Shown piece by piece: positions 1-64,000 of a stretch of DNA of 64,000 nucleotides. The stretch spans positions 682,001 to 746,000 of the forward strand of contig CP046865.1 of assembly GCA_039640505.1 (NCBI GenBank), read 5' to 3'. The notes below the pieces were generated by a model that ran no database searches, was not told the origin of the DNA, and saw only the letters and a list, made by a program, of their open reading frames with translations. The stretch is from Rhodobacteraceae bacterium Araon29 (GTDB lineage Bacteria > Pseudomonadota > Alphaproteobacteria > Rhodobacterales > Rhodobacteraceae). Numbering within the stretch: position 1 is the first letter of the stretch; every line of letters begins with the position of its first letter. The position numbers and the translations under genes are program-made.

Positions 1-1830
1 TTTTGCAGTGGCTTTATTCTTATGCTGGCCTCGGATCAGGCGATCGAAGTTTACGGCATTGTTTACTATGCCGCCCTCTCTATAGCAGCAATTGTCATTC
101 CTGTGCGCAGACTAATACCAGATCACAGCGGCTCGCTTTTGAGTGTTACGGTTTTTGCCAGAGATAAAACTGACCCATGGCCCGCGTTTCCAACCCGGCT
201 TGCCGGCGGCGCAATCATCGCCGCCACCATATTGATTTTGATCACGGCCATTGATGCAAAAACTGACAGCGTATTTTGGGCCTCAGTTTTTATCCTGTCA
301 GGGTTGGTGGTGGCGCTGCTGCTCTGGTTTAAAAACGCGGTGGCCTTGGTCGATCTGACAGCAGTGCCTGCCTTGGCGCTGGTGCCAATTATAGCAAATT
401 ACAGCCATCTTTGGCGCTTTTATGAATTTGAGGCTCAGAAGCCAGAGGCAGTTATGCCTTTGACGGCAACCAGCGTTGTAACTATCGCAGTCTTGCTTTC
501 CATTGCGGCTGCTTGGCGGTCTCTGAACCGTAAGCCAAGCCAGTTGTTTGTTGCCTTGCTTGCAGCACTCATAGCCCCTGCTATTGCACTTACAGTCGAG
601 GTAACTTGGCAACCAAGAGACATGTTAGGCGGCTATATCTGGGCGCTGCATGCAATGGCAATAGGGTCGGTTATGGTGGCCATGGCCGAGCGCTTTGCCC
701 GCGCCGATGGCCCTGAAAACCGAATGCGCGCAAGTTTCGCAATTCTTTCAGCGCTCAGTTGCGTTACTTTTGGGTTGGTGATTTTGTTTAGCTCTGCAGC
801 TTTGACCATCGCTATCGCTTTTGTGATCGTAGCCGCGGCTTGGCTGGATCGCAGATATGATTTGCCATTAATGGAAATATATATTCTTGTGGGTGTCCCT
901 GCTGTTTTATTCCGCTTGCTTGTCGATCCAGGGATAGCTTGGTCAATGGATGCGCCTTTGATGGAAATGCTGTTGCTGCATGTGGCAACGGTGATACCTT
1001 TCTCTGGTGCCTATATTCTGGTCAGACATATAAAACGCCCAAGATCTGAAGTATCATTGGAAACTGCGATATTTATTGCGGTTGGTATTTTCGTCTCGCT
1101 TATGCTTTATCGTTTAATTTTAAGTTGGGGCGGTGAAGATGCCTTTATGAGTCACTGGTCTGCCGGGCTTAACGCTTCAATTTGGCTGGCGCTTAGCTTC
1201 GCGCAAATTAAGCGGCATCAGACAAAAGATACTTTTGGTTCAGGTCGCTTGGCTATAGGGGCGATATTCGCATTAATTGCGGCCCTACAGTTATTATTCG
1301 GAATAACTGTTTTAAATCCGCTATTTGGAGATCCAAATGCTGCCGTTATCGGGGGGCCTGTTTTCAATACATTACTTCCTGCATATCTATTGCCTGCTGT
1401 TATGCTGGTTTTGGGCGTGTTATGGACAAGACCCCGATCAGATGGGTTGCCAATAGAAACACTTTTCGGCCCGTTGATACTTTCGGGTCTTTGGTTTGGA
1501 TTGACAGTCAGACATTTCTGGCGCGGTGCCGAAGGGATGAGTTTACCGGGCATCGACCAGCCAGAGCTTTACAGTTACACCGTTATTCTTTTGCTGATCG
1601 GTACCGGCCTACTGTTTCAGTCTGTCGCACGGCAAAGCATATTGCTTCGAAAAGCTGGAATGGCTTTCATCGTGATTGCGATTGCAAAGGTATTTCTTTT
1701 TGACATAGCTGGTCTGAACGGTCTTTTGAGGGTTTTTTCCTTCTTGCTTCTGGGGCTTGCCTTGGCAGGTCTTGCTTGGCTTAATCGATGGGCCATCCTG
1801 CACACAGGAGGCAAAAGGAACCTAAAGTGA
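1..1830 (+). CDS. DUF2339-like polytopic membrane protein, 3' part
   Basis: The frame is open from the first base of the window, so this is the C-terminal part (about 609 residues) of a larger protein whose start lies to the left. It is a chain of closely spaced hydrophobic segments, at least a dozen, broken by short charged loops. It ends in a hydrophobic run followed by a basic tail. This build and length fit the DUF2339 family of large bacterial inner-membrane proteins of unknown function, usually 800 to 1000 residues long. The family assignment rests on overall architecture and is moderate. It sits directly upstream of rplO, where the ribosomal protein gene rpmD would be expected in an uninterrupted spc operon. 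No function can be assigned. Confidence 0.6.
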   Translation, partial: FCSGFILMLASDQAIEVYGIVYYAALSIAAIVIPVRRLIPDHSGSLLSVTVFARDKTDPWPAFPTRLAGGAIIAATILILITAIDAKTDSVFWASVFILSGLVVALLLWFKNAVALVDLTAVPALALVPIIANYSHLWRFYEFEAQKPEAVMPLTATSVVTIAVLLSIAAAWRSLNRKPSQLFVALLAALIAPAIALTVEVTWQPRDMLGGYIWALHAMAIGSVMVAMAERFARADGPENRMRASFAILSALSCVTFGLVILFSSAALTIAIAFVIVAAAWLDRRYDLPLMEIYILVGVPAVLFRLLVDPGIAWSMDAPLMEMLLLHVATVIPFSGAYILVRHIKRPRSEVSLETAIFIAVGIFVSLMLYRLILSWGGEDAFMSHWSAGLNASIWLALSFAQIKRHQTKDTFGSGRLAIGAIFALIAALQLLFGITVLNPLFGDPNAAVIGGPVFNTLLPAYLLPAVMLVLGVLWTRPRSDGLPIETLFGPLILSGLWFGLTVRHFWRGAEGMSLPGIDQPELYSYTVILLLIGTGLLFQSVARQSILLRKAGMAFIVIAIAKVFLFDIAGLNGLLRVFSFLLLGLALAGLAWLNRWAILHTGGKRNLK

Positions 1831-2023
1831 CTAGCGCTATTGATTGGCATTGCTGCGCTTTGGGATCACCACTGGTTTCAAAGGCATGCAGAGGGGACTT
1901 GCACGAAAAGCGCCATGGGGTTATACGCCCTTCCTGGGCATAATGCCCCAGAATCAAAATTGTGAAACGCCGTGTTTGCCCCTTTGGTCGCTCGAAGGGC
2001 AGTTCCGGCAAAGGAGAAGCGAC

Positions 2024-2500
2024 ATGAAATTACATGAATTGCGCGATAACGATGGCGCCCTGCAAAAGAAAAAGCGTGTTGGCCGTGGTGTCGGCTCTGG
2101 CAAAGGTAAAACTGCTGGGCGTGGTATCAAGGGTCAAAAATCACGTTCAGGCGTGGCAATTAATGGCTTTGAAGGCGGCCAAATGCCTCTGTATCAACGG
2201 CTTCCAAAGCGTGGTTTCAACAAACCTAACCGCCAGAAGTACGCTGTTGTAAACCTTGGCTTGATCCAGAAATTTGTCGAAGCGGGCAAGTTGGATGCGT
2301 CGGCTGAAATATCAGAGGATACTCTGGTCACTTCTGGCCTTGTCCGCCGTAAGCTTGATGGTGTGCGTATCCTTGCCAAGGGCGAAATTTCCGCCAAAGT
2401 GAAGCTATCTGTCACTGGTGCGTCGAAATCGGCCATTGCTGCAGTAGAAAAAGCTGGCGGCACTTTGACTGTCACAGCAGCGCCAGCCGCAGCAGAATAA
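2024..2500 (+). CDS. rplO: 50S ribosomal protein L15
   Basis: Encodes L15, a late-assembly protein of the large ribosomal subunit. The protein is 158 residues. It opens with [12 protein letters not shown] and then the basic, glycine-rich N-terminal arm ([15 protein letters not shown]) typical of L15, followed by the KSRSG and [17 protein letters not shown] motifs. The frame stays open upstream to about 1844, but the start at 2024 is preferred: it has the AAGGAGAAG ribosome binding site a few bases upstream and matches the family start. secY follows after about 107 bases, the usual spc operon order. Expect co-regulation with other ribosomal protein genes. Confidence 0.97.
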
Positions 2501-2607
2501 CGGGTTGTTTCAAGCGCAAGCGCTGCTTACATAACCGTTAAGTGTTCAAATAGTGCCGCCAAATCCGAAAAATGTTATTGGCGGCGCGTATATAAAGAGA
2601 GATCCAC

Positions 2608-3969
2608 ATGGTATCCGCAGTTGAACAAATGGCCGCAAATACAAGCTGGGCCGCATTGGGTAAAGCAACTGATTTAAGAAATCGGATTTTGTTTACGCTT
2701 GGCCTGCTAGTGGTGTATCGGCTTGGCACATTTATTCCTGTACCCGGAATTGATGGCGCCGCGTTGCGGGAGTTCATGGAACAGGCACAGCAGGGGATCG
2801 GCGGCATGCTGTCGATGTTCACTGGCGGCGCGCTTGGCCGGATGGGGATATTTGCTTTGGGGATTATGCCGTATATTTCGGCCTCAATCATCATTCAGCT
2901 TCTGACTTCAATGGTGCCGCAGCTTGAGCAGCTTAAAAAAGAGGGCGAGCAGGGGCGCAAGAAGATCAATCAATACACCCGCTATGGCACAGTGCTGTTG
3001 GCGACTTTGCAGGCCTACGGATTGGCTGCAAGTCTTGAAGCGGGGGATCTGGTCACCGACCCGGGTCTGTTCTTTCGGATGTCCTGCCTTATTACTCTGG
3101 TTGGTGGTACCATGTTCCTGATGTGGCTGGGCGAGCAAATTACAGCGCGCGGCATCGGCAACGGTATTTCGCTGATTATCTTTGTCGGCATCATTGCGGA
3201 AATTCCAGCAGCTTTGGCGCAGTTTTTCGCCTCGGGCCGGTCTGGCGCTATTAGCCCTGCAGTGATCGTGGGCGTGATTGTGATGGTCATAGCGACCATT
3301 GCCTTTGTGGTCTTTATGGAGCGCGCACTGCGCAAAATTGCGATCCAATATCCGCGCCGCCAAGTGGGTATGAAAGTGATGGAGGGGCAAAATTCGCACC
3401 TTCCGGTCAAGGTCAACCCATCAGGGGTTATTCCAGCCATTTTCGCGAGCTCGCTGCTGCTGCTGCCAGCAACGATTAGCACCTTTTCAGGATCGCAAAC
3501 CGGACCGGTGATGTCTACGATCCTAGCCTATTTCGGACCGGGCCAGCCGCTATACCTTGCGTTCTTCACTGCGATGATCGTGTTCTTTGCCTATTTTTAC
3601 ACCTTTAATGTATCCTTCAAACCCGAAGAAGTTGCAGACAACCTGAAAAACCAAAACGGTTTCATCCCCGGTATTCGCCCTGGTAAGAAGACAGCAGAGC
3701 ATCTTGAATATGTGGTCAACCGAGTGCTGGTTCTGGGATCAGGCTATCTTGCGGCTGTATGTTTGCTGCCTGAAGTTCTGCGCGGTCAGTTCGCCATTCC
3801 GTTTTATTTTGGCGGCACTTCGGTGCTGATTGTGGTGTCGGTGACCATGGATACTATTCAACAGGTCCAATCCCATTTGCTAGCGCACCAATACGAAAGT
3901 TTGATCCAAAAGTCACAAATTCGTGGTAAGGGTAAAGGGCGGAAGAAAAAAGGACCTGCCAGACGATGA
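2608..3969 (+). CDS. secY: Protein translocase subunit SecY
   Basis: The channel-forming subunit of the Sec translocon in the inner membrane; with SecE and SecG it moves unfolded proteins across or into the membrane. The protein is 453 residues with about ten hydrophobic segments. The N-terminal region has the usual [17 protein letters not shown] signature and FIPVPGID plug-side motif, and the C-terminal cytosolic loops contain the conserved [22 protein letters not shown] stretch. The tail ends in a basic run. It lies between rplO and adk, overlapping the adk start by four bases, as in many alphaproteobacteria. The identity is secure. Confidence 0.98.
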
Positions 3970-4610
3970 ACATCATCCTTTTGGGACCGCCTGGTGCCGG
4001 CAAGGGCACCCAAGCAAGGCATCTGGTCGAAACTCGGAACATGATCCAACTGTCCACAGGCGATATGCTGCGTGAGGCAAAATCCAGTGGCAGCGAAATG
4101 GGCCAACGCGTGTCAGAAGTGATGGCGCGCGGCGATTTGGTTACAGATGAGATTGTGATCGGGCTCATTCGTGAAAAGCTAGCGGGCGAAAATGCAGGCG
4201 GTTTTATCTTTGACGGCTTCCCGCGTACTTTGGCGCAAGCTGACGCTTTAGGTGATCTGCTGCAAGAGGTTGGTGAAACACTTGAGGCCGTGGTTGAGAT
4301 GCGGGTGGATGATGATGCTTTGGTAAGCCGCATAACTGGCCGGTCAACTTGTGCCGGATGCGGCGAAGTTTACCATGATGTGACAAAACCTATTCCGTCA
4401 GATGGTAAATGCACCCGCTGTGGAAACACTGAGTTTACCCGCCGAGCTGATGATAACGAAGATAGCCTTAGACAACGGCTGATGGAATATTACAAAAAAA
4501 CATCTCCGCTTATCGGTTATTATCACGCAAAAGGCACGCTGCGCTCGGTTGATGGCTTGGCTGCGATTGCAGCAGTCCAGACCTCGATTGCCGAGGTATT
4601 GGATAATTAA
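3966..4610 (+). CDS. adk: Adenylate kinase
   Basis: Catalyses ATP + AMP = 2 ADP in the cytoplasm. The protein is 214 residues, a long-form kinase. The P-loop [10 protein letters not shown] is at residues 7-16, the AMP-binding FDGFPRT at about 82-88. The LID domain carries four cysteines (Cys129, Cys132, Cys149, Cys152) in two C-x2-C pairs, the pattern of a zinc-stabilised LID. The last helix carries the usual arginines that contact the phosphates. The start overlaps the end of secY, indicating translational coupling. Only the zinc-type LID is notable; this variant is common in some lineages and absent from the enterobacterial enzyme. Confidence 0.98.
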
Positions 4611-4622
4611 ACTTCTAAGGGC

Positions 4623-4651
4623 TTGACGGGTTGCCTAAATGCTCTTAGGGA
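4623..4651 (+). promoter_or_regulatory. Possible promoter upstream of rpsM
   Basis: The 198-base gap between adk and rpsM contains TTGACG at 4623-4628 and TAGGGA at 4646-4651 with a 17-base spacer. The -35 box is good and the -10 box is poor, so this is a weak prediction. An internal promoter here would let rpsM-rpsK-rpoA-rplQ be transcribed apart from the spc genes. Confidence 0.25.
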
Positions 4652-4808
4652 GAGCCTCTCTGACGAGAATCAATTTGTTGGATCCGAATTCATTTTGGGT
4701 CGCATGATCACCTAATCAGCTTTGGCCCTGTGGCATAGTCCAAAAAGGGTCATAGGTTGTGAAAAAAGGTTCCGGAGCTACGGAACCGCAACGAAAAGGA
4801 AAAGACAC

Positions 4809-5177
4809 GTGGCACGTATCGCCGGCGTAAACATCCCGACAAACAAGCGGGTTCCAATCGCCCTTACATATATTACCGGAATTGGCGCAACTTCAGCAAA
4901 GCAGATTTGCGAAGCTGTAAACATTGACGCTGCACGCCGGGTCAACGAGCTAAGCGACGCAGAAGTGCTCGCGGTTCGCGAACATATCGACGCAAATTTC
5001 TCCGTAGAAGGTGATCTTCGCCGTGAAGTTCAAATGAACATCAAACGCCTGATGGATCTTGGTTGCTATCGTGGCTTGCGTCACCGTCGTAACCTGCCGG
5101 TTCGTGGGCAGCGCACCCACACAAATGCCCGCACCCGCAAGGGCCCAGCAAGAGCAATTGCTGGCAAGAAGAAGTAA
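4809..5177 (+). CDS. rpsM: 30S ribosomal protein S13
   Basis: S13 sits in the head of the small subunit and contacts L5 and the P-site tRNA. I place the start at the GTG at 4809, because the product then begins [15 protein letters not shown], the standard family start, and is 122 residues. The open frame reaches back to 4722 but the extra residues are not S13-like. A purine-rich AACGAAAAGGAAAAG stretch precedes the GTG. The helix-hairpin-like [17 protein letters not shown] and the C-terminal basic [14 protein letters not shown] motifs are present. rpsK follows after 15 bases. Confidence 0.97.
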
Positions 5178-5192
5178 GAGAGGGCATCAATT

Positions 5193-5585
5193 ATGGCACG
5201 AGATACTCGCCGCGTAGGCAAGAAAAAGGTTTCCAAGAACATCGCCGCTGGTGTTGCACATGTGAACTCTTCGTTCAACAACACCAAAATCCTTATTTCA
5301 GATGTTCAAGGCAACGCAATCGCATGGTCGTCTGCGGGCACTATGGGCTTCAAAGGATCGCGTAAATCAACGCCCTATGCTGCCCAAATGGCTGCAGAGG
5401 ATGCTGGTCGTAAAGCACAAGACCATGGTGTAAAAACACTTGAGGTCGAAGTGCAAGGTCCAGGTTCAGGCCGGGAAAGCGCACTTCGGGCTTTGGCCGC
5501 GGTCGGATTTAACATTACATCTATACGGGATGTGACCCCGATTGCGCACAACGGCTGCCGGCCGCCAAAGCGTCGCCGGGTCTAA
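5193..5585 (+). CDS. rpsK: 30S ribosomal protein S11
   Basis: S11 lies on the platform of the small subunit near the mRNA exit. The product is 130 residues, the usual length. Recognisable family segments are [18 protein letters not shown] near residues 20-40, [12 protein letters not shown] near 65-80, [13 protein letters not shown] near 90, and the C-terminal [23 protein letters not shown]. It is part of rpsM-rpsK-rpoA-rplQ. A hairpin lies in the gap before rpoA. Confidence 0.98.
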
Positions 5586-5599
5586 TTTATAAGTTTTAG

Positions 5600-5628
5600 T
5601 TGGGGACAGGTTATGTTTCTGCCCCCAA
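5600..5628 (+). promoter_or_regulatory. Hairpin in the rpsK-rpoA gap
   Basis: TTGGGGACAG at 5600-5609 can pair with CTGCCCCCAA at 5619-5628 (ten positions, one A-C mismatch) around a nine-base loop. No T run follows, so it does not look like an intrinsic terminator. It may limit read-through or stabilise the upstream mRNA; both are inference. Confidence 0.4.
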
Positions 5629-5699
5629 GTATTCGTCTATTTAACCTCGGGCGCGACTGACTTTTTGGACATGGGGCAGTTGCAGGAATGGAGGGACGC

Positions 5700-6716
5700 A
5701 TGATCCATAAGAACTGGGCAGAATTGATCAAGCCAGCGCAGCTGGAAGTGAAGCCGGGAAATGAACCCACCCGTCAGGCGACTGTTGTCGCAGAGCCGCT
5801 AGAGCGCGGATTTGGACTAACCTTAGGCAATGCTTTACGCCGCGTACTGATGAGCAGCCTACAAGGCGCAGCAGTCACCAGCGTGCAGATTGACAATGTG
5901 TTGCATGAGTTTTCATCGGTTGCCGGTGTGGGCGAAGATGTGACCGACATTGTTTTGAACCTAAAGGGCGTTGCTCTGCAAATGGAAGTCGAAGGGCCAA
6001 AGCGTCTAACTGTTAGCGCCAAAGGCCCTGCGGTTGTCACTGCGGGCGATATTTCCGAAAGCGCGGGTATTGAGGTTTTAAATAAGGACCATGTTTTGTG
6101 CCATTTGGATGATGGTGCCGATCTGTACATGGAACTGACCGTTAATACGGGCAAAGGATATGTTTCTGCGGATAAAAATAAACCGGAAGATAGCCCCATT
6201 GGACTGATCCCAATTGATGCGATTTATTCACCGGTCAAGCGGGTGTCATATGATGTTCAACCGACCCGTGAAGGTCAGGTTTTGGATTATGACAAGCTAA
6301 CAATGAAACTGGAAACAGATGGATCTGTCACACCTGATGATGCAGTGGCTTACGCAGCGCGCATTTTGCAAGATCAGCTGTCAATCTTCGTGAACTTTGA
6401 AGAGCCAGAAGCTGCTGGCCGCCAAGATGACGATGATGGGCTAGAGTTTAACCCGCTTCTGTTGAAAAAGGTTGACGAGCTGGAACTATCTGTGCGCTCT
6501 GCTAACTGCCTCAAGAACGACAATATCGTTTATATTGGTGATTTGATTCAGAAAACCGAAGCAGAGATGCTCCGCACCCCCAACTTTGGCCGCAAATCTT
6601 TGAATGAGATCAAAGAAGTGCTGTCGGGCATGGGACTGCATCTTGGCATGGATGTCGAAGACTGGCCGCCAGATAATATCGAAGATCTGGCAAAAAAGTT
6701 CGAAGACAACTTTTAA
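5700..6716 (+). CDS. rpoA: DNA-directed RNA polymerase subunit alpha
   Basis: The alpha subunit nucleates RNA polymerase assembly and its C-terminal domain contacts UP elements and activators. I choose the ATG at 5700, giving [12 protein letters not shown] and 338 residues. An in-frame ATG lies 12 bases earlier, but the GGAGGG at 5689-5694 is spaced correctly for 5700. The N-terminal domain has [17 protein letters not shown], the dimerisation helix. The C-terminal domain (about residues 255-330) has the [19 protein letters not shown] stretch and the helix-hairpin-helix [18 protein letters not shown]. Confidence 0.98.
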
Positions 6717-6722
6717 AATTTG

Positions 6723-6749
6723 GCCTGACCAAGTTGCTTTTGGTCGGGC
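6723..6749 (+). promoter_or_regulatory. Hairpin downstream of rpoA
   Basis: GCCTGACCAA pairs with TTGGTCGGGC (one G-T pair) around a short loop, starting seven bases after the rpoA stop. There is no T tract, so it is more likely an mRNA-processing or attenuation structure than a full terminator. rplQ begins 134 bases downstream. Confidence 0.4.
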
Positions 6750-6883
6750 GAATTCGCACCTCCGCGATACTGACGCAATACCGACGTCATACCGCAGTGC
6801 GAAACTGGGCAATCCCGCCCCAAGGAGAGTGGCTGACACGCATCGGCTGCCGGACAAAGAAAAATAAATATTAGGAGATAAAA

Positions 6884-7303
6884 ATGCGTCACGCAAAAGG
6901 GTACCGCCGGCTCAATAGGACCCATGAACATCGTAAAGCTCTATGGGCAAACATGGCTGGTTCATTGATTGAGCATGAGCAAATAAAGACAACGTTACCA
7001 AAGGCTAAAGAGCTGCGGCCGATTGTCGAAAAACTGATCACACTTGGCAAGCGCGGTGATTTGCACGCCCGCCGTATCGCGGCATCGCAGCTGAAAGAAG
7101 ATCAATATGTCAGCAAGCTTTTTGATGTTCTCGGCCCACGCTACAAAGAACGTCAGGGCGGCTATGTGCGTATCCTGCGTGCTGGTTTTCGCTACGGCGA
7201 TATGGCCCCAATGGCCATTATAGAATTCGTTGACCGCGACCCAGAAGCCAAGGGAGCAGGTGACAAAGCACGGGTTGCAGCCGAAGAAACGCTCGAAGAC
7301 TAA
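6884..7303 (+). CDS. rplQ: 50S ribosomal protein L17
   Basis: L17 belongs to the large subunit, near the exit tunnel. The product is 139 residues: [20 protein letters not shown] at the N-terminus is the family signature, followed by [19 protein letters not shown] and the C-terminal [26 protein letters not shown]. An acidic, alanine-rich tail extends it slightly beyond the core, as in other alphaproteobacteria. A good ribosome binding site (TAGGAG) lies upstream. It closes the ribosomal block, with a terminator just after its stop. Confidence 0.98.
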
Positions 7304-7358
7304 AGCCCTCGTTTTAAACGGTAAAATGAAACCATTGCAGCTGTCTGCGAGGGTTTTT
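7303..7358 (+). terminator. Intrinsic terminator after rplQ
   Basis: AAGCCCTCG at 7303-7311 pairs with CGAGGGTTT at 7348-7356 and is followed by a T-rich tail. The loop is long (36 bases). It starts at the last base of the rplQ stop codon and would end the ribosomal transcript. Confidence 0.6.
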
Positions 7359-7435
7359 GCATTATTTGGGAAATGGCTGGCTTGTCATATGTATTCCAAA
7401 CCTCCATATCTGAAACAGTATAATAGGAGGTGGCG

Positions 7436-8827
7436 GTGATCCAGCGTTGTATTAGTTTAATTTTGATTGTGGTTTTGGGCGGGCCTTTTGCAGCAAATGC
7501 TGATACTCAAGTGCCGTCTTCAAAGTCTGAAATTACTTTAAGTTTTGCGCCACTGGTGAAAAAATCTGCGCCGGCGGTGGTAAATATCTATGCACAACGC
7601 GTAATCGAAGCCCGTATCAGTCCTTTTCAAAATGATCCCTTTTTTGGCAATTTTTTCAAAGATTTTGGGAACAGACGCCCACAGGTGCAAAACTCACTAG
7701 GATCAGGTGTTATTCTGAGTAAAGACGGCATTGTGGTTTCAAATTATCATGTTGTTGCCGGTGCTACCGACATTCGGGTTGTGTTAAACGATGGACAGGA
7801 GTTTTCTGCCAAACCGCTTTTGAGTGATGAGCAAAGCGATTTAGCGGTTCTTAGAATCGACACACCAGCACATCTTCCGTTTTTGAATTTAAGGGATAGT
7901 GAAACAGTCGAAGTTGGTGAGTTGGTGCTGGCGATTGGCAACCCGTTTGGAGTTGGCCAAACCGTCAGCAGTGGTATCGTTTCAGGCCTTGCACGTTCTG
8001 GGGCTGCTCAGGGCAGTGGTCGGGGTTACTTTATTCAAACCGATGCTCCGATAAACCCAGGCAATTCTGGCGGCGCATTGGTTGATACCTCAGGGCTGTT
8101 GATAGGGATAAATACCTCTATTTTAACGCGTTCAGGAGGATCAAACGGAATTGGATTTGCCATTCCAGCCAGCTTAGTGCGCCAGTTTGTGCTGCAAGCC
8201 AAGGCCGGATTTAGCGGGTTTCAAAGACCTTGGGCAGGTATGTCTGGGCAACCCTTAACTCCAGACCTCGCAAAGGGGCTGGGTCTTGATCTGGCGGCTG
8301 GCATGGTCATTATAGCCTTGCACGAGCTTAGCCCCTTTCGCGTTGCCGGTTTTAAAGTTGGGGATGTGGTGGCTGCAATTCAGGGTCAAGCTGTCACAAC
8401 GCCGGCTGAAATGATGTATCGCTTATCGGTTGCAGGCATTGGGACGCATGCGGATGTCACACGAGTGAACTCCGAAGGGCGCACTGATATTTTGGTTGAG
8501 CTTGCCACTGCCCCTGAATATCCACCGAGGGAAATCATTGAATTTGATCGCCGTAGTTTCTTTCCGGGGCTCATTATCAGTTCGATTAATCCTGCTGTTC
8601 AGGCAGAATTGCAATTGCCGTGGGATAGCAAAGGGTTCATTGTTATTGAACCGGGTCCATTAGCGGTGCGCATTGGGTTGAAAACAGGTGACATCATCCG
8701 TGAAGTAAATGGACGAAAGGTACAAACGGGCAATGATATTGATGATTTTCTTGGGGAAAATAACCGCCGTGGAGAAATCTTAATTCAACGTGGATCCCGC
8801 CAAATTAAGTTAAGGTTTCGACTGTGA
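7436..8827 (+). CDS. Do-like periplasmic serine protease (DegP/DegQ family)
   Basis: A trypsin-like protease and chaperone that would act on misfolded proteins in the periplasm. The GTG at 7436 is preferred over one at 7430 because the AGGAGG at 7425-7430 is then correctly spaced; the product is 463 residues. An N-terminal hydrophobic segment ending in FAANA looks like a signal peptide. The catalytic triad is visible: His in SNYHVVAG, Asp in SDLAVLRI and Ser in NPGNSGGALV. Two PDZ-like regions follow; the second contains GLKTGDIIREVNG. It overlaps the rarA start by four bases. Which Deg paralogue it is cannot be decided. Confidence 0.9.
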   Translation: MIQRCISLILIVVLGGPFAANADTQVPSSKSEITLSFAPLVKKSAPAVVNIYAQRVIEARISPFQNDPFFGNFFKDFGNRRPQVQNSLGSGVILSKDGIVVSNYHVVAGATDIRVVLNDGQEFSAKPLLSDEQSDLAVLRIDTPAHLPFLNLRDSETVEVGELVLAIGNPFGVGQTVSSGIVSGLARSGAAQGSGRGYFIQTDAPINPGNSGGALVDTSGLLIGINTSILTRSGGSNGIGFAIPASLVRQFVLQAKAGFSGFQRPWAGMSGQPLTPDLAKGLGLDLAAGMVIIALHELSPFRVAGFKVGDVVAAIQGQAVTTPAEMMYRLSVAGIGTHADVTRVNSEGRTDILVELATAPEYPPREIIEFDRRSFFPGLIISSINPAVQAELQLPWDSKGFIVIEPGPLAVRIGLKTGDIIREVNGRKVQTGNDIDDFLGENNRRGEILIQRGSRQIKLRFRL

Positions 8828-10134
8828 ATGATCTATTCGAAACCTCTGATCAAGCCGATATTAAACTTCAGCCGCTAGCAGAGCGGTTGCGGCCAAAATT
8901 AGTTGATCAAGTTATTGGCCAGTCCCAAATTCTTGACGCTGATGCACCACTAGGCGCGATGTTGGGATCGGGCAAACTTGGTTCGATCATCTTCTGGGGC
9001 CCGCCAGGGGTTGGCAAAACGACTTTGGCGCGACTATTGGCAGATCAAACAAACCTGCATTTTGAACAGATTAGTGCTATATTTACGGGTGTTTCGGACC
9101 TGAAACGTTGTTTTGAAGCAGCTAAAATTCGGGCTAATAATGGGCGTGGGACCTTGTTGTTTGTGGACGAAATCCACAGGTTCAACAAAGCCCAGCAAGA
9201 CGGATTTTTGCCCTATATGGAAGATGGTACTATTCTGTTGGTTGGTGCAACCACCGAAAATCCATCATTTGAATTAAACGCTGCGCTCTTGTCCAGAGCG
9301 CAAGTGATGGTGCTTTCACGGCTATCAGAGGCAGAGCTTGGTGATCTTCTGAAAAGGGCGGAAAAGGAATTGGGTGTCAGTCTTCCGATCAGTGATAAAG
9401 CGCGCCCGATGTTAATTTCCATGGCGGATGGTGATGGCAGAGCCTTGATCAATTTAGTCGAACAAATTGCTAGTTGGCAGTTAGACGGCGAATTAACTTT
9501 GGATGATCTACAAAAGCGGTTGACGCGAAGAGCATCCAAGTACGACAAATCTGGAGAAGAACACTATAATCTGATTTCGGCACTTCATAAATCTGTCAGG
9601 GGATCTGACCCTGATGCTGCAATTTATTGGCTTGCCCGCATGTTTGAGGGTGGCGAGGATCCACGCTATTTGGCGAGAAGAATTCTGCGAATGGCTGTAG
9701 AGGACATAGGGCTTGCAGACCTAGAGGCGCAAAATATTTGCATACAGGCTTGGGAAACATATGAGCGCCTTGGTAGCCCCGAGGGTGAGCTGGCGATCGC
9801 TCAGGCTGTTATATATTTGGCTTTGGCGCCTAAATCCAATGCTGGTTATGTTGCTTATAAAGCCGCTCGCTCATTGGCCAAGACATATGGATCAGAGCCG
9901 CCACCCTTGCATATTCGAAATGCCCCCACCGCGCTGATGAAACAGCAAGGATATGGGGAAGGGTATGCCTATGATCACGATGCAGAGGACGGGTTTTCGG
10001 GGCAGAATTATTTTCCGGATCAACTGGACCGTCCGTCTATTTACCAACCAGTTGAACGAGGGTTTGAACGTGAATTGCAAAAACGGGTTCAATATTTCAA
10101 CAAGCTGCGTGAAAAGCGTAACCCAAAGCCCTAA
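8824..10134 (+). CDS. rarA: Replication-associated recombination protein A (MgsA/RarA)
   Basis: An AAA+ ATPase related to clamp loaders and RuvB that acts at stalled replication forks. The product is 436 residues. Walker A is GPPGVGKTT (about residues 60-68), Walker B is LLFVDEIHRF (about 115-124), with the sensor region LVGATTENPSFELNAALLSRAQV. The C-terminal half carries the tetramerisation domain, including SVRGSDPDAAIYWLARM and the typical RNAPTALMK. The GTG start overlaps the preceding protease gene as GTGA, indicating translational coupling. Confidence 0.95.
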   Translation: MNDLFETSDQADIKLQPLAERLRPKLVDQVIGQSQILDADAPLGAMLGSGKLGSIIFWGPPGVGKTTLARLLADQTNLHFEQISAIFTGVSDLKRCFEAAKIRANNGRGTLLFVDEIHRFNKAQQDGFLPYMEDGTILLVGATTENPSFELNAALLSRAQVMVLSRLSEAELGDLLKRAEKELGVSLPISDKARPMLISMADGDGRALINLVEQIASWQLDGELTLDDLQKRLTRRASKYDKSGEEHYNLISALHKSVRGSDPDAAIYWLARMFEGGEDPRYLARRILRMAVEDIGLADLEAQNICIQAWETYERLGSPEGELAIAQAVIYLALAPKSNAGYVAYKAARSLAKTYGSEPPPLHIRNAPTALMKQQGYGEGYAYDHDAEDGFSGQNYFPDQLDRPSIYQPVERGFERELQKRVQYFNKLREKRNPKP

Positions 10135-10177
10135 GCCTTAGCTTGACAAATTCGCGGCAAAGATTGATGGACTGCCC

Positions 10178-10531
10178 ATGAGTTATTTAATAGTTTCTAT
10201 GGGCGGTGCTATTGGGGCTTTGCTACGTTTTGTAGTGGGGCAGCATGTGGCATTTCCTTTTGGCACTTTATCGGTCAATATTACTGGCTCATTTTTAATG
10301 GGATTGGGCTTTGTCTGTCTGGCGTCGCGGTTTGACGACCGTTTGACCTTATTGCTCATGACTGGTGTGCTCGGTGGTTTCACCACATTCTCGGCATTCT
10401 CGCTTGACGCTTTCCGCCTTTATGAGGCAGGGCGCGGTCTGTTTGCTTTGGGCTATGTCGGTGTAAGCGTTATTGGGTCTTTGGCCGCAGTTATGTTGGG
10501 AGTACAAATAATGCGGGTGGTAACGTCATGA
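10178..10531 (+). CDS. crcB: Fluoride-specific ion channel CrcB
   Basis: A small dual-topology membrane protein that exports fluoride passively. The product is 117 residues with four hydrophobic segments. The signatures are GGAIGALLRF near the start, PFGTLSVNITGSFLMG (with the conserved Asn) and GVLGGFTTFSAFS, the segment with the pore phenylalanines. It overlaps the next gene by four bases. I looked for a fluoride riboswitch in the 43-base gap upstream and found none that was convincing. Confidence 0.92.
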   Translation: MSYLIVSMGGAIGALLRFVVGQHVAFPFGTLSVNITGSFLMGLGFVCLASRFDDRLTLLLMTGVLGGFTTFSAFSLDAFRLYEAGRGLFALGYVGVSVIGSLAAVMLGVQIMRVVTS

Positions 10532-11571
10532 GCGGAGTTGAGCATATTGTCGTTTCCCCAGAGGATGGGGGCCAAAGACTGGACCGCTGGCTCAAGCGTA
10601 GGTATGAGTTTGTTGGCCAAGCGCGCATCGAAAAAATGTGCCGCAAGGGTGAGCTGCGTATTGATCGCTCACGTTGTAAAGCCGCAAGTCGCATAGAAGT
10701 GGGTCAAGTGATACGTATACCCCCGATGCCTCAGGAAAGTGGCTCGGATCGGCCGATCGAACCGCGGGTAATTTCATCAGAGGATACCAAGCTCATACAG
10801 GCAGCAGTGATCTATAAAGATGATTATCTGATTGTTTTAAATAAACCGGCTGGTTTGCCAACGCAGGGCGGCAGTAAACAAAAGCGCCATGTGGATGGCA
10901 TGTCCGAGGCATTGCGTTTTGGCAATGAGGAAAAGCCAAGATTGGTGCACCGGCTGGATAAGGATACCTCTGGGGTTTTAGTAATGGCGCGGACGCGCAA
11001 AGTTGCGCAAGCTCTTACCGAAGCCTTCCGCCATCGCGAAACGCGCAAAATTTACTGGGCGGCTGTGGCGGGTGCACCAAGCCCTAAAATGGGCACTATC
11101 AAATATGCCTTGAGAAAAGCACCCGGGCGAAGCAGTAGGGGAGAGGGTGAAAAGATGCAGTGCATTCATCCTCGAGATTTGGCGCAATTCGACGATGCAA
11201 AGCGGGCAACAACTGACTATGCCGTCGTAAATGAGCTGGCAAAACGGGCAGCATGGGTAGCTTTATCACCGATCACAGGCCGAACCCATCAATTGCGGGT
11301 GCATATGGCAGAAATTGGGCATCCCATTATTGGCGATGGAAAGTACGGTGGTTCAGGGCAAGAAAACCTTGGTGATGGCTGGGGTGCACAGTTAGGCGGA
11401 GACATAAGCCGCAAGCTCCATCTTCATGCCCGATTTATTTCTTTTCAACATCCTGCAACACGCAAGATTGTAAGTTTTACTGCCACGTTGCCCCGCCATA
11501 TGTCAGAAACTTGGTCTACTTTTCAGTGGGTTTTGAATGACGTACCTAATGATCCATTTGAGGTAGTATAG
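10528..11571 (+). CDS. RluC/RluD-type 23S rRNA pseudouridine synthase
   Basis: Isomerises uridine to pseudouridine in RNA. The product is 347 residues. An S4-like RNA-binding domain spans about residues 10-75 (RLDRWLKRRYEFV, MCRKGELRIDR). The catalytic domain has the RluA-family motif VHRLDKDTSGVLV with the catalytic Asp, near residue 140, and the later GRTHQLRVHMAEIGHPIIGD. Architecture and length fit RluC, which acts on 23S rRNA, but the exact sites cannot be told from sequence. It overlaps crcB and is followed three bases later by the phosphatase gene. Confidence 0.9.
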   Translation: MSGVEHIVVSPEDGGQRLDRWLKRRYEFVGQARIEKMCRKGELRIDRSRCKAASRIEVGQVIRIPPMPQESGSDRPIEPRVISSEDTKLIQAAVIYKDDYLIVLNKPAGLPTQGGSKQKRHVDGMSEALRFGNEEKPRLVHRLDKDTSGVLVMARTRKVAQALTEAFRHRETRKIYWAAVAGAPSPKMGTIKYALRKAPGRSSRGEGEKMQCIHPRDLAQFDDAKRATTDYAVVNELAKRAAWVALSPITGRTHQLRVHMAEIGHPIIGDGKYGGSGQENLGDGWGAQLGGDISRKLHLHARFISFQHPATRKIVSFTATLPRHMSETWSTFQWVLNDVPNDPFEVV

Positions 11572-11574
11572 TCA

Positions 11575-12243
11575 TTGGACGCAGAACAATACCTAGTATT
11601 GTTTGATGTCGATGGCACTTTGGTTGATAGCCAATTGCAAATCATGGATGCAATGAAGGACGCATTTATGGCAATAGATCATCCAGTGCCAACACGTCAG
11701 GATATCCTATCCATTGTTGGGCTTTCCCTGCCAGATGCATTTTCTCAATTACTCACAAATAAACCGCAACACATCCAAGAACGGTGTGCCGAAATCTATA
11801 AGTTGGCCTTTGCAGAAGCGCGCGCCAAAGGAGCAAAGCCCCAATTTTATATGGGTGTTTATGAGGTATTAGCTGAATTGTATAGACACCCAAATTATAT
11901 CCTTGGGATTGCAACTGGAAAATCGCGTCGGGGTTTGAATGCCTTGCTTGACAGCTACGAGATTGCGTCTTGGTTTGCCACGGCGCAAGTTGCGGATGAC
12001 CATCCTTCTAAACCAAATCCATCAATGATAAAGACAGCTATGAGAGAGGCTAATGTTGACCGAAATTGCACTGTTATGATCGGGGATACGAGTTTTGACA
12101 TAGACATGGCAAAATCAGCAGGAGTTTTTGCAATTGGCGTCGGTTGGGGGTATCACCCACACACCAAACTGGCCGCAGCAGATATGCTAGTCCATCAGGC
12201 GACTGATTTGTTGGGCGCAATAGAAAACCTATTGAGAGAGTGA
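11575..12243 (+). CDS. HAD-superfamily phosphatase, phosphoglycolate phosphatase-like
   Basis: A haloacid-dehalogenase-type hydrolase of 222 residues. Motif I is LFDVDGTLVDS near the N-terminus (nucleophile Asp and acid-base Asp), motif II is the Thr in IATGKSRRG, and motif IV is MIGDTSFDIDMAKSAG. A helical cap lies between motifs I and II, as in Gph-like phosphatases. The start is a TTG at 11575; no ATG is available before motif I. The substrate is unknown; phosphoglycolate is one possibility. Confidence 0.85.
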   Translation: MDAEQYLVLFDVDGTLVDSQLQIMDAMKDAFMAIDHPVPTRQDILSIVGLSLPDAFSQLLTNKPQHIQERCAEIYKLAFAEARAKGAKPQFYMGVYEVLAELYRHPNYILGIATGKSRRGLNALLDSYEIASWFATAQVADDHPSKPNPSMIKTAMREANVDRNCTVMIGDTSFDIDMAKSAGVFAIGVGWGYHPHTKLAAADMLVHQATDLLGAIENLLRE

Positions 12244-12246
12244 AAA

Positions 12247-12954
12247 ATGTCGGAATGGAAGCCAAAGCGGTTTTGGCAGGATGTTTCAATTTCAAAAGTT
12301 GGAAATGGTTATTCTGTTTTATTAGACGGCCGGGGGGTTAACACCCCGGCAAAAGCCCCCCTCATTTTGCCGACGCTACAATTGGCAAAGGCAATTGCCG
12401 CAGAATGGAGTGCCCAAGGTGAAGTTCTTGATCCCGCAGCTATGCCCTTCACCGGGGCTGCAAATGCGGCTTTGGATAAAGTGACAGATCAATTTCAAGA
12501 AGTCGCTGAGTTGGTTTCAGCCTACGCAGAGACAGATCTATTTTGCTATCGAGCAGAGGCACCGCGCGAGCTTGTCGAAAGGCAACAGAGGGCTTGGGAT
12601 CCAATGTTGAACTGGTCAAGAGATGCTTTGAATGCGCCGCTGAATATAGCCCATGGGGTTATGTTTATCCACCAACCACTGCAATCGATCAAGGCGTTAC
12701 GATGTTGCATAAATAAATTTAATCCGTTTGAGTTGACGGCTCTTTATGATTTGGTTGGTTTGTCAGGATCATTAGTGGCGGGACTTGCGGTGGTTGAAGG
12801 TCATGAAACCCCAGAGTCAGTTTGGGATATTTGTCAAGTTGATGAAATCTGGCAAAAAGAACAGTGGGGTCAGGACGAAATAGCGGAAGAGTTGACGCGA
12901 GGCAAACGCACGAAATTCTTGCAAGCTTTCAATTTCTACACATCTTTGGGTTGA
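12247..12954 (+). CDS. ATP12 family F1-ATPase assembly chaperone
   Basis: In mitochondria Atp12 binds the free alpha subunit of F1-ATPase during assembly; alphaproteobacteria carry homologues. The product is 235 residues. Recognisable parts are MSEWKPKRFWQDVSI at the start, the LLDGRGVNTPAKAPLILPT segment, AIAAEWSAQGEVLDP, and the TDLFCYRAEAPRELVERQ motif near residue 100. It follows the phosphatase gene after three bases and is the last gene of this plus-strand run. Confidence 0.9.
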   Translation: MSEWKPKRFWQDVSISKVGNGYSVLLDGRGVNTPAKAPLILPTLQLAKAIAAEWSAQGEVLDPAAMPFTGAANAALDKVTDQFQEVAELVSAYAETDLFCYRAEAPRELVERQQRAWDPMLNWSRDALNAPLNIAHGVMFIHQPLQSIKALRCCINKFNPFELTALYDLVGLSGSLVAGLAVVEGHETPESVWDICQVDEIWQKEQWGQDEIAEELTRGKRTKFLQAFNFYTSLG

Positions 12955-13215
12955 ATTTGGCCATTTTGCAATAAACTTGGTTTATTTTGTCTGGCTCAAA
13001 CATGAATTTAAAGAATAGATTACTTGACGTTCTGTCATAATTTTGACCAAAGTGGAACACTGTGTGGAGGGAATTCTGTCTATTCAAATACAAATTGAAA
13101 GAAGTCCCCATAATCGGAGCACTGGAAGGAAGATGTTTTGAATTTCAGTGTCAATGAACCTATGGTTCAAACCAACAGCTTCAAATCAGAGGCTGAAAAT
13201 CAGGAAGAGGGTAAA

Positions 13216-14232
13216 ATGAAAAAATCTTTTGTTCTTGGCACGCTGGCCGTCGCAGGCCTGGCAGCCGGTGCAGCAGCGGCAGGTACGTTAGACGACGTAA
13301 AAGCGCGCGGCACATTGAACTGCGGCGTTTCAACCGGTTTGGTGGGCTTTGCAGCCCCAGATGCCAGCGGTGAATGGAGCGGTTTTGACGTAGGCGTTTG
13401 TCGCGCCGTAGCGGCCGCAGTTTTGGGCGATGCCCAAGCGGTTGAGTTTGTTCCAACCACTGGTAAAACACGCTTTACAGCTTTGGCTTCTGGCGAAATT
13501 GATATGCTGGCGCGGAACACGACTTGGACCTTTAGCCGTGATGTCGACCTAAAATTCGAATTTGTCGGCGTAAACTACTATGACGGTCAAGGCTTCATGG
13601 CTCCTGCGGATCTGGGCGTTTCATCAGCTGCAGACCTTGATGGTGCCACTGTTTGTATCCAAACTGGAACCACGACAGAGTTGAACTTGGCAGACTTCTT
13701 TCGTTCAAACAACATGAGCTACGAGCCAGTTCCAATCGAAACCAATGCAGAAGCACAGCAACAGTATCTGGCTGGCGCCTGTGATGTTTTCACAACTGAC
13801 GCATCTGGTCTGGCTGCAACCCGTGCAACTTTTGAAAACCCAGGCGATCACGTTCTGATGCCTGAGATTATCTCAAAAGAGCCTCTTGGTCCTCTTGTGC
13901 GCCATGGCGATAACAATTGGGGTGATGTAGTCCGCTGGACACTTAACGCTCTGATTACTGCAGAAGAGCTTGGTGTGACATCTGCAAACCTTGAAGAGAT
14001 GTCAGCTGGCACCAATAATCCTGAGATCAATCGCCTTTTGGGTACAGAAGGTACACTTGGCGCGATGCTTGGTCTTGATGGTGACTGGGCCAAACGGGCA
14101 ATCATGGTTGGCGGCAACTATGGCGAGTTGTTTGAAGCCAACATTGGTGAAGCGACACCAATCGGTCTTGCACGAGGCTTGAACGCTCAGTGGACAGATG
14201 GTGGTTTAATCTACTCTCCACCTTTCCGTTAA
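13216..14232 (+). CDS. aapJ: General L-amino acid ABC transporter, periplasmic binding protein
   Basis: The solute-binding protein that delivers amino acids to the AapQM permease. I place the start at 13216 (MKKSFVLGTLAVAGLAAGAA), which gives a clean signal peptide ending near AAAAG and a 338-residue product; an upstream in-frame start at 13138 would bury the signal peptide. The mature protein starts TLDDVKARGTLNCGVSTGL and includes WSGFDVGVCRAVAAAVLGDA and FTALASGEIDMLARNTTWT, typical of the family-3 binding proteins (called BztA in Rhodobacter). A terminator-like hairpin after the gene separates it from the permease genes. Confidence 0.93.
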   Translation: MKKSFVLGTLAVAGLAAGAAAAGTLDDVKARGTLNCGVSTGLVGFAAPDASGEWSGFDVGVCRAVAAAVLGDAQAVEFVPTTGKTRFTALASGEIDMLARNTTWTFSRDVDLKFEFVGVNYYDGQGFMAPADLGVSSAADLDGATVCIQTGTTTELNLADFFRSNNMSYEPVPIETNAEAQQQYLAGACDVFTTDASGLAATRATFENPGDHVLMPEIISKEPLGPLVRHGDNNWGDVVRWTLNALITAEELGVTSANLEEMSAGTNNPEINRLLGTEGTLGAMLGLDGDWAKRAIMVGGNYGELFEANIGEATPIGLARGLNAQWTDGGLIYSPPFR

Positions 14233-14246
14233 GTTAAAATTATAGA

Positions 14247-14274
14247 GGGCGCGGTATTTACCGCGCCCTTTCTT
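14247..14274 (+). terminator. Strong hairpin between aapJ and aapQ
   Basis: GGGCGCGGT at 14247-14255 pairs perfectly with ACCGCGCCC at 14260-14268 around a four-base loop and is followed by TTTCTT. It starts 14 bases after the aapJ stop. In ABC operons such partial terminators keep the binding-protein mRNA more abundant than the permease mRNA; that role is inferred. Confidence 0.75.
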
Positions 14275-14334
14275 CAAAACTAAAGCCTGCTTGCGGTGTG
14301 CAAAAAGATTGGCTGAACCACAGGGATCATATTT

Positions 14335-15603
14335 ATGGCGACTTTAACCGACCCTGAGAAGGTGTCGTTTAAGCTTTCGATGCTTCTCTACGACACACGG
14401 TATCGATCTATGACCATTCAGGTCATTGCGATGATTGGCTTTGTAAGCATTGTCTTTTGGTTGATTTCAAATACAATCACCAATCTTAATAATTTAGGGC
14501 AACCAGTTGAGTTTGGTTTTCTTTTTGAACCGTCGAGTTATGACATCAACCAAAGGCTGGTTGAGTATAATTCGCGAGACTCGCATCTAAGGGCCTCTTT
14601 TGTGGGTGTTTTGAATACGCTGGTTGTAGCGTTTTTAGGGTGCATCACTGCAACAATCATCGGAGTTTTTGTAGGCATCGCTCGCCTGTCAAAAAACTGG
14701 CTCGTTGCTAGGATTATGACTTTTTACGTCGAAGCTTTTAGGAACGTCCCTGTTCTGCTGTGGATTGTTCTGGTTATGGCCGTCCTGATTGAAGGGTTAC
14801 CTGCGCCGAAAGCCTTTCGGGGTGAAAATGCTACGGCTTCTTTAGAGTTGTTTGACAGCGTAGCCGTTACCAATCGAGGCGTATATGTCCCCGAACCGCT
14901 TTTTTCTAACGGCATTGGCGATGTGGCACTCTTTGGCCAATCCAGCTTGCGGTTTAGCGTGAGTCTTGATCTTTTCCTAATAATTGCAGTTCTTATCGCA
15001 TCTTTTACTGTGTCGGCTTGGATAAAAAGACGGGCGAACAGGATACAAGATGCAACGGGCGATAGGCCGACCACTTGGTATCTAAGGTTTGGTGTCGTTA
15101 TTTTGCCGATTGCATTTGTCTTTTGGATGCTTGGATTCCACTTGGGATACCCAGAACTAAAAGGATTTAATTTCAAAGGTGGAACCCACCTTCGCAACTC
15201 ACTGATTGCTCTTTGGCTAGCGTTGTCGTTGTATACTGCCGCGTTTATCGCCGAGATCGTCAGAGGAGGCATCTTGGCAATCTCAAGGGGGCAAACTGAG
15301 GCGGCAGCTTCTTTGGGACTGCGCCCAAATCGGATTATGAATCTTGTGGTATTGCCACAAGCATTGCGCGTGATCATACCACCTTTAATATCAAACTACC
15401 TAAACCTGACCAAAAACTCGTCGCTAGCGATTGCGGTTGGTTATATGGATGTAACTGGAACACTAGGTGGCATTACGTTGAACCAGACGGGCCGAGCATT
15501 AGAGTGTATCCTTCTACTGATGTTGGTATATCTTGCGATCTCACTTTCTATTTCGGCTGTAATGAACTGGTATAACAATAGTGTTAAATTGGTGGAGCGG
15601 TGA
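14335..15603 (+). CDS. aapQ: General L-amino acid ABC transporter, permease AapQ
   Basis: One of two inner-membrane permease subunits. The product is 422 residues with several hydrophobic segments. The region between the early and late segments is longer than in single-substrate polar amino acid permeases, as expected for AapQ. The C-terminal half has the EAA-loop stretch GQTEAAASLGLRPNRIMNLVVLPQALRVIIPP, which contacts the ATPase. It follows the aapJ hairpin after about 60 bases and ends one base before the aapM start. Confidence 0.92.
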   Translation: MATLTDPEKVSFKLSMLLYDTRYRSMTIQVIAMIGFVSIVFWLISNTITNLNNLGQPVEFGFLFEPSSYDINQRLVEYNSRDSHLRASFVGVLNTLVVAFLGCITATIIGVFVGIARLSKNWLVARIMTFYVEAFRNVPVLLWIVLVMAVLIEGLPAPKAFRGENATASLELFDSVAVTNRGVYVPEPLFSNGIGDVALFGQSSLRFSVSLDLFLIIAVLIASFTVSAWIKRRANRIQDATGDRPTTWYLRFGVVILPIAFVFWMLGFHLGYPELKGFNFKGGTHLRNSLIALWLALSLYTAAFIAEIVRGGILAISRGQTEAAASLGLRPNRIMNLVVLPQALRVIIPPLISNYLNLTKNSSLAIAVGYMDVTGTLGGITLNQTGRALECILLLMLVYLAISLSISAVMNWYNNSVKLVER

Positions 15604-15604
15604 T

Positions 15605-16909
15605 ATGAGTGATAAGGCTTTCGTCCGGCGTGAAATCATTGATGAGCAAACACCTCCATTAACGGCTTTTGGATTGGTAGGTTGGCTCCGAGAGAACCTG
15701 TTTTCAAACTGGCTTAATGCAATTTTGACATTTATTTCGCTCTATTTTATCTGGTACGTTCTGTCAGGCGTAGTGCCTTGGATATTCCTTTCAGTATGGA
15801 ATGCCGGTTCTTTGTCAGAATGCCGAGAAATAGCAATCGAAACTTGGGGAGATAGCCATGGTCATGCCTGTTGGGCGGTGATCAACGATCGATGGATCCA
15901 GCTTTTGTTTGGGTTCTATCCTTCCGAGCTCTACTGGCGACCTATTTTAGCTTTTATTTTATTGTTGATTTCGCTTGCGCCGGTGCTTTTTACGGGTGCA
16001 CCCAAAAAGATTTTCTATCTGACTGCGGTGTATCCCTTTTTGCTGCCTTGGTTAATGTGGGGTGGATCCGTGTGGGTATCTGTGTCGGCTCTTTTGGGGT
16101 TCGCCGTAGGATATGCCATTATTCGCTACACGTCTGAAATCGTGGGGCAGTTAGGCTCGGTTATACTGTCGATTATAGGTGCAGTAGTTTGGTGGCTGTA
16201 CATTGGCCCCATACTTCTTTCACAGGGTATAGGAACGATCTTACCACTCGCTTTAGAACCAGTCATAAGCCGCGACTTTGGTGGATTTATGCTGGCTCTC
16301 CTAATCGGTGTTGTTGCGATTGGGTGCTCATTGCCAATCGGAATTGTGCTTGCTTTGGGACGGCAGTCTGACCTGTTGATCCTAAAAACAATTTCAGTTT
16401 GGTTCATTGAGTTTATTCGCGGGGTTCCTTTGATCACTCTGCTTTTTGTTGCCTCGACCTTGCTGAATATTTTCATGCCTCCTGGAACCAATTTTGACAT
16501 CATTCTCAGGGTTATGATTATGGTAACGCTCTTTGCCTCTGCCTATATGGCTGAAGTCATTCGGGGGGGGCTGGCTGCCTTACCGCGAGGGCAGTTTGAA
16601 GGGGCTGACAGCCTCGGTTTGAACTACTGGCAAGCGCAGCGGCTTATTATTATGCCGCAAGCCCTTAAGATTTCTATCCCAGGAATCGTGAGCACCTTTA
16701 TTGGCGTATTTAAAGATACCACTCTGGTTTCAATTATCGGATTGATGGACCCATTAGGGCTGTCTCAAGGTATTCGCGCCAACGCTGAATGGAATGGCAT
16801 CTACTGGGAACTGTTCGCTTTTATTGCGTTCCTGTTCTTTATCGTGTGCTTTTTAATGTCTCGTTACTCAATGTATCTAGAGCGCAAGCTCCAAACAGAC
16901 CACCGCTAA
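15605..16909 (+). CDS. aapM: General L-amino acid ABC transporter, permease AapM
   Basis: The second permease subunit. I place the start at the ATG at 15605 (MSDKAFVRREIIDEQ), 434 residues, rather than an upstream in-frame start at 15581 that lies inside aapQ. Hydrophobic segments are numerous, and the EAA loop GQFEGADSLGLNYWQAQRLIIMPQALKISIPG is near residue 345. Together with AapQ it would form the heterodimeric pore. The gene for the ATPase follows after 12 bases. Confidence 0.92.
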   Translation: MSDKAFVRREIIDEQTPPLTAFGLVGWLRENLFSNWLNAILTFISLYFIWYVLSGVVPWIFLSVWNAGSLSECREIAIETWGDSHGHACWAVINDRWIQLLFGFYPSELYWRPILAFILLLISLAPVLFTGAPKKIFYLTAVYPFLLPWLMWGGSVWVSVSALLGFAVGYAIIRYTSEIVGQLGSVILSIIGAVVWWLYIGPILLSQGIGTILPLALEPVISRDFGGFMLALLIGVVAIGCSLPIGIVLALGRQSDLLILKTISVWFIEFIRGVPLITLLFVASTLLNIFMPPGTNFDIILRVMIMVTLFASAYMAEVIRGGLAALPRGQFEGADSLGLNYWQAQRLIIMPQALKISIPGIVSTFIGVFKDTTLVSIIGLMDPLGLSQGIRANAEWNGIYWELFAFIAFLFFIVCFLMSRYSMYLERKLQTDHR

Positions 16910-16921
16910 GGAGATCAAGAA

Positions 16922-17713
16922 ATGTCTGATCTAGCAATTGATCGTGAAGTTGACCGCAGCCAGATGCAAGTGTCTGATGAAGAAGCGATCCAAATTACTG
17001 AAATGAACAAATGGTTTGGCACATTCCACGTGCTTCGCGATATTAACCTTACCGTTAACAAAGGTGAACGCATAGTAGTTTGTGGGCCATCAGGATCTGG
17101 AAAATCAACTTTAATCCGATGTATTAATGCACTAGAAGAGCATCAACGGGGCAGGATAATTGTTGATGGCACTGTTTTGTCTTCTGATTTGAAGAATGTT
17201 GATAAAATTCGCTCAGAAGTCGGTATGGTTTTCCAACACTTCAATCTTTTTCCTCACCTTACAATCCTGGAAAACTGTACGCTGGCTCCGATCTGGGTGC
17301 GGAAAACACCTAAAAAAGAAGCTGAAGAGACCGCAATGCACTTTCTGGAAAAAGTCAAAATTCCAGAGCAGGCTCTAAAATATCCTGGCCAACTTTCAGG
17401 AGGCCAGCAACAGCGCGTTGCGATCGCTCGCTCGCTCTGTATGCGCCCTCGCATCATGCTGTTTGATGAGCCAACATCAGCTCTTGATCCAGAAATGATT
17501 AAAGAGGTTCTCGATACCATGATCGAGTTAGCTCAGGATGGCATGACTATGTTATGTGTCACCCACGAGATGGGTTTTGCAAGACAAGTCGCAAACCGTG
17601 TGATTTTTATGGACCAAGGACAGATTGTTGAGCAAAATGAACCTGAAGAATTCTTTAATAATCCACAATCTGAAAGAACCAAGCTGTTCTTGAGCCAGAT
17701 ATTGGGTCACTAA
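16922..17713 (+). CDS. aapP: General L-amino acid ABC transporter, ATP-binding protein
   Basis: The ATPase that powers AapQM. The product is 263 residues. Walker A is [13 protein letters not shown] (about residues 60-72), the ABC signature is [15 protein letters not shown] (about 160), Walker B is [15 protein letters not shown] (about 180) and the switch His is in CVTHEMGFA. The N-terminal 25 residues are an acidic extension before the core. A long inverted repeat follows the stop codon and probably ends the operon. Confidence 0.95.
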
Positions 17714-17718
17714 ATTAC

Positions 17719-17755
17719 TTCCCTAAGCCATTGATATAAAACTTGGCTTAGGGAA
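17719..17755. terminator. Inverted repeat after aapP
   Basis: TTCCCTAAGCCA at 17719-17730 and TGGCTTAGGGAA at 17744-17755 form a perfect 12-bp stem with a 13-base loop. There is no strong T tract on the plus strand. It lies between two convergent genes (aapP and the Memo/AMMECR1 gene), so it may act in both directions. Confidence 0.55.
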
Positions 17756-17821
17756 ACGCTCCAATTTCTGATGAATTTCTCTAAGCATTTAAACTACTCT
17801 CACCAGTAGGTGCATTTAGAG

Positions 17822-19195
17822 CTATCCGCTTTCTGAAAAACTTTCTGCAAAATAGTGAAATAATTCGATATCTGGTGACCAAAAATCTGGATCCAGACCT
17901 GCCTTTGCCTTTAAGCCTCTAAGGAACTTTTCCGGCGTCTCTAGGCTTTGCCAAACCATTGGTAAAAAGGTTCCTTGGTTTCTCCCAAAGCGTAAAATCA
18001 TGCCGCTAACACTTGGTTGCAGTTGGTTTAAGGCTTCAATTTCATCTTTGACCTTGATTTTAGACGCATGGCTAAGGACAGAAATTTTAATCTCTAGGCA
18101 TTTTAGTTCTGAAATTTTTTGAACAGGTTTGAATCTGTGATCGCCAGTTGCAGCTTTGATTGCATTCTTGGCGATGTCTTTTACGAGAGGTTGAACTGAT
18201 TTAAGGGATCCAATGCAGCCGCGCAGTCTGCCTTGGTCTTGAAATGTGACGAAAGATGGCATGTGGGTTTGTAGCGGGGTATCAAAGGTATCTACTGCGA
18301 TATCTGGTGGGTGTCCTTTTCTTAAAAAGCTAGAAGTCGCTTGGCGTGCGATATTTAGCATCTTGTCGCGATGCTTTTGGTTCAAAATATGGGCCCTTGG
18401 AGGATAGAAGGCCCATGCGCCATAACCGACCACACGTGAGCTATCTTTTGTAACTGTGGCGCTATCGTCACTGGAAAGCTGCAAGGGGCGCGCGCTACGG
18501 CCAAGCCCTGAAATCAAAAATCCACGGATAGCAGCATGTCCACAAGCCAAGTTCCCATTCAACTCGCTACTCTGTCCTGTTTCAATTAATTTAGCTACCT
18601 TTTGATGCAAACTGGAGGCAATTTCACGTGGATGAAAGTGGCTTAAATCGCTTGATAGAACAAAGAGTACTCTGCCTTCACATTGCTGATGAATGTAGTC
18701 GATCAAATGCGCCACTTTTTCCGTAGATGTATGTCCCAGTACGACTGGCAAGACTCTAGAGTGACGAAAAAAACGATTTATAAAAGGTATTTGTGTCTCG
18801 ATCCCATGCTCAGCATGATGAGCATGATCAAACAAAGTGGCCATGCCATGCTTCACAATACTTGCTCGCATCTTAGCATCAATCAGTATAGTTTCATCGC
18901 CCCATTCGAAACCATCCTGACTGCACAGAGAAATTCCCTCAAAAGCAACTTTGTGAGCAGGAGATAAGATAACTATCAATGAGTGTTTGTGTCCATGACA
19001 CGTTGAATATGCGTCGGCTGCTAGTTTTCCAGAAAATTGATAGCCGGCATGTGGTGCAATAATTGCGACAGGTCTAGACTTGTTCAGGCTATTTGAAATA
19101 TTTGAACGTAAACAAACTCGTTTTATTTGGGCATTCAACTCGTTAGGTTCGCTCGGAAAAAAAGACCCAGCACATTTCAGGGAACGAAAATTCAT
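17822..19195 (-). CDS. AmmeMemoRadiSam system protein B-A fusion (Memo + AMMECR1 domains)
   Basis: A 457-residue fusion. Roughly residues 1-270 are a Memo-like domain: IIAPHAGYQFSGKLAADAY near 40-60, a HKHSLIVILSPAHKV stretch, GIETQIPFI and SSDLSHFHPRE. These are the His/Asp/Ser sites of the dioxygenase-like fold. Residues about 280-457 are an AMMECR1 domain, with PSFVTFQDQGRLRGCIGS as its signature. The fusion joins parts that are separate proteins A and B elsewhere. The third part, a radical SAM enzyme, is encoded divergently 63 bases away. The genomic trio is a recognised but functionally unexplained system; the reaction is unknown. Confidence 0.88.
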   Translation of the reverse strand: MNFRSLKCAGSFFPSEPNELNAQIKRVCLRSNISNSLNKSRPVAIIAPHAGYQFSGKLAADAYSTCHGHKHSLIVILSPAHKVAFEGISLCSQDGFEWGDETILIDAKMRASIVKHGMATLFDHAHHAEHGIETQIPFINRFFRHSRVLPVVLGHTSTEKVAHLIDYIHQQCEGRVLFVLSSDLSHFHPREIASSLHQKVAKLIETGQSSELNGNLACGHAAIRGFLISGLGRSARPLQLSSDDSATVTKDSSRVVGYGAWAFYPPRAHILNQKHRDKMLNIARQATSSFLRKGHPPDIAVDTFDTPLQTHMPSFVTFQDQGRLRGCIGSLKSVQPLVKDIAKNAIKAATGDHRFKPVQKISELKCLEIKISVLSHASKIKVKDEIEALNQLQPSVSGMILRFGRNQGTFLPMVWQSLETPEKFLRGLKAKAGLDPDFWSPDIELFHYFAESFSESG

Positions 19196-19258
19196 TTAAT
19201 AGCCTATAAGATAAATTAGTATAGAATAGAGTTACTTTAGCACAAAGATAATAGAAAA

Positions 19259-20323
19259 ATGTCATTTACTGCAAAATATTGGTCTAAGTCCGAGGAAACA
19301 GAACAAATTATTTGTGAATTATGTCCGCGTTTTTGTCGACTCAGAGATGGTCAAAGAGGACTATGTTTCGTGCGAAAACGGTCTGGCAATCAACTTATTC
19401 TTGATACATATGGTCGATCGTCTGGATTTTGCATCGATCCGATTGAAAAAAAACCGCTCAATCACTTCTTTCCAGGTACATCGGTTCTTAGTTTTGGAAC
19501 AGCCGGTTGCAATCTTGCCTGTAAATTTTGCCAGAACCATGACATTTCAAAAAGTCGTGATCAAGACGCGATGGCTCATAACGCGTCTCCTATACAAATC
19601 GCAGAAGCTGCCAGAAAACACAAATGTGGATCGGTTGCGTATACATACAACGATCCAGTAATATTTATTGAATATGCTATTGATGTGGCAATGGCTTGTC
19701 ATGAACGACAAATCAATAATGTTGCTGTTACAGCAGGATATATTAATGAACCCGCCAGAGAGGATTTTTTTGCTGTCATGGATGCGGCAAATATAGACTT
19801 AAAGGGATTTTCCCAGAAGTTTTATCGAAAATTAACAGGATCGGAAATTGAACCTGTTCTTGACACAATTGCCTATGTCGCCCAAGAAACAGCGTGCTGG
19901 CTCGAGTTAACTACACTAATAATTCCGGGTGAAAATGACAGCCCTCAGGAACTAGAGAAACTAAGCCTTTGGGTGCTTGAAACCTGTGGTTCCGAAACCC
20001 CTTTGCACTTTACCGCATTTAAGCCGGATCACCGCATGCTGGACAAGCCAGCCACGCCAGCCAAGACCTTATTTGAAGCTCGAAAGATTGCTCTAAAAGC
20101 TGGGTTGAAACACGTTTATGTCGGGAATATTCATGATTACGAAGCCCAATCAAGCTATTGCAATGGATGTGGAGCACGCTTGATCGGGCGAAATTGGCAT
20201 GTGCTAAGTGATTGGAAGTTAGATGATTTTGGAGGCTGTACCATTTGTGGAAATCAGTTTTCTGGCAGAATTAACGGCCCACCTGGAAATTGGGGCCGGA
20301 AGAGGATGCCGATACGCCTATAG
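19259..20323 (+). CDS. AmmeMemoRadiSam system radical SAM enzyme
   Basis: A 354-residue radical SAM protein related to pyruvate-formate-lyase-activating enzymes. The cluster-binding motif C-x3-C-x2-C is CNLACKFC near residue 83-90, inside SFGTAGCNLACKFCQNHDI. Other cysteines occur near the start (CELCPRFCRLRDGQRGLC) and near the end (SSYCNGCGARL, GGCTICG), the latter resembling a zinc ribbon. Gly-rich and GENDS-type loops for SAM binding are present. It diverges from the Memo/AMMECR1 gene, so a shared regulatory region of 63 bases serves both. The substrate is unknown. Confidence 0.9.
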   Translation: MSFTAKYWSKSEETEQIICELCPRFCRLRDGQRGLCFVRKRSGNQLILDTYGRSSGFCIDPIEKKPLNHFFPGTSVLSFGTAGCNLACKFCQNHDISKSRDQDAMAHNASPIQIAEAARKHKCGSVAYTYNDPVIFIEYAIDVAMACHERQINNVAVTAGYINEPAREDFFAVMDAANIDLKGFSQKFYRKLTGSEIEPVLDTIAYVAQETACWLELTTLIIPGENDSPQELEKLSLWVLETCGSETPLHFTAFKPDHRMLDKPATPAKTLFEARKIALKAGLKHVYVGNIHDYEAQSSYCNGCGARLIGRNWHVLSDWKLDDFGGCTICGNQFSGRINGPPGNWGRKRMPIRL

Positions 20324-20989
20324 ACTGGTTTTGGTAGGGACTGACGATAAGAATGCGTCCATATGAAATGCAGACTGCTCAGGAATGCGAAAACGCTCTT
20401 TGCCGACAGGGCACTGTCGCCTTGCCGCGCAACCCATTTCAACGCATCGTTCGGTGTCTAGGGTTAATACATGGGATTGACATGCTTGCACGTCATAAAA
20501 AAGTCCGTCAAAGGCTGAAACTGGGCAGGCTACTGCGCAGGGAGCCTCACAGGTTTCACATGGAGCAGGGGAAGGCTCCGGCAGCTGAATTTCACTCTCA
20601 AGTGCTATGGCCCCTCGGAAAGATACAAAAAGACCGGTCTGATTATGAACCAAAAGGCGAATTGGCGATATATGTATTTCGCCTGTCCTCAGCGCCCATT
20701 GATAAAAAGGCGCATAGGGCGGACCTTGGAATGGAAATATTGGCTGCGCCTTTATTTTTCTCGCAAGAGCAATAATCACGCGCTCTGACCACCGATCCAT
20801 TGGGTTTGATTGCCCATCTTGCATTTCTGAGCTGTTTTTGAAGCGATGCCAAAAATTAGGTTCATCAGGGCCTATCAAAAGTAAAGTTCTGCAATTCTCT
20901 GGAACTTGGTCATTTGGCTTAGGGTGAAACCCGCCCATTATTTTCAAAGAGACAGATTGAAAGTCAGTTATGATGTCATCAAACTTCAC
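20318..20989 (-). CDS. Putative 4Fe-4S ferredoxin-type protein
   Basis: A 223-residue protein. Near residues 140-160 there is a cysteine cluster, CETCEAPCAVACPVSAF, in the C-x2-C-x3-C-x3-CP pattern of a [4Fe-4S] site. A second group follows near 185 (CVEMGCAARRQCPVG). The layout resembles the ferredoxin portion of epoxyqueuosine reductases, but the catalytic N-terminal part of QueG is not recognisable, so I do not name it. It overlaps the preceding hydroxylase gene by four bases, suggesting a functional pair, and overlaps the radical SAM gene tail-to-tail by six bases. Confidence 0.6.
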   Translation of the reverse strand: MKFDDIITDFQSVSLKIMGGFHPKPNDQVPENCRTLLLIGPDEPNFWHRFKNSSEMQDGQSNPMDRWSERVIIALARKIKAQPIFPFQGPPYAPFYQWALRTGEIHISPIRLLVHNQTGLFVSFRGAIALESEIQLPEPSPAPCETCEAPCAVACPVSAFDGLFYDVQACQSHVLTLDTERCVEMGCAARRQCPVGKERFRIPEQSAFHMDAFLSSVPTKTSL

Positions 20990-21780
20990 TTATCCCCAAA
21001 TGGAAGCCATAGGGTCCACCTTAATCGGGTTGTGCGATTATCCTGCCACTCTAGTCCCACGTTCATTTTCTCATGACCGTCTTGTGGCGCCTCTTTATAG
21101 GTTCCAAAAATTCGGTCCCAAATTGATAACGCAAAGCCATAATTGCTATCGTGTTCGAGGCGATTTTTAGAATGGTGTATCCGGTGCATATCTGGCGTCA
21201 CGATAAGTTTTCGCAAAACTGCATCTATAGGTTTTGGTATGTTTATATTGGCATGATTAAACATAGCTGTTCCATTCAATAATACTTCAAAGATAATAAC
21301 CGCCAACGCTGCCGGCCCAATTAGATAAACCAAACCAATTTTTAGGAGCATAGAGAGAGCTATCTCAACCGGGTGAAAGCGAATAGCTGTCGTAACATCC
21401 ATATCCACATCGGCGTGATGAACCCTGTGCAGGCGCCAAAGAAGTGGAACTTTGTGTGTAATCAAGTGCTGTACCCAAATAGATAAATCCAGAATAAATA
21501 TGCAGATTGTGAATTCTATCCAAGCGGGCCAATTGAGTTGGTTGAAAAGCCCCAAACCCGCTTGAGAGGCATCTATGGCTGCTCCAACTGCCAAAAGTGG
21601 CAGGCCAAAAGACAGTGCACGCAGCATCAATGTGTTAATGGCAGTAAGCGCCCAATGGGTGGGCCAACGAGATAGGCGAGAATAAACGCGCTTGCGGCGT
21701 GGCCAATAATTTTCCAGCAAAGCAAACAACAAAAATAGAATTAGAAATGTTGACAGACGAATGTAGAGTTCATTTTCCAT
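20986..21780 (-). CDS. Sterol desaturase / fatty acid hydroxylase family protein
   Basis: A 264-residue integral membrane protein with about four hydrophobic segments. The histidine boxes of the fatty acid hydroxylase superfamily are clear: a first His box HLITH near residue 107, HRVHH near residue 120 and HRIHHS near residue 205. These ligate a di-iron centre that inserts oxygen into a lipid. The substrate in this organism is unknown. It lies upstream of and overlaps the ferredoxin-like gene, which could supply electrons; that link is inferred. Confidence 0.8.
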   Translation of the reverse strand: MENELYIRLSTFLILFLLFALLENYWPRRKRVYSRLSRWPTHWALTAINTLMLRALSFGLPLLAVGAAIDASQAGLGLFNQLNWPAWIEFTICIFILDLSIWVQHLITHKVPLLWRLHRVHHADVDMDVTTAIRFHPVEIALSMLLKIGLVYLIGPAALAVIIFEVLLNGTAMFNHANINIPKPIDAVLRKLIVTPDMHRIHHSKNRLEHDSNYGFALSIWDRIFGTYKEAPQDGHEKMNVGLEWQDNRTTRLRWTLWLPFGDK

Positions 21781-21832
21781 GATCTAAACTTAATCTTGCC
21801 AGTAAAAAGCTCAAGCATTGATGTGAGGTTTT

Positions 21833-22681
21833 CTATTTTTTTCGGATCAAAGATCCAACACCGTGTTCTGTGAAAAGTTCCAGCAAGCATGCATTGGGAG
21901 CACGGCCATCAAGAATGACTACTGCTCTAACGCCGTTTTCAATGGCTTTTAGCGCGGTTTCAGTTTTTGGGATCATCCCTCCGGCGATTACTCCATCTTT
22001 TATCAGGCTAATAATCTGATCAGAAGTCAACTCTGTTAAAATGTCACCCTCTAAATTTTTGACACCGTCCACGTCTGTCAACAATAGCAAACGGTCTGCC
22101 TTTAACGCTGCAGCAATCGCCCCGGCGGCTGTGTCTCCATTGACGTTGTACGTTTCACCTTTTTGACCTGCCCCCAAAGGAGCAATCACTGGAATAAGGT
22201 CATTATCAAACAACGTCTTTAAGACATCTGGATTGACCACTTGAGGGGTGCCAACAAGACCAAGATCAGGATTTGTTTGGTCACAAATCATTAGATTTGC
22301 ATCTTTACCAGAAAGACCAACGGCCTGACCGCCCTGATTATTTATGGCCTGTACAATTTTCTTATTAACGCGACCAGAAAGAACCATTTCAACGACTTCC
22401 ATCGTGGCTTTATCTGTGACCCTTTTGCCGTTCACAAACTCAGATTGAATACCTAGTTTTTCCAGCATTGTATTAATCATGGGACCGCCGCCGTGAACAA
22501 TAACTGGATTAATTCCCACCTGCCGCATCAGTACGATATCGCGCGCAAATGTGTCTAAAGTTTCATCGCTGCCCATTGCATGCCCGCCCAATTTAATAAC
22601 AACGATTGCATCATCATAGCGTTGCAAATATGGCAAGGCCTCTGACAAGGTACGGGCAGTTGCAATCCAGTCTCGGTTCAT
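21833..22681 (-). CDS. argB: Acetylglutamate kinase
   Basis: Phosphorylates N-acetyl-L-glutamate in the second step of arginine biosynthesis. The product is 282 residues. The nucleotide-binding [10 protein letters not shown] lies near residue 30, the substrate loop [11 protein letters not shown] near 60, and the late [10 protein letters not shown] and [10 protein letters not shown] segments are typical. The C-terminal [14 protein letters not shown] fits enzymes that can be feedback-inhibited by arginine. It is downstream of engB on the same strand. Confidence 0.95.
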
Positions 22682-22765
22682 GGCTATCGCCTTTACATAT
22701 TTCTTGATGATGACAATGGTTTTCTATGATTGTGGTCAAATGCGCAAGAGGGCCAATTCTCAGTG

Positions 22766-23419
22766 TTAAACAAGAGTAGCGATTGTGGCACGCAAGGTCT
22801 CAATACCCCACCCTTTTTCTGCTGAGGTGACAATAAGCTCAGGGAAAGCTGCGGGGTGTTTTGATAGGGCTTCGCGCACCTGCGTTAACGTGGCCTCGCG
22901 GGCTGGTTCTTTTATCTTGTCCGCTTTGGTCAATATGCATTGAAAGGTTACTGCAGAGCTGTCCAAAAGGCTTAGTATCTCTTGGTCAACAGATTTGATA
23001 CCGTGCCGCATATCAATCAGTACAAAGGCACGCCGCAAGGATTGGCGACCAGCTAAATATTGTTTGAGTAACCGCTGCCATTTTTCGACCACAGGAAGAG
23101 GCGCATTTGCATACCCATATCCTGGCAGATCAACTAAATAAAGACTTTCAGCTGCAGTGAAAAAATTAATTTCCTGCGTTCTGCCAGGAGTATTCGAAGC
23201 GCGGGCTAAAGACTTTCTACCCGTTACAGCATTGATCAAAGTTGATTTTCCAACGTTTGATCGCCCAGCAAAACAAACTTCTAATCTATCGTCTGCGGGC
23301 AAACCAGACATAGAAACGACACCTTTTACAAAATCAGATTGCCGCGCAAATAAAAGACGTCCCTTTTCGCTGTTTTGCGCATTAGGGTGCTCTGCTAAGG
23401 GAAATTCTAGTTTCATCAA
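22766..23419 (-). CDS. engB: Ribosome biogenesis GTP-binding protein EngB/YihA
   Basis: A small GTPase needed for large-subunit assembly. The product is 217 residues. G1 is GRSNVGKSTLIN (about residues 50-61), G2 is the Thr of NTPGRTQ, G3 is DLPGYG, and G4 is TKADK. The N-terminal extension of about 40 residues before G1 is longer than the minimal form. It overlaps the MOSC gene by four bases and lies in the rpmH-to-argB cluster. Confidence 0.95.
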   Translation of the reverse strand: MMKLEFPLAEHPNAQNSEKGRLLFARQSDFVKGVVSMSGLPADDRLEVCFAGRSNVGKSTLINAVTGRKSLARASNTPGRTQEINFFTAAESLYLVDLPGYGYANAPLPVVEKWQRLLKQYLAGRQSLRRAFVLIDMRHGIKSVDQEILSLLDSSAVTFQCILTKADKIKEPAREATLTQVREALSKHPAAFPELIVTSAEKGWGIETLRATIATLV

Positions 23420-24159
23420 GCAAAGCTTACTGGATCACCGACATTAATTCTGCCGGATGAAACTGCAACAGCATAAACATTAAAATCACGATGGTCCCAA
23501 GTTTCTAAGGTACCCAAAGTATCAGCGTCGCGCTTTCCCGTTTCTGGGTTTGCAGTAGTTGCCATACAGCGAACAACGCGTTCGCGTACTTCAAAAACAG
23601 CACTGCCAATTTTTAATTGTTTGCCTAGCCATTCAAATTCTTCCCAGGGAGCCAACCCATCAACCCATATATTTCCCCGCCATCTAGCAAGCGACAAGTC
23701 ACGTCCAAATTTTTGGCAAACGGCTCGATGTGATGCCAAATTACCGATACTGATCGATGGATAATCAGTATCAGTTAATCCGTTTTGCTTGGATCGCACC
23801 AAGCGGGCTGATTGCGCCCTTTCTGAGGGAACAAGAGGGCCTGCCCAATCTAGAAATTTTTGATGCTCAAGGTCGGGATTAAAAGATAGGTCCTGCAGAT
23901 CGGGGTGCTTCAGGGTCATAATACCGGTGGCTTCATCAAAGCTGCTGCTAATAGCCATTAAAAGCGGAGCTTTAGATCCGCGACTGAAATTCTGGCATGG
24001 TGCCCATGTGGTGCCATCGGCATCTGAAGCCTCATGGGCAACTGCCCAAGCTCTATCCCACGGTAAAGTTGCACCAGCAGCCACTGCAATGCTCGATAAC
24101 TCTTCTCGGCTATGTGACTTTATTGGATAGCGCCAGATTTGTGTAACGTGGGGCATCAT
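23416..24159 (-). CDS. MOSC domain protein
   Basis: A 247-residue protein. The N-terminal region (VTQIWRYPIKSHSREELSSI) matches the MOSC N-terminal beta-barrel, and later parts have the expected family pattern (IGNLASHRAVCQKFG, WRGNIWVDGLAPWEEFEWLG, VVRCMATTANPETGKRD). The last carries a conserved Cys expected to bind sulfur or molybdenum cofactor. MOSC proteins handle molybdenum-cofactor sulfuration or reduction of N-hydroxylated substrates; the reaction here is unknown. It overlaps both neighbours by four bases, implying coupled translation with yidC and engB. Confidence 0.85.
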   Translation of the reverse strand: MMPHVTQIWRYPIKSHSREELSSIAVAAGATLPWDRAWAVAHEASDADGTTWAPCQNFSRGSKAPLLMAISSSFDEATGIMTLKHPDLQDLSFNPDLEHQKFLDWAGPLVPSERAQSARLVRSKQNGLTDTDYPSISIGNLASHRAVCQKFGRDLSLARWRGNIWVDGLAPWEEFEWLGKQLKIGSAVFEVRERVVRCMATTANPETGKRDADTLGTLETWDHRDFNVYAVAVSSGRINVGDPVSFA

Positions 24160-25961
24160 TTTTTATCCGGTTTGGTTTTTTTCTGAAAGCTTGATCTGAT
24201 ATTCCCAAACACATCGGGTTTATAGCCTTGTGTTCGCATGATTAAATATTGCTGTGTGAAAGTGATCGTGTTGTTTGCGATCCAATAGAGGACAAGACCA
24301 CTGGCGAAAGTCCCTAGCATAAACATGAATACCCACGGCATCCAAGCAAAGATCATTGCTTGAGTTGGATCAGTGGGGGCGGGGTTTAACTTTTGCTGAA
24401 TCCACATCGATATCCCAAGCAAAATCGGCAGAATGCCTAAAGAAACAATTGCGAAAAGTGACGAGGGATCTGGTGGTGCAAAGGGAAGAAGACCAAAGAG
24501 GTTCAAAATCGAAGATGGATCTGGAGCACTAAGGTCTGTAATCCATCCAAGCCAAGGAGCATGACGCAATTCAAGCGTGACAAAAATAACTTTATAAAGA
24601 GAGAAAAAGATTGGTATCTGTAGTAAAATAGGCAAACAGCCAGAGGCTGGGTTAACCTTTTCCTTTTTGTAAAGAGCCATCATTTCTTGCTGCAGTTTCT
24701 GCCTATCATCTCCTGCTCGCTCCTTAATTTTTTCCATTTCTGGCTGTAGGTTCTTCATCTTCGCCATTGAAACAAAAGATTTGTAGGCCAATGGAAAGAG
24801 CAAAGTTTTAATCAGGAGGGTTAGGCCGATAATTGCCCATCCCATATTCCCGATTAGTACATTCAGCCAGTGTAGCACCACAAATATAGGCCTTGTTAGG
24901 AAAAAGAACCAACCCCAATCAATACTATCGGTGAACCTGTCAACTCCAGCTGATTGATACCCGCGGATAGCCTCCCATTCTTTTGCACCAGCAAAAAAAC
25001 GCGTGCTGACCGAAGCGGTTTGACCAATAGCAACCGTTTGGCGCTGCAAAACAGTTTCAGTTTGGTATATGTCTGCAGCTTCGAAATATTTTGCAGTTGA
25101 TCTAAACCCTGTGCCTGACTGTGGCACGAGGTTTGTCATCCAAAAATGGTCAGTGAAGCCGATCCAACCATTTTCGGCGACTTCTATCCGATCTGCATGT
25201 GTTCCTTCGCGTTCATCAATTTTATAGTCGCGAATATCGTCATAATTCTCTTCAGAAAGATTACCATCTGACATGCGAATGAGACCCTCGTGGAGGATGA
25301 AGAAATTCTTTAGATCTGAGGGCTCACCATGGCGGCGGATCAAACCGTAGGGGCGTAAGTCAATGCTATTGGTAGAATTGTTGACTACTTGTTGTTCGAT
25401 TGTGAACATATAGTCACGATCGACCGAGATAAATCGCCGAAATTGGATACCGATATCATTGGTCCACGTGAGTGTAATTGGCGACTCTGGCCTCAGAGCG
25501 TTATTGCCTTGCAGGGTCCAAATCGTATCAGGAGTTGGCACTTGATCTGGTGAAGTTCCTGAAATCGCCGCCCAGCCAAAACTTGCATAATAGGCACCTC
25601 TTTGTCCGACGGGGCGCAGTAACGTGACATTGTTTGCGCCCTCATCAAGAGTATCGCGATAATCTAGCAGCGATAGGTCATCAATGCGCCCACCTTTAAG
25701 AGAAATTGATCCACTCAGTCGATCAGTTTCAATTGGGATACGGGGGGCTTCTTGGGCAGGTGACACAGCCTGTGGTGTTGCTGTTTGTTCAGCTTCTGAA
25801 ACAGATGGCAATGATGGTGATTGGTTTTGTGTTGTCTGGACCTCAGGGGCGTTTGGATCCACGCTCACCGGTTCAGGTGGCGGGAACATGACAAACCAAA
25901 CGATGATAACCACAAAGCTGAGCGCCGAAGCCAGAATAAGGTTTCTGTTTTGATCGTCCAT
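24156..25961 (-). CDS. yidC: Membrane protein insertase YidC
   Basis: Inserts and folds inner-membrane proteins, alone or with SecYEG. The product is 601 residues. An N-terminal hydrophobic anchor is followed by a large periplasmic domain rich in Ser, Pro and Gln at the start, and then the conserved C-terminal membrane core: GWAIIGLTLLIKTLLFPLAYK, the LQPEMEKIKERAGDDRQKLQQEMMALYKKEKVNP coiled loop and GCLPILLQIPIFFSLYKVIF. It belongs to the rpmH-rnpA-yidD-yidC cluster, but ttcA lies between yidD and yidC here. Confidence 0.97.
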   Translation of the reverse strand: MDDQNRNLILASALSFVVIIVWFVMFPPPEPVSVDPNAPEVQTTQNQSPSLPSVSEAEQTATPQAVSPAQEAPRIPIETDRLSGSISLKGGRIDDLSLLDYRDTLDEGANNVTLLRPVGQRGAYYASFGWAAISGTSPDQVPTPDTIWTLQGNNALRPESPITLTWTNDIGIQFRRFISVDRDYMFTIEQQVVNNSTNSIDLRPYGLIRRHGEPSDLKNFFILHEGLIRMSDGNLSEENYDDIRDYKIDEREGTHADRIEVAENGWIGFTDHFWMTNLVPQSGTGFRSTAKYFEAADIYQTETVLQRQTVAIGQTASVSTRFFAGAKEWEAIRGYQSAGVDRFTDSIDWGWFFFLTRPIFVVLHWLNVLIGNMGWAIIGLTLLIKTLLFPLAYKSFVSMAKMKNLQPEMEKIKERAGDDRQKLQQEMMALYKKEKVNPASGCLPILLQIPIFFSLYKVIFVTLELRHAPWLGWITDLSAPDPSSILNLFGLLPFAPPDPSSLFAIVSLGILPILLGISMWIQQKLNPAPTDPTQAMIFAWMPWVFMFMLGTFASGLVLYWIANNTITFTQQYLIMRTQGYKPDVFGNIRSSFQKKTKPDKK

Positions 25962-26129
25962 AATCGATTGCCACCCTAGCAGATATTGTCTTTGCTGGGT
26001 TCAACAGAGTACGGTGGCAAAGGTCAAGAGGGGAACAGTGTTTTTATCACTTTTGCTTGATGTCTAGGTCCATTAAGCGTGTTTTTTTCTTGCACATGGC
26101 TCAACTTGCCCCGCGAGCATGATAAAAGT

Positions 26130-26960
26130 TTATTTGTCTTCCCTGACCAGACTGCAAAAATCAAATAGTTTTGGGTCTAACAAATGTGAGGGTCTGGCAT
26201 TCATTAGAGCGCGAAACATAACTTGTCTTCGACCTGGGTTATTGGTTTCCCAATTATCCAGAATTTGCTTTACCTGTTGGCGTTGCAATCCGTCTTGTGA
26301 GCCACATAGATCGCAAGGAATAACAGGATACTGCATGGCTCTGCAAAATTTTTCACAGTCGACTTCTGCCACATGTGCAAGTGGACGATATACGAAAAGA
26401 TCGCCTTCTTCGTTCAGTAATTTTGGTGGCATTGTCGCTAGACGGCCACCATGAAATAGGTTCAAGAAAAACGTCTCAAGGATATCATCCCGGTGATGCC
26501 CTAGAACCACAGCACTGCATCCTTCCTTGCGCGCTATTCGATATAAATTACCCCGCCGCAATCGGGAGCAAAGCGCGCAATATGTGCGCCCCTGTGGCAC
26601 TTTATCAACGACGATAGAGTAGGTATCTTGATACTCAATTCGATGAGGGACACCCATTTTCTGAAAAAACTCAGGTAAGACAGTTGCTGGAAACCCGGGT
26701 TGACCCTGATCCAAATTGCAAGCCAATATATCAATCGGCAGCAGGCCGCGCCACTTCAATTCATATAAAGCAGCCAGAAGAGTGTAACTGTCTTTACCGC
26801 CTGAAAGGCAAACAAGCCAGCGAGTGTGCCGCTCGATCATTCCGTATTGTTCTATAGCTTCACGTACATTGCGTATTATCCGCTTCCGCAGCTTTTTAAA
26901 TTCGGTCGTCGACGGCGCGCCTGTAAAAAGTGGGTGGATATCGGTGTTGTCATCAAGCAT
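26130..26960 (-). CDS. ttcA: tRNA 2-thiocytidine biosynthesis protein TtcA
   Basis: Thiolates cytidine 32 in tRNA using an ATP-activated PP-loop and an Fe-S cluster. The product is 276 residues. The PP-loop is [16 protein letters not shown] near residue 50. Two C-x2-C pairs, [10 protein letters not shown] (near 130) and CDLCGSQDG (near 220), are the cluster ligands. Further support is [17 protein letters not shown]. The gene lies between yidC and yidD, an unusual neighbour for this cluster. Confidence 0.92.
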
Positions 26961-27004
26961 GTAAATGCTTTAGACTTTTCACTGTGCCCAATCAAGGTGT
27001 TGGT

Positions 27005-27225
27005 TTAATCAGGTACTTCGTCATTTCCCGATCCGCCCCAAGGATGACAGCGCGCAATTCGGCGCAAGCTAAGCCAAATGCCTTTTATCGCGCCATGGCG
27101 CTGTAATGCTTGTAGGGCATAAGCACTGCATGTGGGGTGATACCTGCAATTTCTGCCGACCAGAGGCGATAAGAACAATCGGTAAGCGCGGATGGGAAGT
27201 GATATTACAAAAGCAAGGGGGTCAT
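27005..27225 (-). pseudogene. yidD: Membrane protein insertion efficiency factor YidD, apparent frameshift
   Basis: A small cytoplasmic-side protein that helps YidC-dependent insertion. Reading the minus strand, the body is unmistakable: [18 protein letters not shown], then [19 protein letters not shown] and the C-terminal [15 protein letters not shown]. The expected start ATG at 27225-27223 overlaps the rnpA stop as ATGA. From that ATG the frame runs through a run of five C and hits a stop after six codons (MTPLLL). The YidD frame has no usual start codon. One more C in the run would restore [18 protein letters not shown] and a 73-residue protein. This is either a single-base deletion or a sequence error. 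Confidence 0.85.
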
Positions 27226-27638
27226 ATCTTGGTTGACGCGTGAATTGTCAAAAGAGCTTGCCTCAGGTCAGCCTTCAGTTCTGCAAAAGATACTCCAACC
27301 GTGGTTTGGACACGACCAATGAGCACGTAATCCCATCCGCTAAAGCCAGATATTGGGAGGATAGTGCGCGCCACTTCACGTAGCCGACGTTTGGCGCGGT
27401 TTCGTGTGACAGCGTTTCCAACTTTTTTTGAGCAGGTGAACCCAACGCGTATTTTTTTGCCGTTAATTGGGTGCTGCGGGAGGGCTTGGACGATTAGACC
27501 TTTGCAAAAAGCTCGGTGTCCTTTGCTGACTGCAATGAACTGATTACGAGAACTAAGTCTCGCCAAGACATTTTTCTGAGGATCAGCTGCAGGTTGGGAT
27601 TCCTTCGTAAACAACATATGTCCCAGCCGGCCGGTCAT
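27222..27638 (-). CDS. rnpA: Ribonuclease P protein component
   Basis: Binds RNase P RNA and aids 5' processing of tRNA precursors. The product is up to 138 residues. The family core is present: [21 protein letters not shown] near residues 30-50, then [28 protein letters not shown] (the RNP-like signature), and [12 protein letters not shown] near the end. The start could be the first or the second Met (residue 8). It follows rpmH on the same strand with a gap of about 50 bases. Confidence 0.93.
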
Positions 27639-27687
27639 AATATACCTGTCGATTTAATGAGTTTATATATCGGGGTAACCGAGATCC

Positions 27688-27822
27688 TCAGGCACTCAGT
27701 GATTTACGACCACGAGCACGCCGCGCATTCAAAATTTTGCGGCCAGCTTTAGTAGCCATGCGGGCGCGAAATCCATGCCGCCGTTTGCGGACTAAGTTGG
27801 AAGGTTGAAATGTGCGCTTCAT
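27688..27822 (-). CDS. rpmH: 50S ribosomal protein L34
   Basis: This 44-residue protein is encoded on the minus strand. It begins [20 protein letters not shown], continues [20 protein letters not shown] and ends SLSA. Length and composition are typical of L34. It is the first gene of the rpmH-rnpA-yidD cluster, with a strong promoter about 70 bases upstream. Confidence 0.97.
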
Positions 27823-27891
27823 AGCATCGTCTCCGTTAAATCGGGGTGGGCACAAAATGGATTCGCGCCAGTCACCTCTATTGAAGCACCG

Positions 27892-27920
27892 CCTATAAGG
27901 TTGTTAATTGCATAAGTCAA
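27892..27920 (-). promoter_or_regulatory. Sigma-70-type promoter of rpmH
   Basis: On the minus strand, TTGACT (27920-27915) and TATAGG (27897-27892) are separated by exactly 17 bases. The -10 box is about 70 bases ahead of the rpmH start. This is the best housekeeping-type promoter I see in the window. Confidence 0.65.
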
Positions 27921-28083
27921 ATCATTGAAGAAGGATTTTTAGCATGCAGTGACAATATTTATGAAAACTGTAAGTTGTGTTGATATTTCACTTTTTAAGG
28001 GACTTTGATCAATAAACTGTGAGCAATCTAGCATAATGCATTTTTCGGGGTCAATTTATGATCACAAAAACTGGGAAAGAAAA

Positions 28084-28803
28084 ATGAAGTCTAAGGTTTT
28101 CGATCGTTTGAAGCAATTTGGACCCTTGTTAATTTTATTCGCAGGGGCCCTAGTCGGGGCTATTTTATTGCGTGACTTAGTGACCTTTGAAACTTTGCAG
28201 CAAAATCGTCAAATATTGGTTGAGTTCCGAGATGCGCACTTTGGATTGATGATCGTAGGTTTTTTGAGTTTTTATGTTTTAATCGTGTCATTCTCCCTTC
28301 CGGGTGCAAGTGTGACATCCATTACTGGTGGTTTTTTGTTTGGCCTGCCGGTTGGTACGGTCTTGAATGTCTCAGCTGCTTCGACCGGTGCAATAGTGAT
28401 ATTTGGGGCTGCAAGAGCAGGTTTAGGCAAACTGGTAACAAAAAAAATTGATCGGTTCGGTGGGCGCATGGCTGTTTTTAAAGAAAAGTTGCTTGAAAAT
28501 GAAATTAGCGTGTTGCTTATGTTGCGATTGTTGCCAATCATACCGTTCTTTGCCGTAAATATAATGGCAGCTCTCATAGGGGTTAAGTTTAAAAATTTCG
28601 TTTTAACGACAGTTTTGGGTATCATCCCGGGTGCTTTAGTCTTCACTTGGATAGGGGTAGGTATTGGAGATGTTTTCGATCAGTCCGGAAAGCCTGACAT
28701 CTCTCTCATCTGGTCCCCCCATGTTCTTGGGCCTCTTGTCGGTCTTGCACTTCTTGTTGGGGCGCCTGCCTTTATTCGTATCTTTAGGCCCAAGGAGTTT
28801 TAA
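28084..28803 (+). CDS. TVP38/TMEM64 (DedA-like) membrane protein
   Basis: A polytopic membrane protein of about 239 residues. The frame reaches back to 28036, but the ATG at 28084 (MKSKVFDRLKQFGPLL) gives a normal family start. Typical elements are the SFSLPGASVTSITGGFLFG segment, the Gly- and Ala-rich re-entrant-like stretch AASTGAIVIFGAARAGLG and a later LRLLPIIPFFAVNIMAAL. These suggest a lipid scramblase-like or transport role, which is inferred from the superfamily. The stop overlaps the start of the flavin reductase gene by one base, so they form an operon with the kinase gene that follows. Confidence 0.82.
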   Translation: MKSKVFDRLKQFGPLLILFAGALVGAILLRDLVTFETLQQNRQILVEFRDAHFGLMIVGFLSFYVLIVSFSLPGASVTSITGGFLFGLPVGTVLNVSAASTGAIVIFGAARAGLGKLVTKKIDRFGGRMAVFKEKLLENEISVLLMLRLLPIIPFFAVNIMAALIGVKFKNFVLTTVLGIIPGALVFTWIGVGIGDVFDQSGKPDISLIWSPHVLGPLVGLALLVGAPAFIRIFRPKEF

Positions 28804-30224
28804 TGGAGCAGAATATTAAAACTGATATTCTCGTGATTGGAGCTGGTTCAGGTGGATTGTCTGTCGCAGCGGCAGCCGTTCAAATGGGGGCAGACGTAAT
28901 CCTTTTAGAGGGGAACAGAATGGGTGGTGACTGCCTTAACTTCGGGTGTGTTCCTTCTAAAGCGTTACTATCAGCGGCAAAGGCTGCGCATGCCTTTCGG
29001 GGCGCAGACGCATTTGGCACGAAGTCCCAAACCCCTCAGGTGAATTACCAGGCGGTTCTTTCGCATGTCGCAGATATCATCTCAAAAATTGAACCCCACG
29101 ATAGTCAGGAACGATTTGAAGCGCTGGGCGTAAAGGTAATTCGTGAATATGGTAGGTTCATTTCTGACCGAGAGGTTGACGCCGGGCCGTATAGAATTAA
29201 AGCCCGAAGAATAGTCATCGCAACAGGGTCTTCTGCTTTTGTACCTCCTATTGAGGGGTTACCAGAAGTTCCGTATTTGACCAATGAAACATTGTTTGAA
29301 TTGCAAAATACGCCGAGCCATTTGATTATTATTGGTGGTGGGCCGATTGGTGTCGAGATGGCTCAGGCGCACCGGCGCCTTGGAATTAATGTGACCTTAC
29401 TGGAAGCGGTTAAAATTTTACCACGTGATGATCCAGAGTTGGTTGGTGTGCTGGAAAATAAGCTGCGTGAAGAAGGCGTGGCAATCAGACAAGAAATCAA
29501 AGTGGCAAAAGTTTCAAAATCAGAAAATGGGGTTGAAGTTAAACTTTCTAATGGTGAAAAAATCGGGGGGTCACACCTTTTGGTAGCTGCCGGTCGGAGG
29601 GTTAATCTGGAAAAGCTCAACTTGTCAGCCGCGGGAATAAGGCGTTCCGAAAAGGGTATCCAAGTCAATGCCAACCTTAAAACTACCAACTCGCGAGTTT
29701 ACGCCATTGGTGATGTAATTGGTGGGCTACAATTCACTCATGTAGCCGCGTACCATGCCGGGATAGTGCTTCGGTCTAGTCTTTTTGGTCTACCATCTGG
29801 TGTGAAAAATGGGCATATACCCTACGTTACTTTTACGGAACCTGAATTGGCCCAAGTTGGTTTCACAGAAGAACTGGCACGGGTTAAATACGGTAAGAAA
29901 TTGGCGGTTAGCCGGTTTTCATATGATCAAAATGACCGCGCCACTGCAGAACGATCAACCGAAGGGATTATCAAAATCCTCATCTATCGCGGTAGAGTCG
30001 TGGGGGTTTCAATTGTTGGTCGCCAAGCTGGTGAACTTATTAATTTCTGGGCCTTTGTAATTGCGAACGGCGTAAAGTTATCGAACATTGCGCGGATGGT
30101 TTCAGCTTATCCTACCTTGGGAGAAATAAATAAAAGGGTTGTAGGCAATTACTATGCTCCTCGTCTTTTTGAAAGTGAAACGGTAAAACGACTGGTGCGT
30201 TTCGTGCAAAAATGGGTGCCGTAA
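28803..30224 (+). CDS. FAD-dependent pyridine nucleotide-disulfide oxidoreductase (mercuric reductase-like)
   Basis: A 473-residue flavoenzyme. The N-terminal FAD-binding VIGAGSGGLSVAAAA is followed by the redox-active disulfide region GGDCLNFGCVPSKALL (C-x4-C). NAD(P)-binding is at IIIGGGPIGVEMAQAHRR, and the second FAD motif is YAIGDVIGG. The C-terminal dimerisation part has SAYPTLGE instead of the HAHPT motif of lipoamide dehydrogenase, and there is no C-terminal vicinal Cys pair as in MerA. So it is a member of the family without a confident substrate. It is translationally coupled to the TVP38 gene. Confidence 0.85.
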   Translation: MEQNIKTDILVIGAGSGGLSVAAAAVQMGADVILLEGNRMGGDCLNFGCVPSKALLSAAKAAHAFRGADAFGTKSQTPQVNYQAVLSHVADIISKIEPHDSQERFEALGVKVIREYGRFISDREVDAGPYRIKARRIVIATGSSAFVPPIEGLPEVPYLTNETLFELQNTPSHLIIIGGGPIGVEMAQAHRRLGINVTLLEAVKILPRDDPELVGVLENKLREEGVAIRQEIKVAKVSKSENGVEVKLSNGEKIGGSHLLVAAGRRVNLEKLNLSAAGIRRSEKGIQVNANLKTTNSRVYAIGDVIGGLQFTHVAAYHAGIVLRSSLFGLPSGVKNGHIPYVTFTEPELAQVGFTEELARVKYGKKLAVSRFSYDQNDRATAERSTEGIIKILIYRGRVVGVSIVGRQAGELINFWAFVIANGVKLSNIARMVSAYPTLGEINKRVVGNYYAPRLFESETVKRLVRFVQKWVP

Positions 30225-30227
30225 ATC

Positions 30228-31598
30228 ATGTTTAACACATTGTCTGGCCGGTTTTTGGTGTTGACGATTGTGTTCGTTATGTTGGCTGAGATTTTCATTT
30301 TCATTCCCTCTATTTCCCGATTTCGCGTTGAATTTTTGTCAGCGCGCATTGAAAGAGCACAAATAGCCTCGCTCGCATTGCTAGCAGATGATATGCTTTC
30401 ACTTGAGTTGGAAGAAGAGCTCCTTGAAAACGCAGCAGTTTTTAATGTTGTACTTCGCCGAAATGCAACGCGCGAATTAGTTTTATCTTCTGAATTGCCA
30501 AAACCAGTGCATGAGACGTTTGATTTAAGATCCGCAACCATATGGGACCTAATAAGTGATGCATTAAACAGGCTGGCTGACCCAGAGCTTAGAGTTATCA
30601 GAGTGATTGGGGAACCTAGGCTTATGGGTGGTTCATTGATCGAGGTTACTCTGCAAACACAAGATTTACGCATTGCTATGATTAATTATGGCCTGCGTGT
30701 ATTTATTTTATCTGCTGTCATATCTGTATTTACGGCATTATTGCTTTTTTTGGCTGTACGCATCGTTATGGTAAGACCAATAAATCGGGTTATTGACCAT
30801 ATGAAGTCTTATGCTTTATCTCCAGAAGATGCGCGGCAAATCATCAAGCCCACTGCAAAAATTTCTGAATTAAAGGAAGCGGAAGTCGCTTTGCAAACAA
30901 TGCAAAATCAACTGACTGGGGCTTTAAAGCAAAAGGATAGATTGGCACAACTTGGCGAAGCAGTTTCCAAATTAAGTCATGATCTAAGAAATATACTGAG
31001 CACTGTGCAATTGCTTTCTGACCGCATGGACAGTAGCCAAGATCCCTTTGTAAAAAGCCTCACTCCAAAGTTGATTGCCAGTGTTTCTAGAGCTGTAAAT
31101 TTAACTGAAAGCACATTGCGCTATGGTAAAGTGCAGGAACCAGAGGTGCAAATTAGGCAAACTGCGTTGTACCAGATTGTAGAAGATGTTGTTGTCAACG
31201 AGCGTATTTGGGTGACAGGCAAAAAGACTATTATCGCGAATTTGGTCCCGGATAATATGAATATTAGTGTAGATCCAGATCAACTCTACAGAGCTTTGTC
31301 CAACCTTGTGCGAAATGCCCGGCAAGCTATAGATCTGCAAGGGATTGGAGGAACAGTCAATGTGACTGCATCAGAGGATGCGGATAAGTGGCTTATTTAT
31401 GTGATTGATACAGGTTTAGGTTTGCCCAAAGACGCCAGAGCGCATTTGTTCGAACCCTTTAGGGGGTCTGTACGCAAAGGCGGTATTGGGCTGGGTTTAT
31501 CAATTAGCCAAGAGTTAATTCGGGGCCACGGGGGTGAGATAAATCTTGTTTGGTCAAACCAAAATGGCACAAAATTCCAGATTAAATTGCCTAAATAG
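30228..31598 (+). CDS. Sensor histidine kinase with HAMP domain
   Basis: A 456-residue two-component sensor. An N-terminal membrane segment, a periplasmic region of about 120 residues, and a second membrane segment near residues 150-180 are followed by a HAMP-like linker and a coiled region. The H box is LSHDLRNILSTVQLL (about residue 255), the N box is NLVRNARQAI, and the G boxes are DTGLGLP and GGIGLGLSIS. All are intact. No response regulator gene is adjacent: the next gene is tRNA-Arg. It follows the flavin reductase after three bases. Confidence 0.88.
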   Translation: MFNTLSGRFLVLTIVFVMLAEIFIFIPSISRFRVEFLSARIERAQIASLALLADDMLSLELEEELLENAAVFNVVLRRNATRELVLSSELPKPVHETFDLRSATIWDLISDALNRLADPELRVIRVIGEPRLMGGSLIEVTLQTQDLRIAMINYGLRVFILSAVISVFTALLLFLAVRIVMVRPINRVIDHMKSYALSPEDARQIIKPTAKISELKEAEVALQTMQNQLTGALKQKDRLAQLGEAVSKLSHDLRNILSTVQLLSDRMDSSQDPFVKSLTPKLIASVSRAVNLTESTLRYGKVQEPEVQIRQTALYQIVEDVVVNERIWVTGKKTIIANLVPDNMNISVDPDQLYRALSNLVRNARQAIDLQGIGGTVNVTASEDADKWLIYVIDTGLGLPKDARAHLFEPFRGSVRKGGIGLGLSISQELIRGHGGEINLVWSNQNGTKFQIKLPK

Positions 31599-31694
31599 AG
31601 CGCAGTGCAAAGCGATGTTAAACAAATTAGTTTTTGGCGAAACTATTTTTGCCTCTTGCAAAGCCTGAACGAGTGGCTTAGATCGCCGCTATAG

Positions 31695-31771
31695 GCACCG
31701 GTAGCTCAGCTGGATAGAGTACTTGACTACGAATCAAGGGGTCGGGGGTTCGAATCCTCCCCGGTGCGCCA
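31695..31771 (+). tRNA. tRNA-Arg (ACG), left copy
   Basis: A 77-base gene with encoded CCA. The acceptor stem is GCACCGG with CCGGTGC, the anticodon loop is CTACGAA between CTTGA and TCAAG, so the anticodon is ACG (Arg). The T arm is GGGGGTTCGAATCCTCC. It is the host gene next to the integrase; an identical copy is at 50561. Confidence 0.97.
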
Positions 31772-31772
31772 C
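31695..31772 (+). repeat. 78-bp direct repeat, left copy (attL-like)
   Basis: The tRNA-Arg gene plus one base is repeated exactly at 50561-50638. Flanking bases differ on both sides, so the repeat is bounded by the tRNA itself. It marks the likely left end of the integrated element. Confidence 0.85.
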
Positions 31773-31828
31773 ACTTTCAGACTAACTTACTGAAATTCCT
31801 TCGAGTTTAATCATCGAGGGAGACCGTC

Positions 31829-32953
31829 GTGTCACACATTTCGTACACAATTTGTCGTTCAGGCACCTATTACTACAACAGACGTGTGCCAAAACACGCA
31901 GTGAAAGATTATGGGTCATTCATCAGGCAAGCTCTGTCCAGATGTCCTATTGAAGCTGAAGCCTATGCAAAACGTCTGAGTGATGTACTTGAGGGGTCAT
32001 GGAGTAATCATGCAGGTAGGATACAGCCAGTAGATATTCCTGCTTTATTGATCAGCTTTAAACCTCGTTCCTTTGTCCTGTCTGAAATAGCCGACGAGTA
32101 CTTAACACTCAGGGACATAGATGAGAGGCCACCAAGGATAGCTTTGGCAGGATTTATAGCATTAGCGGGTGATCGAGATGTGAGTGAATACAGCAGAGAA
32201 GATGCCAAGCTGTATGTCCGCCACCTCGAAATGAAGGGCAATAAAACCGCTACGATCAGAAGAAGGATTAACAGCCTGTCAGCTATCCTCAGCTATGCCT
32301 ATGCGGAACTGGACTTGGACAAACGAAACCCCTTCTCAGGGTTGATCATCAAGGCAGAGGGAGAGGATAGCCATAAGAGAGGTACCTTCACCACTGAGCA
32401 GCTCAAGCAGGGATACGACAAAGCGCTAGCCTCAGGCAGTCAGGTAAAGCTGCTTATGCCTCTACTTGGTGAAACAGGCTGTAGACTGGCTGAGATAGTT
32501 GGACTGAGACTAGACGACATAGATCTTGAAAATGACCTGATCCACATAATACCTAACTCAGCGAGAAGATTAAAAACAAGAAACAGTCAAAGGGTATTAC
32601 CACTGGTTGGTTATGCAAAGCTGGCAGTGGAAGAAGCTCTCAAGCATTCAGACAACCAGCATCTATTCCCGAGGTATATCCGAGACGGAAAATGCTATGC
32701 CACCCATGCGTCCAATGCACTTAACAAATGGCTCAAGAATGACTTTGGTGGCCGTACTGCACATTGCCTCAGGCACACTTTCAGAGACCGCCTGAGAGCC
32801 GTAGAGTGCCCCATGGACATGATCGATCAGATAGGGGGTTGGAAATCCGTCAGCTCCATAGGAAATAGCTATGGTGAAGGATACCAACTGGAAAGACTGG
32901 AAGAATGGTTCAAAAGATTGCAGGGGGTTAAATGTCCTGCTCGAGAGCTTTAA
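31829..32953 (+). CDS. Tyrosine recombinase/integrase (complete)
   Basis: Catalyses site-specific integration and excision of the element at the tRNA. The product is 374 residues, from a GTG preceded by GAGGGAGA. The N-terminal arm-binding part starts with SGTYYYNRRVPKHAV. The core-binding SAM-like domain is around residues 85-160. Catalytic residues are visible: Arg in GETGCRLAEIVGLR (about 220), His and Arg in CLRHTFRDRL (about 312-318), and Tyr in GNSYGEGY (about 348). The gene starts 57 bases after the tRNA. A truncated relative has the same position behind the second tRNA. Confidence 0.93.
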   Translation: MSHISYTICRSGTYYYNRRVPKHAVKDYGSFIRQALSRCPIEAEAYAKRLSDVLEGSWSNHAGRIQPVDIPALLISFKPRSFVLSEIADEYLTLRDIDERPPRIALAGFIALAGDRDVSEYSREDAKLYVRHLEMKGNKTATIRRRINSLSAILSYAYAELDLDKRNPFSGLIIKAEGEDSHKRGTFTTEQLKQGYDKALASGSQVKLLMPLLGETGCRLAEIVGLRLDDIDLENDLIHIIPNSARRLKTRNSQRVLPLVGYAKLAVEEALKHSDNQHLFPRYIRDGKCYATHASNALNKWLKNDFGGRTAHCLRHTFRDRLRAVECPMDMIDQIGGWKSVSSIGNSYGEGYQLERLEEWFKRLQGVKCPAREL

Positions 32954-33728
32954 TCCTTTTTCTATGAGCTGCTTTCCGGCACTTATCAGAGCAATAATGT
33001 GAACTTTTCCTACGACCAAATCCAGTTCCAAAGGCAAACCACGATGGACAGATCGCACATTGTTTTAGTTGGGTTTGGTTTGTAACTGCTTGTGCAAATT
33101 GCACCCATAATGCTGCGGTCAGATTGATAGGGGAGATAGCAAAAAAAGGAGGCCCACCACCATGTCGCTTTCGAATATCTATTTTAACTTCACCGGAGAA
33201 AATTAACAAATCAGGGTCATCAAATCTTTCAAGAAATTTGAATCCCACAAGCTCTTCATGATTACCGCTTTGCTTAGCTTCGTTCCAAATTCTAATCGCT
33301 TCTGCCATTCTAGAAGCAGAACGTTGAATTTTTTCGAGGGGAACGGAAACCGGTGTATGACTAAACCCATCACACAAATCCAAACCCGGGATACCGTATT
33401 TATTTACAAATGCTAAAGCCGTTTGAGCACAGGTTGAGGCTGCACCATATTCCATAAAGGCAGCTGGATTATTTTTAAGAGGATTGCAAGCTTTAAGCGT
33501 TTCACTTTTTGCCAAAATATAAATGCCAAATTCAATACCATTGTATGTGTTATACCATTCATCAAGTATAGTTTGGACCCATCGCGGGGCGAATGCCTTT
33601 GACTTAAAATCGAAGGTTTCTATCGGTTTTTTGGGTTTGACTGTGATGTCCACATGTTGGGGTTTTAACTCCTCAAACGTGTACCCTTCTGGGCATTTTT
33701 GACACTCAAACCATAACAGATCGGTCAT
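32928..33728 (-). CDS. Zinc-finger-bearing protein of unknown function
   Basis: I do not recognise this 266-residue protein. Its last 50 residues contain CAICPSWFAFG then HYCSDKCRKAAHRKR, a C-x2-C...C-x3-C zinc finger followed by a basic tail, similar in style to the CGNR-type finger that binds nucleic acid. Another C-x2-C (FECQKCPEG) lies near the N-terminus. The middle is not similar to anything I know. It converges with the integrase gene, overlapping its end by 26 bases, and diverges from the HTH gene. It may be an element regulator; this is inference from position and the basic finger. Confidence 0.65.
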   Translation of the reverse strand: MTDLLWFECQKCPEGYTFEELKPQHVDITVKPKKPIETFDFKSKAFAPRWVQTILDEWYNTYNGIEFGIYILAKSETLKACNPLKNNPAAFMEYGAASTCAQTALAFVNKYGIPGLDLCDGFSHTPVSVPLEKIQRSASRMAEAIRIWNEAKQSGNHEELVGFKFLERFDDPDLLIFSGEVKIDIRKRHGGGPPFFAISPINLTAALWVQFAQAVTNQTQLKQCAICPSWFAFGTGFGRRKSSHYCSDKCRKAAHRKRIKALEQDI

Positions 33729-33860
33729 TATTTCAAATCCAGACGGTAAATAGACGACTTATCTATGTCACGATAAATTTTATTTTATAGTCTCGTCAAG
33801 TGATATATTAGTTTTTTAAATGATGGACAGTGCTGTCGCTTACAATTTGCGAGGATCAGA

Positions 33861-34091
33861 ATGAACAGAAATATCAATACCGCTCAACCTGGCAGCATCA
33901 AAAAACTAACTTATACAGTCCCTGAAGCTGCTGAAGTACTTGGGATCGGACGCTCTGCAGCGTACCAAGGGATCCATTCCGGCGAAATACCATCGATCAA
34001 AATCGGCAGTCGAATAGTTATCCCAAAGGTCGCCTTACAGCAAAAGTTACAAGGTGCGGGGCAGACAAGTCCCAAAGTAAAGTGCACATGA
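33861..34091 (+). CDS. Excisionase/AlpA-like helix-turn-helix protein
   Basis: A 76-residue protein with a winged-helix-type HTH from about residue 15 to 65: YTVPEAAEVLGIGRSAAYQG and the beta wing IPSIKIGSRIVIPKVAL. This is the HTH_17 / excisionase family fold, like AlpA of satellite phages and RDFs of integrative elements. The likely role is to control excision or replication gene expression. Its stop overlaps the next start in ATGA. The region upstream (33729-33860) is AT-rich and would hold divergent promoters for this gene and the zinc-finger gene. Confidence 0.85.
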   Translation: MNRNINTAQPGSIKKLTYTVPEAAEVLGIGRSAAYQGIHSGEIPSIKIGSRIVIPKVALQQKLQGAGQTSPKVKCT

Positions 34092-34465
34092 CACACCAGG
34101 GGTATAAACATGAAGGGCTCAAAGAAAAAAATTACGCAGCATACTCTACTCGGGAAACGTCCGAGAACTACGAAGGCGTTCTGTTTTATGTCAACCCAAA
34201 ACTCCGTGTGGCCGTTTGCCCAGATCACGCGCAGTTTTTAATACAACGCTGTGTCGGCACAAGGCATGGTGTAGCCCGCTTTGAGGCGTTCAGCTATCCA
34301 ACTGACATAATCGTTCTAAGGCGACTGCTCCATACGCGCTACGGCGTCCCTATGGGGCAGGTGATGCAATTAACCAGCGGAATGCCTAGGAAAGCGCGGA
34401 ATATTACCACACAGCTCAAAAAGTATACCCAACGCGTGCTGGTCTCGGGAATAGGTGCTTCTTAA
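34088..34465 (+). CDS. Hypothetical protein of the replication operon
   Basis: I do not recognise this 125-residue protein. The frame opens with a GTG at 34082; I prefer the ATG at 34088, which overlaps the stop of the HTH gene as ATGA. Its middle has a CPDHAQFLIQRC segment and the protein is mildly basic, with no membrane segment. It lies between the HTH and primase genes and so is probably expressed with them. Confidence 0.6.
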   Translation: MTHQGYKHEGLKEKNYAAYSTRETSENYEGVLFYVNPKLRVAVCPDHAQFLIQRCVGTRHGVARFEAFSYPTDIIVLRRLLHTRYGVPMGQVMQLTSGMPRKARNITTQLKKYTQRVLVSGIGAS

Positions 34466-34480
34466 TGTCAGAAACCCACC

Positions 34481-35146
34481 TTGGAACAAACGAGCGTTCA
34501 ATCTGCAAAATGCATCGAGGAACCAAATATGACCTGTGATGCTCTAAGGGCTGACAAAGACACTATAGCACGCTTCATATCGGAGATCACTCGAGACTGG
34601 AGCAATCATTCAAACGAAGACGGCTTATTCGAGGTTCGCTGTTTGGGCAAAGAACGAACGCCTGTCATTAAAAGCTTTGAACTGAAGGAATGTGACGATG
34701 CGGTGGATCTCGCTGTTCAAATGAACAACATCGGGCTGAACATCTATATGACGATTAACCCTATTAAAAAAAGTTCGGTGTGCAAAGCAGCCAAGGATGG
34801 GGATATCCTGCGCGCGCATTACACATTTGTGGACGCAGATGACAAACCTGGCATCAACGGATTAGAAGCGCTTACCTCTAAAATTGAGCCTGACTTGGTC
34901 GTGATTACTGGCACTATCCCACACCAGCGTCGGCATGCATACTGGCGGTTTGACGAACCCTGCACAGATTTGACGCTCTGGAGCAATCGGCAACTGGATC
35001 TGGCAAAGAGGTACAAAACAGATCCGGCGGTGAGCAATCCCTCTCGCATAATGCGTGTTGCTGGCACAGTCAGCTACCCGGATTTAACAAAGCAAGCGAG
35101 AGGGTATGTGAATGAGCTTACAGAAATGAGGGTTAATACGAGCTGA
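34481..35146 (+). CDS. RepB-like primase (archaeo-eukaryotic primase fold)
   Basis: A 221-residue protein with a hydrophobic-D-x-D motif, HYTFVDADDKPG near residue 110, in the position of the metal-binding motif I of AEP-type primases. Further on are VVITGTIPHQRRHAYWRFDEP and SNPSRIMRVAGTVSYP, which resemble the RepB/primase domain of small plasmids and satellites. It would lay primers for element replication. The start is uncertain: a TTG at 34481 opens the frame, and an ATG lies at 34529. It overlaps the helicase gene by one base (TGATG). Confidence 0.75.
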   Translation: MEQTSVQSAKCIEEPNMTCDALRADKDTIARFISEITRDWSNHSNEDGLFEVRCLGKERTPVIKSFELKECDDAVDLAVQMNNIGLNIYMTINPIKKSSVCKAAKDGDILRAHYTFVDADDKPGINGLEALTSKIEPDLVVITGTIPHQRRHAYWRFDEPCTDLTLWSNRQLDLAKRYKTDPAVSNPSRIMRVAGTVSYPDLTKQARGYVNELTEMRVNTS

Positions 35147-36477
35147 TGCCCTTATCGAGCATATATGAGTGGGATGAAATCGAACAGCCAATGGAGCCAT
35201 CAAAAACAGATGTTGGTCCAATTCCAATCCCATTAAAACTCAATAGGAAAGCCGCTTCACAAGCAGCATTGAGCGGTAAGAACTGGCATAACAATATGCT
35301 CGTGATGGTTGGCAGTTGGGTGGCTAAGGGTCTTGATGATGAGGAAATACATACTCTTGGGGCAGCCCATACAGTAGAGGGCTATACGGCCGAAGAGACA
35401 TCTTCAGAAGTGCAAAAGATGATTGATGGTGCGCGCTCAAAGGGATTTGATCAGAAGTCAAACAGTTTAAATCAGGCATTCATCCCGCCGCCAAGACAGA
35501 TTTTATCCATGATTGGTGATATTGAAATCAAAGATCCAGATTATCTGATCAATGGTATAATCGAAACACCTGCCTTGATCGGCCTGATAGGCCCATCGGG
35601 GTCAGGCAAAACTTTTGTCGCGCTTGATATGGCAATGTCAATAGCCACCGGCATCCCTTACCATGAGATGCAGGTAACAGCAGGAACCGTAATTATGTCG
35701 GCCGGAGAAGGCCATACTGGCATTCCCCGTCGCGTACAGGCTTGGTGTAGCCATTACGGGCAGAACATCAAGCGTGTAAATCTGGCACTAACCAGACGGG
35801 CGATTAATTTATTCGATGAAGAATATCGAAATGCGTTTTGCAGAGAAATCGAAACCATCGCTCTGTCTAAAGGCGAGCCAAAGTTAATTATCATTGACAC
35901 AGTTGCTCGGCATATGGGCGGTATGGATGAGAATAGTGCCAAAGACATGGGCGAGCTTATTCGTGCGGCTGACAAACTTAAAGATGACTATAACTGCTCT
36001 GTCATGCTGGTTCATCACACGGGTCATGCCAATCAGGATCGAGCGCGCGGCTCTACAGCTTTCAAAGGTGCGCTCGACACTGAAATCGTCGTCAATTCTC
36101 TTGGTGATCATGATATAACGGTGAAATGCCAAAAGCAGAAAGATGGCACGCCCTTCGATATGCGTCAGTTTGTCAAAGTCAGCATTGAGCCATCAATGGT
36201 TCTGCAACAAGTTGAAGTCAGTCGGAGGGCCAGCACCAAAGCAAATCCAAATGAGAAACTGGCTTTGGAAACATTGAAAGAGTGTTTGGCGGGTGACACT
36301 CCACTGGCAAAGGTTCCACTCGAAGACTGGCGAAAGGTTTTTTATGAACGACACACGGGTGACAAGCTTAAGAGCAAGGAAGCCGCGTTCCCCCGGGCGA
36401 GAGAACGTCTAGTTTTCAAAAACTTAGTAAACTGTAAGAGCGATTTTTATTCTTTGAACGACAGCGCGACATATTAA
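35146..36477 (+). CDS. RepA-like replicative helicase (AAA/RecA-type ATPase)
   Basis: A 443-residue protein. An N-terminal region of about 130 residues resembles the end of primase-helicase linkers. Walker A is IGPSGSGKTFVALD near residue 150, Walker B is PKLIIIDTVARHMGG near 245, and HHTGHANQDRARGSTAFKGALD carries sensor-like residues. This is the RSF1010-RepA/AAA_25 type of hexameric helicase, common in satellites. Together with the primase it would replicate the excised element. An iteron-like cluster follows the stop. Confidence 0.85.
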   Translation: MPLSSIYEWDEIEQPMEPSKTDVGPIPIPLKLNRKAASQAALSGKNWHNNMLVMVGSWVAKGLDDEEIHTLGAAHTVEGYTAEETSSEVQKMIDGARSKGFDQKSNSLNQAFIPPPRQILSMIGDIEIKDPDYLINGIIETPALIGLIGPSGSGKTFVALDMAMSIATGIPYHEMQVTAGTVIMSAGEGHTGIPRRVQAWCSHYGQNIKRVNLALTRRAINLFDEEYRNAFCREIETIALSKGEPKLIIIDTVARHMGGMDENSAKDMGELIRAADKLKDDYNCSVMLVHHTGHANQDRARGSTAFKGALDTEIVVNSLGDHDITVKCQKQKDGTPFDMRQFVKVSIEPSMVLQQVEVSRRASTKANPNEKLALETLKECLAGDTPLAKVPLEDWRKVFYERHTGDKLKSKEAAFPRARERLVFKNLVNCKSDFYSLNDSATY

Positions 36478-36570
36478 CGACAGTAGCAAAGTGTCGTTCG
36501 ATATTTTTACGACATCAGAACGACACTACACTACACACCCCTATAGGGGTGTAGTGTGTCGTTCGTCGTT
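36457..36570. repeat. Iteron and palindrome cluster, candidate replication origin
   Basis: AACGACA or its complement TGTCGTT occurs at 36457-36463, 36476-36482, 36492-36498, 36519-36525 and 36557-36563, with near copies between. In the centre ACACCCCTA meets TAGGGGTGT as a perfect 18-bp palindrome that extends outwards imperfectly through the last two repeats. It begins inside the helicase gene's 3' end and runs into the gap. Position next to primase and helicase genes suggests an origin; a terminator between convergent genes is the alternative. Confidence 0.5.
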
Positions 36571-36647
36571 GTGTTTGTTTTGAACTTCTGCAAGAAGAGC
36601 TTGTGCACTCTACGTTTTCCACTTTCCAATCTATAAAAAGATCATAC

Positions 36648-37076
36648 TTACTCATGCGAGTTTGAATATCGCTCGTCTTCCCATCGCTCAATCATTCGGC
36701 TCAATTCATCTGGCGTCATCTCAGCAGAACTCTTATCCAATAAACTTGTGTCAGCATCTTTTCCAAGATCACCGGCTAATTCTAGCGCTGTTCGTGCGGC
36801 GGACACTTTGGCACTGGCAGGCGTTTCCGGATCTAGCATCACCTGCCGCAAAGTGTCACCTGACAAGTTGGCAAGTTCGCCTTGATAAAGCGTTTGTCGA
36901 GCCTGCCGCAATAACGGTGATATTGCCGGGTTCCGAGTCAATTCATAAGCTGCTTGCTTTGGAAAAGCATATCCCGCCATGCGTGCAGCTTCGGTGGGAT
37001 TACGGCGCTCCACTACGTGGTATCTGACAAATTCTTTTTGCTGTTCAGTAACCGACCTTTTTCGAACCTGACCCAT
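36648..37076 (-). CDS. Terminase small subunit-like protein
   Basis: A 142-residue protein. Its first 60 residues have the Terminase_2 / small terminase pattern: SVTEQQKEFVRYHVVERRNPTEAARMAGY followed by KQAAYELTRNPAISPLL, that is, a DNA-binding HTH followed by a helix. An acidic tail follows. The small subunit chooses the DNA to be packaged. A lone TerS without large terminase or structural genes is the hallmark of satellites that redirect a helper phage's packaging machine. It is transcribed towards the helicase. Confidence 0.8.
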   Translation of the reverse strand: MGQVRKRSVTEQQKEFVRYHVVERRNPTEAARMAGYAFPKQAAYELTRNPAISPLLRQARQTLYQGELANLSGDTLRQVMLDPETPASAKVSAARTALELAGDLGKDADTSLLDKSSAEMTPDELSRMIERWEDERYSNSHE

Positions 37077-37426
37077 GCAACAAGACCTGTATTTATGTGT
37101 TTTTATCTAGTTCCAATGTATCAGGTTTTTAGCCAAGTTTAAATTGCGGACGGTTTGGTCGTAAATTTGGCCTGCAGCATTATAGGGATCGTGCAGATGC
37201 CAGCTAAGCAGCTCTTAACACTATGTCTAATCCATAAATTATAGATCCACACCGAGACTTCCAATGATTTTAGCTTTACAGCCCCATCAGCAAAGGACTG
37301 GCTGATATTGACACCAAAACTGCGCCACTTAAAACTACGCTGGCAAAAGCAGAATACATTGTTGTTTTACAAGTTATTGTATGCAAAGTTGATTTCAAAA
37401 GTGCTAGAAAAAAGATCATTTGCATT
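37077..37426. other. Gene-poor gap between terS and brxF
   Basis: About 350 bases between divergent genes. AT-rich, presumably with promoters for both, but I cannot pick boxes with confidence. A 27-codon open frame on the minus strand (37276-37359) would encode a hydrophobic peptide and is treated as an observation only. Confidence 0.5.
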
Positions 37427-37888
37427 ATGGAAGTTAGCTCAATTGAACGGGTTGTCGAAGATCTTGCCGTGATGAATAGCAAGCTTTTGTTGCTTATCGG
37501 TGCACCAGACTCAGGAAAAAGCAATTTGCTAGGAGAACTGGCCAAACGTCGGCAACTGAAAATCCTAAACGTTGGCGCCGCACTGGGGCAAGAACTGCTT
37601 ACAATTGCAAGCCCAAGAAGAAATATTGATGCCATCGATTTGCTGAAAAGCTTGTCGGATGAGTTCTCGCAAAACGATCTACTTCTCATGGATAACCTTG
37701 AAATTTTGTTCGACCAAGAATTGAAACTTAGTCCTTTAGATATCCTTAAACGTCACTCCCAAGCGCGATGCGTTGTGGCTATTTGGCCGGGCGAACTTAA
37801 AGACAAAAGATTGACCTATGCCAAAATCGGGCACCCAGAATTTCGTGAATACAGCTGTGATGGCGTGGTCCCGTTCAGGCTAAATTAG
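37427..37888 (+). CDS. brxF: BREX type 3 P-loop protein BrxF
   Basis: A 153-residue P-loop ATPase. Walker A is [14 protein letters not shown] near residues 22-35 and Walker B is [13 protein letters not shown] near 84-96. The size, the short fold and the position just before brxC match BrxF of type 3 BREX, for which no other use is known. Its exact role in defence is unknown; it may supply ATP-dependent regulation of the complex. The start follows an AT-rich region and the gene ends 14 bases before brxC, with AAGGAG upstream of the latter. Confidence 0.88.
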
Positions 37889-37902
37889 AAGGAGAAAAAA
37901 AG

Positions 37903-40900
37903 ATGGCAATGCGTTACGGAGACCTTATTCAATTTGATCCCATTGAGTCGGTCATTCAGCTTCTTGACGCAGATCGCCCTGATGAAGCTAAAAAATTAGT
38001 AACGACTTATGTTATCTCTGATGACATGGCCGATCGGATCGTCAATAGTATGATTCCTCAACTTTCGTTCGATGAGGCGGTCGACCACAAAGGTGTTTTA
38101 GTGGTCGGAAACTATGGTACTGGTAAGTCGCACTTGATGTCAGTTTTGTCACTTGTTGCCGAGGACGTAGCATTTCTGCCGATGATCCAGCACCCCAGAG
38201 TGGCCGAGGCTGCAAAGACAATTGCGGGCCGCTTCAAAGTACATCGGATTGAGATTTCCAGTCAGATGTCATTGCGCGACATCATTACCCAACAGCTTGA
38301 AGTGTTTCTGGAAAAGCACGGCGTGATCTACGCGTTCCCGCCTGCTGACAAAGTCATCAATAACAAGGCTGCGTTCGAGGAAATGATGTCGGTTTTTGCG
38401 GAGATTCACCCCGATCAAGGCATTCTCCTCGTCGTCGATGAGTTTCTCGAATACCTGCGATCACGCAAGGATCATGAACTCGTCCGCGACTTGTCTTTCC
38501 TCCGCGAGATCGGAGAGGTTGCCAAGCATCTTCGATTCCGTTTTGTGGCAGGCGTTCAGGAAGCGATCTTTGATAGCAGCCGCTTCCAACATGTGGCAGA
38601 TAGCCTGCGAAGGGTGAAAGACCGTTTCACTCAGGTTTTGCTGGCACGACAAGATGTCAGCTTCGTTGTCGCCGAACGCCTATTGAAGAAGTCTGTGGAC
38701 CAACAGGACAAGATCCGCGCTTACCTTAGACCTTTCTCGAAATTCTATGGTTCAATGAACGAGCGAATGGATGAGTATGTACGTTTGTTCCCAGTACACC
38801 CGGATTACATTGGTACGTTTGAGCGTCTGGTGTTTACCGAAAAGCGGGGCGCCCTGGTGACATTGCGTGATCAGATCCAGGCAATCCTCGACGGTGAAGT
38901 CCCTTCAGATAGGCCTGGTTTGATCAGCTTTGATAAGTTCTGGGATACTGTGGCCACAAATTCGGTCCTTCGCTCGGATCCGAATATCGGGCCAGTGCTC
39001 AAGGTTTCGGATGTACTTGCGGAGAGGGTCTCTAAGGGGTTCACTCGTCAAGCATATAAGCCGATGGCGCTTCGCATCATTGACGGTCTTTCAGTCCATC
39101 GCTTGACCACGGGGGGGATATCCATGTGCCTGTCGGACCGACGGCTGAGGAATTGCGCGACACGCTATGCCTGTTTCAGCCGGGTATTGAAGACATGGGT
39201 GGCGACCCGTCCGACGATCTGCTAACGGCGGTCCAAACCACGCTTCGCGAGACGCTCAAGACGGTAAATGGTCAGTTCATCTCCAAGGCGCCAGACACGG
39301 AGCAATACTATCTCGACCTGAAAAAGGACGTTGACTACGATGCTCAAATCGAGAAGCGAGCCGATACCCTTTCCGAAGATGCGCTCGATCGTGCTTTTTA
39401 CGGTGCTATCCGCCAACTCATGGAGCGCACGGACGAGTCCAGCTACGTGACGGGGCACCAGATTTGGCAATACCAGATCGAATGGCAGGAGCGCCGTGTA
39501 GAACGCATTGGTTATCTGTTCTTTGGCGCGCCGAATGACAGGCCGACGGCTCAGCCAGAGCGGGATTTCTATTTGTACTTCATCCAGCCCTTCGATCCCC
39601 CACGCTTCCGCGACGAACAGAAGCCCGACGAGGTTTTCTTCCGCCTTAAAGCGCCAGACGAAACGATCAAACGATTGCTGAGCTTTTACGCTGCCGCACA
39701 AGAACTGGCATCTACTGCAAGTGGTGGCGCCAAAGGTGTGTATCTTGACCGTGCTCGCGATGCACTGCGCGAAATGAGCAAATGGCTGCAAGAAAAACAG
39801 CTGGAGGTATTCGATGTCACGTTCCAAGGCAAGTCCAAGACACTTCGGGATTGGACTAAGGGCATTTCTCTCAGGGACAAAGCGCGCTTGGGTCCGGATG
39901 AACGCATCAACTTCCGTGATGTCGTCAACGTAATCGCCGGGATCGCGTTGAGCAGTCGGTTCGCTGATTTTTCACCCGAATACCCAACATTCTCGGCACT
40001 GCTAACGGAATCCAACAGAAAGCAGCTCATTGGCAACGCGCTTCGTGCTCTGACCGGCAGTAACCGTACGAAAGACGCCGTGATCGTCTTGGATGGCCTC
40101 GAAATGCTTGATGGTAATCGTATTGATCCGGTTGGATCTCGATACGCGCAAGAGGTTCTCGCGCGTCTAAAGGCCAAAGGTCATGGGCAAGTGCTTAATC
40201 GAAGCGAGTTGCTCGTCGGCAATGCGGATATCGAATACTTCAGCCCTGACAAATACAGGCTCGAGAGTGATCTCCTGGTTACTGTGCTAGGTTCACTGGT
40301 CTATTCTGGTGACATTGTTATGGCTATTGCCGGTGACAAAATTGATTCCGGCAATATCGGGGTTCTCGCAGACCGTCCACTCGATGAGTTGAAGCAGTTC
40401 AAGCACGTTGAAGCGCCGAAGGAAATCAATGTTGCAGTGCTTCGATCGCTCTTCGAGATGCTAGAGTTGCCGCCTGGTCTCGCGCAGCAGGCCACGCAAG
40501 GTTTAGACGAGCCGGTTAAGGCGCTTCAGGAGGAGGTCAGCAAGCTCACAAAACGTTTGCTTGCAGTCTCCACCGACATGGCGAACCGATTGAGCTTCTG
40601 GGGTCAGCCTTTGCTGCGTGACGAAGAAATCCGCGACTGGAGATCGAAGCTCGACGAGCTTAAGGCATTCTCAGAAAGCCTGTCGCCCTACAATACGGTC
40701 GGAAAGCTCAAGAATCTGCGCATTGGCTCTGATGATATCGCAGCCCAGAAGAAGAACCTTGAGGTTCTAAACTCCACTGAGGGACTCATCAGCCTGATTG
40801 GCGAGCTCGGGAACACAGCAAGCTATCTTGGTCAGGCCGAGATGGTGCTGTCGTCTGACCACGCTTGGGTGAAGCAGGCTCAGGATGCGCGCAAGCAGGT

Positions 40901-41633
40901 CCTCGATGCATTGTCGAAGAGCCGAACTGGACAGAACGGATCCGAACACCGGCAGACACTCGCAAAGCTCAAAAAGGACTACGTGACTGCGTATGTCAGC
41001 ATGCACAGCAAGGCGCGTCTCGGAGTGTCCGAAGACAAGACAAAGACTACACTGCGCAAAGACACTAGACTTCTTGCAATGCGGGCTTTGGCGAATATCT
41101 CGCTGATGCCGACAAGCCAGCTCACCACGTTTGAAGAGAAGCTCGACAAGTTGAAGAGCTGCGCCTCGCTGATCGACTCCGAACTGGCGGTCAGCCCGGT
41201 TTGCCCGCACTGCAACTTCCGCCCGGCAAATGAGCAGGGAGACATGCTACCCGCGGCCAATGTGCTCAAGCAGCTCGATGACGAGCTCGATCAGCTGCTG
41301 GACGGATGGGTGCAGACGCTTCTCGACAACCTCGAGGATCCGATCATCCAGTCGAACTTTGAATTGCTGAAGGAAGGCTTCCGCAAGATCGTCACCGGCT
41401 TTGTCGTCAGCAAGTCATTGCCCGATCCCGTCACGCCCGAGTTCATCAACGCGGTGCAAGAGGCACTTTCCGGCCTCGACAAGGTTGTCGTCTCGGGCGA
41501 AGATATTCGGCAAGCTCTGCTAAATGGTGGATCACCTGCAACACCCGAAGATCTGCGCAAGCGGTTCGATGCTTTCATGAACGACCGTTGCAAGGGCAAG
41601 GACACCACCAAGCTACGCTTTGTGGTAGAGTGA
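37903..41633 (+). pseudogene. brxC: BREX ATPase BrxC, split by a -1 frameshift at a G7 run
   Basis: Two overlapping frames encode one protein. The first (37903-39225) gives residues 1-405, with Walker [14 protein letters not shown] near 66-78 and Walker [14 protein letters not shown] near 175-187. The second frame gives the rest to 41633. The join is exact at the seven G at 39111-39117: HRLTTGG in the first frame continues as [19 protein letters not shown] in the second, the normal BrxC continuation. A one-base shift back (or one more G) restores about 1243 residues, the expected length. Without it the product ends in an unrelated 34-residue tail. A late C-x2-C (CPHCNFRP) is present. BrxC is essential in BREX as studied elsewhere. 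The gene may be phase-variable, programmed to slip, or mis-sequenced; it is not decayed otherwise. Confidence 0.9.
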
Positions 41634-41641
41634 TTTCGGCT

Positions 41642-41743
41642 ATGACACGCGACGAACTGTTAGAAGAGCTCAACTCTGTAGAGTGGAACGACATAGTGTT
41701 CAAAACAGCAGAATGTGCTCACCGAAGCCGGTTTGAAACTTAA
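41642..41743 (+). pseudogene. Remnant of an AlbA_2-type (schlafen-like) gene
   Basis: A 33-codon frame starts at 41642: MTRDELLEELNSVEWNDIVFKTAECA, then diverges and stops at 41743. The opening resembles the start of AlbA_2-domain ATP-binding proteins, where E-x-FK with upstream Trp is typical. The rest of that gene is missing. Another frame across the junction gives VLTEAGLKLNELRRDD and a stop at about 41765, as if an internal deletion joined two ends. It lies between brxC and pglX, where no gene is expected in a minimal type 3 locus. The identification is tentative. Confidence 0.45.
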
Positions 41744-41791
41744 CGAGCTGCGTCGAGACGACTAGCGTCAGCAGCAGAAAGACGACAACAC

Positions 41792-44557
41792 ATGAGTGAG
41801 ACACTCAATCTAAGCACTGGCGCAGACAGTGGAGAGGTGGAATGCCTCGGTCAGAAATTTCGAAGTGATAAGGCACGCCGCGCGCATTTCCTGGCCCTAT
41901 TGGCTGAGAAGCTGCAAGATACCACGTTTCGTGATCAAGAGGGCTTCCCGGTGGGAACCGATGAGGCAATCCTCGCCATGTCGGATCCGCCCTACTACAC
42001 GGCGTGTCCTAATCCTTGGCTCGCAGAGTTCGTGGAGCACTACGGTGAACCATACGATCCGGCCGTTGAATATTCCCGCGAACCTATGGCTGTCGACGTT
42101 TCGATTGGGAAATCTGATGCAGTATACAAAGCCCATTCCTATCACACTAAAGTTCCACATCTAGCCATTGTGCCGTCCATTCTACACTTCACTGAACCTG
42201 GTGATATTGTACTGGATGGTTTTGGCGGATCGGGCATGACAGGCATTGCTGCTCAGTGGTGCGGCGTCGCTTCTGCAGCCTTCCGACTTGAGATTGAAAA
42301 TGAATGGAAGAGTTTAGGCCAGACAGCCCCAAAATGGGGCCCTCGACGCGCCATCATCAATGAGCTTTCACCGGCAGCAACATCTATTGCCGCTGGACTG
42401 AATTTTCCATTCGATGCTCACCAATTCGCCGAGCGCGCGGAGAAAATTCTAAGCACGACCCAAGCAGAACTCGGCTGGATGTTCGAAACAACCCATACGG
42501 ACGGCACCTCCAAAGGGCGAATAGACTTCACAGTGTGGAGCGAGATTTTTACGTGCTCAAATTGCGCCGGGGAGATTATTTTCTTTGATGAGGCCTTTGA
42601 CCCCAAAACAAAGAAAGTTGGGAAGGAAATCACGTGCCCTCATTGCGCGGCAAAATCTACCAAAGAGAACATGGAGCTTGTCTTTGAGACTTTCATGGAC
42701 GTTCCGTCGGGCAACATTGATGAAAGGCCAAAACGCGTACCAGTACTAATAAAATATTCCATTGGAAGGAAAACCTTTCAAAAACGCCCCGATGAGTTAG
42801 ACCTAGAAGTAATCCGTAGAGCCGAAGCTCTGGATCTACCGGAGCACCTCCCAATACATACGCTTCCAGATTGCCAAATGACGCGTGTTGGTCGAATGAA
42901 AACAACAAAGACAAAGCACGTTCACCATATGTACTTTCCTCGAGAAGCGCACATTTTATCCGCGTTGTGGGGGCAAGCCAACAGCGAACCTGATGCACGA
43001 ATTCGAAATGCTCTCAAATTTTGGCTAGACAGTCATTTCATAAATATGTCGATTCTTAATCGATATCGACCTGAAGTATCTTTTCCCTACAATCCACTTA
43101 CTGGTGTATTCTACGTCCCGTCGCAAATCGCTGAAGCTGATCCTTTCAAGGCCTATAGCAATAAACTCAAAAGACTCATTACGGCATTTAGTCAAAAACA
43201 TGGTGTGTCTGGGAGCAGTATTGTCTCAACGGGGAGTGCGACACAACTAGACCTCCCAGATAACAGCATTGACTACGTGTTCACAGACCCACCGTTCGGA
43301 GAAAATATATACTATGCCGACCTTAACCAGATAATAGAGTCATGGCATGGCGTGTTTACCAACGTGTCATCTGAAGCAATCATTGATCGTGTTCGTGAAA
43401 AAGGCCTCCACGAGTACCAAGCTCTGATCAGAAGTGCGTTTTCCGAGTACTTTAGGGTGTTGAAGCCTGGAAGATGGATGACAGTGGTGTTTTCCAACAG
43501 CCGCGCTTCTGTGTGGAACGCAATCCAACTCGCGCTTCAGCAGTCAGGATTCGTTGTCGCTGAAGTCTCAGCTTTGGATAAGAAACAGGGCAGTTTCAAG
43601 CAGGTAACTTCGGCAACTGCAGTCAAGCAAGACCTCGTTATTTCCGTGTACAAACCCAATGGAGGGTTGGAGAAGAGGCTTGGAGAACGTGGTGCAGCTC
43701 CGGACACAGCATGGGAATTCGTTCAAACTCATCTACGCCAGCTGCCAGTGACCAAGTCTAATAAAGGCATTCTCGAGGTTGTCGTCGAGCGTGATCCGCG
43801 CCGCATCTATGACCGCATGGTGTCTTGGTTTGTCCGCCACGACTATCCCGTACCTCTCTCGACCGAGGAGTTCCTAGAGGGGCTACGCAATCGCTTCCCC
43901 GAGCGCGACGGAATGGTCTTTCTGCCAGAGCAGGTGGCGGGCTATGATCGAAAGCGTGCCCAGGCGGCCCAAGCTCCACAGATTGAACTCTTTGTCTCGG
44001 ACGAGCGCTCAGCCATCGACTGGCTGACAGACTTCCTGCGCAAGCGCCCTTCCACCTACCAGGACGTCCACCCTGAGTTTACGGTGCAGATGGGTGCTGG
44101 ATGGCGGAAGCACGAAGAGAAGCCTGAACTTTCTGCGCTGCTCGAAGACAACTTCCTGCGCTACGAAGGCAAAGATGACGTGCCGAGCCAGATCCACAAC
44201 TACTTGTCCACCAACTTCAAGGATATGCGGAACCGGGAGAAGTCGGATCCGCTGCTCAAATCCAAGGCGAAGGATCGCTGGTTTGTGCCTGACCCCAGCA
44301 AAGCGAAGGATCTTGAGCAGAAGCGCGAAAGGACGCTTCTGAAGGAGTTCGAAACCTACAAGTCAGCGACCAAACGTCAGCTGAAAGAGTCCCGCCTGGA
44401 AGTTCTTAGAACAGGCTTCAAAACGGCTTGGGCGGCGAAGGACTACAAGACGATAATCGGCATTGCCGAGAAGCTGCCAGATCAGACGCTGCAGGAAGAT
44501 GAAAAGCTGCTGCTCTGGTACGATCAGGCGCTCACGCGCACGGAGGCTGATGCATGA
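41792..44557 (+). CDS. pglX: BREX adenine-specific DNA methyltransferase (PglX, type 3 form)
   Basis: A 921-residue DNA methylase that marks the host genome so that BREX acts only on foreign DNA. Motif IV-like SDPPYY is at about residues 65-71, motif I-like DGFGGSGMTG at about 143-152, and a second TDPPFGENIYY at about 498-508. A zinc ribbon (CSNCAGE near 255 and CPHCAAK near 282) lies between. This split organisation matches the type 3 methylase PglXI rather than the type 1 PglX. The middle part, likely the target-recognition region, is visibly richer in A and T than the two ends. It overlaps brxHII in ATGA. Confidence 0.85.
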   Translation: MSETLNLSTGADSGEVECLGQKFRSDKARRAHFLALLAEKLQDTTFRDQEGFPVGTDEAILAMSDPPYYTACPNPWLAEFVEHYGEPYDPAVEYSREPMAVDVSIGKSDAVYKAHSYHTKVPHLAIVPSILHFTEPGDIVLDGFGGSGMTGIAAQWCGVASAAFRLEIENEWKSLGQTAPKWGPRRAIINELSPAATSIAAGLNFPFDAHQFAERAEKILSTTQAELGWMFETTHTDGTSKGRIDFTVWSEIFTCSNCAGEIIFFDEAFDPKTKKVGKEITCPHCAAKSTKENMELVFETFMDVPSGNIDERPKRVPVLIKYSIGRKTFQKRPDELDLEVIRRAEALDLPEHLPIHTLPDCQMTRVGRMKTTKTKHVHHMYFPREAHILSALWGQANSEPDARIRNALKFWLDSHFINMSILNRYRPEVSFPYNPLTGVFYVPSQIAEADPFKAYSNKLKRLITAFSQKHGVSGSSIVSTGSATQLDLPDNSIDYVFTDPPFGENIYYADLNQIIESWHGVFTNVSSEAIIDRVREKGLHEYQALIRSAFSEYFRVLKPGRWMTVVFSNSRASVWNAIQLALQQSGFVVAEVSALDKKQGSFKQVTSATAVKQDLVISVYKPNGGLEKRLGERGAAPDTAWEFVQTHLRQLPVTKSNKGILEVVVERDPRRIYDRMVSWFVRHDYPVPLSTEEFLEGLRNRFPERDGMVFLPEQVAGYDRKRAQAAQAPQIELFVSDERSAIDWLTDFLRKRPSTYQDVHPEFTVQMGAGWRKHEEKPELSALLEDNFLRYEGKDDVPSQIHNYLSTNFKDMRNREKSDPLLKSKAKDRWFVPDPSKAKDLEQKRERTLLKEFETYKSATKRQLKESRLEVLRTGFKTAWAAKDYKTIIGIAEKLPDQTLQEDEKLLLWYDQALTRTEADA

Positions 44558-47364
44558 CGCAAGCCCCCCAAGACTATGACATTGGCGCGTGGTGCTGGCA
44601 TGAACGACATGCCGCACCCTGCCGTGTCGTGGATCGGGAAGAAGTGTGGGGTGAGACGTCGTTTCGGGTTTGGTTGCCCAGCAAAGATGCCGTCGTTCGC
44701 GCGCAGTCGCGGGAGCTACGGCCGCTCGATGCCGTTCAAACTACAGTCGATCAGATCCTGCACACGGCCGCCGCGGCAAAGCTCCTGGATGCGATGGAAG
44801 ACAATCTGCTTCTGGCGCCGATCCAGTCAAGCGTTGTCCCTCTGCCCCATCAGCTCTATGCTCTAAACCGCGCTATGAGCCGGGATCGGATCCGCTATCT
44901 GCTTGCGGATGAAGTGGGGCTAGGCAAGACGATTGAAGCCGGCCTTATCCTTCGCGAGCTCAAGTTGCGCGGGATGGCGAAAAGGATCCTTATCGTTGCA
45001 CCCAAAGGGTTGGTCAGACAATGGCAGGCAGAGATGCGCCTTCACTTTTGTGAGAATTTCCAGTTCATTGAGCCGTCAGAACTTTCGGCATATCGACAAT
45101 TCCGGGCTGATGACGAAAATCTCTGGCGATTGCATGATCAAGCAATTTGTTCGTTGGACTCAATTAAGCCGCTTGAAAAGCGGCGCGGATGGAGTGCAGA
45201 AAAGCTTAGCACTTATAACCGCGAACGCTTCGAAGACCTGATTTCGGCATCTTGGGATCTTGTGATAATTGACGAAGCTCACCGCATGGGAGGCAGCACA
45301 GATCAGGTTGCACGATACAAGTTAGGCGCAGCGCTTGCTGAAGCGGCCCCATACCTCTTACTTCTATCGGCAACGCCACACCAAGGAAAAACCGATCAGT
45401 TCCATCGCTTGATGCAGCTTCTCGACCGCGACTCCTTTCCGGATGAGAGCAGCATTTCCAGTAATCGTGTGCGCCCGTTTGTTGTGCGAACCGAAAAGAG
45501 GATTGCGATCGATGCAGAAGGGGAACCCCTGTTTAAGCCTCGTATGACACGCACGAAAGCGGTCGCCTGGTTGGACCGCCATACGGCTCAGCAGGGGCTG
45601 TACGAAGCAGTCACCGAATACGTTCGTCACGGTTACAATCAAGCCATGGCATCAAAGCAAAGACACATCGGCTTCCTGATGATCCTGATGCAGCGCTTGG
45701 TGACGTCCAGCACCGCAGCCATCCGGGCAACCTTGGAAAAGCGCCTACTCGCTCTGGATGACGACCAGCGACAGCTTCAGCTCTTTTCCGCTGAAGGCGT
45801 CGGGGACTGGCATGAGCTGACGGGTGATGATCAGATTGGTGTTGCCATGGCATTTGAAGCTTTGGGCGATGAACGAAAAGACGTTAAGGCACTTTTATTT
45901 ATTGCGCGCGAAACTGAAGCACAGGGAACTGATGCCAAAGCCGAAGCACTCTTGGAGCAGATCTACAAGATACAACAGGAAGAAAATGATCCTCAGTTGA
46001 AAGTTCTGGTGTTCACAGAATTTGTTCCAACACAAGCTATGCTCGCGGAATTCCTTGAGAGTAGGGGCTTCTCAGTTGCAACACTGAATGGCAGCATGGA
46101 TCTTGAAGCGCGTGGGCGAGCTCAGCGGAAATTTTCCTCAGATGTGCGTATACTGATCTCAACGGATGCTGGAGGTGAAGGCCTTAATCTTCAATTCTGT
46201 CATATCATTATAAACTTCGATATGCCGTGGAACCCTATGCGGGTTGAGCAACGGATCGGTCGAGTGGACCGTATCGGTCAGCCTCATGTTGTGCGCGCAA
46301 TCAATTTTGTACTCGAAGATACTGTGGAGCATCGTGTTCGAGAGGTTCTTGAAACTAAGCTCGCAGTGATCGCCCAGGAATTTGGTGTCGATAAAGTTGC
46401 CGATGTAATGGATTCAGTCGAGGCGGAGCCACTGTTTGATGAGTTGTTTGTGCAAGGACTTCAGGATCCTACTTCGATTGAATTAGAATGCGAAACAGCC
46501 ATTATAAAACTGCGATCCACTCTGGAAGAACATCAAAAAAACACTGATCTTCTAGCTGATGGGCATGATCTGGAGCCTGATGACGCTAGAAAGTGGCGTG
46601 ATCATCCGGCGCAGTTTTGGCTTGAGCGAGCAATTACAACTGGGCTACCTGTGCGGGGGGGAGAAGCCAAGAAAGAAGGTGACACCTGGCGGATACGGTG
46701 GACTGACGGCACCGAATCATCTTCGGTGTGTTTCGATGCGCGAACAGCGGGCGATCGGCCGGAAGCTGAGTGGGTCACGCTGGAAGATCCAAGAGCGCAG
46801 GCTTTGATCGCTGATCTTCCGCGTTGCATCCCTGGTCAACCTGTACCCGCCGTTCGCATAACAGGCCTGCCTGACAGTGTGAAAGGCGTTTGGTCGCTAT
46901 GGGAAGTCAGTCTGGCAGCTGACAATTTCAGCCGTCGTCGCTTCTTATCCATTTTCGTCAATGATGAAGGGCGCGCCTTCCAGCCGACCGCAAAGCGCAT
47001 TTGGGATATGCTTCTGACGGAGCAGGTCGAGCCGATTGGTGCCAATCAGATTGAGGCACCGTACGACTGGTTTGAGAGATCGAAAGGGGCTGCGGTCACG
47101 CAAGGTGAGCGAGTGTTCTTTGATCTTGTGGCAGGGCACAAGGTTCGGATCGAGGAAGAACGTGAACGCGCACTCTACGCTTTCGAAGCTCGACACAAGG
47201 CGATTGGCAGAGTGGGGCTGCAGACTGTACGTGATTATCGATGGAAGCGTCTGCAGAAAGAGCATGAAGCTCGGATCGCACAGCTAGATTCTGCGGCATG
47301 TTACTCGCCAGCTCTCAATGCACTCACAGTTTTGAGAATTGGCGAAACGGTAGCTGGTGCATGA
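44554..47364 (+). CDS. brxHII: BREX SNF2/DEAD-type helicase BrxHII
   Basis: A 936-residue superfamily 2 helicase/translocase. Walker A is LLADEVGLGKTIEAGLIL (about residues 116-133), the DEAH box is VIIDEAHRMGG (about 237-247), motif III is LLLLSATPHQGK, and the C-terminal helicase motif VI is VEQRIGRVDRIGQ (about 565-577). This is the SNF2 (RapA-like) class found in type 3 BREX as BrxHII. It would use ATP to translocate on DNA during phage exclusion. The start overlaps pglX by four bases and the stop overlaps the pglZ start, so the three are translationally coupled. Confidence 0.9.
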   Translation: MTQAPQDYDIGAWCWHERHAAPCRVVDREEVWGETSFRVWLPSKDAVVRAQSRELRPLDAVQTTVDQILHTAAAAKLLDAMEDNLLLAPIQSSVVPLPHQLYALNRAMSRDRIRYLLADEVGLGKTIEAGLILRELKLRGMAKRILIVAPKGLVRQWQAEMRLHFCENFQFIEPSELSAYRQFRADDENLWRLHDQAICSLDSIKPLEKRRGWSAEKLSTYNRERFEDLISASWDLVIIDEAHRMGGSTDQVARYKLGAALAEAAPYLLLLSATPHQGKTDQFHRLMQLLDRDSFPDESSISSNRVRPFVVRTEKRIAIDAEGEPLFKPRMTRTKAVAWLDRHTAQQGLYEAVTEYVRHGYNQAMASKQRHIGFLMILMQRLVTSSTAAIRATLEKRLLALDDDQRQLQLFSAEGVGDWHELTGDDQIGVAMAFEALGDERKDVKALLFIARETEAQGTDAKAEALLEQIYKIQQEENDPQLKVLVFTEFVPTQAMLAEFLESRGFSVATLNGSMDLEARGRAQRKFSSDVRILISTDAGGEGLNLQFCHIIINFDMPWNPMRVEQRIGRVDRIGQPHVVRAINFVLEDTVEHRVREVLETKLAVIAQEFGVDKVADVMDSVEAEPLFDELFVQGLQDPTSIELECETAIIKLRSTLEEHQKNTDLLADGHDLEPDDARKWRDHPAQFWLERAITTGLPVRGGEAKKEGDTWRIRWTDGTESSSVCFDARTAGDRPEAEWVTLEDPRAQALIADLPRCIPGQPVPAVRITGLPDSVKGVWSLWEVSLAADNFSRRRFLSIFVNDEGRAFQPTAKRIWDMLLTEQVEPIGANQIEAPYDWFERSKGAAVTQGERVFFDLVAGHKVRIEEERERALYAFEARHKAIGRVGLQTVRDYRWKRLQKEHEARIAQLDSAACYSPALNALTVLRIGETVAGA

Positions 47365-49355
47365 TGAGTATTTGGGCTGATCATATCCTGCGGGAATTTC
47401 CCGTAGATCTTTCTCGCTTTTGGATCGCCTTGGATCCCGATGGAATTCTTTTGGATGAGACCATTTTGTTTGGGCTTCGCGAGCGCGATTTTGGGGTTCT
47501 TCCGTTCGAAGATTCTGTTTCGTTTAGGGCCGAGTACGAAGCGCGTTACCGATCCGCATGGGATAGGGGTGAGAAAGGTTCCGCGAAGGCACTTATTCTG
47601 CAGTGGCAGGGAGTGGACATCAACTCGCTTCCTTGGGACTACATCAGAGCAGCACGGCAAGTCAGCCTGAGCTTGGCTGATCTCTTACCCAACCTGAATT
47701 ATGGTGTCGTCCGCAAGCTTGATTCTGAACACCACGAAGGGCTCTTCCAGGCCTACCAGAAGCACGCGTCGCAGCAGCTTGGAGAGCGAGCGACCAAGGA
47801 TTTTATTCTCACGCACATCTTCAGTTTAAGCCCGTATCTGCTGAATCGGCCGGAGGATTTCTGGCGCGAAGCGCTGCGGCTTCATTATCGCGGTGTGGGC
47901 ATTCCCAGTCTATTAGCAGACCATGTCGCAACTGTCCTTCGGGACACAACTCTTGGCAGTCTTCCGATTAGTGAACTACTCGCCTCAAAGTCTTTTATGG
48001 TGCGCGCCATACAGGATTCTTGGGCTCGTTTCGTCTCACTACATGGCGTTGAGACTGATGCCTGCGATGGGGGACAGGAGCCATTCGAATACCATGCATT
48101 CGATTTGCCATTTGATCACCCCGACGTAAGGGTGATCATCGACACCATGTTCCTTGAAGGAGCCATTCAACCCATTAAAGCAAGCGTTCGTCCTTCGCAC
48201 CTTCCCGGTTGGATACAGGTTGGCCTGATCGATCATCCTCAGTCACTTGCCCATTTGGTGGCGGAGGGAGTGAAAAGGATAGAGGTGGGTCTACCGTCGG
48301 AGGGTGCGTCGCATAGAGATTGGGTAGAAACGGCGCGCCGCTTGGGAGAACTCATCTACCGCTTCAACGAACTGAAGGCGGTGGATGCAGATAGCCTGCA
48401 GAAGCAACTCCAGAGCTTGCAAAGAGAAGTCGATGCTCGCCTCAAGGATTGGGTGCTTCAGCATTTTGCAGACTTGCCCTCTCTACCAGTTGCAAAGGCG
48501 CCAGTGATGGTACATCATGTGCCGCGCTATCTCGCAATGCGTAGAGGCTTTGGCGAAGACCGAATTGCTCTTCTTGTTTTTGACGGCCTGGCATTGGACC
48601 AGTGGGCTCAGATCAGGGAGTACTTGTCGACCAAGCTTCCCGCTTTTTCTGCCGACGAGGGCGGCTGCTTTGCGTGGCTGCCGACGTTGACATCCATCTC
48701 TCGCCAGGCACTCTTTTCAGGCCTGAAACCCCGAGAGTTCCAAGGCTCGCTGGATACTACAGCGAAAGAACCTTCGCTTTGGATTAATTTCTGGCAAGAA
48801 AATGGGCTTACAAAGCGTGAAGTTGTATTTACAAAGGGCATAAAGTTGACTGAACAGCTAGGCGCGCTCGAAGATACACTCTCGAAACCAACAATAAAAG
48901 TGGCTGGAATTGTTGTCGATATGATTGATGAACTCGTTCATGGAGCAATACTCGGGAAACGTGGGATCACCGGGCAAATTCGCGAGTGGTGTGAGACTGG
49001 CTTCATCGAAACGCTATTTTGCATGCTCCGTAAGCATGGGTATCATATTTACCTGACGTCAGATCATGGCAACGTTGACTCAGATGGCATTGGACGTCTC
49101 AGCCAGGGTGTTATATCAGAAATGAAGGGGGAGCGGGTCAGGGCGTATCGTAACGAGAATCTAGCGCTATCTATTCCTAAAGAGATTGATACATTTCGGT
49201 TCGACAGCCCCGGACTTCCCACCGACTTCCTGCCAATTTTTGCAGGCAAACGTGGTGCATTTGTTCCCAAAGGAAAAAAAATTGTTGCTCACGGAGGCAT
49301 GACGTTGGAAGAACTTATTGTGCCTTTTGTAAAGATAACAATGAAGAAAGAATAA
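47361..49355 (+). CDS. pglZ: BREX alkaline-phosphatase-like protein PglZ
   Basis: A 664-residue protein. The frame reaches back to 47298 but I choose the ATG at 47361 (MMSIWADHILREFPVD), which overlaps the stop of brxHII as ATGA. The PglZ domain of the alkaline phosphatase superfamily occupies the second half: VFDGLALDQW near residue 405 (metal-site Asp), LTSDHGNVDSDG near 567, and VAHGGMTLEELIVPFV near the end. In type 3 BREX, PglZ is a required core component; its substrate is unknown. It is followed by brxA after one base. Confidence 0.9.
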   Translation: MMSIWADHILREFPVDLSRFWIALDPDGILLDETILFGLRERDFGVLPFEDSVSFRAEYEARYRSAWDRGEKGSAKALILQWQGVDINSLPWDYIRAARQVSLSLADLLPNLNYGVVRKLDSEHHEGLFQAYQKHASQQLGERATKDFILTHIFSLSPYLLNRPEDFWREALRLHYRGVGIPSLLADHVATVLRDTTLGSLPISELLASKSFMVRAIQDSWARFVSLHGVETDACDGGQEPFEYHAFDLPFDHPDVRVIIDTMFLEGAIQPIKASVRPSHLPGWIQVGLIDHPQSLAHLVAEGVKRIEVGLPSEGASHRDWVETARRLGELIYRFNELKAVDADSLQKQLQSLQREVDARLKDWVLQHFADLPSLPVAKAPVMVHHVPRYLAMRRGFGEDRIALLVFDGLALDQWAQIREYLSTKLPAFSADEGGCFAWLPTLTSISRQALFSGLKPREFQGSLDTTAKEPSLWINFWQENGLTKREVVFTKGIKLTEQLGALEDTLSKPTIKVAGIVVDMIDELVHGAILGKRGITGQIREWCETGFIETLFCMLRKHGYHIYLTSDHGNVDSDGIGRLSQGVISEMKGERVRAYRNENLALSIPKEIDTFRFDSPGLPTDFLPIFAGKRGAFVPKGKKIVAHGGMTLEELIVPFVKITMKKE

Positions 49356-49356
49356 T

Positions 49357-50073
49357 ATGCAACCCACAAAACCTAGGATAGGATTTGATCGCTTTATCCG
49401 GCTCGAATGGGCAACAAAAGCGCTCGAAGTCAGGAATGGTCTAGCTGAGATTGCTGAGCTTGAAGCCATTCTGGGTGAAGCACATTCAGGACTAGCTGCC
49501 AAAAAGAAGACAAGAACTATTTTAAACCGGCTTTGGCTTGAGCCACGTGATGATATCGAGTTATTCGCGCAACGAGCAGCGGAGTTTTTTAACTCGGAGC
49601 GTGAGATCCCACCAGTTGTTTTGACCTGGGGAATGGCTATTGTGACTTATCCTTTCTTCGCGAGAGTTATTGAGATCGTGGGTCGACTAACTTCGCTTCA
49701 AAGCGAATGCTCTTCAGCTGAAGTTCACAGAAGAATGGAAGAGGTTTATGGGGAGCGAGAAGGAACACGCCGTATGACCAATATGGTTTTACAGTCTTTA
49801 GCAGACTGGGGTATCATTGCGCGGCATAACAAAGGGAAGCAGATCGCTCTAAAAGAACCCATTTATCTGGAGGGATCACAGGTAATTTCCTGGATAGTTG
49901 AGGCCTGTGTCTATACATCAGGGCGATCACTTTCCATCGCGGCCATTGATTACAATCCATTGCTATTTCCATTTCGATTGGGCGGGTCACTTTCGTATAT
50001 ATTGTCAGGTAGCGACGCACTCGAGTTGCGTGTGGACAGTGCTGGCAACCAGATTGTCACAATTCGGGATTGA
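49357..50073 (+). CDS. brxA: BREX protein BrxA-like
   Basis: A 238-residue protein without a recognisable enzyme motif. The N-terminal part (FDRFIRLEWATKALEVRNG) and its all-helical predicted character, plus the C-terminal SLSYILSGSDALELRVDSAGNQIV, fit the small helical BrxA/DUF1819 proteins that end type 3 BREX operons. The call relies mostly on position and size: it follows pglZ by one base and closes the cluster. BrxA is a DNA-binding protein in other BREX types. Base composition is AT-richer than in brxC. Confidence 0.7.
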   Translation: MQPTKPRIGFDRFIRLEWATKALEVRNGLAEIAELEAILGEAHSGLAAKKKTRTILNRLWLEPRDDIELFAQRAAEFFNSEREIPPVVLTWGMAIVTYPFFARVIEIVGRLTSLQSECSSAEVHRRMEEVYGEREGTRRMTNMVLQSLADWGIIARHNKGKQIALKEPIYLEGSQVISWIVEACVYTSGRSLSIAAIDYNPLLFPFRLGGSLSYILSGSDALELRVDSAGNQIVTIRD

Positions 50074-50560
50074 TTCAACTTAATGGTTCGCGAAATAAGA
50101 TTTCAATATTTTCGTATGCTTGATTTGTAAACCTTGTAATATTGGCCAATGTATATGGCCCATATTTTTGTTAAGTTTCTGGAACGGGCGGGTGCATGAT
50201 CAGGTTTGTGTGAGATAGTGTGAATTAGGTTCAAGTCAGTTTTTTTAAATTCTAAAGATTGAGAAACGCAGAAAATTGATACAGCGATCCATTATTGAAA
50301 AACTTGGCCAGATTGTACCGCCCAGGGGGGGCATGCATTACTTTCATAATTGTCTTTACTTACTTCGTTAACCACTCAGCAAAGGTTTTTCCTTAGGGCA
50401 GTGACAGCATTATCTCTGTCGTCACACTCTTGGACACACCTTGTCACACATTTGGTCAAAATTAGCACCCATTACGAAAAGATCTTCGATTGACAGCTGG
50501 AACCAGCCATGTGTACTGAATAACAGGAATTGATGTAAGTGACTGTTCTGAAAGGTATGA
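50074..50560. other. Noncoding gap between brxA and the second tRNA-Arg
   Basis: Nearly 490 bases without a convincing gene. It is AT-rich near brxA. A G7 run occurs near 50325. Near 50425-50460 there are several GTCACAC-type repeats, one of which (GTCACACATTT) also occurs at the start of the complete integrase gene; these could be arm-type integrase sites. No clear terminator for the BREX operon is visible. Confidence 0.4.
50490..50519 (+). promoter_or_regulatory. Possible promoter of the second tRNA-Arg
   Basis: TTGACA at 50490-50495 and TACTGA at 50514-50519 with an 18-base spacer, about 40 bases before the tRNA. The -35 is perfect and the -10 is weak. If active, the second tRNA copy can be expressed. 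Confidence 0.3.
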
Positions 50561-50637
50561 GCACCGGTAGCTCAGCTGGATAGAGTACTTGACTACGAAT
50601 CAAGGGGTCGGGGGTTCGAATCCTCCCCGGTGCGCCA
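50561..50637 (+). tRNA. tRNA-Arg (ACG), right copy
   Basis: Identical over 77 bases to the tRNA at 31695, including the CCA end and anticodon ACG. Upstream sequence is unrelated to that of the first copy, so expression would need its own promoter (a candidate lies at 50490). It probably derives from the integration event and represents the attR side of the element. Confidence 0.97.
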
Positions 50638-50638
50638 C
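50561..50638 (+). repeat. 78-bp direct repeat, right copy (attR-like)
   Basis: Exact copy of 31695-31772. The distance between copies is 18866 bases. It ends the first element and begins a second, decayed one, since another integrase follows on the same side. Confidence 0.85.
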
Positions 50639-50725
50639 TATCATCAGACTTAAGCAGTCTGCAGATAGATAACCTACTGATAACATTCTCATAAATAGCA
50701 TTGCCTTAGTATTGGACTGGAGAGA

Positions 50726-51310
50726 GTGTTGACCAGATTACTGACCAAAAAAGTCCCTTATACGTTTAACCGTGCCGGGTATTACTACTTCTCAAGACGT
50801 GTTCCCGCTGACCTTTTGAGCCATTATTCCCATCCCCGTATTGTTCAGGGGCTTAAGACGAGGTCTGCACTAACTGCTAAATCAAGGGCTTTGGTGGCTG
50901 CGGCTAAGTTAGATGAATACTGGTCTCACCTTAGAATGACCGACCCTGATCTTATTGGGCGCAGTTTGTTAAAGTCGGGATATGGTTCATTTACCCGAAA
51001 TACACAGCTTGATGTGTCTACTGCCACTGAGCAGTCGATTACGCTCTCTGAGGCCTTAGAAACATATGTCATGCAAAAGGGTGCTGGTAAGCCAAAGACC
51101 TTCAAAGCCGCCGCCCAAAGAGCCTGTAGTTATCTGGTGGATGCCTGTGGAGCCAAGACCTTGGCTGAGTACACCAGAGCAGATGCGCTGAGTTATAGGG
51201 ATTACCTGATTGCCAAGGGTCTGGTTGGCTCAAGCGTGGGCAGAGTCATCAGTTCCATTAGAGCCGTCTTTAACTTTGCCATCTCTGAGTATGCGCTTGA
51301 TCTTAAGAAC
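50726..51310 (+). pseudogene. Second tyrosine integrase, truncated by an insertion sequence
   Basis: The N-terminal 195 residues of an integrase related to the one at 31829: RAGYYYFSRRVPADLLSHY parallels SGTYYYNRRVPKHAV. The core-binding domain runs to SSIRAVFNFAISEYALDLKN, where the complete copy continues RNPFSGL. The catalytic domain (R-H-R-Y) is absent. Sequence after about 51311 belongs to an IS3-type element. The start is a GTG at 50726 after GGAGAGA, 88 bases past the tRNA. This marks a second element inserted at the same tRNA site. Confidence 0.85.
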
Positions 51311-51374
51311 CTGGACCTGTCGCGGAATTGTGTCGCTCCTTTAACCGCATATTATGCACTAAAGGAGAATACAC

Positions 51375-51650
51375 ATGGGAAACAAACCAACAGCAGAATT
51401 TAGACAGGAAGTTGTGCGCGTAGCATTAACAAGTGGGCTTAGCCGTAAGCAGGTCGCATCGGACTTTGGGATTGGTTTTTCGACACTGAGCCGCTGGATC
51501 AAAGAAGAACGCGATACAGTTTCTACGCCTGAGCCACAAATTGATTTGATTCACGAAAACGAACGGCTGCGAAAAGAAGTCCGCATGCTTCGTGAGGAGA
51601 GGGAAATATTAAAAAAGGCAACACAGTTCTTCGCGAAGCAAAAACCGTGA
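51375..51650 (+). CDS. IS3-family transposase OrfA
   Basis: A 91-residue HTH_Tnp_1-type protein: MGNKPTAEFRQEVVRVALTS, an HTH (SRKQVASDFGIGFSTLSRWI), then a leucine-zipper-like coiled region rich in Arg and Glu. The A6G slippery sequence at 51611-51617, near the end of the gene, is where IS3 elements shift -1 to make the OrfAB transposase. Its partner orfB is broken, so it is unlikely to be active alone. Confidence 0.88.
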   Translation: MGNKPTAEFRQEVVRVALTSGLSRKQVASDFGIGFSTLSRWIKEERDTVSTPEPQIDLIHENERLRKEVRMLREEREILKKATQFFAKQKP

Positions 51651-52188
51651 GGTTTAAGTTTATCGAAGAACACCGTGGCACGCTTCCAATCAATCGTCTG
51701 TGTCATATTATGAATGTCAGTGCACGTGGTTACCGCGCCTATCGCACACGACCAATCAACCAAAGTCAGAGAACGGATATGGTTTTATTGGCTCATATTC
51801 GGGATCAATTCGCCCTAAGTCACAATAGTTATGGGCGCGTCAGAATGACCGAAGAGCTGAAAGAGTTAGGTCTGCAGGTCGGCCACCGCCGTGTAGGAAG
51901 ATTGATGCGCCAGAACGCCATATCCGTTATCAGAACCCGTAAACATAAGGTCACAACGGATAGTAATCACAAGTTTAATATTGCGCCAAATCTGCTGGAT
52001 CGTGATTTTACTACCGATAAGCCTAATCAAAAATGGGTGGTTGATATTAGCTATATATGGACACGTGAAGGATGGCTATACTTGGCTGCTGTACTTGATT
52101 TACATTCAAGGCGCATCATCGGTTGGTCGGTCAGTAATCGGATGAAGAAGGATCTGGCAATACGTGCGTTAGACATGGCGGTTGCTTT
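51647..52188 (+). pseudogene. IS3-family transposase OrfB, interrupted
   Basis: The first 180 residues or so of an integrase-core transposase: FKFIEEHRGTLPINRLCHIM, HSYGRVRMTEEL-like helices, and the first catalytic Asp in KWVVDISYIWTREGW followed by LDLHSRRIIGWSVSNRMKKD. After LDMAVALR the reading changes to foreign sequence from an inverted IS6-type fragment and stops at 52249. The second Asp and Glu of the DDE triad are lost. Confidence 0.85.
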
Positions 52189-52401
52189 GCGTATCTTCGC
52201 AGCAATCTTAGAACCAAACCTTGCGACCCAATCTCGGATCGTTTCGTAAGAAACTTTAATGTCTCGTGATACAAGCAGATCCTCAAAATCGCGTAAACTC
52301 AAAGCAAAGCGTTGATAGGCCCAAACTGCGTAACCAATTACAGAACGTGGAAAACGAAAGCCTTTCAGGCCAGAACAATCAGACACATTAAACATGGACA
52401 A
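52189..52401 (-). pseudogene. IS6-family transposase, N-terminal fragment
   Basis: On the minus strand the first 70 residues of an IS6/IS26-type transposase can be read: FKGFRFPRSVI-like start (LKGFRFPRSVIGYAVWAYQRF) then LSLRDFEDLLVSRDIKVSYETI and WVARFGSKIAAKI. The catalytic core is missing beyond about 52190, where IS3 sequence begins. The fragment sits inverted between two IS3-type pieces. Confidence 0.8.
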
Positions 52402-52430
52402 TCTCTATTCACGACATTCGCAAAAAATAA

Positions 52431-52815
52431 CCTCACAATGCCGCCAAGACTGCTCAGTGATAACGGCTCCTACTACATCTTGGGTGATCTGGCTGAGTGG
52501 ATGGAAAAGCAGAAGACGAAACACGTTCGTGGCACTCCATTCCATCCACAAATCCAAGGCAAAATCGAACGCTGGCAGCAGACCATGAAGAACCGAGTTT
52601 TATTGGAAGACTATTATCTGCCAGGTGATCTTTAGAGGCAGACCGCCACCTTTGTCGCTTACTATAACAACGAACGATACAACGAAAGCTTAAACAACGT
52701 CACACCTGCCGATGTCTATTTTGGCCGTCACAAAGCAATTCTGAGTGGAAGGAAAAAAATTAAAAAACAGACACTCCAAAACCGCCGCTTGAAACATCAA
52801 AAACAAGCTGATTAA
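52431..52815 (+). pseudogene. Fragment of a second IS3-family OrfB
   Basis: The C-terminal third of an integrase-core transposase from a different IS3 subgroup: RLLSDNGSYYILGDLAEWM with the second catalytic Asp, then HVRGTPFHPQIQGKIERWQQ with the catalytic Glu, YYLPGDL, and after an in-frame TAG (52633-52635) a further YYNNERYNESLNNVTPADVYFGRH to a stop at 52813. The TAG replaces a codon normally GAG, so a single substitution made the nonsense. The upstream part of this element is not present. Confidence 0.82.
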
Positions 52816-53184
52816 TTAAATCAAAATCGGACCAGAGCCTCCAAGCTTCAAACAGCTCTTGTATCCCAAATTATCTGACAACGGACACCATGTTGTTTGG
52901 TCTACTATTCATGAATGGCGCATTCTTAGTGGTCCCATGGGTTGCCGGCAGTCGCGTTTTTCGTTGGGCTGGACTTTAGTTAAAGCCTCCAGAACTAAGT
53001 AGCTATTGTGCTTTTGTAATAAATATTGTACTAATAAAAGAATAGTTATTTGATAAAAGGCCTGAACTTCTAACTTGGATATACTTATAGTTCAATAATT
53101 GTTTTTTTAATACAATATTATTTGGGTTAGATGGCTGGTCGTTGGCGCTTAGTCCAGAAATGAATTCCTTGGCCGGTAGCCCTA
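52816..53184. other. Gap between IS remnants and the catabolic cluster
   Basis: About 370 bases. The first 75 probably include the terminal end of the IS3-type fragment. From about 52980 to 53130 it is strongly AT-rich and would carry the promoter of the lactonase-like gene. I see no gene here. Confidence 0.45.
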
Positions 53185-54126
53185 ATGCGTATTAAAAACG
53201 AAAGGATCAAAGTGTCTATTCGCATTGAGTGCGTCCTTGAATGCAACAACCATGTGGGCACAAGCCCTTTATGGGATGTGGAAGGGGGCAAGCTCCCTTG
53301 GCTGGACTGCACCGGACCGCGGTTTAGCAAACAGGCAATTTTGCGGATGGACCTGGCAACGGGTGTGGTTGAGAATTGGGATTTTCCCAACGACATTGGC
53401 GCAATGGCATCGCGAAAGATCGGCGGCGCCATAGCCGCAATCAGCGACGGGTTTTATTTTTTTGACTTCGAGCGCGAAGAGTTAGAGTTGATCCAAGAGG
53501 TTGACGTCGATATTAAAAGAACCCGGCTGAACGATGGCAAAGTAGATCGTCTTGGTCGTTTTTTTGCGGGTGGGATGGACGAACGCGAAGAGTTGAAAAA
53601 TTGCGTGCTTTGGCGTCTGGATTCGGATTTGAGCGTCACAAAAGTTGAGGACGGGATAATTTGTGCGAATGGTCCGTGCTGGAGCCTGGATGACAAAACA
53701 TTCTATTTGGCCGACACGTTCCAGAACGAATTCTGGGCCTATGAATACGACATCACGGATGGCACTTTCGCAAACAAACGGATCTTTGCCACCACCCATG
53801 ATGATGACGGCGTCGCAGATGAATCGACCATCGATGAAGAAGGTTATCTGTGGAATGCGCAGCTGATCAGCAGAGATCTGGTGCGTTACGCGCCCGACGG
53901 CTGTGTCGCGCGGAGGATCGGTATGCCCGTCCGAAATATCACCAGCGTGATGTTCGCGGGTAAGGACCTTGATGTAATCTATGTGACATCGATGGCGCGT
54001 GTGAAACACCCAGAAGTCCACGACATGTTTCACAAGAAAGAAAAGCCACAATTTCTAGCAGGCAGCCTGTTTGTGGTCGCCGTGCTAGGCATCCATGGCG
54101 TGCCAGAACCGCGATTTGCGGGATGA
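53185..54126 (+). CDS. SMP-30/gluconolactonase/LRE family protein
   Basis: A six-bladed beta-propeller lactonase of about 313 residues. Typical elements are the start CVLECNNHVGTSPLWD, GKLPWLDCTGPRF, LNDGKVDRLGRFFAGGMD, ICANGPCWSLDDKTFYLADTF and a C-terminal GIHGVPEPRFAG. Asn and Asp in NGP and the early Glu (ECNNH is at the usual SPxW site) are the metal-site residues. It could hydrolyse an aldonolactone or a similar ring; the substrate is unknown. The true start may be the ATG at 53185 or a later GTG at 53212. First gene of the catabolic cluster. Confidence 0.85.
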   Translation: MRIKNERIKVSIRIECVLECNNHVGTSPLWDVEGGKLPWLDCTGPRFSKQAILRMDLATGVVENWDFPNDIGAMASRKIGGAIAAISDGFYFFDFEREELELIQEVDVDIKRTRLNDGKVDRLGRFFAGGMDEREELKNCVLWRLDSDLSVTKVEDGIICANGPCWSLDDKTFYLADTFQNEFWAYEYDITDGTFANKRIFATTHDDDGVADESTIDEEGYLWNAQLISRDLVRYAPDGCVARRIGMPVRNITSVMFAGKDLDVIYVTSMARVKHPEVHDMFHKKEKPQFLAGSLFVVAVLGIHGVPEPRFAG

Positions 54127-54133
54127 CATTCGA

Positions 54134-54367
54134 ATGAGCCGTTCCAAAACTATGATAGTAGCCGGCCCTTCCAAAAATTTTCCTGATAAAAATGGCCATG
54201 ACGATGCACACACGGATGCCAACGCAAGTTTTGCAATGTTGAGGCATCAGTTTTTAACAGATAGCGAAGTTCTGGCCCTGTCGGGCTCTTGTTTGACGGC
54301 ATTTATTTTGGACAACCTTCGCCAGCGACAGCGACTAAAAATCCAGAAAAAGGCATACAATGGCTAA
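54134..54367 (+). CDS. Possible small hypothetical gene
   Basis: A frame of 77 codons from an ATG at 54134 (the frame is open from 54095) in the 230-base gap between two catabolic genes. The product starts MSRSKTMIVAGPSKN. It has no motif I recognise and no clear ribosome binding site. Its end overlaps the start of the BKACE gene. It may be chance. Confidence 0.25.
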   Translation: MSRSKTMIVAGPSKNFPDKNGHDDAHTDANASFAMLRHQFLTDSEVLALSGSCLTAFILDNLRQRQRLKIQKKAYNG

Positions 54368-55292
54368 ACGCGGCAAGATCATTATCGCCTGCGCGATTAC
54401 CGGTGCCATTCACACACCGACCATGTCTCCGTATCTGCCGATCAGCCTTGGTGAGATCGCGACTGATGCGATTGAGGTGGCCCATGCGGGCGTGGCAATT
54501 TTGCACTTACATGCCCACGGTCCTGAAAATGGTAGACCCGACCAAGCGTCAGAGGGGTTTTCTAGGTTCCTGCCAACCGTCAAGCTAGGAAAGAAGGCGG
54601 TGATCAATATTACGACTGGCGGCAGCCCGTTCATGAACGTCGAAGAGCGCGTACGACCAGCTGCGGAATTTAAACCAGAGGTAGCATCGCTAAACTTGGG
54701 TTTGATTAACTTCGGGCTGTACCAACTTCTCGACAAGTACAAGAATTTCAATTTTGACTGGGAACGTGAGTATCAGGAAAGTACGCGAGATCTGATATTT
54801 CTTAACTCGTTCAAAGATATAGAATTTATCTTGAAAATCTGCTACCATAACGGGACGCGGTTTCAATTTAAATGCTACGACACCGCGCCTCTTTACAATC
54901 TCGAGCACTTTGCAAATTGCGGTTTGGTCAAGCCGCCATTCTTTGTGCAATCAGTGTTTGATTTACTTGGCGGCATCGGAAGCCACTCCAAAGATGTCGC
55001 ACATATAAAATGCACCGCTGACCGTTTATTTAGCAACGACCTACGTTGGTCCGTTCTGGGCGCAGGAACCGCTCAACTTCGAATCGCTGCTCAGGCAGTT
55101 GCGATAGGTGGTAACATCCGTGTTGGGCTTGAAGATAGTCTTTGGGCGAGCAAAGGAATTTTGGCAAAATCAAATGCCGAACAGGTTCGGCTCGCACGAA
55201 AGATAATCGAAGGTCTCGGCCTTGCGGTTGTGCCCCCTGATGAAGCGCGCGGAATTCTGGCTCTCAAAGGGCGCGATCTGGTGAATTTCTAA
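54360..55292 (+). CDS. BKACE family (DUF849) beta-keto acid cleavage enzyme
   Basis: A 310-residue TIM-barrel protein. The family motifs are IIIACAITGAIHTPTMSPYLP at the start, then GVAILHLHAHGPENGRPDQ with the Zn-binding H-x-H, and ITTGGSP. The loop YHNGTRFQFKCYDTAPLYNL and GNIRVGLEDSLW also fit. BKACEs condense a beta-keto acid with acetyl-CoA and split it to acetoacetate and a CoA ester. Which keto acid is used depends on the active-site loop and cannot be read here. Together with neighbours it suggests breakdown of a beta-keto intermediate. Confidence 0.88.
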   Translation: MAKRGKIIIACAITGAIHTPTMSPYLPISLGEIATDAIEVAHAGVAILHLHAHGPENGRPDQASEGFSRFLPTVKLGKKAVINITTGGSPFMNVEERVRPAAEFKPEVASLNLGLINFGLYQLLDKYKNFNFDWEREYQESTRDLIFLNSFKDIEFILKICYHNGTRFQFKCYDTAPLYNLEHFANCGLVKPPFFVQSVFDLLGGIGSHSKDVAHIKCTADRLFSNDLRWSVLGAGTAQLRIAAQAVAIGGNIRVGLEDSLWASKGILAKSNAEQVRLARKIIEGLGLAVVPPDEARGILALKGRDLVNF

Positions 55293-55345
55293 TAAGAAAT
55301 ACTGCCGACAAATACCCATAACTTAATCTGGAAAGGAATGTGAAA

Positions 55346-57349
55346 ATGACAAAGCAAGACAAAAACATCACCCCAATCAAGTCTCAGGACATGAACTTTG
55401 CCAAAGAAATGCTGGCGGAAATTTCTTACATTCGCGCGTTTGAGGAAAAGGCCATGTCCCTAACACAAACAATCCCGCCACGTGTGCTTGGCTCTATGCA
55501 CTTTTGCGCCGGACAAGAGGCAGTCCCACTAGGTGCCGCCGCGGGTTTGCGCGATGATGACCAGATGATAGCGACCCACCGGGGCCATGGTTGGGCTATT
55601 GCCTCGGGGCTTGATCGCCGAAAAATCATGGCTGAGATCTGCCAAAGAGCCGATGGCCTCAATGGCGGACGCGGCGGGTCAGCCTATTTTTTGGCCCCAG
55701 ACACTCGTTTTCTAGGAGAGAACTCGATTGTAGGCGCCGCCACAACCATTGCTTGCGGCGCGGCAATTTCCAATTTGGCGCATAAAAATGGCCGTGTCGC
55801 AACGGTTTCCATTGGTGATGGGGCAATGAACCAGGGTTCAGTTTCTGAGGCCTTTGCCTTTGCAGCCGCGCGTAAACTTCCGGTGATTTTTATCGTCGAG
55901 AACAACGGCTGGGCGGAACTTACTCCAACCGCAGAAGTGATCACAGTCGATCGGATCGCAAAAAGGGCTTCGGGTTATGGCATGCCTTCTGCAACCATCA
56001 GCGGATTTGATCCAATTGCAGTTCGCGACAGCATTGCGCAAGCGGCCGAACACGCCCGGGCTGGCAACGGCCCTAGCCTACTTGAATTCAAAGTACCGCG
56101 GCTTTGGGGGCACTACAACCGCGATATCGAACATTATAGACAAAAATCTGATCGACAAGCGGCTGAGGCGATTGACCCGGAAATGCTGATATCTAAGCGG
56201 CTGATAGCTGCCGGGTTCATGACGCAAGGAGAAGTCGACGACGTCATATCTAATAGTAAGAAAATTACGGACGAAATGACCGAGTCGATCCTGGAGGGAC
56301 CCGCATCGATTGCAGCGTCGGCATTGGAACACGTGATTTCACTAGAGTACTCTCCCGAGCCAACAGTAACAGAAAAAATGGAAATGACGTATTTGGAAGC
56401 TGTTACGTTGGCAATGCGCACAGAGCTCGAAAACGATCCCATGACGCTGTTATACGGTGAGGATGTCGGCAAGCCAGGTGGCATATTTGGGGCGAGCCGA
56501 AATTTACAGCGCGAATTCGGTGATCAACGAGTGTTTGACACACCAATTGCTGAAAACGCGATACTTGGCTCAGCCGTTGGCGCGGCGATGACGGGCATGA
56601 AACCGATTGTAGAAATTATGTTTGCCGATTTTATTTATGTGGCGCTGGACCAATTGGTAAATCAGGCAGCAAACGTACGGTATATGACACGTGGTAAATC
56701 AAATTGCCCAATTGTGGTTAGAACCCAACAGGGCGCAACGCCGGGCGCGTGCCCGCAACATACACAATCGATCGAAGCGGTGCTGGCGCATATACCTGGC
56801 CTGAAAGTGGCTCTACCTGCGACAGCTGAGGATGCCTATGCATTGATACGTTCGGCCGTTGCAGATCCAGACCCCTGCATCATCATTGAATCGCGCGGGC
56901 TATACCCAGAGAAATCAGAAGTTGTAATAACCAACGGTGCCGAGCCGGTCGGAAAATCGCGGCTGCGGCGTGAGGGCAATGATGTTTCGATTATTACCTG
57001 GGGCGCGATGGTTCCAAAAGCTTTGGCTGCAGCGGAAATCCTGGCCAAGCAAGGCTCGGAAGCCCACGTCCTCGATTTGAGGTGGTTATGTCCGCTGGAT
57101 GAAACTGCGCTTGTTGCGGCGGCGAATGCTTCGAAAGGCAAGGTTGTTATTGCCCACGAGGCGGTTCGTTCGGGTGGGTTCGCCGGTGAAATTGCGTTGA
57201 GACTACAAGAACTGTTGGTTGACAGCATAGCTGTCAGAATTCGTCGCGTAACAACGCCGGATGTGCGCATCCCGGCGACGCCGGAACTTCAGGATGCGGT
57301 TATTCCATCTGCCGATGATATCGTGGCGGCAGCGATTACCCTGATTTGA
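55346..57349 (+). CDS. 2-oxoacid/acetoin dehydrogenase E1, fused alpha and beta subunits
   Basis: A 667-residue thiamine diphosphate enzyme. The start at 55346 is preferred over a GTG six bases earlier, with GGAAAGGA upstream. The alpha part (residues about 1-330) has HFCAGQEAVPLGAAAGL, HRGHGWAIASG and the ThDP motif GDGAMNQGSVSEAFAFAA. The beta part (about 345-667) has EALTLAMR-like MTYLEAVTLAMRTEL, GEDVG and the C-terminal transketolase domain (LRRLDETALV-like WLCPLDETALVAA). Fusion of alpha and beta is seen in some acetoin dehydrogenases and branched-chain E1s. No E2 or E3 gene is nearby, so it may use partners elsewhere or another acceptor. Confidence 0.88.
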   Translation: MTKQDKNITPIKSQDMNFAKEMLAEISYIRAFEEKAMSLTQTIPPRVLGSMHFCAGQEAVPLGAAAGLRDDDQMIATHRGHGWAIASGLDRRKIMAEICQRADGLNGGRGGSAYFLAPDTRFLGENSIVGAATTIACGAAISNLAHKNGRVATVSIGDGAMNQGSVSEAFAFAAARKLPVIFIVENNGWAELTPTAEVITVDRIAKRASGYGMPSATISGFDPIAVRDSIAQAAEHARAGNGPSLLEFKVPRLWGHYNRDIEHYRQKSDRQAAEAIDPEMLISKRLIAAGFMTQGEVDDVISNSKKITDEMTESILEGPASIAASALEHVISLEYSPEPTVTEKMEMTYLEAVTLAMRTELENDPMTLLYGEDVGKPGGIFGASRNLQREFGDQRVFDTPIAENAILGSAVGAAMTGMKPIVEIMFADFIYVALDQLVNQAANVRYMTRGKSNCPIVVRTQQGATPGACPQHTQSIEAVLAHIPGLKVALPATAEDAYALIRSAVADPDPCIIIESRGLYPEKSEVVITNGAEPVGKSRLRREGNDVSIITWGAMVPKALAAAEILAKQGSEAHVLDLRWLCPLDETALVAAANASKGKVVIAHEAVRSGGFAGEIALRLQELLVDSIAVRIRRVTTPDVRIPATPELQDAVIPSADDIVAAAITLI

Positions 57350-57410
57350 AGCGCATCATTTCACTCAAGTCGCTTGGTTTCATGACTATTGATTTAGACT
57401 CCAATCATGC

Positions 57411-57488
57411 GAAGGCGACGATCTTCTTCTAGGTATTGATAAAGGCAAACCTCACGCCTTTTGACCTGTGAAGAAGATCGTCGCCTTC
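57411..57488. repeat. 19-bp perfect inverted repeat
   Basis: GAAGGCGACGATCTTCTTC at 57411-57429 and its exact complement at 57470-57488, 40 bases apart. The right copy is the end of the IS3 orfA coding region (read on the minus strand), the left copy lies outside the gene. This looks like an inverted duplication left from IS rearrangement. Confidence 0.7.
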
Positions 57489-57727
57489 TTTAACACTCTC
57501 CTCTCCTCGCGCAAAAGCCGGTTCTCTTTGCGAAGGTGGGCATTTTCCTTTTCCAAATCTTCAAGCGGGCCTGACATTAGATCATCATTCTGATACTTGT
57601 GTACCCATTTGTTCAGGGTCGAAACGCCAACTCCCAAATCCAACGCAATCTGAGGTTGCGTCAGCCAGCTGGTCGTTGCAATGCGAATCGTATCACGTCT
57701 GAACTCGTCACTGTATCTTGGTGCCAT
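57452..57727 (-). CDS. IS3-family transposase OrfA, solitary
   Basis: A 91-residue HTH protein: MAPRYSDEFRRDTIRIATTS, then TQPQIALDLGVGVSTLNKWV and a coiled LEKENAHLRKENRLLREERRVLKKATIFF, ending TGQKA. It is the same family as the OrfA at 51375 but a different element. No orfB follows: the downstream side runs straight into the end of the E1 gene. So only the first half of an IS3 element is here, probably inactive. Confidence 0.82.
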   Translation of the reverse strand: MAPRYSDEFRRDTIRIATTSWLTQPQIALDLGVGVSTLNKWVHKYQNDDLMSGPLEDLEKENAHLRKENRLLREERRVLKKATIFFTGQKA

Positions 57728-57980
57728 TTCTTGTCTCCTTCATTGCGAATATCGCTTAAAAGAGACCGGAACTAAATTGGGACAAGTCCAACGCCAACCA
57801 TGGCTGCCAACGTGCCTGCATCTCGAACCCAAACTACAGCCAGACTATTTACCCAATTCTCCAGCGTCACATATGAACGGTCCAGAAATAAGTGTGTTGC
57901 ATTTGTAGTTGTATCTCGGCCAACGCAATACTTGAACTGCGCAAGTATGGCGGATAGTGGCCATTCAGTGACCGCGGCCT
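57728..57980. other. Remnant region between IS OrfA and the dehydrogenase
   Basis: About 250 bases. Part near 57760-57790 (GAGACCGGAACTAAATTGG) may be the terminal part of the IS. On the minus strand an open frame without a start codon runs from inside the dehydrogenase end to about 57775 and reads, in part, LSAILAQFKYC and LENWVNSLAVVWVRD. I do not recognise it; it may be the end of a gene cut off by the insertion. Confidence 0.3.
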
Positions 57981-59048
57981 TTAGATTGCTTCCAAAATAG
58001 CGGCCTCTGATTGCAACATCATGGCGGTCCCACCTAAGTCTACAGTTTTAGATTCTGCATTCTCGAATGAGACTTCGATTGCGGCAACAATTGTACTCGC
58101 CGCTTCGGTTTCGCCTAAATGCTCTAACATCATTGCCGCCGTCCAAACTGCAGCAACTGGGTTTGCTATGCCTTTGCCGGCAATGTCAGGGGCCGAGCCA
58201 TGGACGGGTTCAAACATCGACGGATATATTCCTTCTGGGTTGATATTAGCCGAAGGAGCGATCCCAATTGATCCTGCAATTGCTGGCCCAAGATCTGACA
58301 GGATATCGCCAAACAAATTAGACCCCACCACAACGTCGAACCATTCAGGGTGTAGCACGAAATGAGCCGTCATGATGTCGATATGGTACTGAGCGGTTGC
58401 AATCTTGGGATAGTGTTGGCCCATTGCCGCAAAACGTTCATCCCAAAACGGCATCGTGTGGATGATGCCGTTTGATTTGGTGGCGGAGGACACATGTTTG
58501 CGCGGGCGTTGCGAGGCTAGTTTGAACGCATAATTCATGATCCGATCAACACCTCGCCGCGTGAATATTGATTGCTGAACTGCGGCCTCGTGTTCGGTTC
58601 CGGAATATAGGCGCCCGCCAATTTCAGAGTATTCGCCCTCGACGTTTTCACGCACAACGATGAAATCAATGTCTTTCGACGTGCGGCCCAACAATGGCGA
58701 TTGAACACCGCGCAGCAGGCGAACCGGCCTTACATTGGCGTATTGCTCCAACTCACGGCGCAATGGGATCAGCAGGCCCCACAACGAGACGTGATCCGGA
58801 ACGCCCGGAAATCCAACCGCGCCCAAATAGATCGCATCAAAACCTTTAACTTGTTCAATTCCATCGTTGGACATCATCAGTCCGGTTCTGTGATACCGTT
58901 CGCAGGACCAGTCAAATTCCGTCCATTCTATTTCAAACCCATGCTTAGCAGCCGCGGCTTCGGCAACCCTTTGCCCGACAGGCAATACTTCCTTGCCGAT
59001 GCCGTCACCCGGAATTGATGCGATGCGATGTATACGGTTGCTGATCAT
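57981..59048 (-). CDS. Tartrate/D-malate dehydrogenase-type beta-decarboxylating dehydrogenase
   Basis: A 355-residue member of the isocitrate/isopropylmalate dehydrogenase family. IASIPGDGIGKEVLP is the N-terminal signature, FDAIYLGAVGFPGVPDHVSLWG follows, then the substrate Arg region LELEQYANVRPVR-like (RRELEQYANVRPVRLL), DFIVVRENVEGEYSEIGG, and the late GSNLFGDILSDLGPAIAGSIGIAPSANI and FEPVHGSAPDIAGKG. The substrate loop and the length favour tartrate dehydrogenase/D-malate decarboxylase (TtuC/DmlA) over LeuB or Icd. It converts a 2-hydroxydiacid using NAD. It is divergent from the MBL-fold operon, across a region with a 21-bp palindrome. Confidence 0.85.
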   Translation of the reverse strand: MISNRIHRIASIPGDGIGKEVLPVGQRVAEAAAAKHGFEIEWTEFDWSCERYHRTGLMMSNDGIEQVKGFDAIYLGAVGFPGVPDHVSLWGLLIPLRRELEQYANVRPVRLLRGVQSPLLGRTSKDIDFIVVRENVEGEYSEIGGRLYSGTEHEAAVQQSIFTRRGVDRIMNYAFKLASQRPRKHVSSATKSNGIIHTMPFWDERFAAMGQHYPKIATAQYHIDIMTAHFVLHPEWFDVVVGSNLFGDILSDLGPAIAGSIGIAPSANINPEGIYPSMFEPVHGSAPDIAGKGIANPVAAVWTAAMMLEHLGETEAASTIVAAIEVSFENAESKTVDLGGTAMMLQSEAAILEAI

Positions 59049-59173
59049 ATTAATCTCAATTCAGGTTAGGGTATTGTTGCGGGGTGCTGCGGTGGATACT
59101 CACTTTATTCCTTGAAATAATGATTGCTATGGTGGCAAAAACCAAATTAACGCTTGGTGCAATTATTGTCTTG

Positions 59174-59194
59174 ATAACACAATATTTGTGTTAT
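59174..59194. promoter_or_regulatory. 21-bp palindrome, likely operator
   Basis: ATAACACAA at 59174-59182 and TTGTGTTAT at 59186-59194 around TAT are a perfect dyad. It lies in the 222-base gap between the divergent dehydrogenase gene and the MBL-fold operon, in an AT-rich stretch. The form suits a dimeric repressor, possibly GntR-like. No regulator gene is seen in the cluster itself. Confidence 0.6.
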
Positions 59195-59270
59195 ATAAAC
59201 AATTAAAATGAACTTCAAGCATAAGTTCGGCATCCGCGACCCAGAAGTCGCCGTTCTCAGGGAGTAAACC

Positions 59271-60131
59271 GTGATAAAAGAGGTGGCCAAAGGCGTTTAC
59301 GCTGAGACCGACATGCGAGGCTGCAATCCCGGGTTTGTGGTCACATCCGATGGTGTTGTGGTGATCGACACGCCGCAGTTACCAGCTTCTGCCGTCAGAA
59401 TGCGCAAGGAAGCTGAAAAGCACGGGCAGATCAAATATTTGATCAACACAGAGCACCACGTAGATCACATTTTTGGAAATTACTTTTTTCAGGGTGCCGG
59501 TACGGTGATCTCTCACGCAGAAGTTCTAAAAGAGTTCATGGTCGTTTATCCACAAATCAACCCTTACGAATATGCCAGAGAAGCCGTGCCAACCGATGAT
59601 CCGCAGGATGAGGCGTTGTTTCCGGATAAAGAAACCTACTTCGCCAATATGAATGCTCCAACTGTTACATTCAGGGGCGACACGACTTTGCATATGGGGG
59701 ACACAACGCTGGAACTGATATGCACACCCGGCCACACGCAGGGTCAAATCGCCGTTCACATACCTGAAAGAAAAGTTTTGTTTTCGGCGGATACCATTTT
59801 TCATGGAGTCCAGACCTGGCATTATGCTTCAAACATAGAACAGTGGATTAGCTCACTCAAAAAACTGAAAACGCTTGATATGGATACTATCGTGCCCGGC
59901 CACGGGCCGGTGTGCGACAAAAGCCAAATCGATGTTCAGATTTCATTCTTGCATGAATGGCTTTTTGAGGTATCCGCCTGTGTCGCCAAGGGCATGAGCG
60001 AAGAAGAATGTCTTAAGCATATAAATTTGCGTGATCGTTTCCCGGTCGATATTGGCCAAGAATATATGTTGGACCACGTGATTAAAAATAACGTTTCTTC
60101 ATTATACCGAAAATTCCTAGAAAATGCTTAA
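59271..60131 (+). CDS. MBL-fold metallohydrolase
   Basis: A 286-residue metallo-beta-lactamase-fold protein. The Zn motif reads INTEHHVDHIFGN at about residues 64-76; the usual H-x-H-x-D-H has its first His replaced by Glu. Other ligands appear in ICTPGHTQGQIAVH (about 155), LFSADTIFHG (about 175) and VPGHGPVC (about 207). GNYFFQGAGTV and the start VYAETDMRGCNPGFVVTSDGVVVIDTP are typical of the glyoxalase II-like branch. Substrate unknown, possibly a thioester or lactone. It is the first gene of an operon with the SDR gene 24 bases on. Confidence 0.85.
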   Translation: MIKEVAKGVYAETDMRGCNPGFVVTSDGVVVIDTPQLPASAVRMRKEAEKHGQIKYLINTEHHVDHIFGNYFFQGAGTVISHAEVLKEFMVVYPQINPYEYAREAVPTDDPQDEALFPDKETYFANMNAPTVTFRGDTTLHMGDTTLELICTPGHTQGQIAVHIPERKVLFSADTIFHGVQTWHYASNIEQWISSLKKLKTLDMDTIVPGHGPVCDKSQIDVQISFLHEWLFEVSACVAKGMSEEECLKHINLRDRFPVDIGQEYMLDHVIKNNVSSLYRKFLENA

Positions 60132-60155
60132 ACCAAAGAAGGCGCTGAACATCTG

Positions 60156-60935
60156 ATGTTGGACACGTTTGAAAATATCTTCAATCTGGAGGGCAAAGTC
60201 GCACTTGTGACGGGCGGAAGTGGTGATATCGGTAAAGCCATAGCAGGGGCATTGGCGGCCCACGGCGCAACGGTCGTGATCGGTGGGAGGAGCATTACTA
60301 AAAGTGAGGAAGTGGCCACCACGATCAGGGCAGACGGAGGCAAGGCCTTTGGAAGCGAAATTGACATCGTCGACATCGATCAGGTCAAACAATTCGTGCC
60401 AGACTTGGTGTCGCAACATAACGGTCTGGATATCCTGGTAAATTGCGTTGGCACTCAAATTGAAACCGCCGCCGAAGACTACGCCGAAGACGAGTGGGAT
60501 CATATCTTTTCGGTCAATCTAAAGTCCGCATTCTTTCTTTCACAAGCTGTGGCGAAGGTTCAAATTCTGAAGGGCGGTGGCAAGCAGATACACTTAAGCT
60601 CGGTGCGAAGCCAAATAGGCATCAGTCGTGGTTACGTCGGATATTGTGCCAGTAAAGGTGGGCTGAATTTGATGATTAAACAGTTGGCGACCGAATGGGG
60701 CACACACAATATCTGCGTCAACGGAATCGCCCCGACGTTTACCCGGACCGAATTGGTGCGGCCATATCTTGATGATCCAGATTTCTACAACCCTTTGGTC
60801 GCAAGAATTCCGTTGGGTCGCATCGCTGAACCAATGGATCTTGTTGGTTTGGCAGTGTTCCTGTCTGCACGCGCTGGTGATTTTATAACTGGCCAAATCA
60901 TTTTTGCCGATGGCGGTGTAACCGCAAGCCAGTAA
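60156..60935 (+). CDS. Short-chain dehydrogenase/reductase
   Basis: A 259-residue classical SDR. The cofactor loop is LVTGGSGDIGKAIAGAL (about residues 18-34). Active-site Ser is in HLSSVRSQIG, and Tyr and Lys in GYCASKGGLNLM. The C-terminal GQIIFADGGVTASQ is typical of FabG-like reductases. The use of NAD or NADP is not clear. It probably oxidises a hydroxyl intermediate in the pathway of its neighbours. Confidence 0.88.
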   Translation: MLDTFENIFNLEGKVALVTGGSGDIGKAIAGALAAHGATVVIGGRSITKSEEVATTIRADGGKAFGSEIDIVDIDQVKQFVPDLVSQHNGLDILVNCVGTQIETAAEDYAEDEWDHIFSVNLKSAFFLSQAVAKVQILKGGGKQIHLSSVRSQIGISRGYVGYCASKGGLNLMIKQLATEWGTHNICVNGIAPTFTRTELVRPYLDDPDFYNPLVARIPLGRIAEPMDLVGLAVFLSARAGDFITGQIIFADGGVTASQ

Positions 60936-61050
60936 AAACAATTCTGAAAATTCCGCCCCAAAACTATAGAAACTGGGTAATTTTTGTGGGGAGGCGTGAT
61001 TTTTGATAATGCTTACTTTCTGGCAACCAAAGTCCAATGGAGCGAATTAG

Positions 61051-61932
61051 ATGTCAACACGAGTATTGCCTGACTTTTCCCTTATTCCTTCTGAATCATT
61101 GAAGGCAGCGATCGAGCTTGTTGATCGGTTCCAAAATGGCGGGCAAATGATTGCCGGCGGGACTGATCTTTTGGTCGCAATGAAAAGTGGTTCTGCAAAT
61201 CCAGATACGTTGATCCAAATTGGGGCACTCGAAGAACTGAATTTCGTCGAGTATAACGACGATACCGGGCTAAAAATAGGGCCGCTAACCACAATTCGTG
61301 ACGTCGAGATCATTCCGATATTTGGCAAAGTTTTCCGACTGTTTGTCGAGGCGGCCAATGGGTTTGCCAATACCCAGCTGCTGAACATGGCGTCAATTGG
61401 CGGCAACATTTGTAACGCATCGCCTGCGGGCGATATGTTACCACCGTTGTTATGCATGAATGCCAACATTGATTTACAAAGCACGGCGGGTAAGAGAAAT
61501 GTCAAATTGATCAATTTCTTCATCGGACCAGGCAAAACAGTGATGAAGAAAAACGAAATCTTGGTGAGCATAAACGCCCCGGCATTGCCGTTAAGTTATG
61601 GGTCAAACTTTGTTCGGATCCGCAGAACCGAAGAAGATTTGGTGAAAGTATCCGCCTCGGTAGTATTGAACGTGGTGGACGGAAAATTTAATGATGTAAG
61701 GGTCGCGCTGGGTGCGGTTGCACCAACGCCTATCAGAGTATCTGACGTCGAAGACTATCTTGATGGCCGCATTGTGGACGACGCCACTATTGAAAAGGCA
61801 GGTTTGATTGCCCGCGACGCGATAGTTCCGATCTCTGATTTACGTTCAACCGCAACTTATCGAAAACAGGTTACCGCATATGCAGTGGAAAGCGCGATCC
61901 GGTCATCTATAGAGAGGAGTATTTCGCAATGA
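61051..61932 (+). CDS. Molybdenum hydroxylase FAD-binding subunit (CoxM/CutM-type)
   Basis: A 293-residue FAD subunit of the xanthine dehydrogenase/CO dehydrogenase family. The FAD loop is MIAGGTDLLVAMKSG (about residues 30-45), and FANTQLLNMASIGGNICNASPAGDMLP (about 105-130) is the second signature. The C-terminal domain (VRIRRTEEDLVKVSASVVLNVV) is typical. It passes electrons from the Fe-S subunit to an acceptor. It overlaps the next gene by four bases. Confidence 0.9.
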   Translation: MSTRVLPDFSLIPSESLKAAIELVDRFQNGGQMIAGGTDLLVAMKSGSANPDTLIQIGALEELNFVEYNDDTGLKIGPLTTIRDVEIIPIFGKVFRLFVEAANGFANTQLLNMASIGGNICNASPAGDMLPPLLCMNANIDLQSTAGKRNVKLINFFIGPGKTVMKKNEILVSINAPALPLSYGSNFVRIRRTEEDLVKVSASVVLNVVDGKFNDVRVALGAVAPTPIRVSDVEDYLDGRIVDDATIEKAGLIARDAIVPISDLRSTATYRKQVTAYAVESAIRSSIERSISQ

Positions 61933-62438
61933 ACGCGCAGTCAGATGTCGTGGAAATGAACAATAAAAGGGCCATCGCGCTCACCGTAAACGGTGATCGC
62001 CATGAAATCTTGGTTGCCGCGAACCAGACAGCCCTCAGCTTGTTGCGAAATCAGCTTGGGTTGACGGGCACGAAATATGGCTGTGGAACCGGCGACTGCT
62101 GCGCTTGCAGCATAATTGTGAATTCAAAAGCTGTGCTTTCTTGCCTTACACTCGGTGCCGATCTTGATGGCTGCGACGTCACAACAATCGAAGGCCTAGC
62201 CACAGCCAACGAACTACATCCTGTTCAAGCGGCATTCGTGCAAAAAGGCGGCGCGCAATGTGGATTTTGTACGCCCGGAATGATCATCACGATCAAAGCC
62301 CTTTTGGATGAAAACCCCGACCCTTCTGAAGACGAAGTCAGACAGTACATACGGGGTAACCTATGCCGGTGCACCGGCTACACAAAAATCGTGGACGCGG
62401 CACTTGAAGCGGCTCGATCAATGCGAGAGGTGGAATAG
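61929..62438 (+). CDS. Molybdenum hydroxylase [2Fe-2S] subunit (CoxS/CutS-type)
   Basis: A 169-residue protein with two clusters. The plant-type site is GTKYGCGTGDCCACSIIV (C-x4-C-x2-C plus a later Cys in SCLTLG) near residues 50-75. The second, alpha-helical site is GAQCGFCTPGMIIT and GNLCRCTGYTKI near 110-155. It links the molybdenum centre to the FAD subunit. It starts in the end of the FAD gene (ATGA) and is followed by the large subunit after three bases. Confidence 0.93.
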   Translation: MNAQSDVVEMNNKRAIALTVNGDRHEILVAANQTALSLLRNQLGLTGTKYGCGTGDCCACSIIVNSKAVLSCLTLGADLDGCDVTTIEGLATANELHPVQAAFVQKGGAQCGFCTPGMIITIKALLDENPDPSEDEVRQYIRGNLCRCTGYTKIVDAALEAARSMREVE

Positions 62439-62441
62439 ACA

Positions 62442-64000
62442 ATGCAAAAACGTATCAATAAGGACGATTTTGCCCGCAACATCGAGATCGATGAAACCAC
62501 AACCCACAACTCAGTGGGAAAATCTGCACTAAGACCTGACGCCTGGGCGAAAGTTACCGGCCAGGAACGTTATATGGAGGATATCCAGTTTCCAAATGCG
62601 ATTTGGGGTAAAATTCTTAGAAGTCCGCACCCGCACGCCAAAATTCTGAGCATTGATACCAGCGCGGCCGAGAAATTTCCCGGTGTAAAATCTGTAATTA
62701 CTTTCAAGGACATAGTGCCCTTCAAAATTGGTTTCGCCGATCTGGCTGATCAATATGCCCTATGCGATGACCGGGCCCGATTTGTCGGCGATGAAGTTGC
62801 AGCAGTTGCGGCATTGGATGAAGAAACTGCGGAAAAAGCACTGGACTTGATCAGGGTCGAATACGAAATCTTGCCCATGTACACCGATGCCGTCAAAGCA
62901 ATGGAACTGGGCGCGACCGTATTACATGAAGAAAAAGGCACCAATGTAGCCGCCGAAAGTCACTATGAATATGGCAATACCGACGAAGGGTTCGCGCAAG
63001 CCGACCACGTTTTTGAAGACACATTTGAAACACAGCGGCAATGCCATGTTTGCATGGAAGTGCACGGGTGTGTGGCCGATTGGGGCAAAGGCAACCAGCT
63101 TTCGGTTTGGACGTCGACACAGTCCCCTCATATCGTGAAACGCTATCTGGCCGAAGCGACCGGTTTGCCAATCAGCAAGGTCCGGGTCAATCGCGTTGGT
63201 GTAGGCGGTGCATTTGGAAGCCGAACTGACATCTTGCCTCATGACATCATCGCGTCGTACCTTTCCAAGAAAGCGGGCCGCCCGGTAAAATTACTATTTT
63301 CGCGTCAGGAAGAATTTTATGCGTCAGTCACGCGCCATCCAGCAAAAGTGACAATAAAGACCGGCGTCAAAAATGGAAAAATCACCACGCGTCATGTCAC
63401 AGCAATTGTGAATGGTGGCGCTTACACAACCCAAACAGGTGCCGTAATGGGATCGCTGGGATGGAAAGCCGCGAACTTCTATCAGATTGATAATTACAAA
63501 TATGATGGGTATGGCGTTCTTACAAACACAACCGTAAGTACTGCCTACCGCGGATATGGCGGGCCACAAGTTGGCTTTGCACTGGAATCTCAAATCGATA
63601 TGATCGCCAAAAAACTGCGTCTGGACCCTTTAGAGTTTCGGATTAATAATGCTAACCAAACCGGGGATATCACTATCGCTGGCAGCCTTCTGTCATCGTG
63701 TGGCCTGACGGAATGTATTGAAAAAACTAGAGATTCTCTGAAATGGAGCGCGCCAAAATCCAATGATCAGGGGCGCGGAATAGCCATTGGTTTTGGTGAA
63801 ACTGGTTGGCGCGGCGCTTATTATAACAACTCGGATGTGTCGGCAGCAACGATCAAGATGAACCAGGACGCCAGCGTGCATGTCATCGTTGGCGGTTCTG
63901 AAATTGGCGTTGGCTATGATGGCGTTATGGGCCAAATCGCGGCGCAAACCTTGGGCTTGCCCTATGAACAGGTCACCGTTCATTCGGGGGATACCGATTT
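62442..64000 (+). CDS. Molybdenum hydroxylase large (molybdopterin) subunit, partial
   Basis: The first 519 residues or so of the xanthine dehydrogenase/CoxL-type subunit; the frame runs off the right edge. It starts MQKRINKDDFARNIEID at 62442. Early regions are WAKVTGQERYMEDIQFPNAIWGKI and FVGDEVAAVAALDEETAEKAL (the small domain), then QRQCHVCMEVHGCVADWGKGN, WTSTQSPHIVKRYLAEATGL and VGGAFGSRTDILPHDIIAS (GGxFG loop). The protein binds molybdopterin and hydroxylates the substrate with water. CO dehydrogenase proper has AYRCSFR at its active site; here the corresponding TAYRGYGGPQ is different, so this is not a CO dehydrogenase. Substrate unknown. Confidence 0.9.
   Translation, partial: MQKRINKDDFARNIEIDETTTHNSVGKSALRPDAWAKVTGQERYMEDIQFPNAIWGKILRSPHPHAKILSIDTSAAEKFPGVKSVITFKDIVPFKIGFADLADQYALCDDRARFVGDEVAAVAALDEETAEKALDLIRVEYEILPMYTDAVKAMELGATVLHEEKGTNVAAESHYEYGNTDEGFAQADHVFEDTFETQRQCHVCMEVHGCVADWGKGNQLSVWTSTQSPHIVKRYLAEATGLPISKVRVNRVGVGGAFGSRTDILPHDIIASYLSKKAGRPVKLLFSRQEEFYASVTRHPAKVTIKTGVKNGKITTRHVTAIVNGGAYTTQTGAVMGSLGWKAANFYQIDNYKYDGYGVLTNTTVSTAYRGYGGPQVGFALESQIDMIAKKLRLDPLEFRINNANQTGDITIAGSLLSSCGLTECIEKTRDSLKWSAPKSNDQGRGIAIGFGETGWRGAYYNNSDVSAATIKMNQDASVHVIVGGSEIGVGYDGVMGQIAAQTLGLPYEQVTVHSGDTD

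Follow-up and report, generated by a model that had tools for sequence, protein, structure and literature searches.

A probable PICI-like phage satellite with a type 3 BREX locus at tRNA-Arg(ACG) in a Rhodobacteraceae genome

The DNA analysed (the window) is a 64,000-nucleotide stretch of contig CP046865.1 of Rhodobacteraceae bacterium Araon29. A direct repeat within it (31690-31772 and 50556-50638, spaced 18,866 bp apart) holds two copies of tRNA-Arg(ACG), identical over 77 bases, one at either end of the enclosed unit (ARAGORN; Table 1), and the predicted span of 31695-50638 holds, with the tRNA pair at its ends. From left to right the 18,866-bp unit encodes an integrase, an AlpA/Xis-type regulator, a primase, a RepA-like helicase, a lone terminase small subunit (TerS) and a type 3 BREX locus. 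The left flank and tRNA are kept in two same-genus genomes that lack the element at that site. The right flank is absent from the relatives, so the empty junction could not be reconstructed exactly.

Table 1 Features of the element and its right border, with window positions and supporting matches
Feature	Position	Strand	Evidence or remark
tRNA-Arg(ACG), left copy	31695..31771	+	ARAGORN; chromosomal side of insertion site
Tyrosine integrase	31829..32953	+	PF00589 1e-17; phrog_1 3e-40
ORF266, function unassigned	32928..33728	-	weak matches only
AlpA/Xis-type HTH	33861..34091	+	TIGR01764 9e-11; phrog_66 9e-5
ORF127, function unassigned	34082..34465	+	no Pfam match; phrog_36637 (unknown function) 0.029
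Primase-like protein	34481..35146	+	PF16793 0.0066, below family cut-off
RepA/AAA_25 replicative helicase	35146..36477	+	PF13481 3e-36; RSF1010 RepA 1g8y 1e-6
Putative replication origin	36456..36570	.	two AACGACA-type iteron sets around GATATTTTTA
Terminase small subunit (TerS)	36648..37076	-	PF03592 5e-6; phrog_51 7e-7
brxF	37427..37888	+	NF033453 5e-50
brxC (DUF6079), frameshifted	37903..41633	+	Pfam, PADLOC
pglXI methyltransferase	41792..44557	+	PADLOC PglXI, 1308 bits
brxHII helicase	44554..47364	+	PADLOC BrxHI/BrxHII, 1394 bits
pglZ type 3	47298..49355	+	NF033449 2e-204
brxA	49357..50073	+	PADLOC BrxA 7e-56; no Pfam/NCBIfam match
tRNA-Arg(ACG), right copy	50561..50637	+	ARAGORN and repeat; taken as regenerated at far end
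Second integrase, truncated where IS3-type element begins	50726..51403	+	phrog_1 2e-11

Profile searches (Pfam, TIGRFAM, PHROGs) recovered the integrase, AlpA-like HTH, RepA-like helicase and lone TerS named in the original prediction. The integrase begins about 57 bp past the left tRNA and had one weak match (27%) among viral contigs. The expected primase is present as a primase-like ORF, but with a profile match too weak for assignment to the family. Its DADD, PHxRxHxYW and NPSRxMR blocks are kept in an alignment of three elements, and we take the DADD block to be catalytic; no match to this protein was found among viral contigs, and its predicted model (pLDDT 41.7) was set aside. The closest relative of the helicase found in the family (57% identity) lies in another integrase-bearing chromosomal element. 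As predicted, no capsid gene came to light: the 14 ORFs scanned with Pfam and the 7 island ORFs scanned with PHROGs matched no family for capsid, portal, tail or lysis functions. By eye, the C-terminal segment of ORF266 is Cys-rich.

The BREX locus (37427-50073) has the predicted length of 12.6 kb, occupies two thirds of the element and lies beside its right end. Its order, brxF-brxC-pglXI-brxHII-pglZ-brxA, is that of type 3 (PADLOC), NCBIfam labels BrxF and PglZ 'BREX-3', and the true start of pglZ is probably near 47361. The set had been predicted to be complete; all six genes are indeed there in type 3 order, but the core genes are not all intact, brxC being divided between two reading frames (37903-39225 and 39126-41633) that cover DUF6079 positions 1-407 and then 408-1238. 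The frameshift falls at a run of seven G residues (39111-39117). Among the best 80 of 166 relatives found, brxC is in one frame in all 79 that were readable, the contig of the 80th (L132) carrying the first part only. A programmed frameshift, suspected from tblastn rows ending at residue 438-440, was rejected on the single frame of these 79. Because of the frameshift, we file the locus as BREX-3, probably inactive as assembled; to judge by the sequence, BREX is probably off or low in the sequenced strain unless the shift is a read error or the G run is bypassed.

The same BREX gene order occurs in Phaeobacter sp. J2-8, Maritimibacter fusiformis and Ruegeria sp. ANG-S4, whose BrxC proteins are 93-96% identical to that of the island, while PglX is merely 50-68% identical among the top five BREX relatives listed. 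None of the nearest BREX relatives (best 80 of 166) matches the island integrase, AlpA, primase, helicase or TerS. A viral contig with BREX (L162) was discounted, as no integrase was detected in its record and its first 1.2 kb, on reading, resembles bacterial DNA.

TerS is an intact ORF of 142 amino acids between an origin-like array and the BREX cargo. Its relatives occur in 17 loci, including 15 viral contigs at 66-68% identity, and 61 columns are invariant between the island protein and six TerS sequences from phage contigs. By sequence, TerS is a member of a phage lineage; a match to an unrelated family, named beforehand as a result that would speak against a satellite, was not what we found. 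Two TerS-bearing records inspected further are phages, one with an integrase, head protein and TerL (G300) and the other with a repressor, primase-helicase and tail fibre (G298). TerS is the only gene that either clearly has in common with the island, and terS is the only significant DNA common to the island and the TerS-bearing phages. A TerL profile matched just one of five records with a related TerS, records that may be fragments. Among 295 family genomes, one carries the island TerS, which had no match among 50,697 phage records. A search of the 295 for the phage head protein gave no hit, a result that tells little because it had no positive control. No pac or cos site was found. Small terminases make up six of the eight best solved-structure matches to the predicted TerS model (pLDDT 72.8), and all of these matches have E >0.1, so the support from the model is weak.

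Directly 3' of the helicase gene lies an array in which two sets of iterons flank an AT-rich stretch, the second set surrounding the palindrome ACACCCCTATAGGGGTGT at 36535-36552. From its sequence and position, we consider the array a probable replication origin. The exact 18-mer occurs in 35 viral contigs, and a control palindrome of equal composition in none; 25 of the 35 have an AAA_25-type helicase on the same side, and 8, several of them short, show no such helicase. Because these contigs were picked by their match to the 18-mer, the constancy of its core carries no evidential weight, and variant palindrome cores exist. The surrounding iterons vary from element to element yet repeat inside each: across 24 distinct sequences (leaving out L009, which has a different core, ten contigs without the helicase, and near-duplicates), an element's own iteron was present in 4.38 copies, compared with 0.02 for the iterons of other elements. 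When the arms were compared at offsets 0-4, offset 2 alone stood out, with 93 matches of 120 (5,000 shuffles: mean 59.3, largest 75), an offset that prior inspection of the sequences had led us to anticipate.

Arrays, scored as 7-mer repeats relative to shuffles, were found 3' of 15 of 28 helicase genes, the island's included, and in none of 25 assessable upstream controls, three loci with too little upstream DNA being excluded; an array is thus common but not universal. Among the 13 helicase genes without one by this test are those of genomes G045 and G224 (the G224 gene end was set by hand), both of which have the palindrome. Nor is the array specific to satellites, because contigs that resemble phages also carry it and some 18-mer contigs lack the helicase. 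The same helicase-array module is present in an 11-kb cfPICI-like contig (L193), which we take as an example of the cfPICI family. L193 shares with the island an integrase, an AAA_25 helicase and this type of origin array; unlike it, L193 also carries genes for TerL, HNH, head protein, protease and portal. None of these appeared in the island ORFs scanned, which thus contain no head gene of the kind that gives a cfPICI its own capsid.

It seems unlikely that the palindrome serves as a transcription terminator or packaging site and has no part in an origin. In favour of such roles, the hairpin predicted for it is strong (z -7.2 for the DNA), and in three contigs (L177, L183 and L184) it lies, by eye, near a TerS-like gene. 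However, no long T run follows it, element-specific iterons precede it, and it is kept in the G045 element, where no packaging gene was recognised.

Among described mobile elements, the island resembles the Gram-negative PICIs of the EcCICFT073 type, which, in the available text of PMC6092414, have int at the left, AlpA, primase and replication genes, an origin that directly follows rep and comprises two sets of iterons, and an optional terS. The island shows a similar layout: an integrase with att repeats at a specific site, an AlpA-type regulator, primase-like and helicase genes, a terS and, by sequence, a putative origin at the expected place, its two iteron sets flanking an AT-rich stretch. 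It differs in that its RepA/AAA_25 helicase and primase are separate ORFs (Pfam), its 12.6-kb cargo fills two thirds of the element, and its palindrome CCCCTATAGGGG is not mentioned for Gram-negative PICIs in that text. Transcription of those elements is described as unidirectional, whereas terS and ORF266 lie on the minus strand here, for which reason we use the label 'PICI-like' rather than 'PICI'. PICMIs of Vibrio share the order int, overlapping gene, alpA and primase, with defence genes after the replication module, but insert at fis, encode a DUF3987/DUF5906 primase and, in the sections of PMC10803314 available, have no terS identified (PICMI115 is 6.1 kb) and no mention of BREX; the island sits at tRNA-Arg and has a primase of another family. 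P4-like satellites also carry defence cargo, in hotspots of about 1-5 kb, and P2- and P4-like elements are said, in the available part of PMC9122126, to lack systems of BREX size.

A parallel for the cargo comes from prophage-like elements that integrate at tRNA genes and carry sizeable defence systems, such as BREX, Dnd and Zorya-Druantia-ARMADA; the authors who describe them suggest that they may act as phage satellites (PMC12458937, a 2025 preprint). According to the text available, these elements share with the island a site-specific integrase, an excisionase and a tRNA site with direct repeats; they differ in having HUH endonucleases, repeats of 16-20 nt and few recognisably phage-derived proteins, no terS is named in that text, and both of the strains that its authors tested belong to E. 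coli. The island, by contrast, combines a TerS of phage lineage with an AAA_25 helicase gene, an adjoining iteron array and a repeat spanning a whole tRNA. The idea of satellites for BREX-bearing tRNA islands is thus already in that preprint, to which the island suggests the addition of a packaging gene, TerS.

With its integrase, probable origin and phage-related packaging gene, the island seems built for travel in the particles of another phage. Our leading reading, held with moderate confidence, is a PICI-like phage satellite of 18.9 kb integrated at tRNA-Arg(ACG), its cargo being a type 3 BREX locus of 12.6 kb. The satellite plan of the original prediction is supported further by the kinship of TerS with phage proteins and by an iteron array at the place of a PICI origin, but the completeness of BREX is not supported; a PICI-like satellite may have acquired a BREX locus that is now possibly switched off. 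When a helper phage infects the cell, AlpA and Int would excise the unit by recombination of the two tRNA copies, and the primase and helicase would initiate replication at the iterons. The island TerS would then take the place of the helper TerS on the helper's large terminase, bringing island concatemers into helper heads; two island copies amount to 37.7 kb, compared with 42.8 kb for one phage contig (possibly partial). In a recipient the island would insert at the same tRNA, bringing BREX as a defence against other phages.

The unit might instead be an ordinary tRNA genomic island, spread by generalised transduction, vesicles or natural uptake, with a chance-gained terS that no longer redirects packaging. 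Our searches found neither a packaging site nor a helper, and the G045 element, with integrase, primase, helicase and array, has no match to the island TerS. We nevertheless regard this as rather unlikely: the intact TerS keeps its invariant columns with phage homologues, whereas a terS of no use ought to degenerate, and terS stands between array and cargo. Descent from a decayed prophage, with BREX in the stead of lost structural genes, would account for the phage relatives of integrase, helicase and TerS. It is improbable, however, given that no structural or lysis family was detected in the ORFs scanned, that the phages sharing TerS have no other clear gene in common with the island, and that the G045 integrase-primase-helicase element likewise has no head or tail gene recognisable by eye.

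The helicase resembles RSF1010 RepA, and of the 99 plasmid records that it matches, 72 are predicted to be mobilisable, as might be expected of an integrative mobilisable or plasmid-derived element that uses conjugation. Such an element is very improbable here, since no relaxase, coupling protein or T4SS family was found in the ORFs scanned (Pfam, PHROGs) and TerS plays no part in conjugation. Clear plasmid or conjugative relatives of the replication genes had been named in advance as evidence against a satellite; those found are only distant, at 26-38% identity among the 15 matches listed, compared with 43% over half of the query for Roseobacter phage CRP-406. A further possibility, held tentatively and compatible with a satellite, is that BREX and island are both inactive fossils, the frameshift being decay. 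The break in brxC, seen in none of the 79 readable relatives, and the broken second integrase next to the island point that way. Against it, no second disruption turned up among the recognised genes of the island, the BREX proteins match their profiles nearly end to end (PADLOC), and a change in the length of a G run is equally typical of slippage or read error.

If mobile, the PICI-like satellite would be a vehicle by which a multi-gene 12.6-kb defence system could travel within phage particles. It makes the satellite suggestion of the preprint, as far as its available text goes (PMC12458937), testable, providing a definable terS and a phage lineage (TerS 66-68%) in which to search for a helper. 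The iteron array could serve as a sequence tag linking phages and satellites of one replication strategy, and be used for finding satellites. A more far-reaching combination, unlikely when all its parts are taken jointly, is a living satellite that transduces the whole of BREX in helper particles, an undescribed origin class and a switch at the G7 run. The origin class would consist of an AAA_25 helicase gene followed by element-private iterons (CGACA, GGGACA, GGTACA, GGCACA, GCAACA, GTAACA and GTGACA) around a CCCC-TATA-GGGG palindrome. Phages, cfPICI-like elements and satellites with TerS only would share it and be kept apart by their iteron 'addresses', and the G7 run in brxC may allow BREX to be shut off during helper growth.

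Just beyond the right tRNA copy, the second integrase is 27% identical to the first over 187 columns, and the next ORF but one after it matches a transposase family (phrog_157 4e-59). This integrase is the remnant of a second island in tandem.

The tRNA-bounded unit of the original prediction is real: two identical tRNA-Arg(ACG) genes enclose the island, the best further match in the genome (3.66 Mb, one contig) reaching 79%, and its ends form a direct repeat of 83 bases (98% identical, spacing 18,866, as for the tRNA genes). Two same-genus genomes have the left flank and one tRNA-Arg followed by other DNA (82.7% and 84.1% over 2,570 bases); the left flank was not found in the same-species genome, which is 62% complete. 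The right flank was found in none of the three relatives, so no exact empty junction could be demonstrated. A second integrase, of the same broad type as the first, begins about 88 bp past the right tRNA and is truncated by an IS3-type element; together these are remains of a tandem second island at the same tRNA. By eye, a lone IS3-type orfA-like ORF lies among metabolic genes and is probably an IS remnant.

Positions in the window of the features discussed
Feature	Position	Strand	Source
tRNA-Arg(ACG), left copy	31695-31771		ARAGORN
Array region	36456-36570		
Palindrome ACACCCCTATAGGGGTGT	36535-36552		
G7 run with frameshift in brxC	39111-39117		
tRNA-Arg(ACG), right copy	50561-50637		ARAGORN
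Second integrase and IS3-type element	50726-52635		
IS3-type orfA-like ORF	57452-57727	-	by eye

The left module encodes an integrase, AlpA/Xis, a primase-like ORF, a RepA/AAA_25 helicase and, on the minus strand, TerS; the cargo follows in the order BrxF, BrxC, PglXI, BrxHII, PglZ and BrxA. Structural, lysis and conjugation families were found neither among 14 ORFs scanned with Pfam nor among 7 island ORFs scanned with PHROGs. The primase has a weak Pfam match, and its DADD and NPSRxMR blocks are conserved in two further elements. G+C content is 0.516 in the BREX genes, 0.454 in the left module and 0.453 in the left flank, as would fit a cargo of separate origin.

Relatives of the helicase occur in 40 of 295 family genomes, its own included. 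The closest (57%) is in the bacterial genome G045, in a small element (L060 5545-11948, the locus of G045:C1) with integrase, primase, helicase and array and with no match to the island TerS; G045:C1:2485927-2486492 holds another helicase copy, which is broken. Directly after the island's helicase stop come AACGACA iterons, then the AT-rich GATATTTTTA, further iterons and the palindrome ACACCCCTATAGGGGTGT; as single-stranded DNA this array region forms a much stronger fold than its shuffled versions (z -7.2, 0/200). The exact 18-mer also stands behind the helicase in G045 and in a second bacterial genome, G217; across 385 class genomes it occurs at the island's array alone. A third, G224, has a palindrome there with the same 12-base core, CCCCTATAGGGG, a string absent from the texts of the open PMC library; variant cores stand behind other helicases (for example, ACACCCCTTTAGGGGTGT in the locus L030). 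Among bacterial loci, 15 of 28 helicase genes are followed within 220 bases by a significant 7-mer array, and in a region before the gene none of the 25 assessable ones has such an array. According to PMC6092414, a PICI origin directly follows the 3' end of the replication gene and has an AT-rich region between two sets of iterons; by sequence the island array shows this feature and is a putative origin.

The exact 18-mer was present in 35 viral contigs, versus 0 for a control palindrome of equal composition. The helicase profile matched 25 of the 35, with the helicase 3' end facing the palindrome every time, at 54-215 bases in 24 contigs and 1,802 in one. L205 and L208 appear truncated at the end of the contig, judging by flank likeness to contigs L188 and L196; the other eight, several of them short, had no such helicase by profile. 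Over 24 distinct helicase-bearing sequences (21 viral contigs, the window, G045 and G217), an element's own flanking iteron averaged 4.38 copies in the preceding 122 bases, arm excluded, versus 0.02 for other elements' iterons, and was present at least once in 23. With an offset of 2, the two arms agreed at 93 of 120 positions (shuffles: mean 59.3, largest 75).

Iteron sequences are private to each element across the helicase-array set, in which the AAA_25 helicase genes of phage-like contigs, cfPICI-like contigs and chromosomal elements have iterons and a CCCC-TATA-GGGG palindrome on their 3' side (the window's array region, L060, L009, L014, L177-L211). In three phage-like contigs the 18-mer lacks a nearby AAA_25 helicase and lies, by eye, close to a TerS-like gene (L177 ~2214, L183 5497, L184 8489). 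Profiles assign integrase, helicase, TerL, HNH, head protein, protease and portal to the 11-kb array-bearing contig L193, which we take to be cfPICI-like; L209 and L187 (10-11 kb; integrase, helicase, palindrome, apparent TerL, HNH, capsid and portal genes by eye) also look cfPICI-like. The array is not exclusive, as it occurs in phage-like contigs and in L193 too.

TerS was found in 1 of 295 family genomes, its own; the profile matched 3 of 385 class genomes, its own and two weakly, and there was no match among 50,697 phage records. Scanning 2.9 million viral contigs with short peptide patterns, which reach close relatives only, gave 17 loci; identity was 66-68% in 15 of them and 57-59% in the other 2. 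Of two viral records with a related TerS, G300 (42.8 kb) encodes an integrase (phrog_1, 3e-27), a major head protein (phrog_9953, 7.5e-43) and a large terminase (phrog_4758, 9.1e-63), and G298 (35.9 kb) a repressor, primase-helicase, exonuclease and tail fibres. The TerL profile matched one of five TerS-bearing records, G300; the other four are possibly fragments. When the island was compared with five loci of G298 and G300, TerS was its only clear match (1e-59); the helicase matched weakly (2e-5 over 95 residues) and all other genes had E above 0.01.

The best reading of the island is a PICI-like satellite that carries BREX as cargo beyond its replication module and that would excise, be induced and be packaged; its BREX would be active. 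Excerpts of PMC6092414 report terS in some PICIs, and those of PMC10803314 describe defence genes behind the primase in PICMIs, a placement like that of BREX here. Against the satellite reading stand the reversed terS and the broken brxC, and it also counts against it that no helper or packaging site is known for the island. Systems the size of BREX are said to be missing from P2- and P4-like elements (PMC9122126); in E. coli BREX was found only at hotspots 1 and 37, both of which can also hold P4-like satellites (PMC10121019), and BREX lies on ICE/IMEs in V. europaeus (BREX I; PMC12824646) and on SXT ICEs in V. cholerae (PMC12137116). Excerpts of PMC11389934 and PMC12839542 hold nothing on BREX in satellites. 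The idea of BREX-bearing elements as satellites is already in print, as an excerpt of PMC12458937 indicates; in the portions available of the open-licence literature on BREX and satellites, we found no TerS-bearing example with type 3 BREX.

The first brxC ORF has 166 relatives in the genome collection, and we compared the cargo with the best 80; in the top five of these BrxC is 93-96% and PglX 50-68% identical. The island's integrase, ORF266, AlpA, ORF127, primase, helicase and TerS had no match at E 1e-4 in these 80 loci, and the helicase profile matched 0/80 (45 exceed 20 kb, the others carry shorter flanks, and flanks are limited to 10 kb). Among the loci compared, BREX is thus joined to this backbone in this strain alone. 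Within the same flank limits, 6 of the 80 have a tyrosine integrase in the fetched flank; tRNA genes numbered 0 in the 20 loci scanned. Among these best 80, brxC is a single frame in all 79 relatives with both parts readable, versus the frameshift at the G7 run in the window. We read this run as a putative slippery heptamer, G GGG GGG; slippage, bypass or read error may each be involved. In other systems pglX is phase-variable. A 44.7-kb record filed as viral, L162, also has BREX type 3 genes, and at its left end the sequence looks bacterial.
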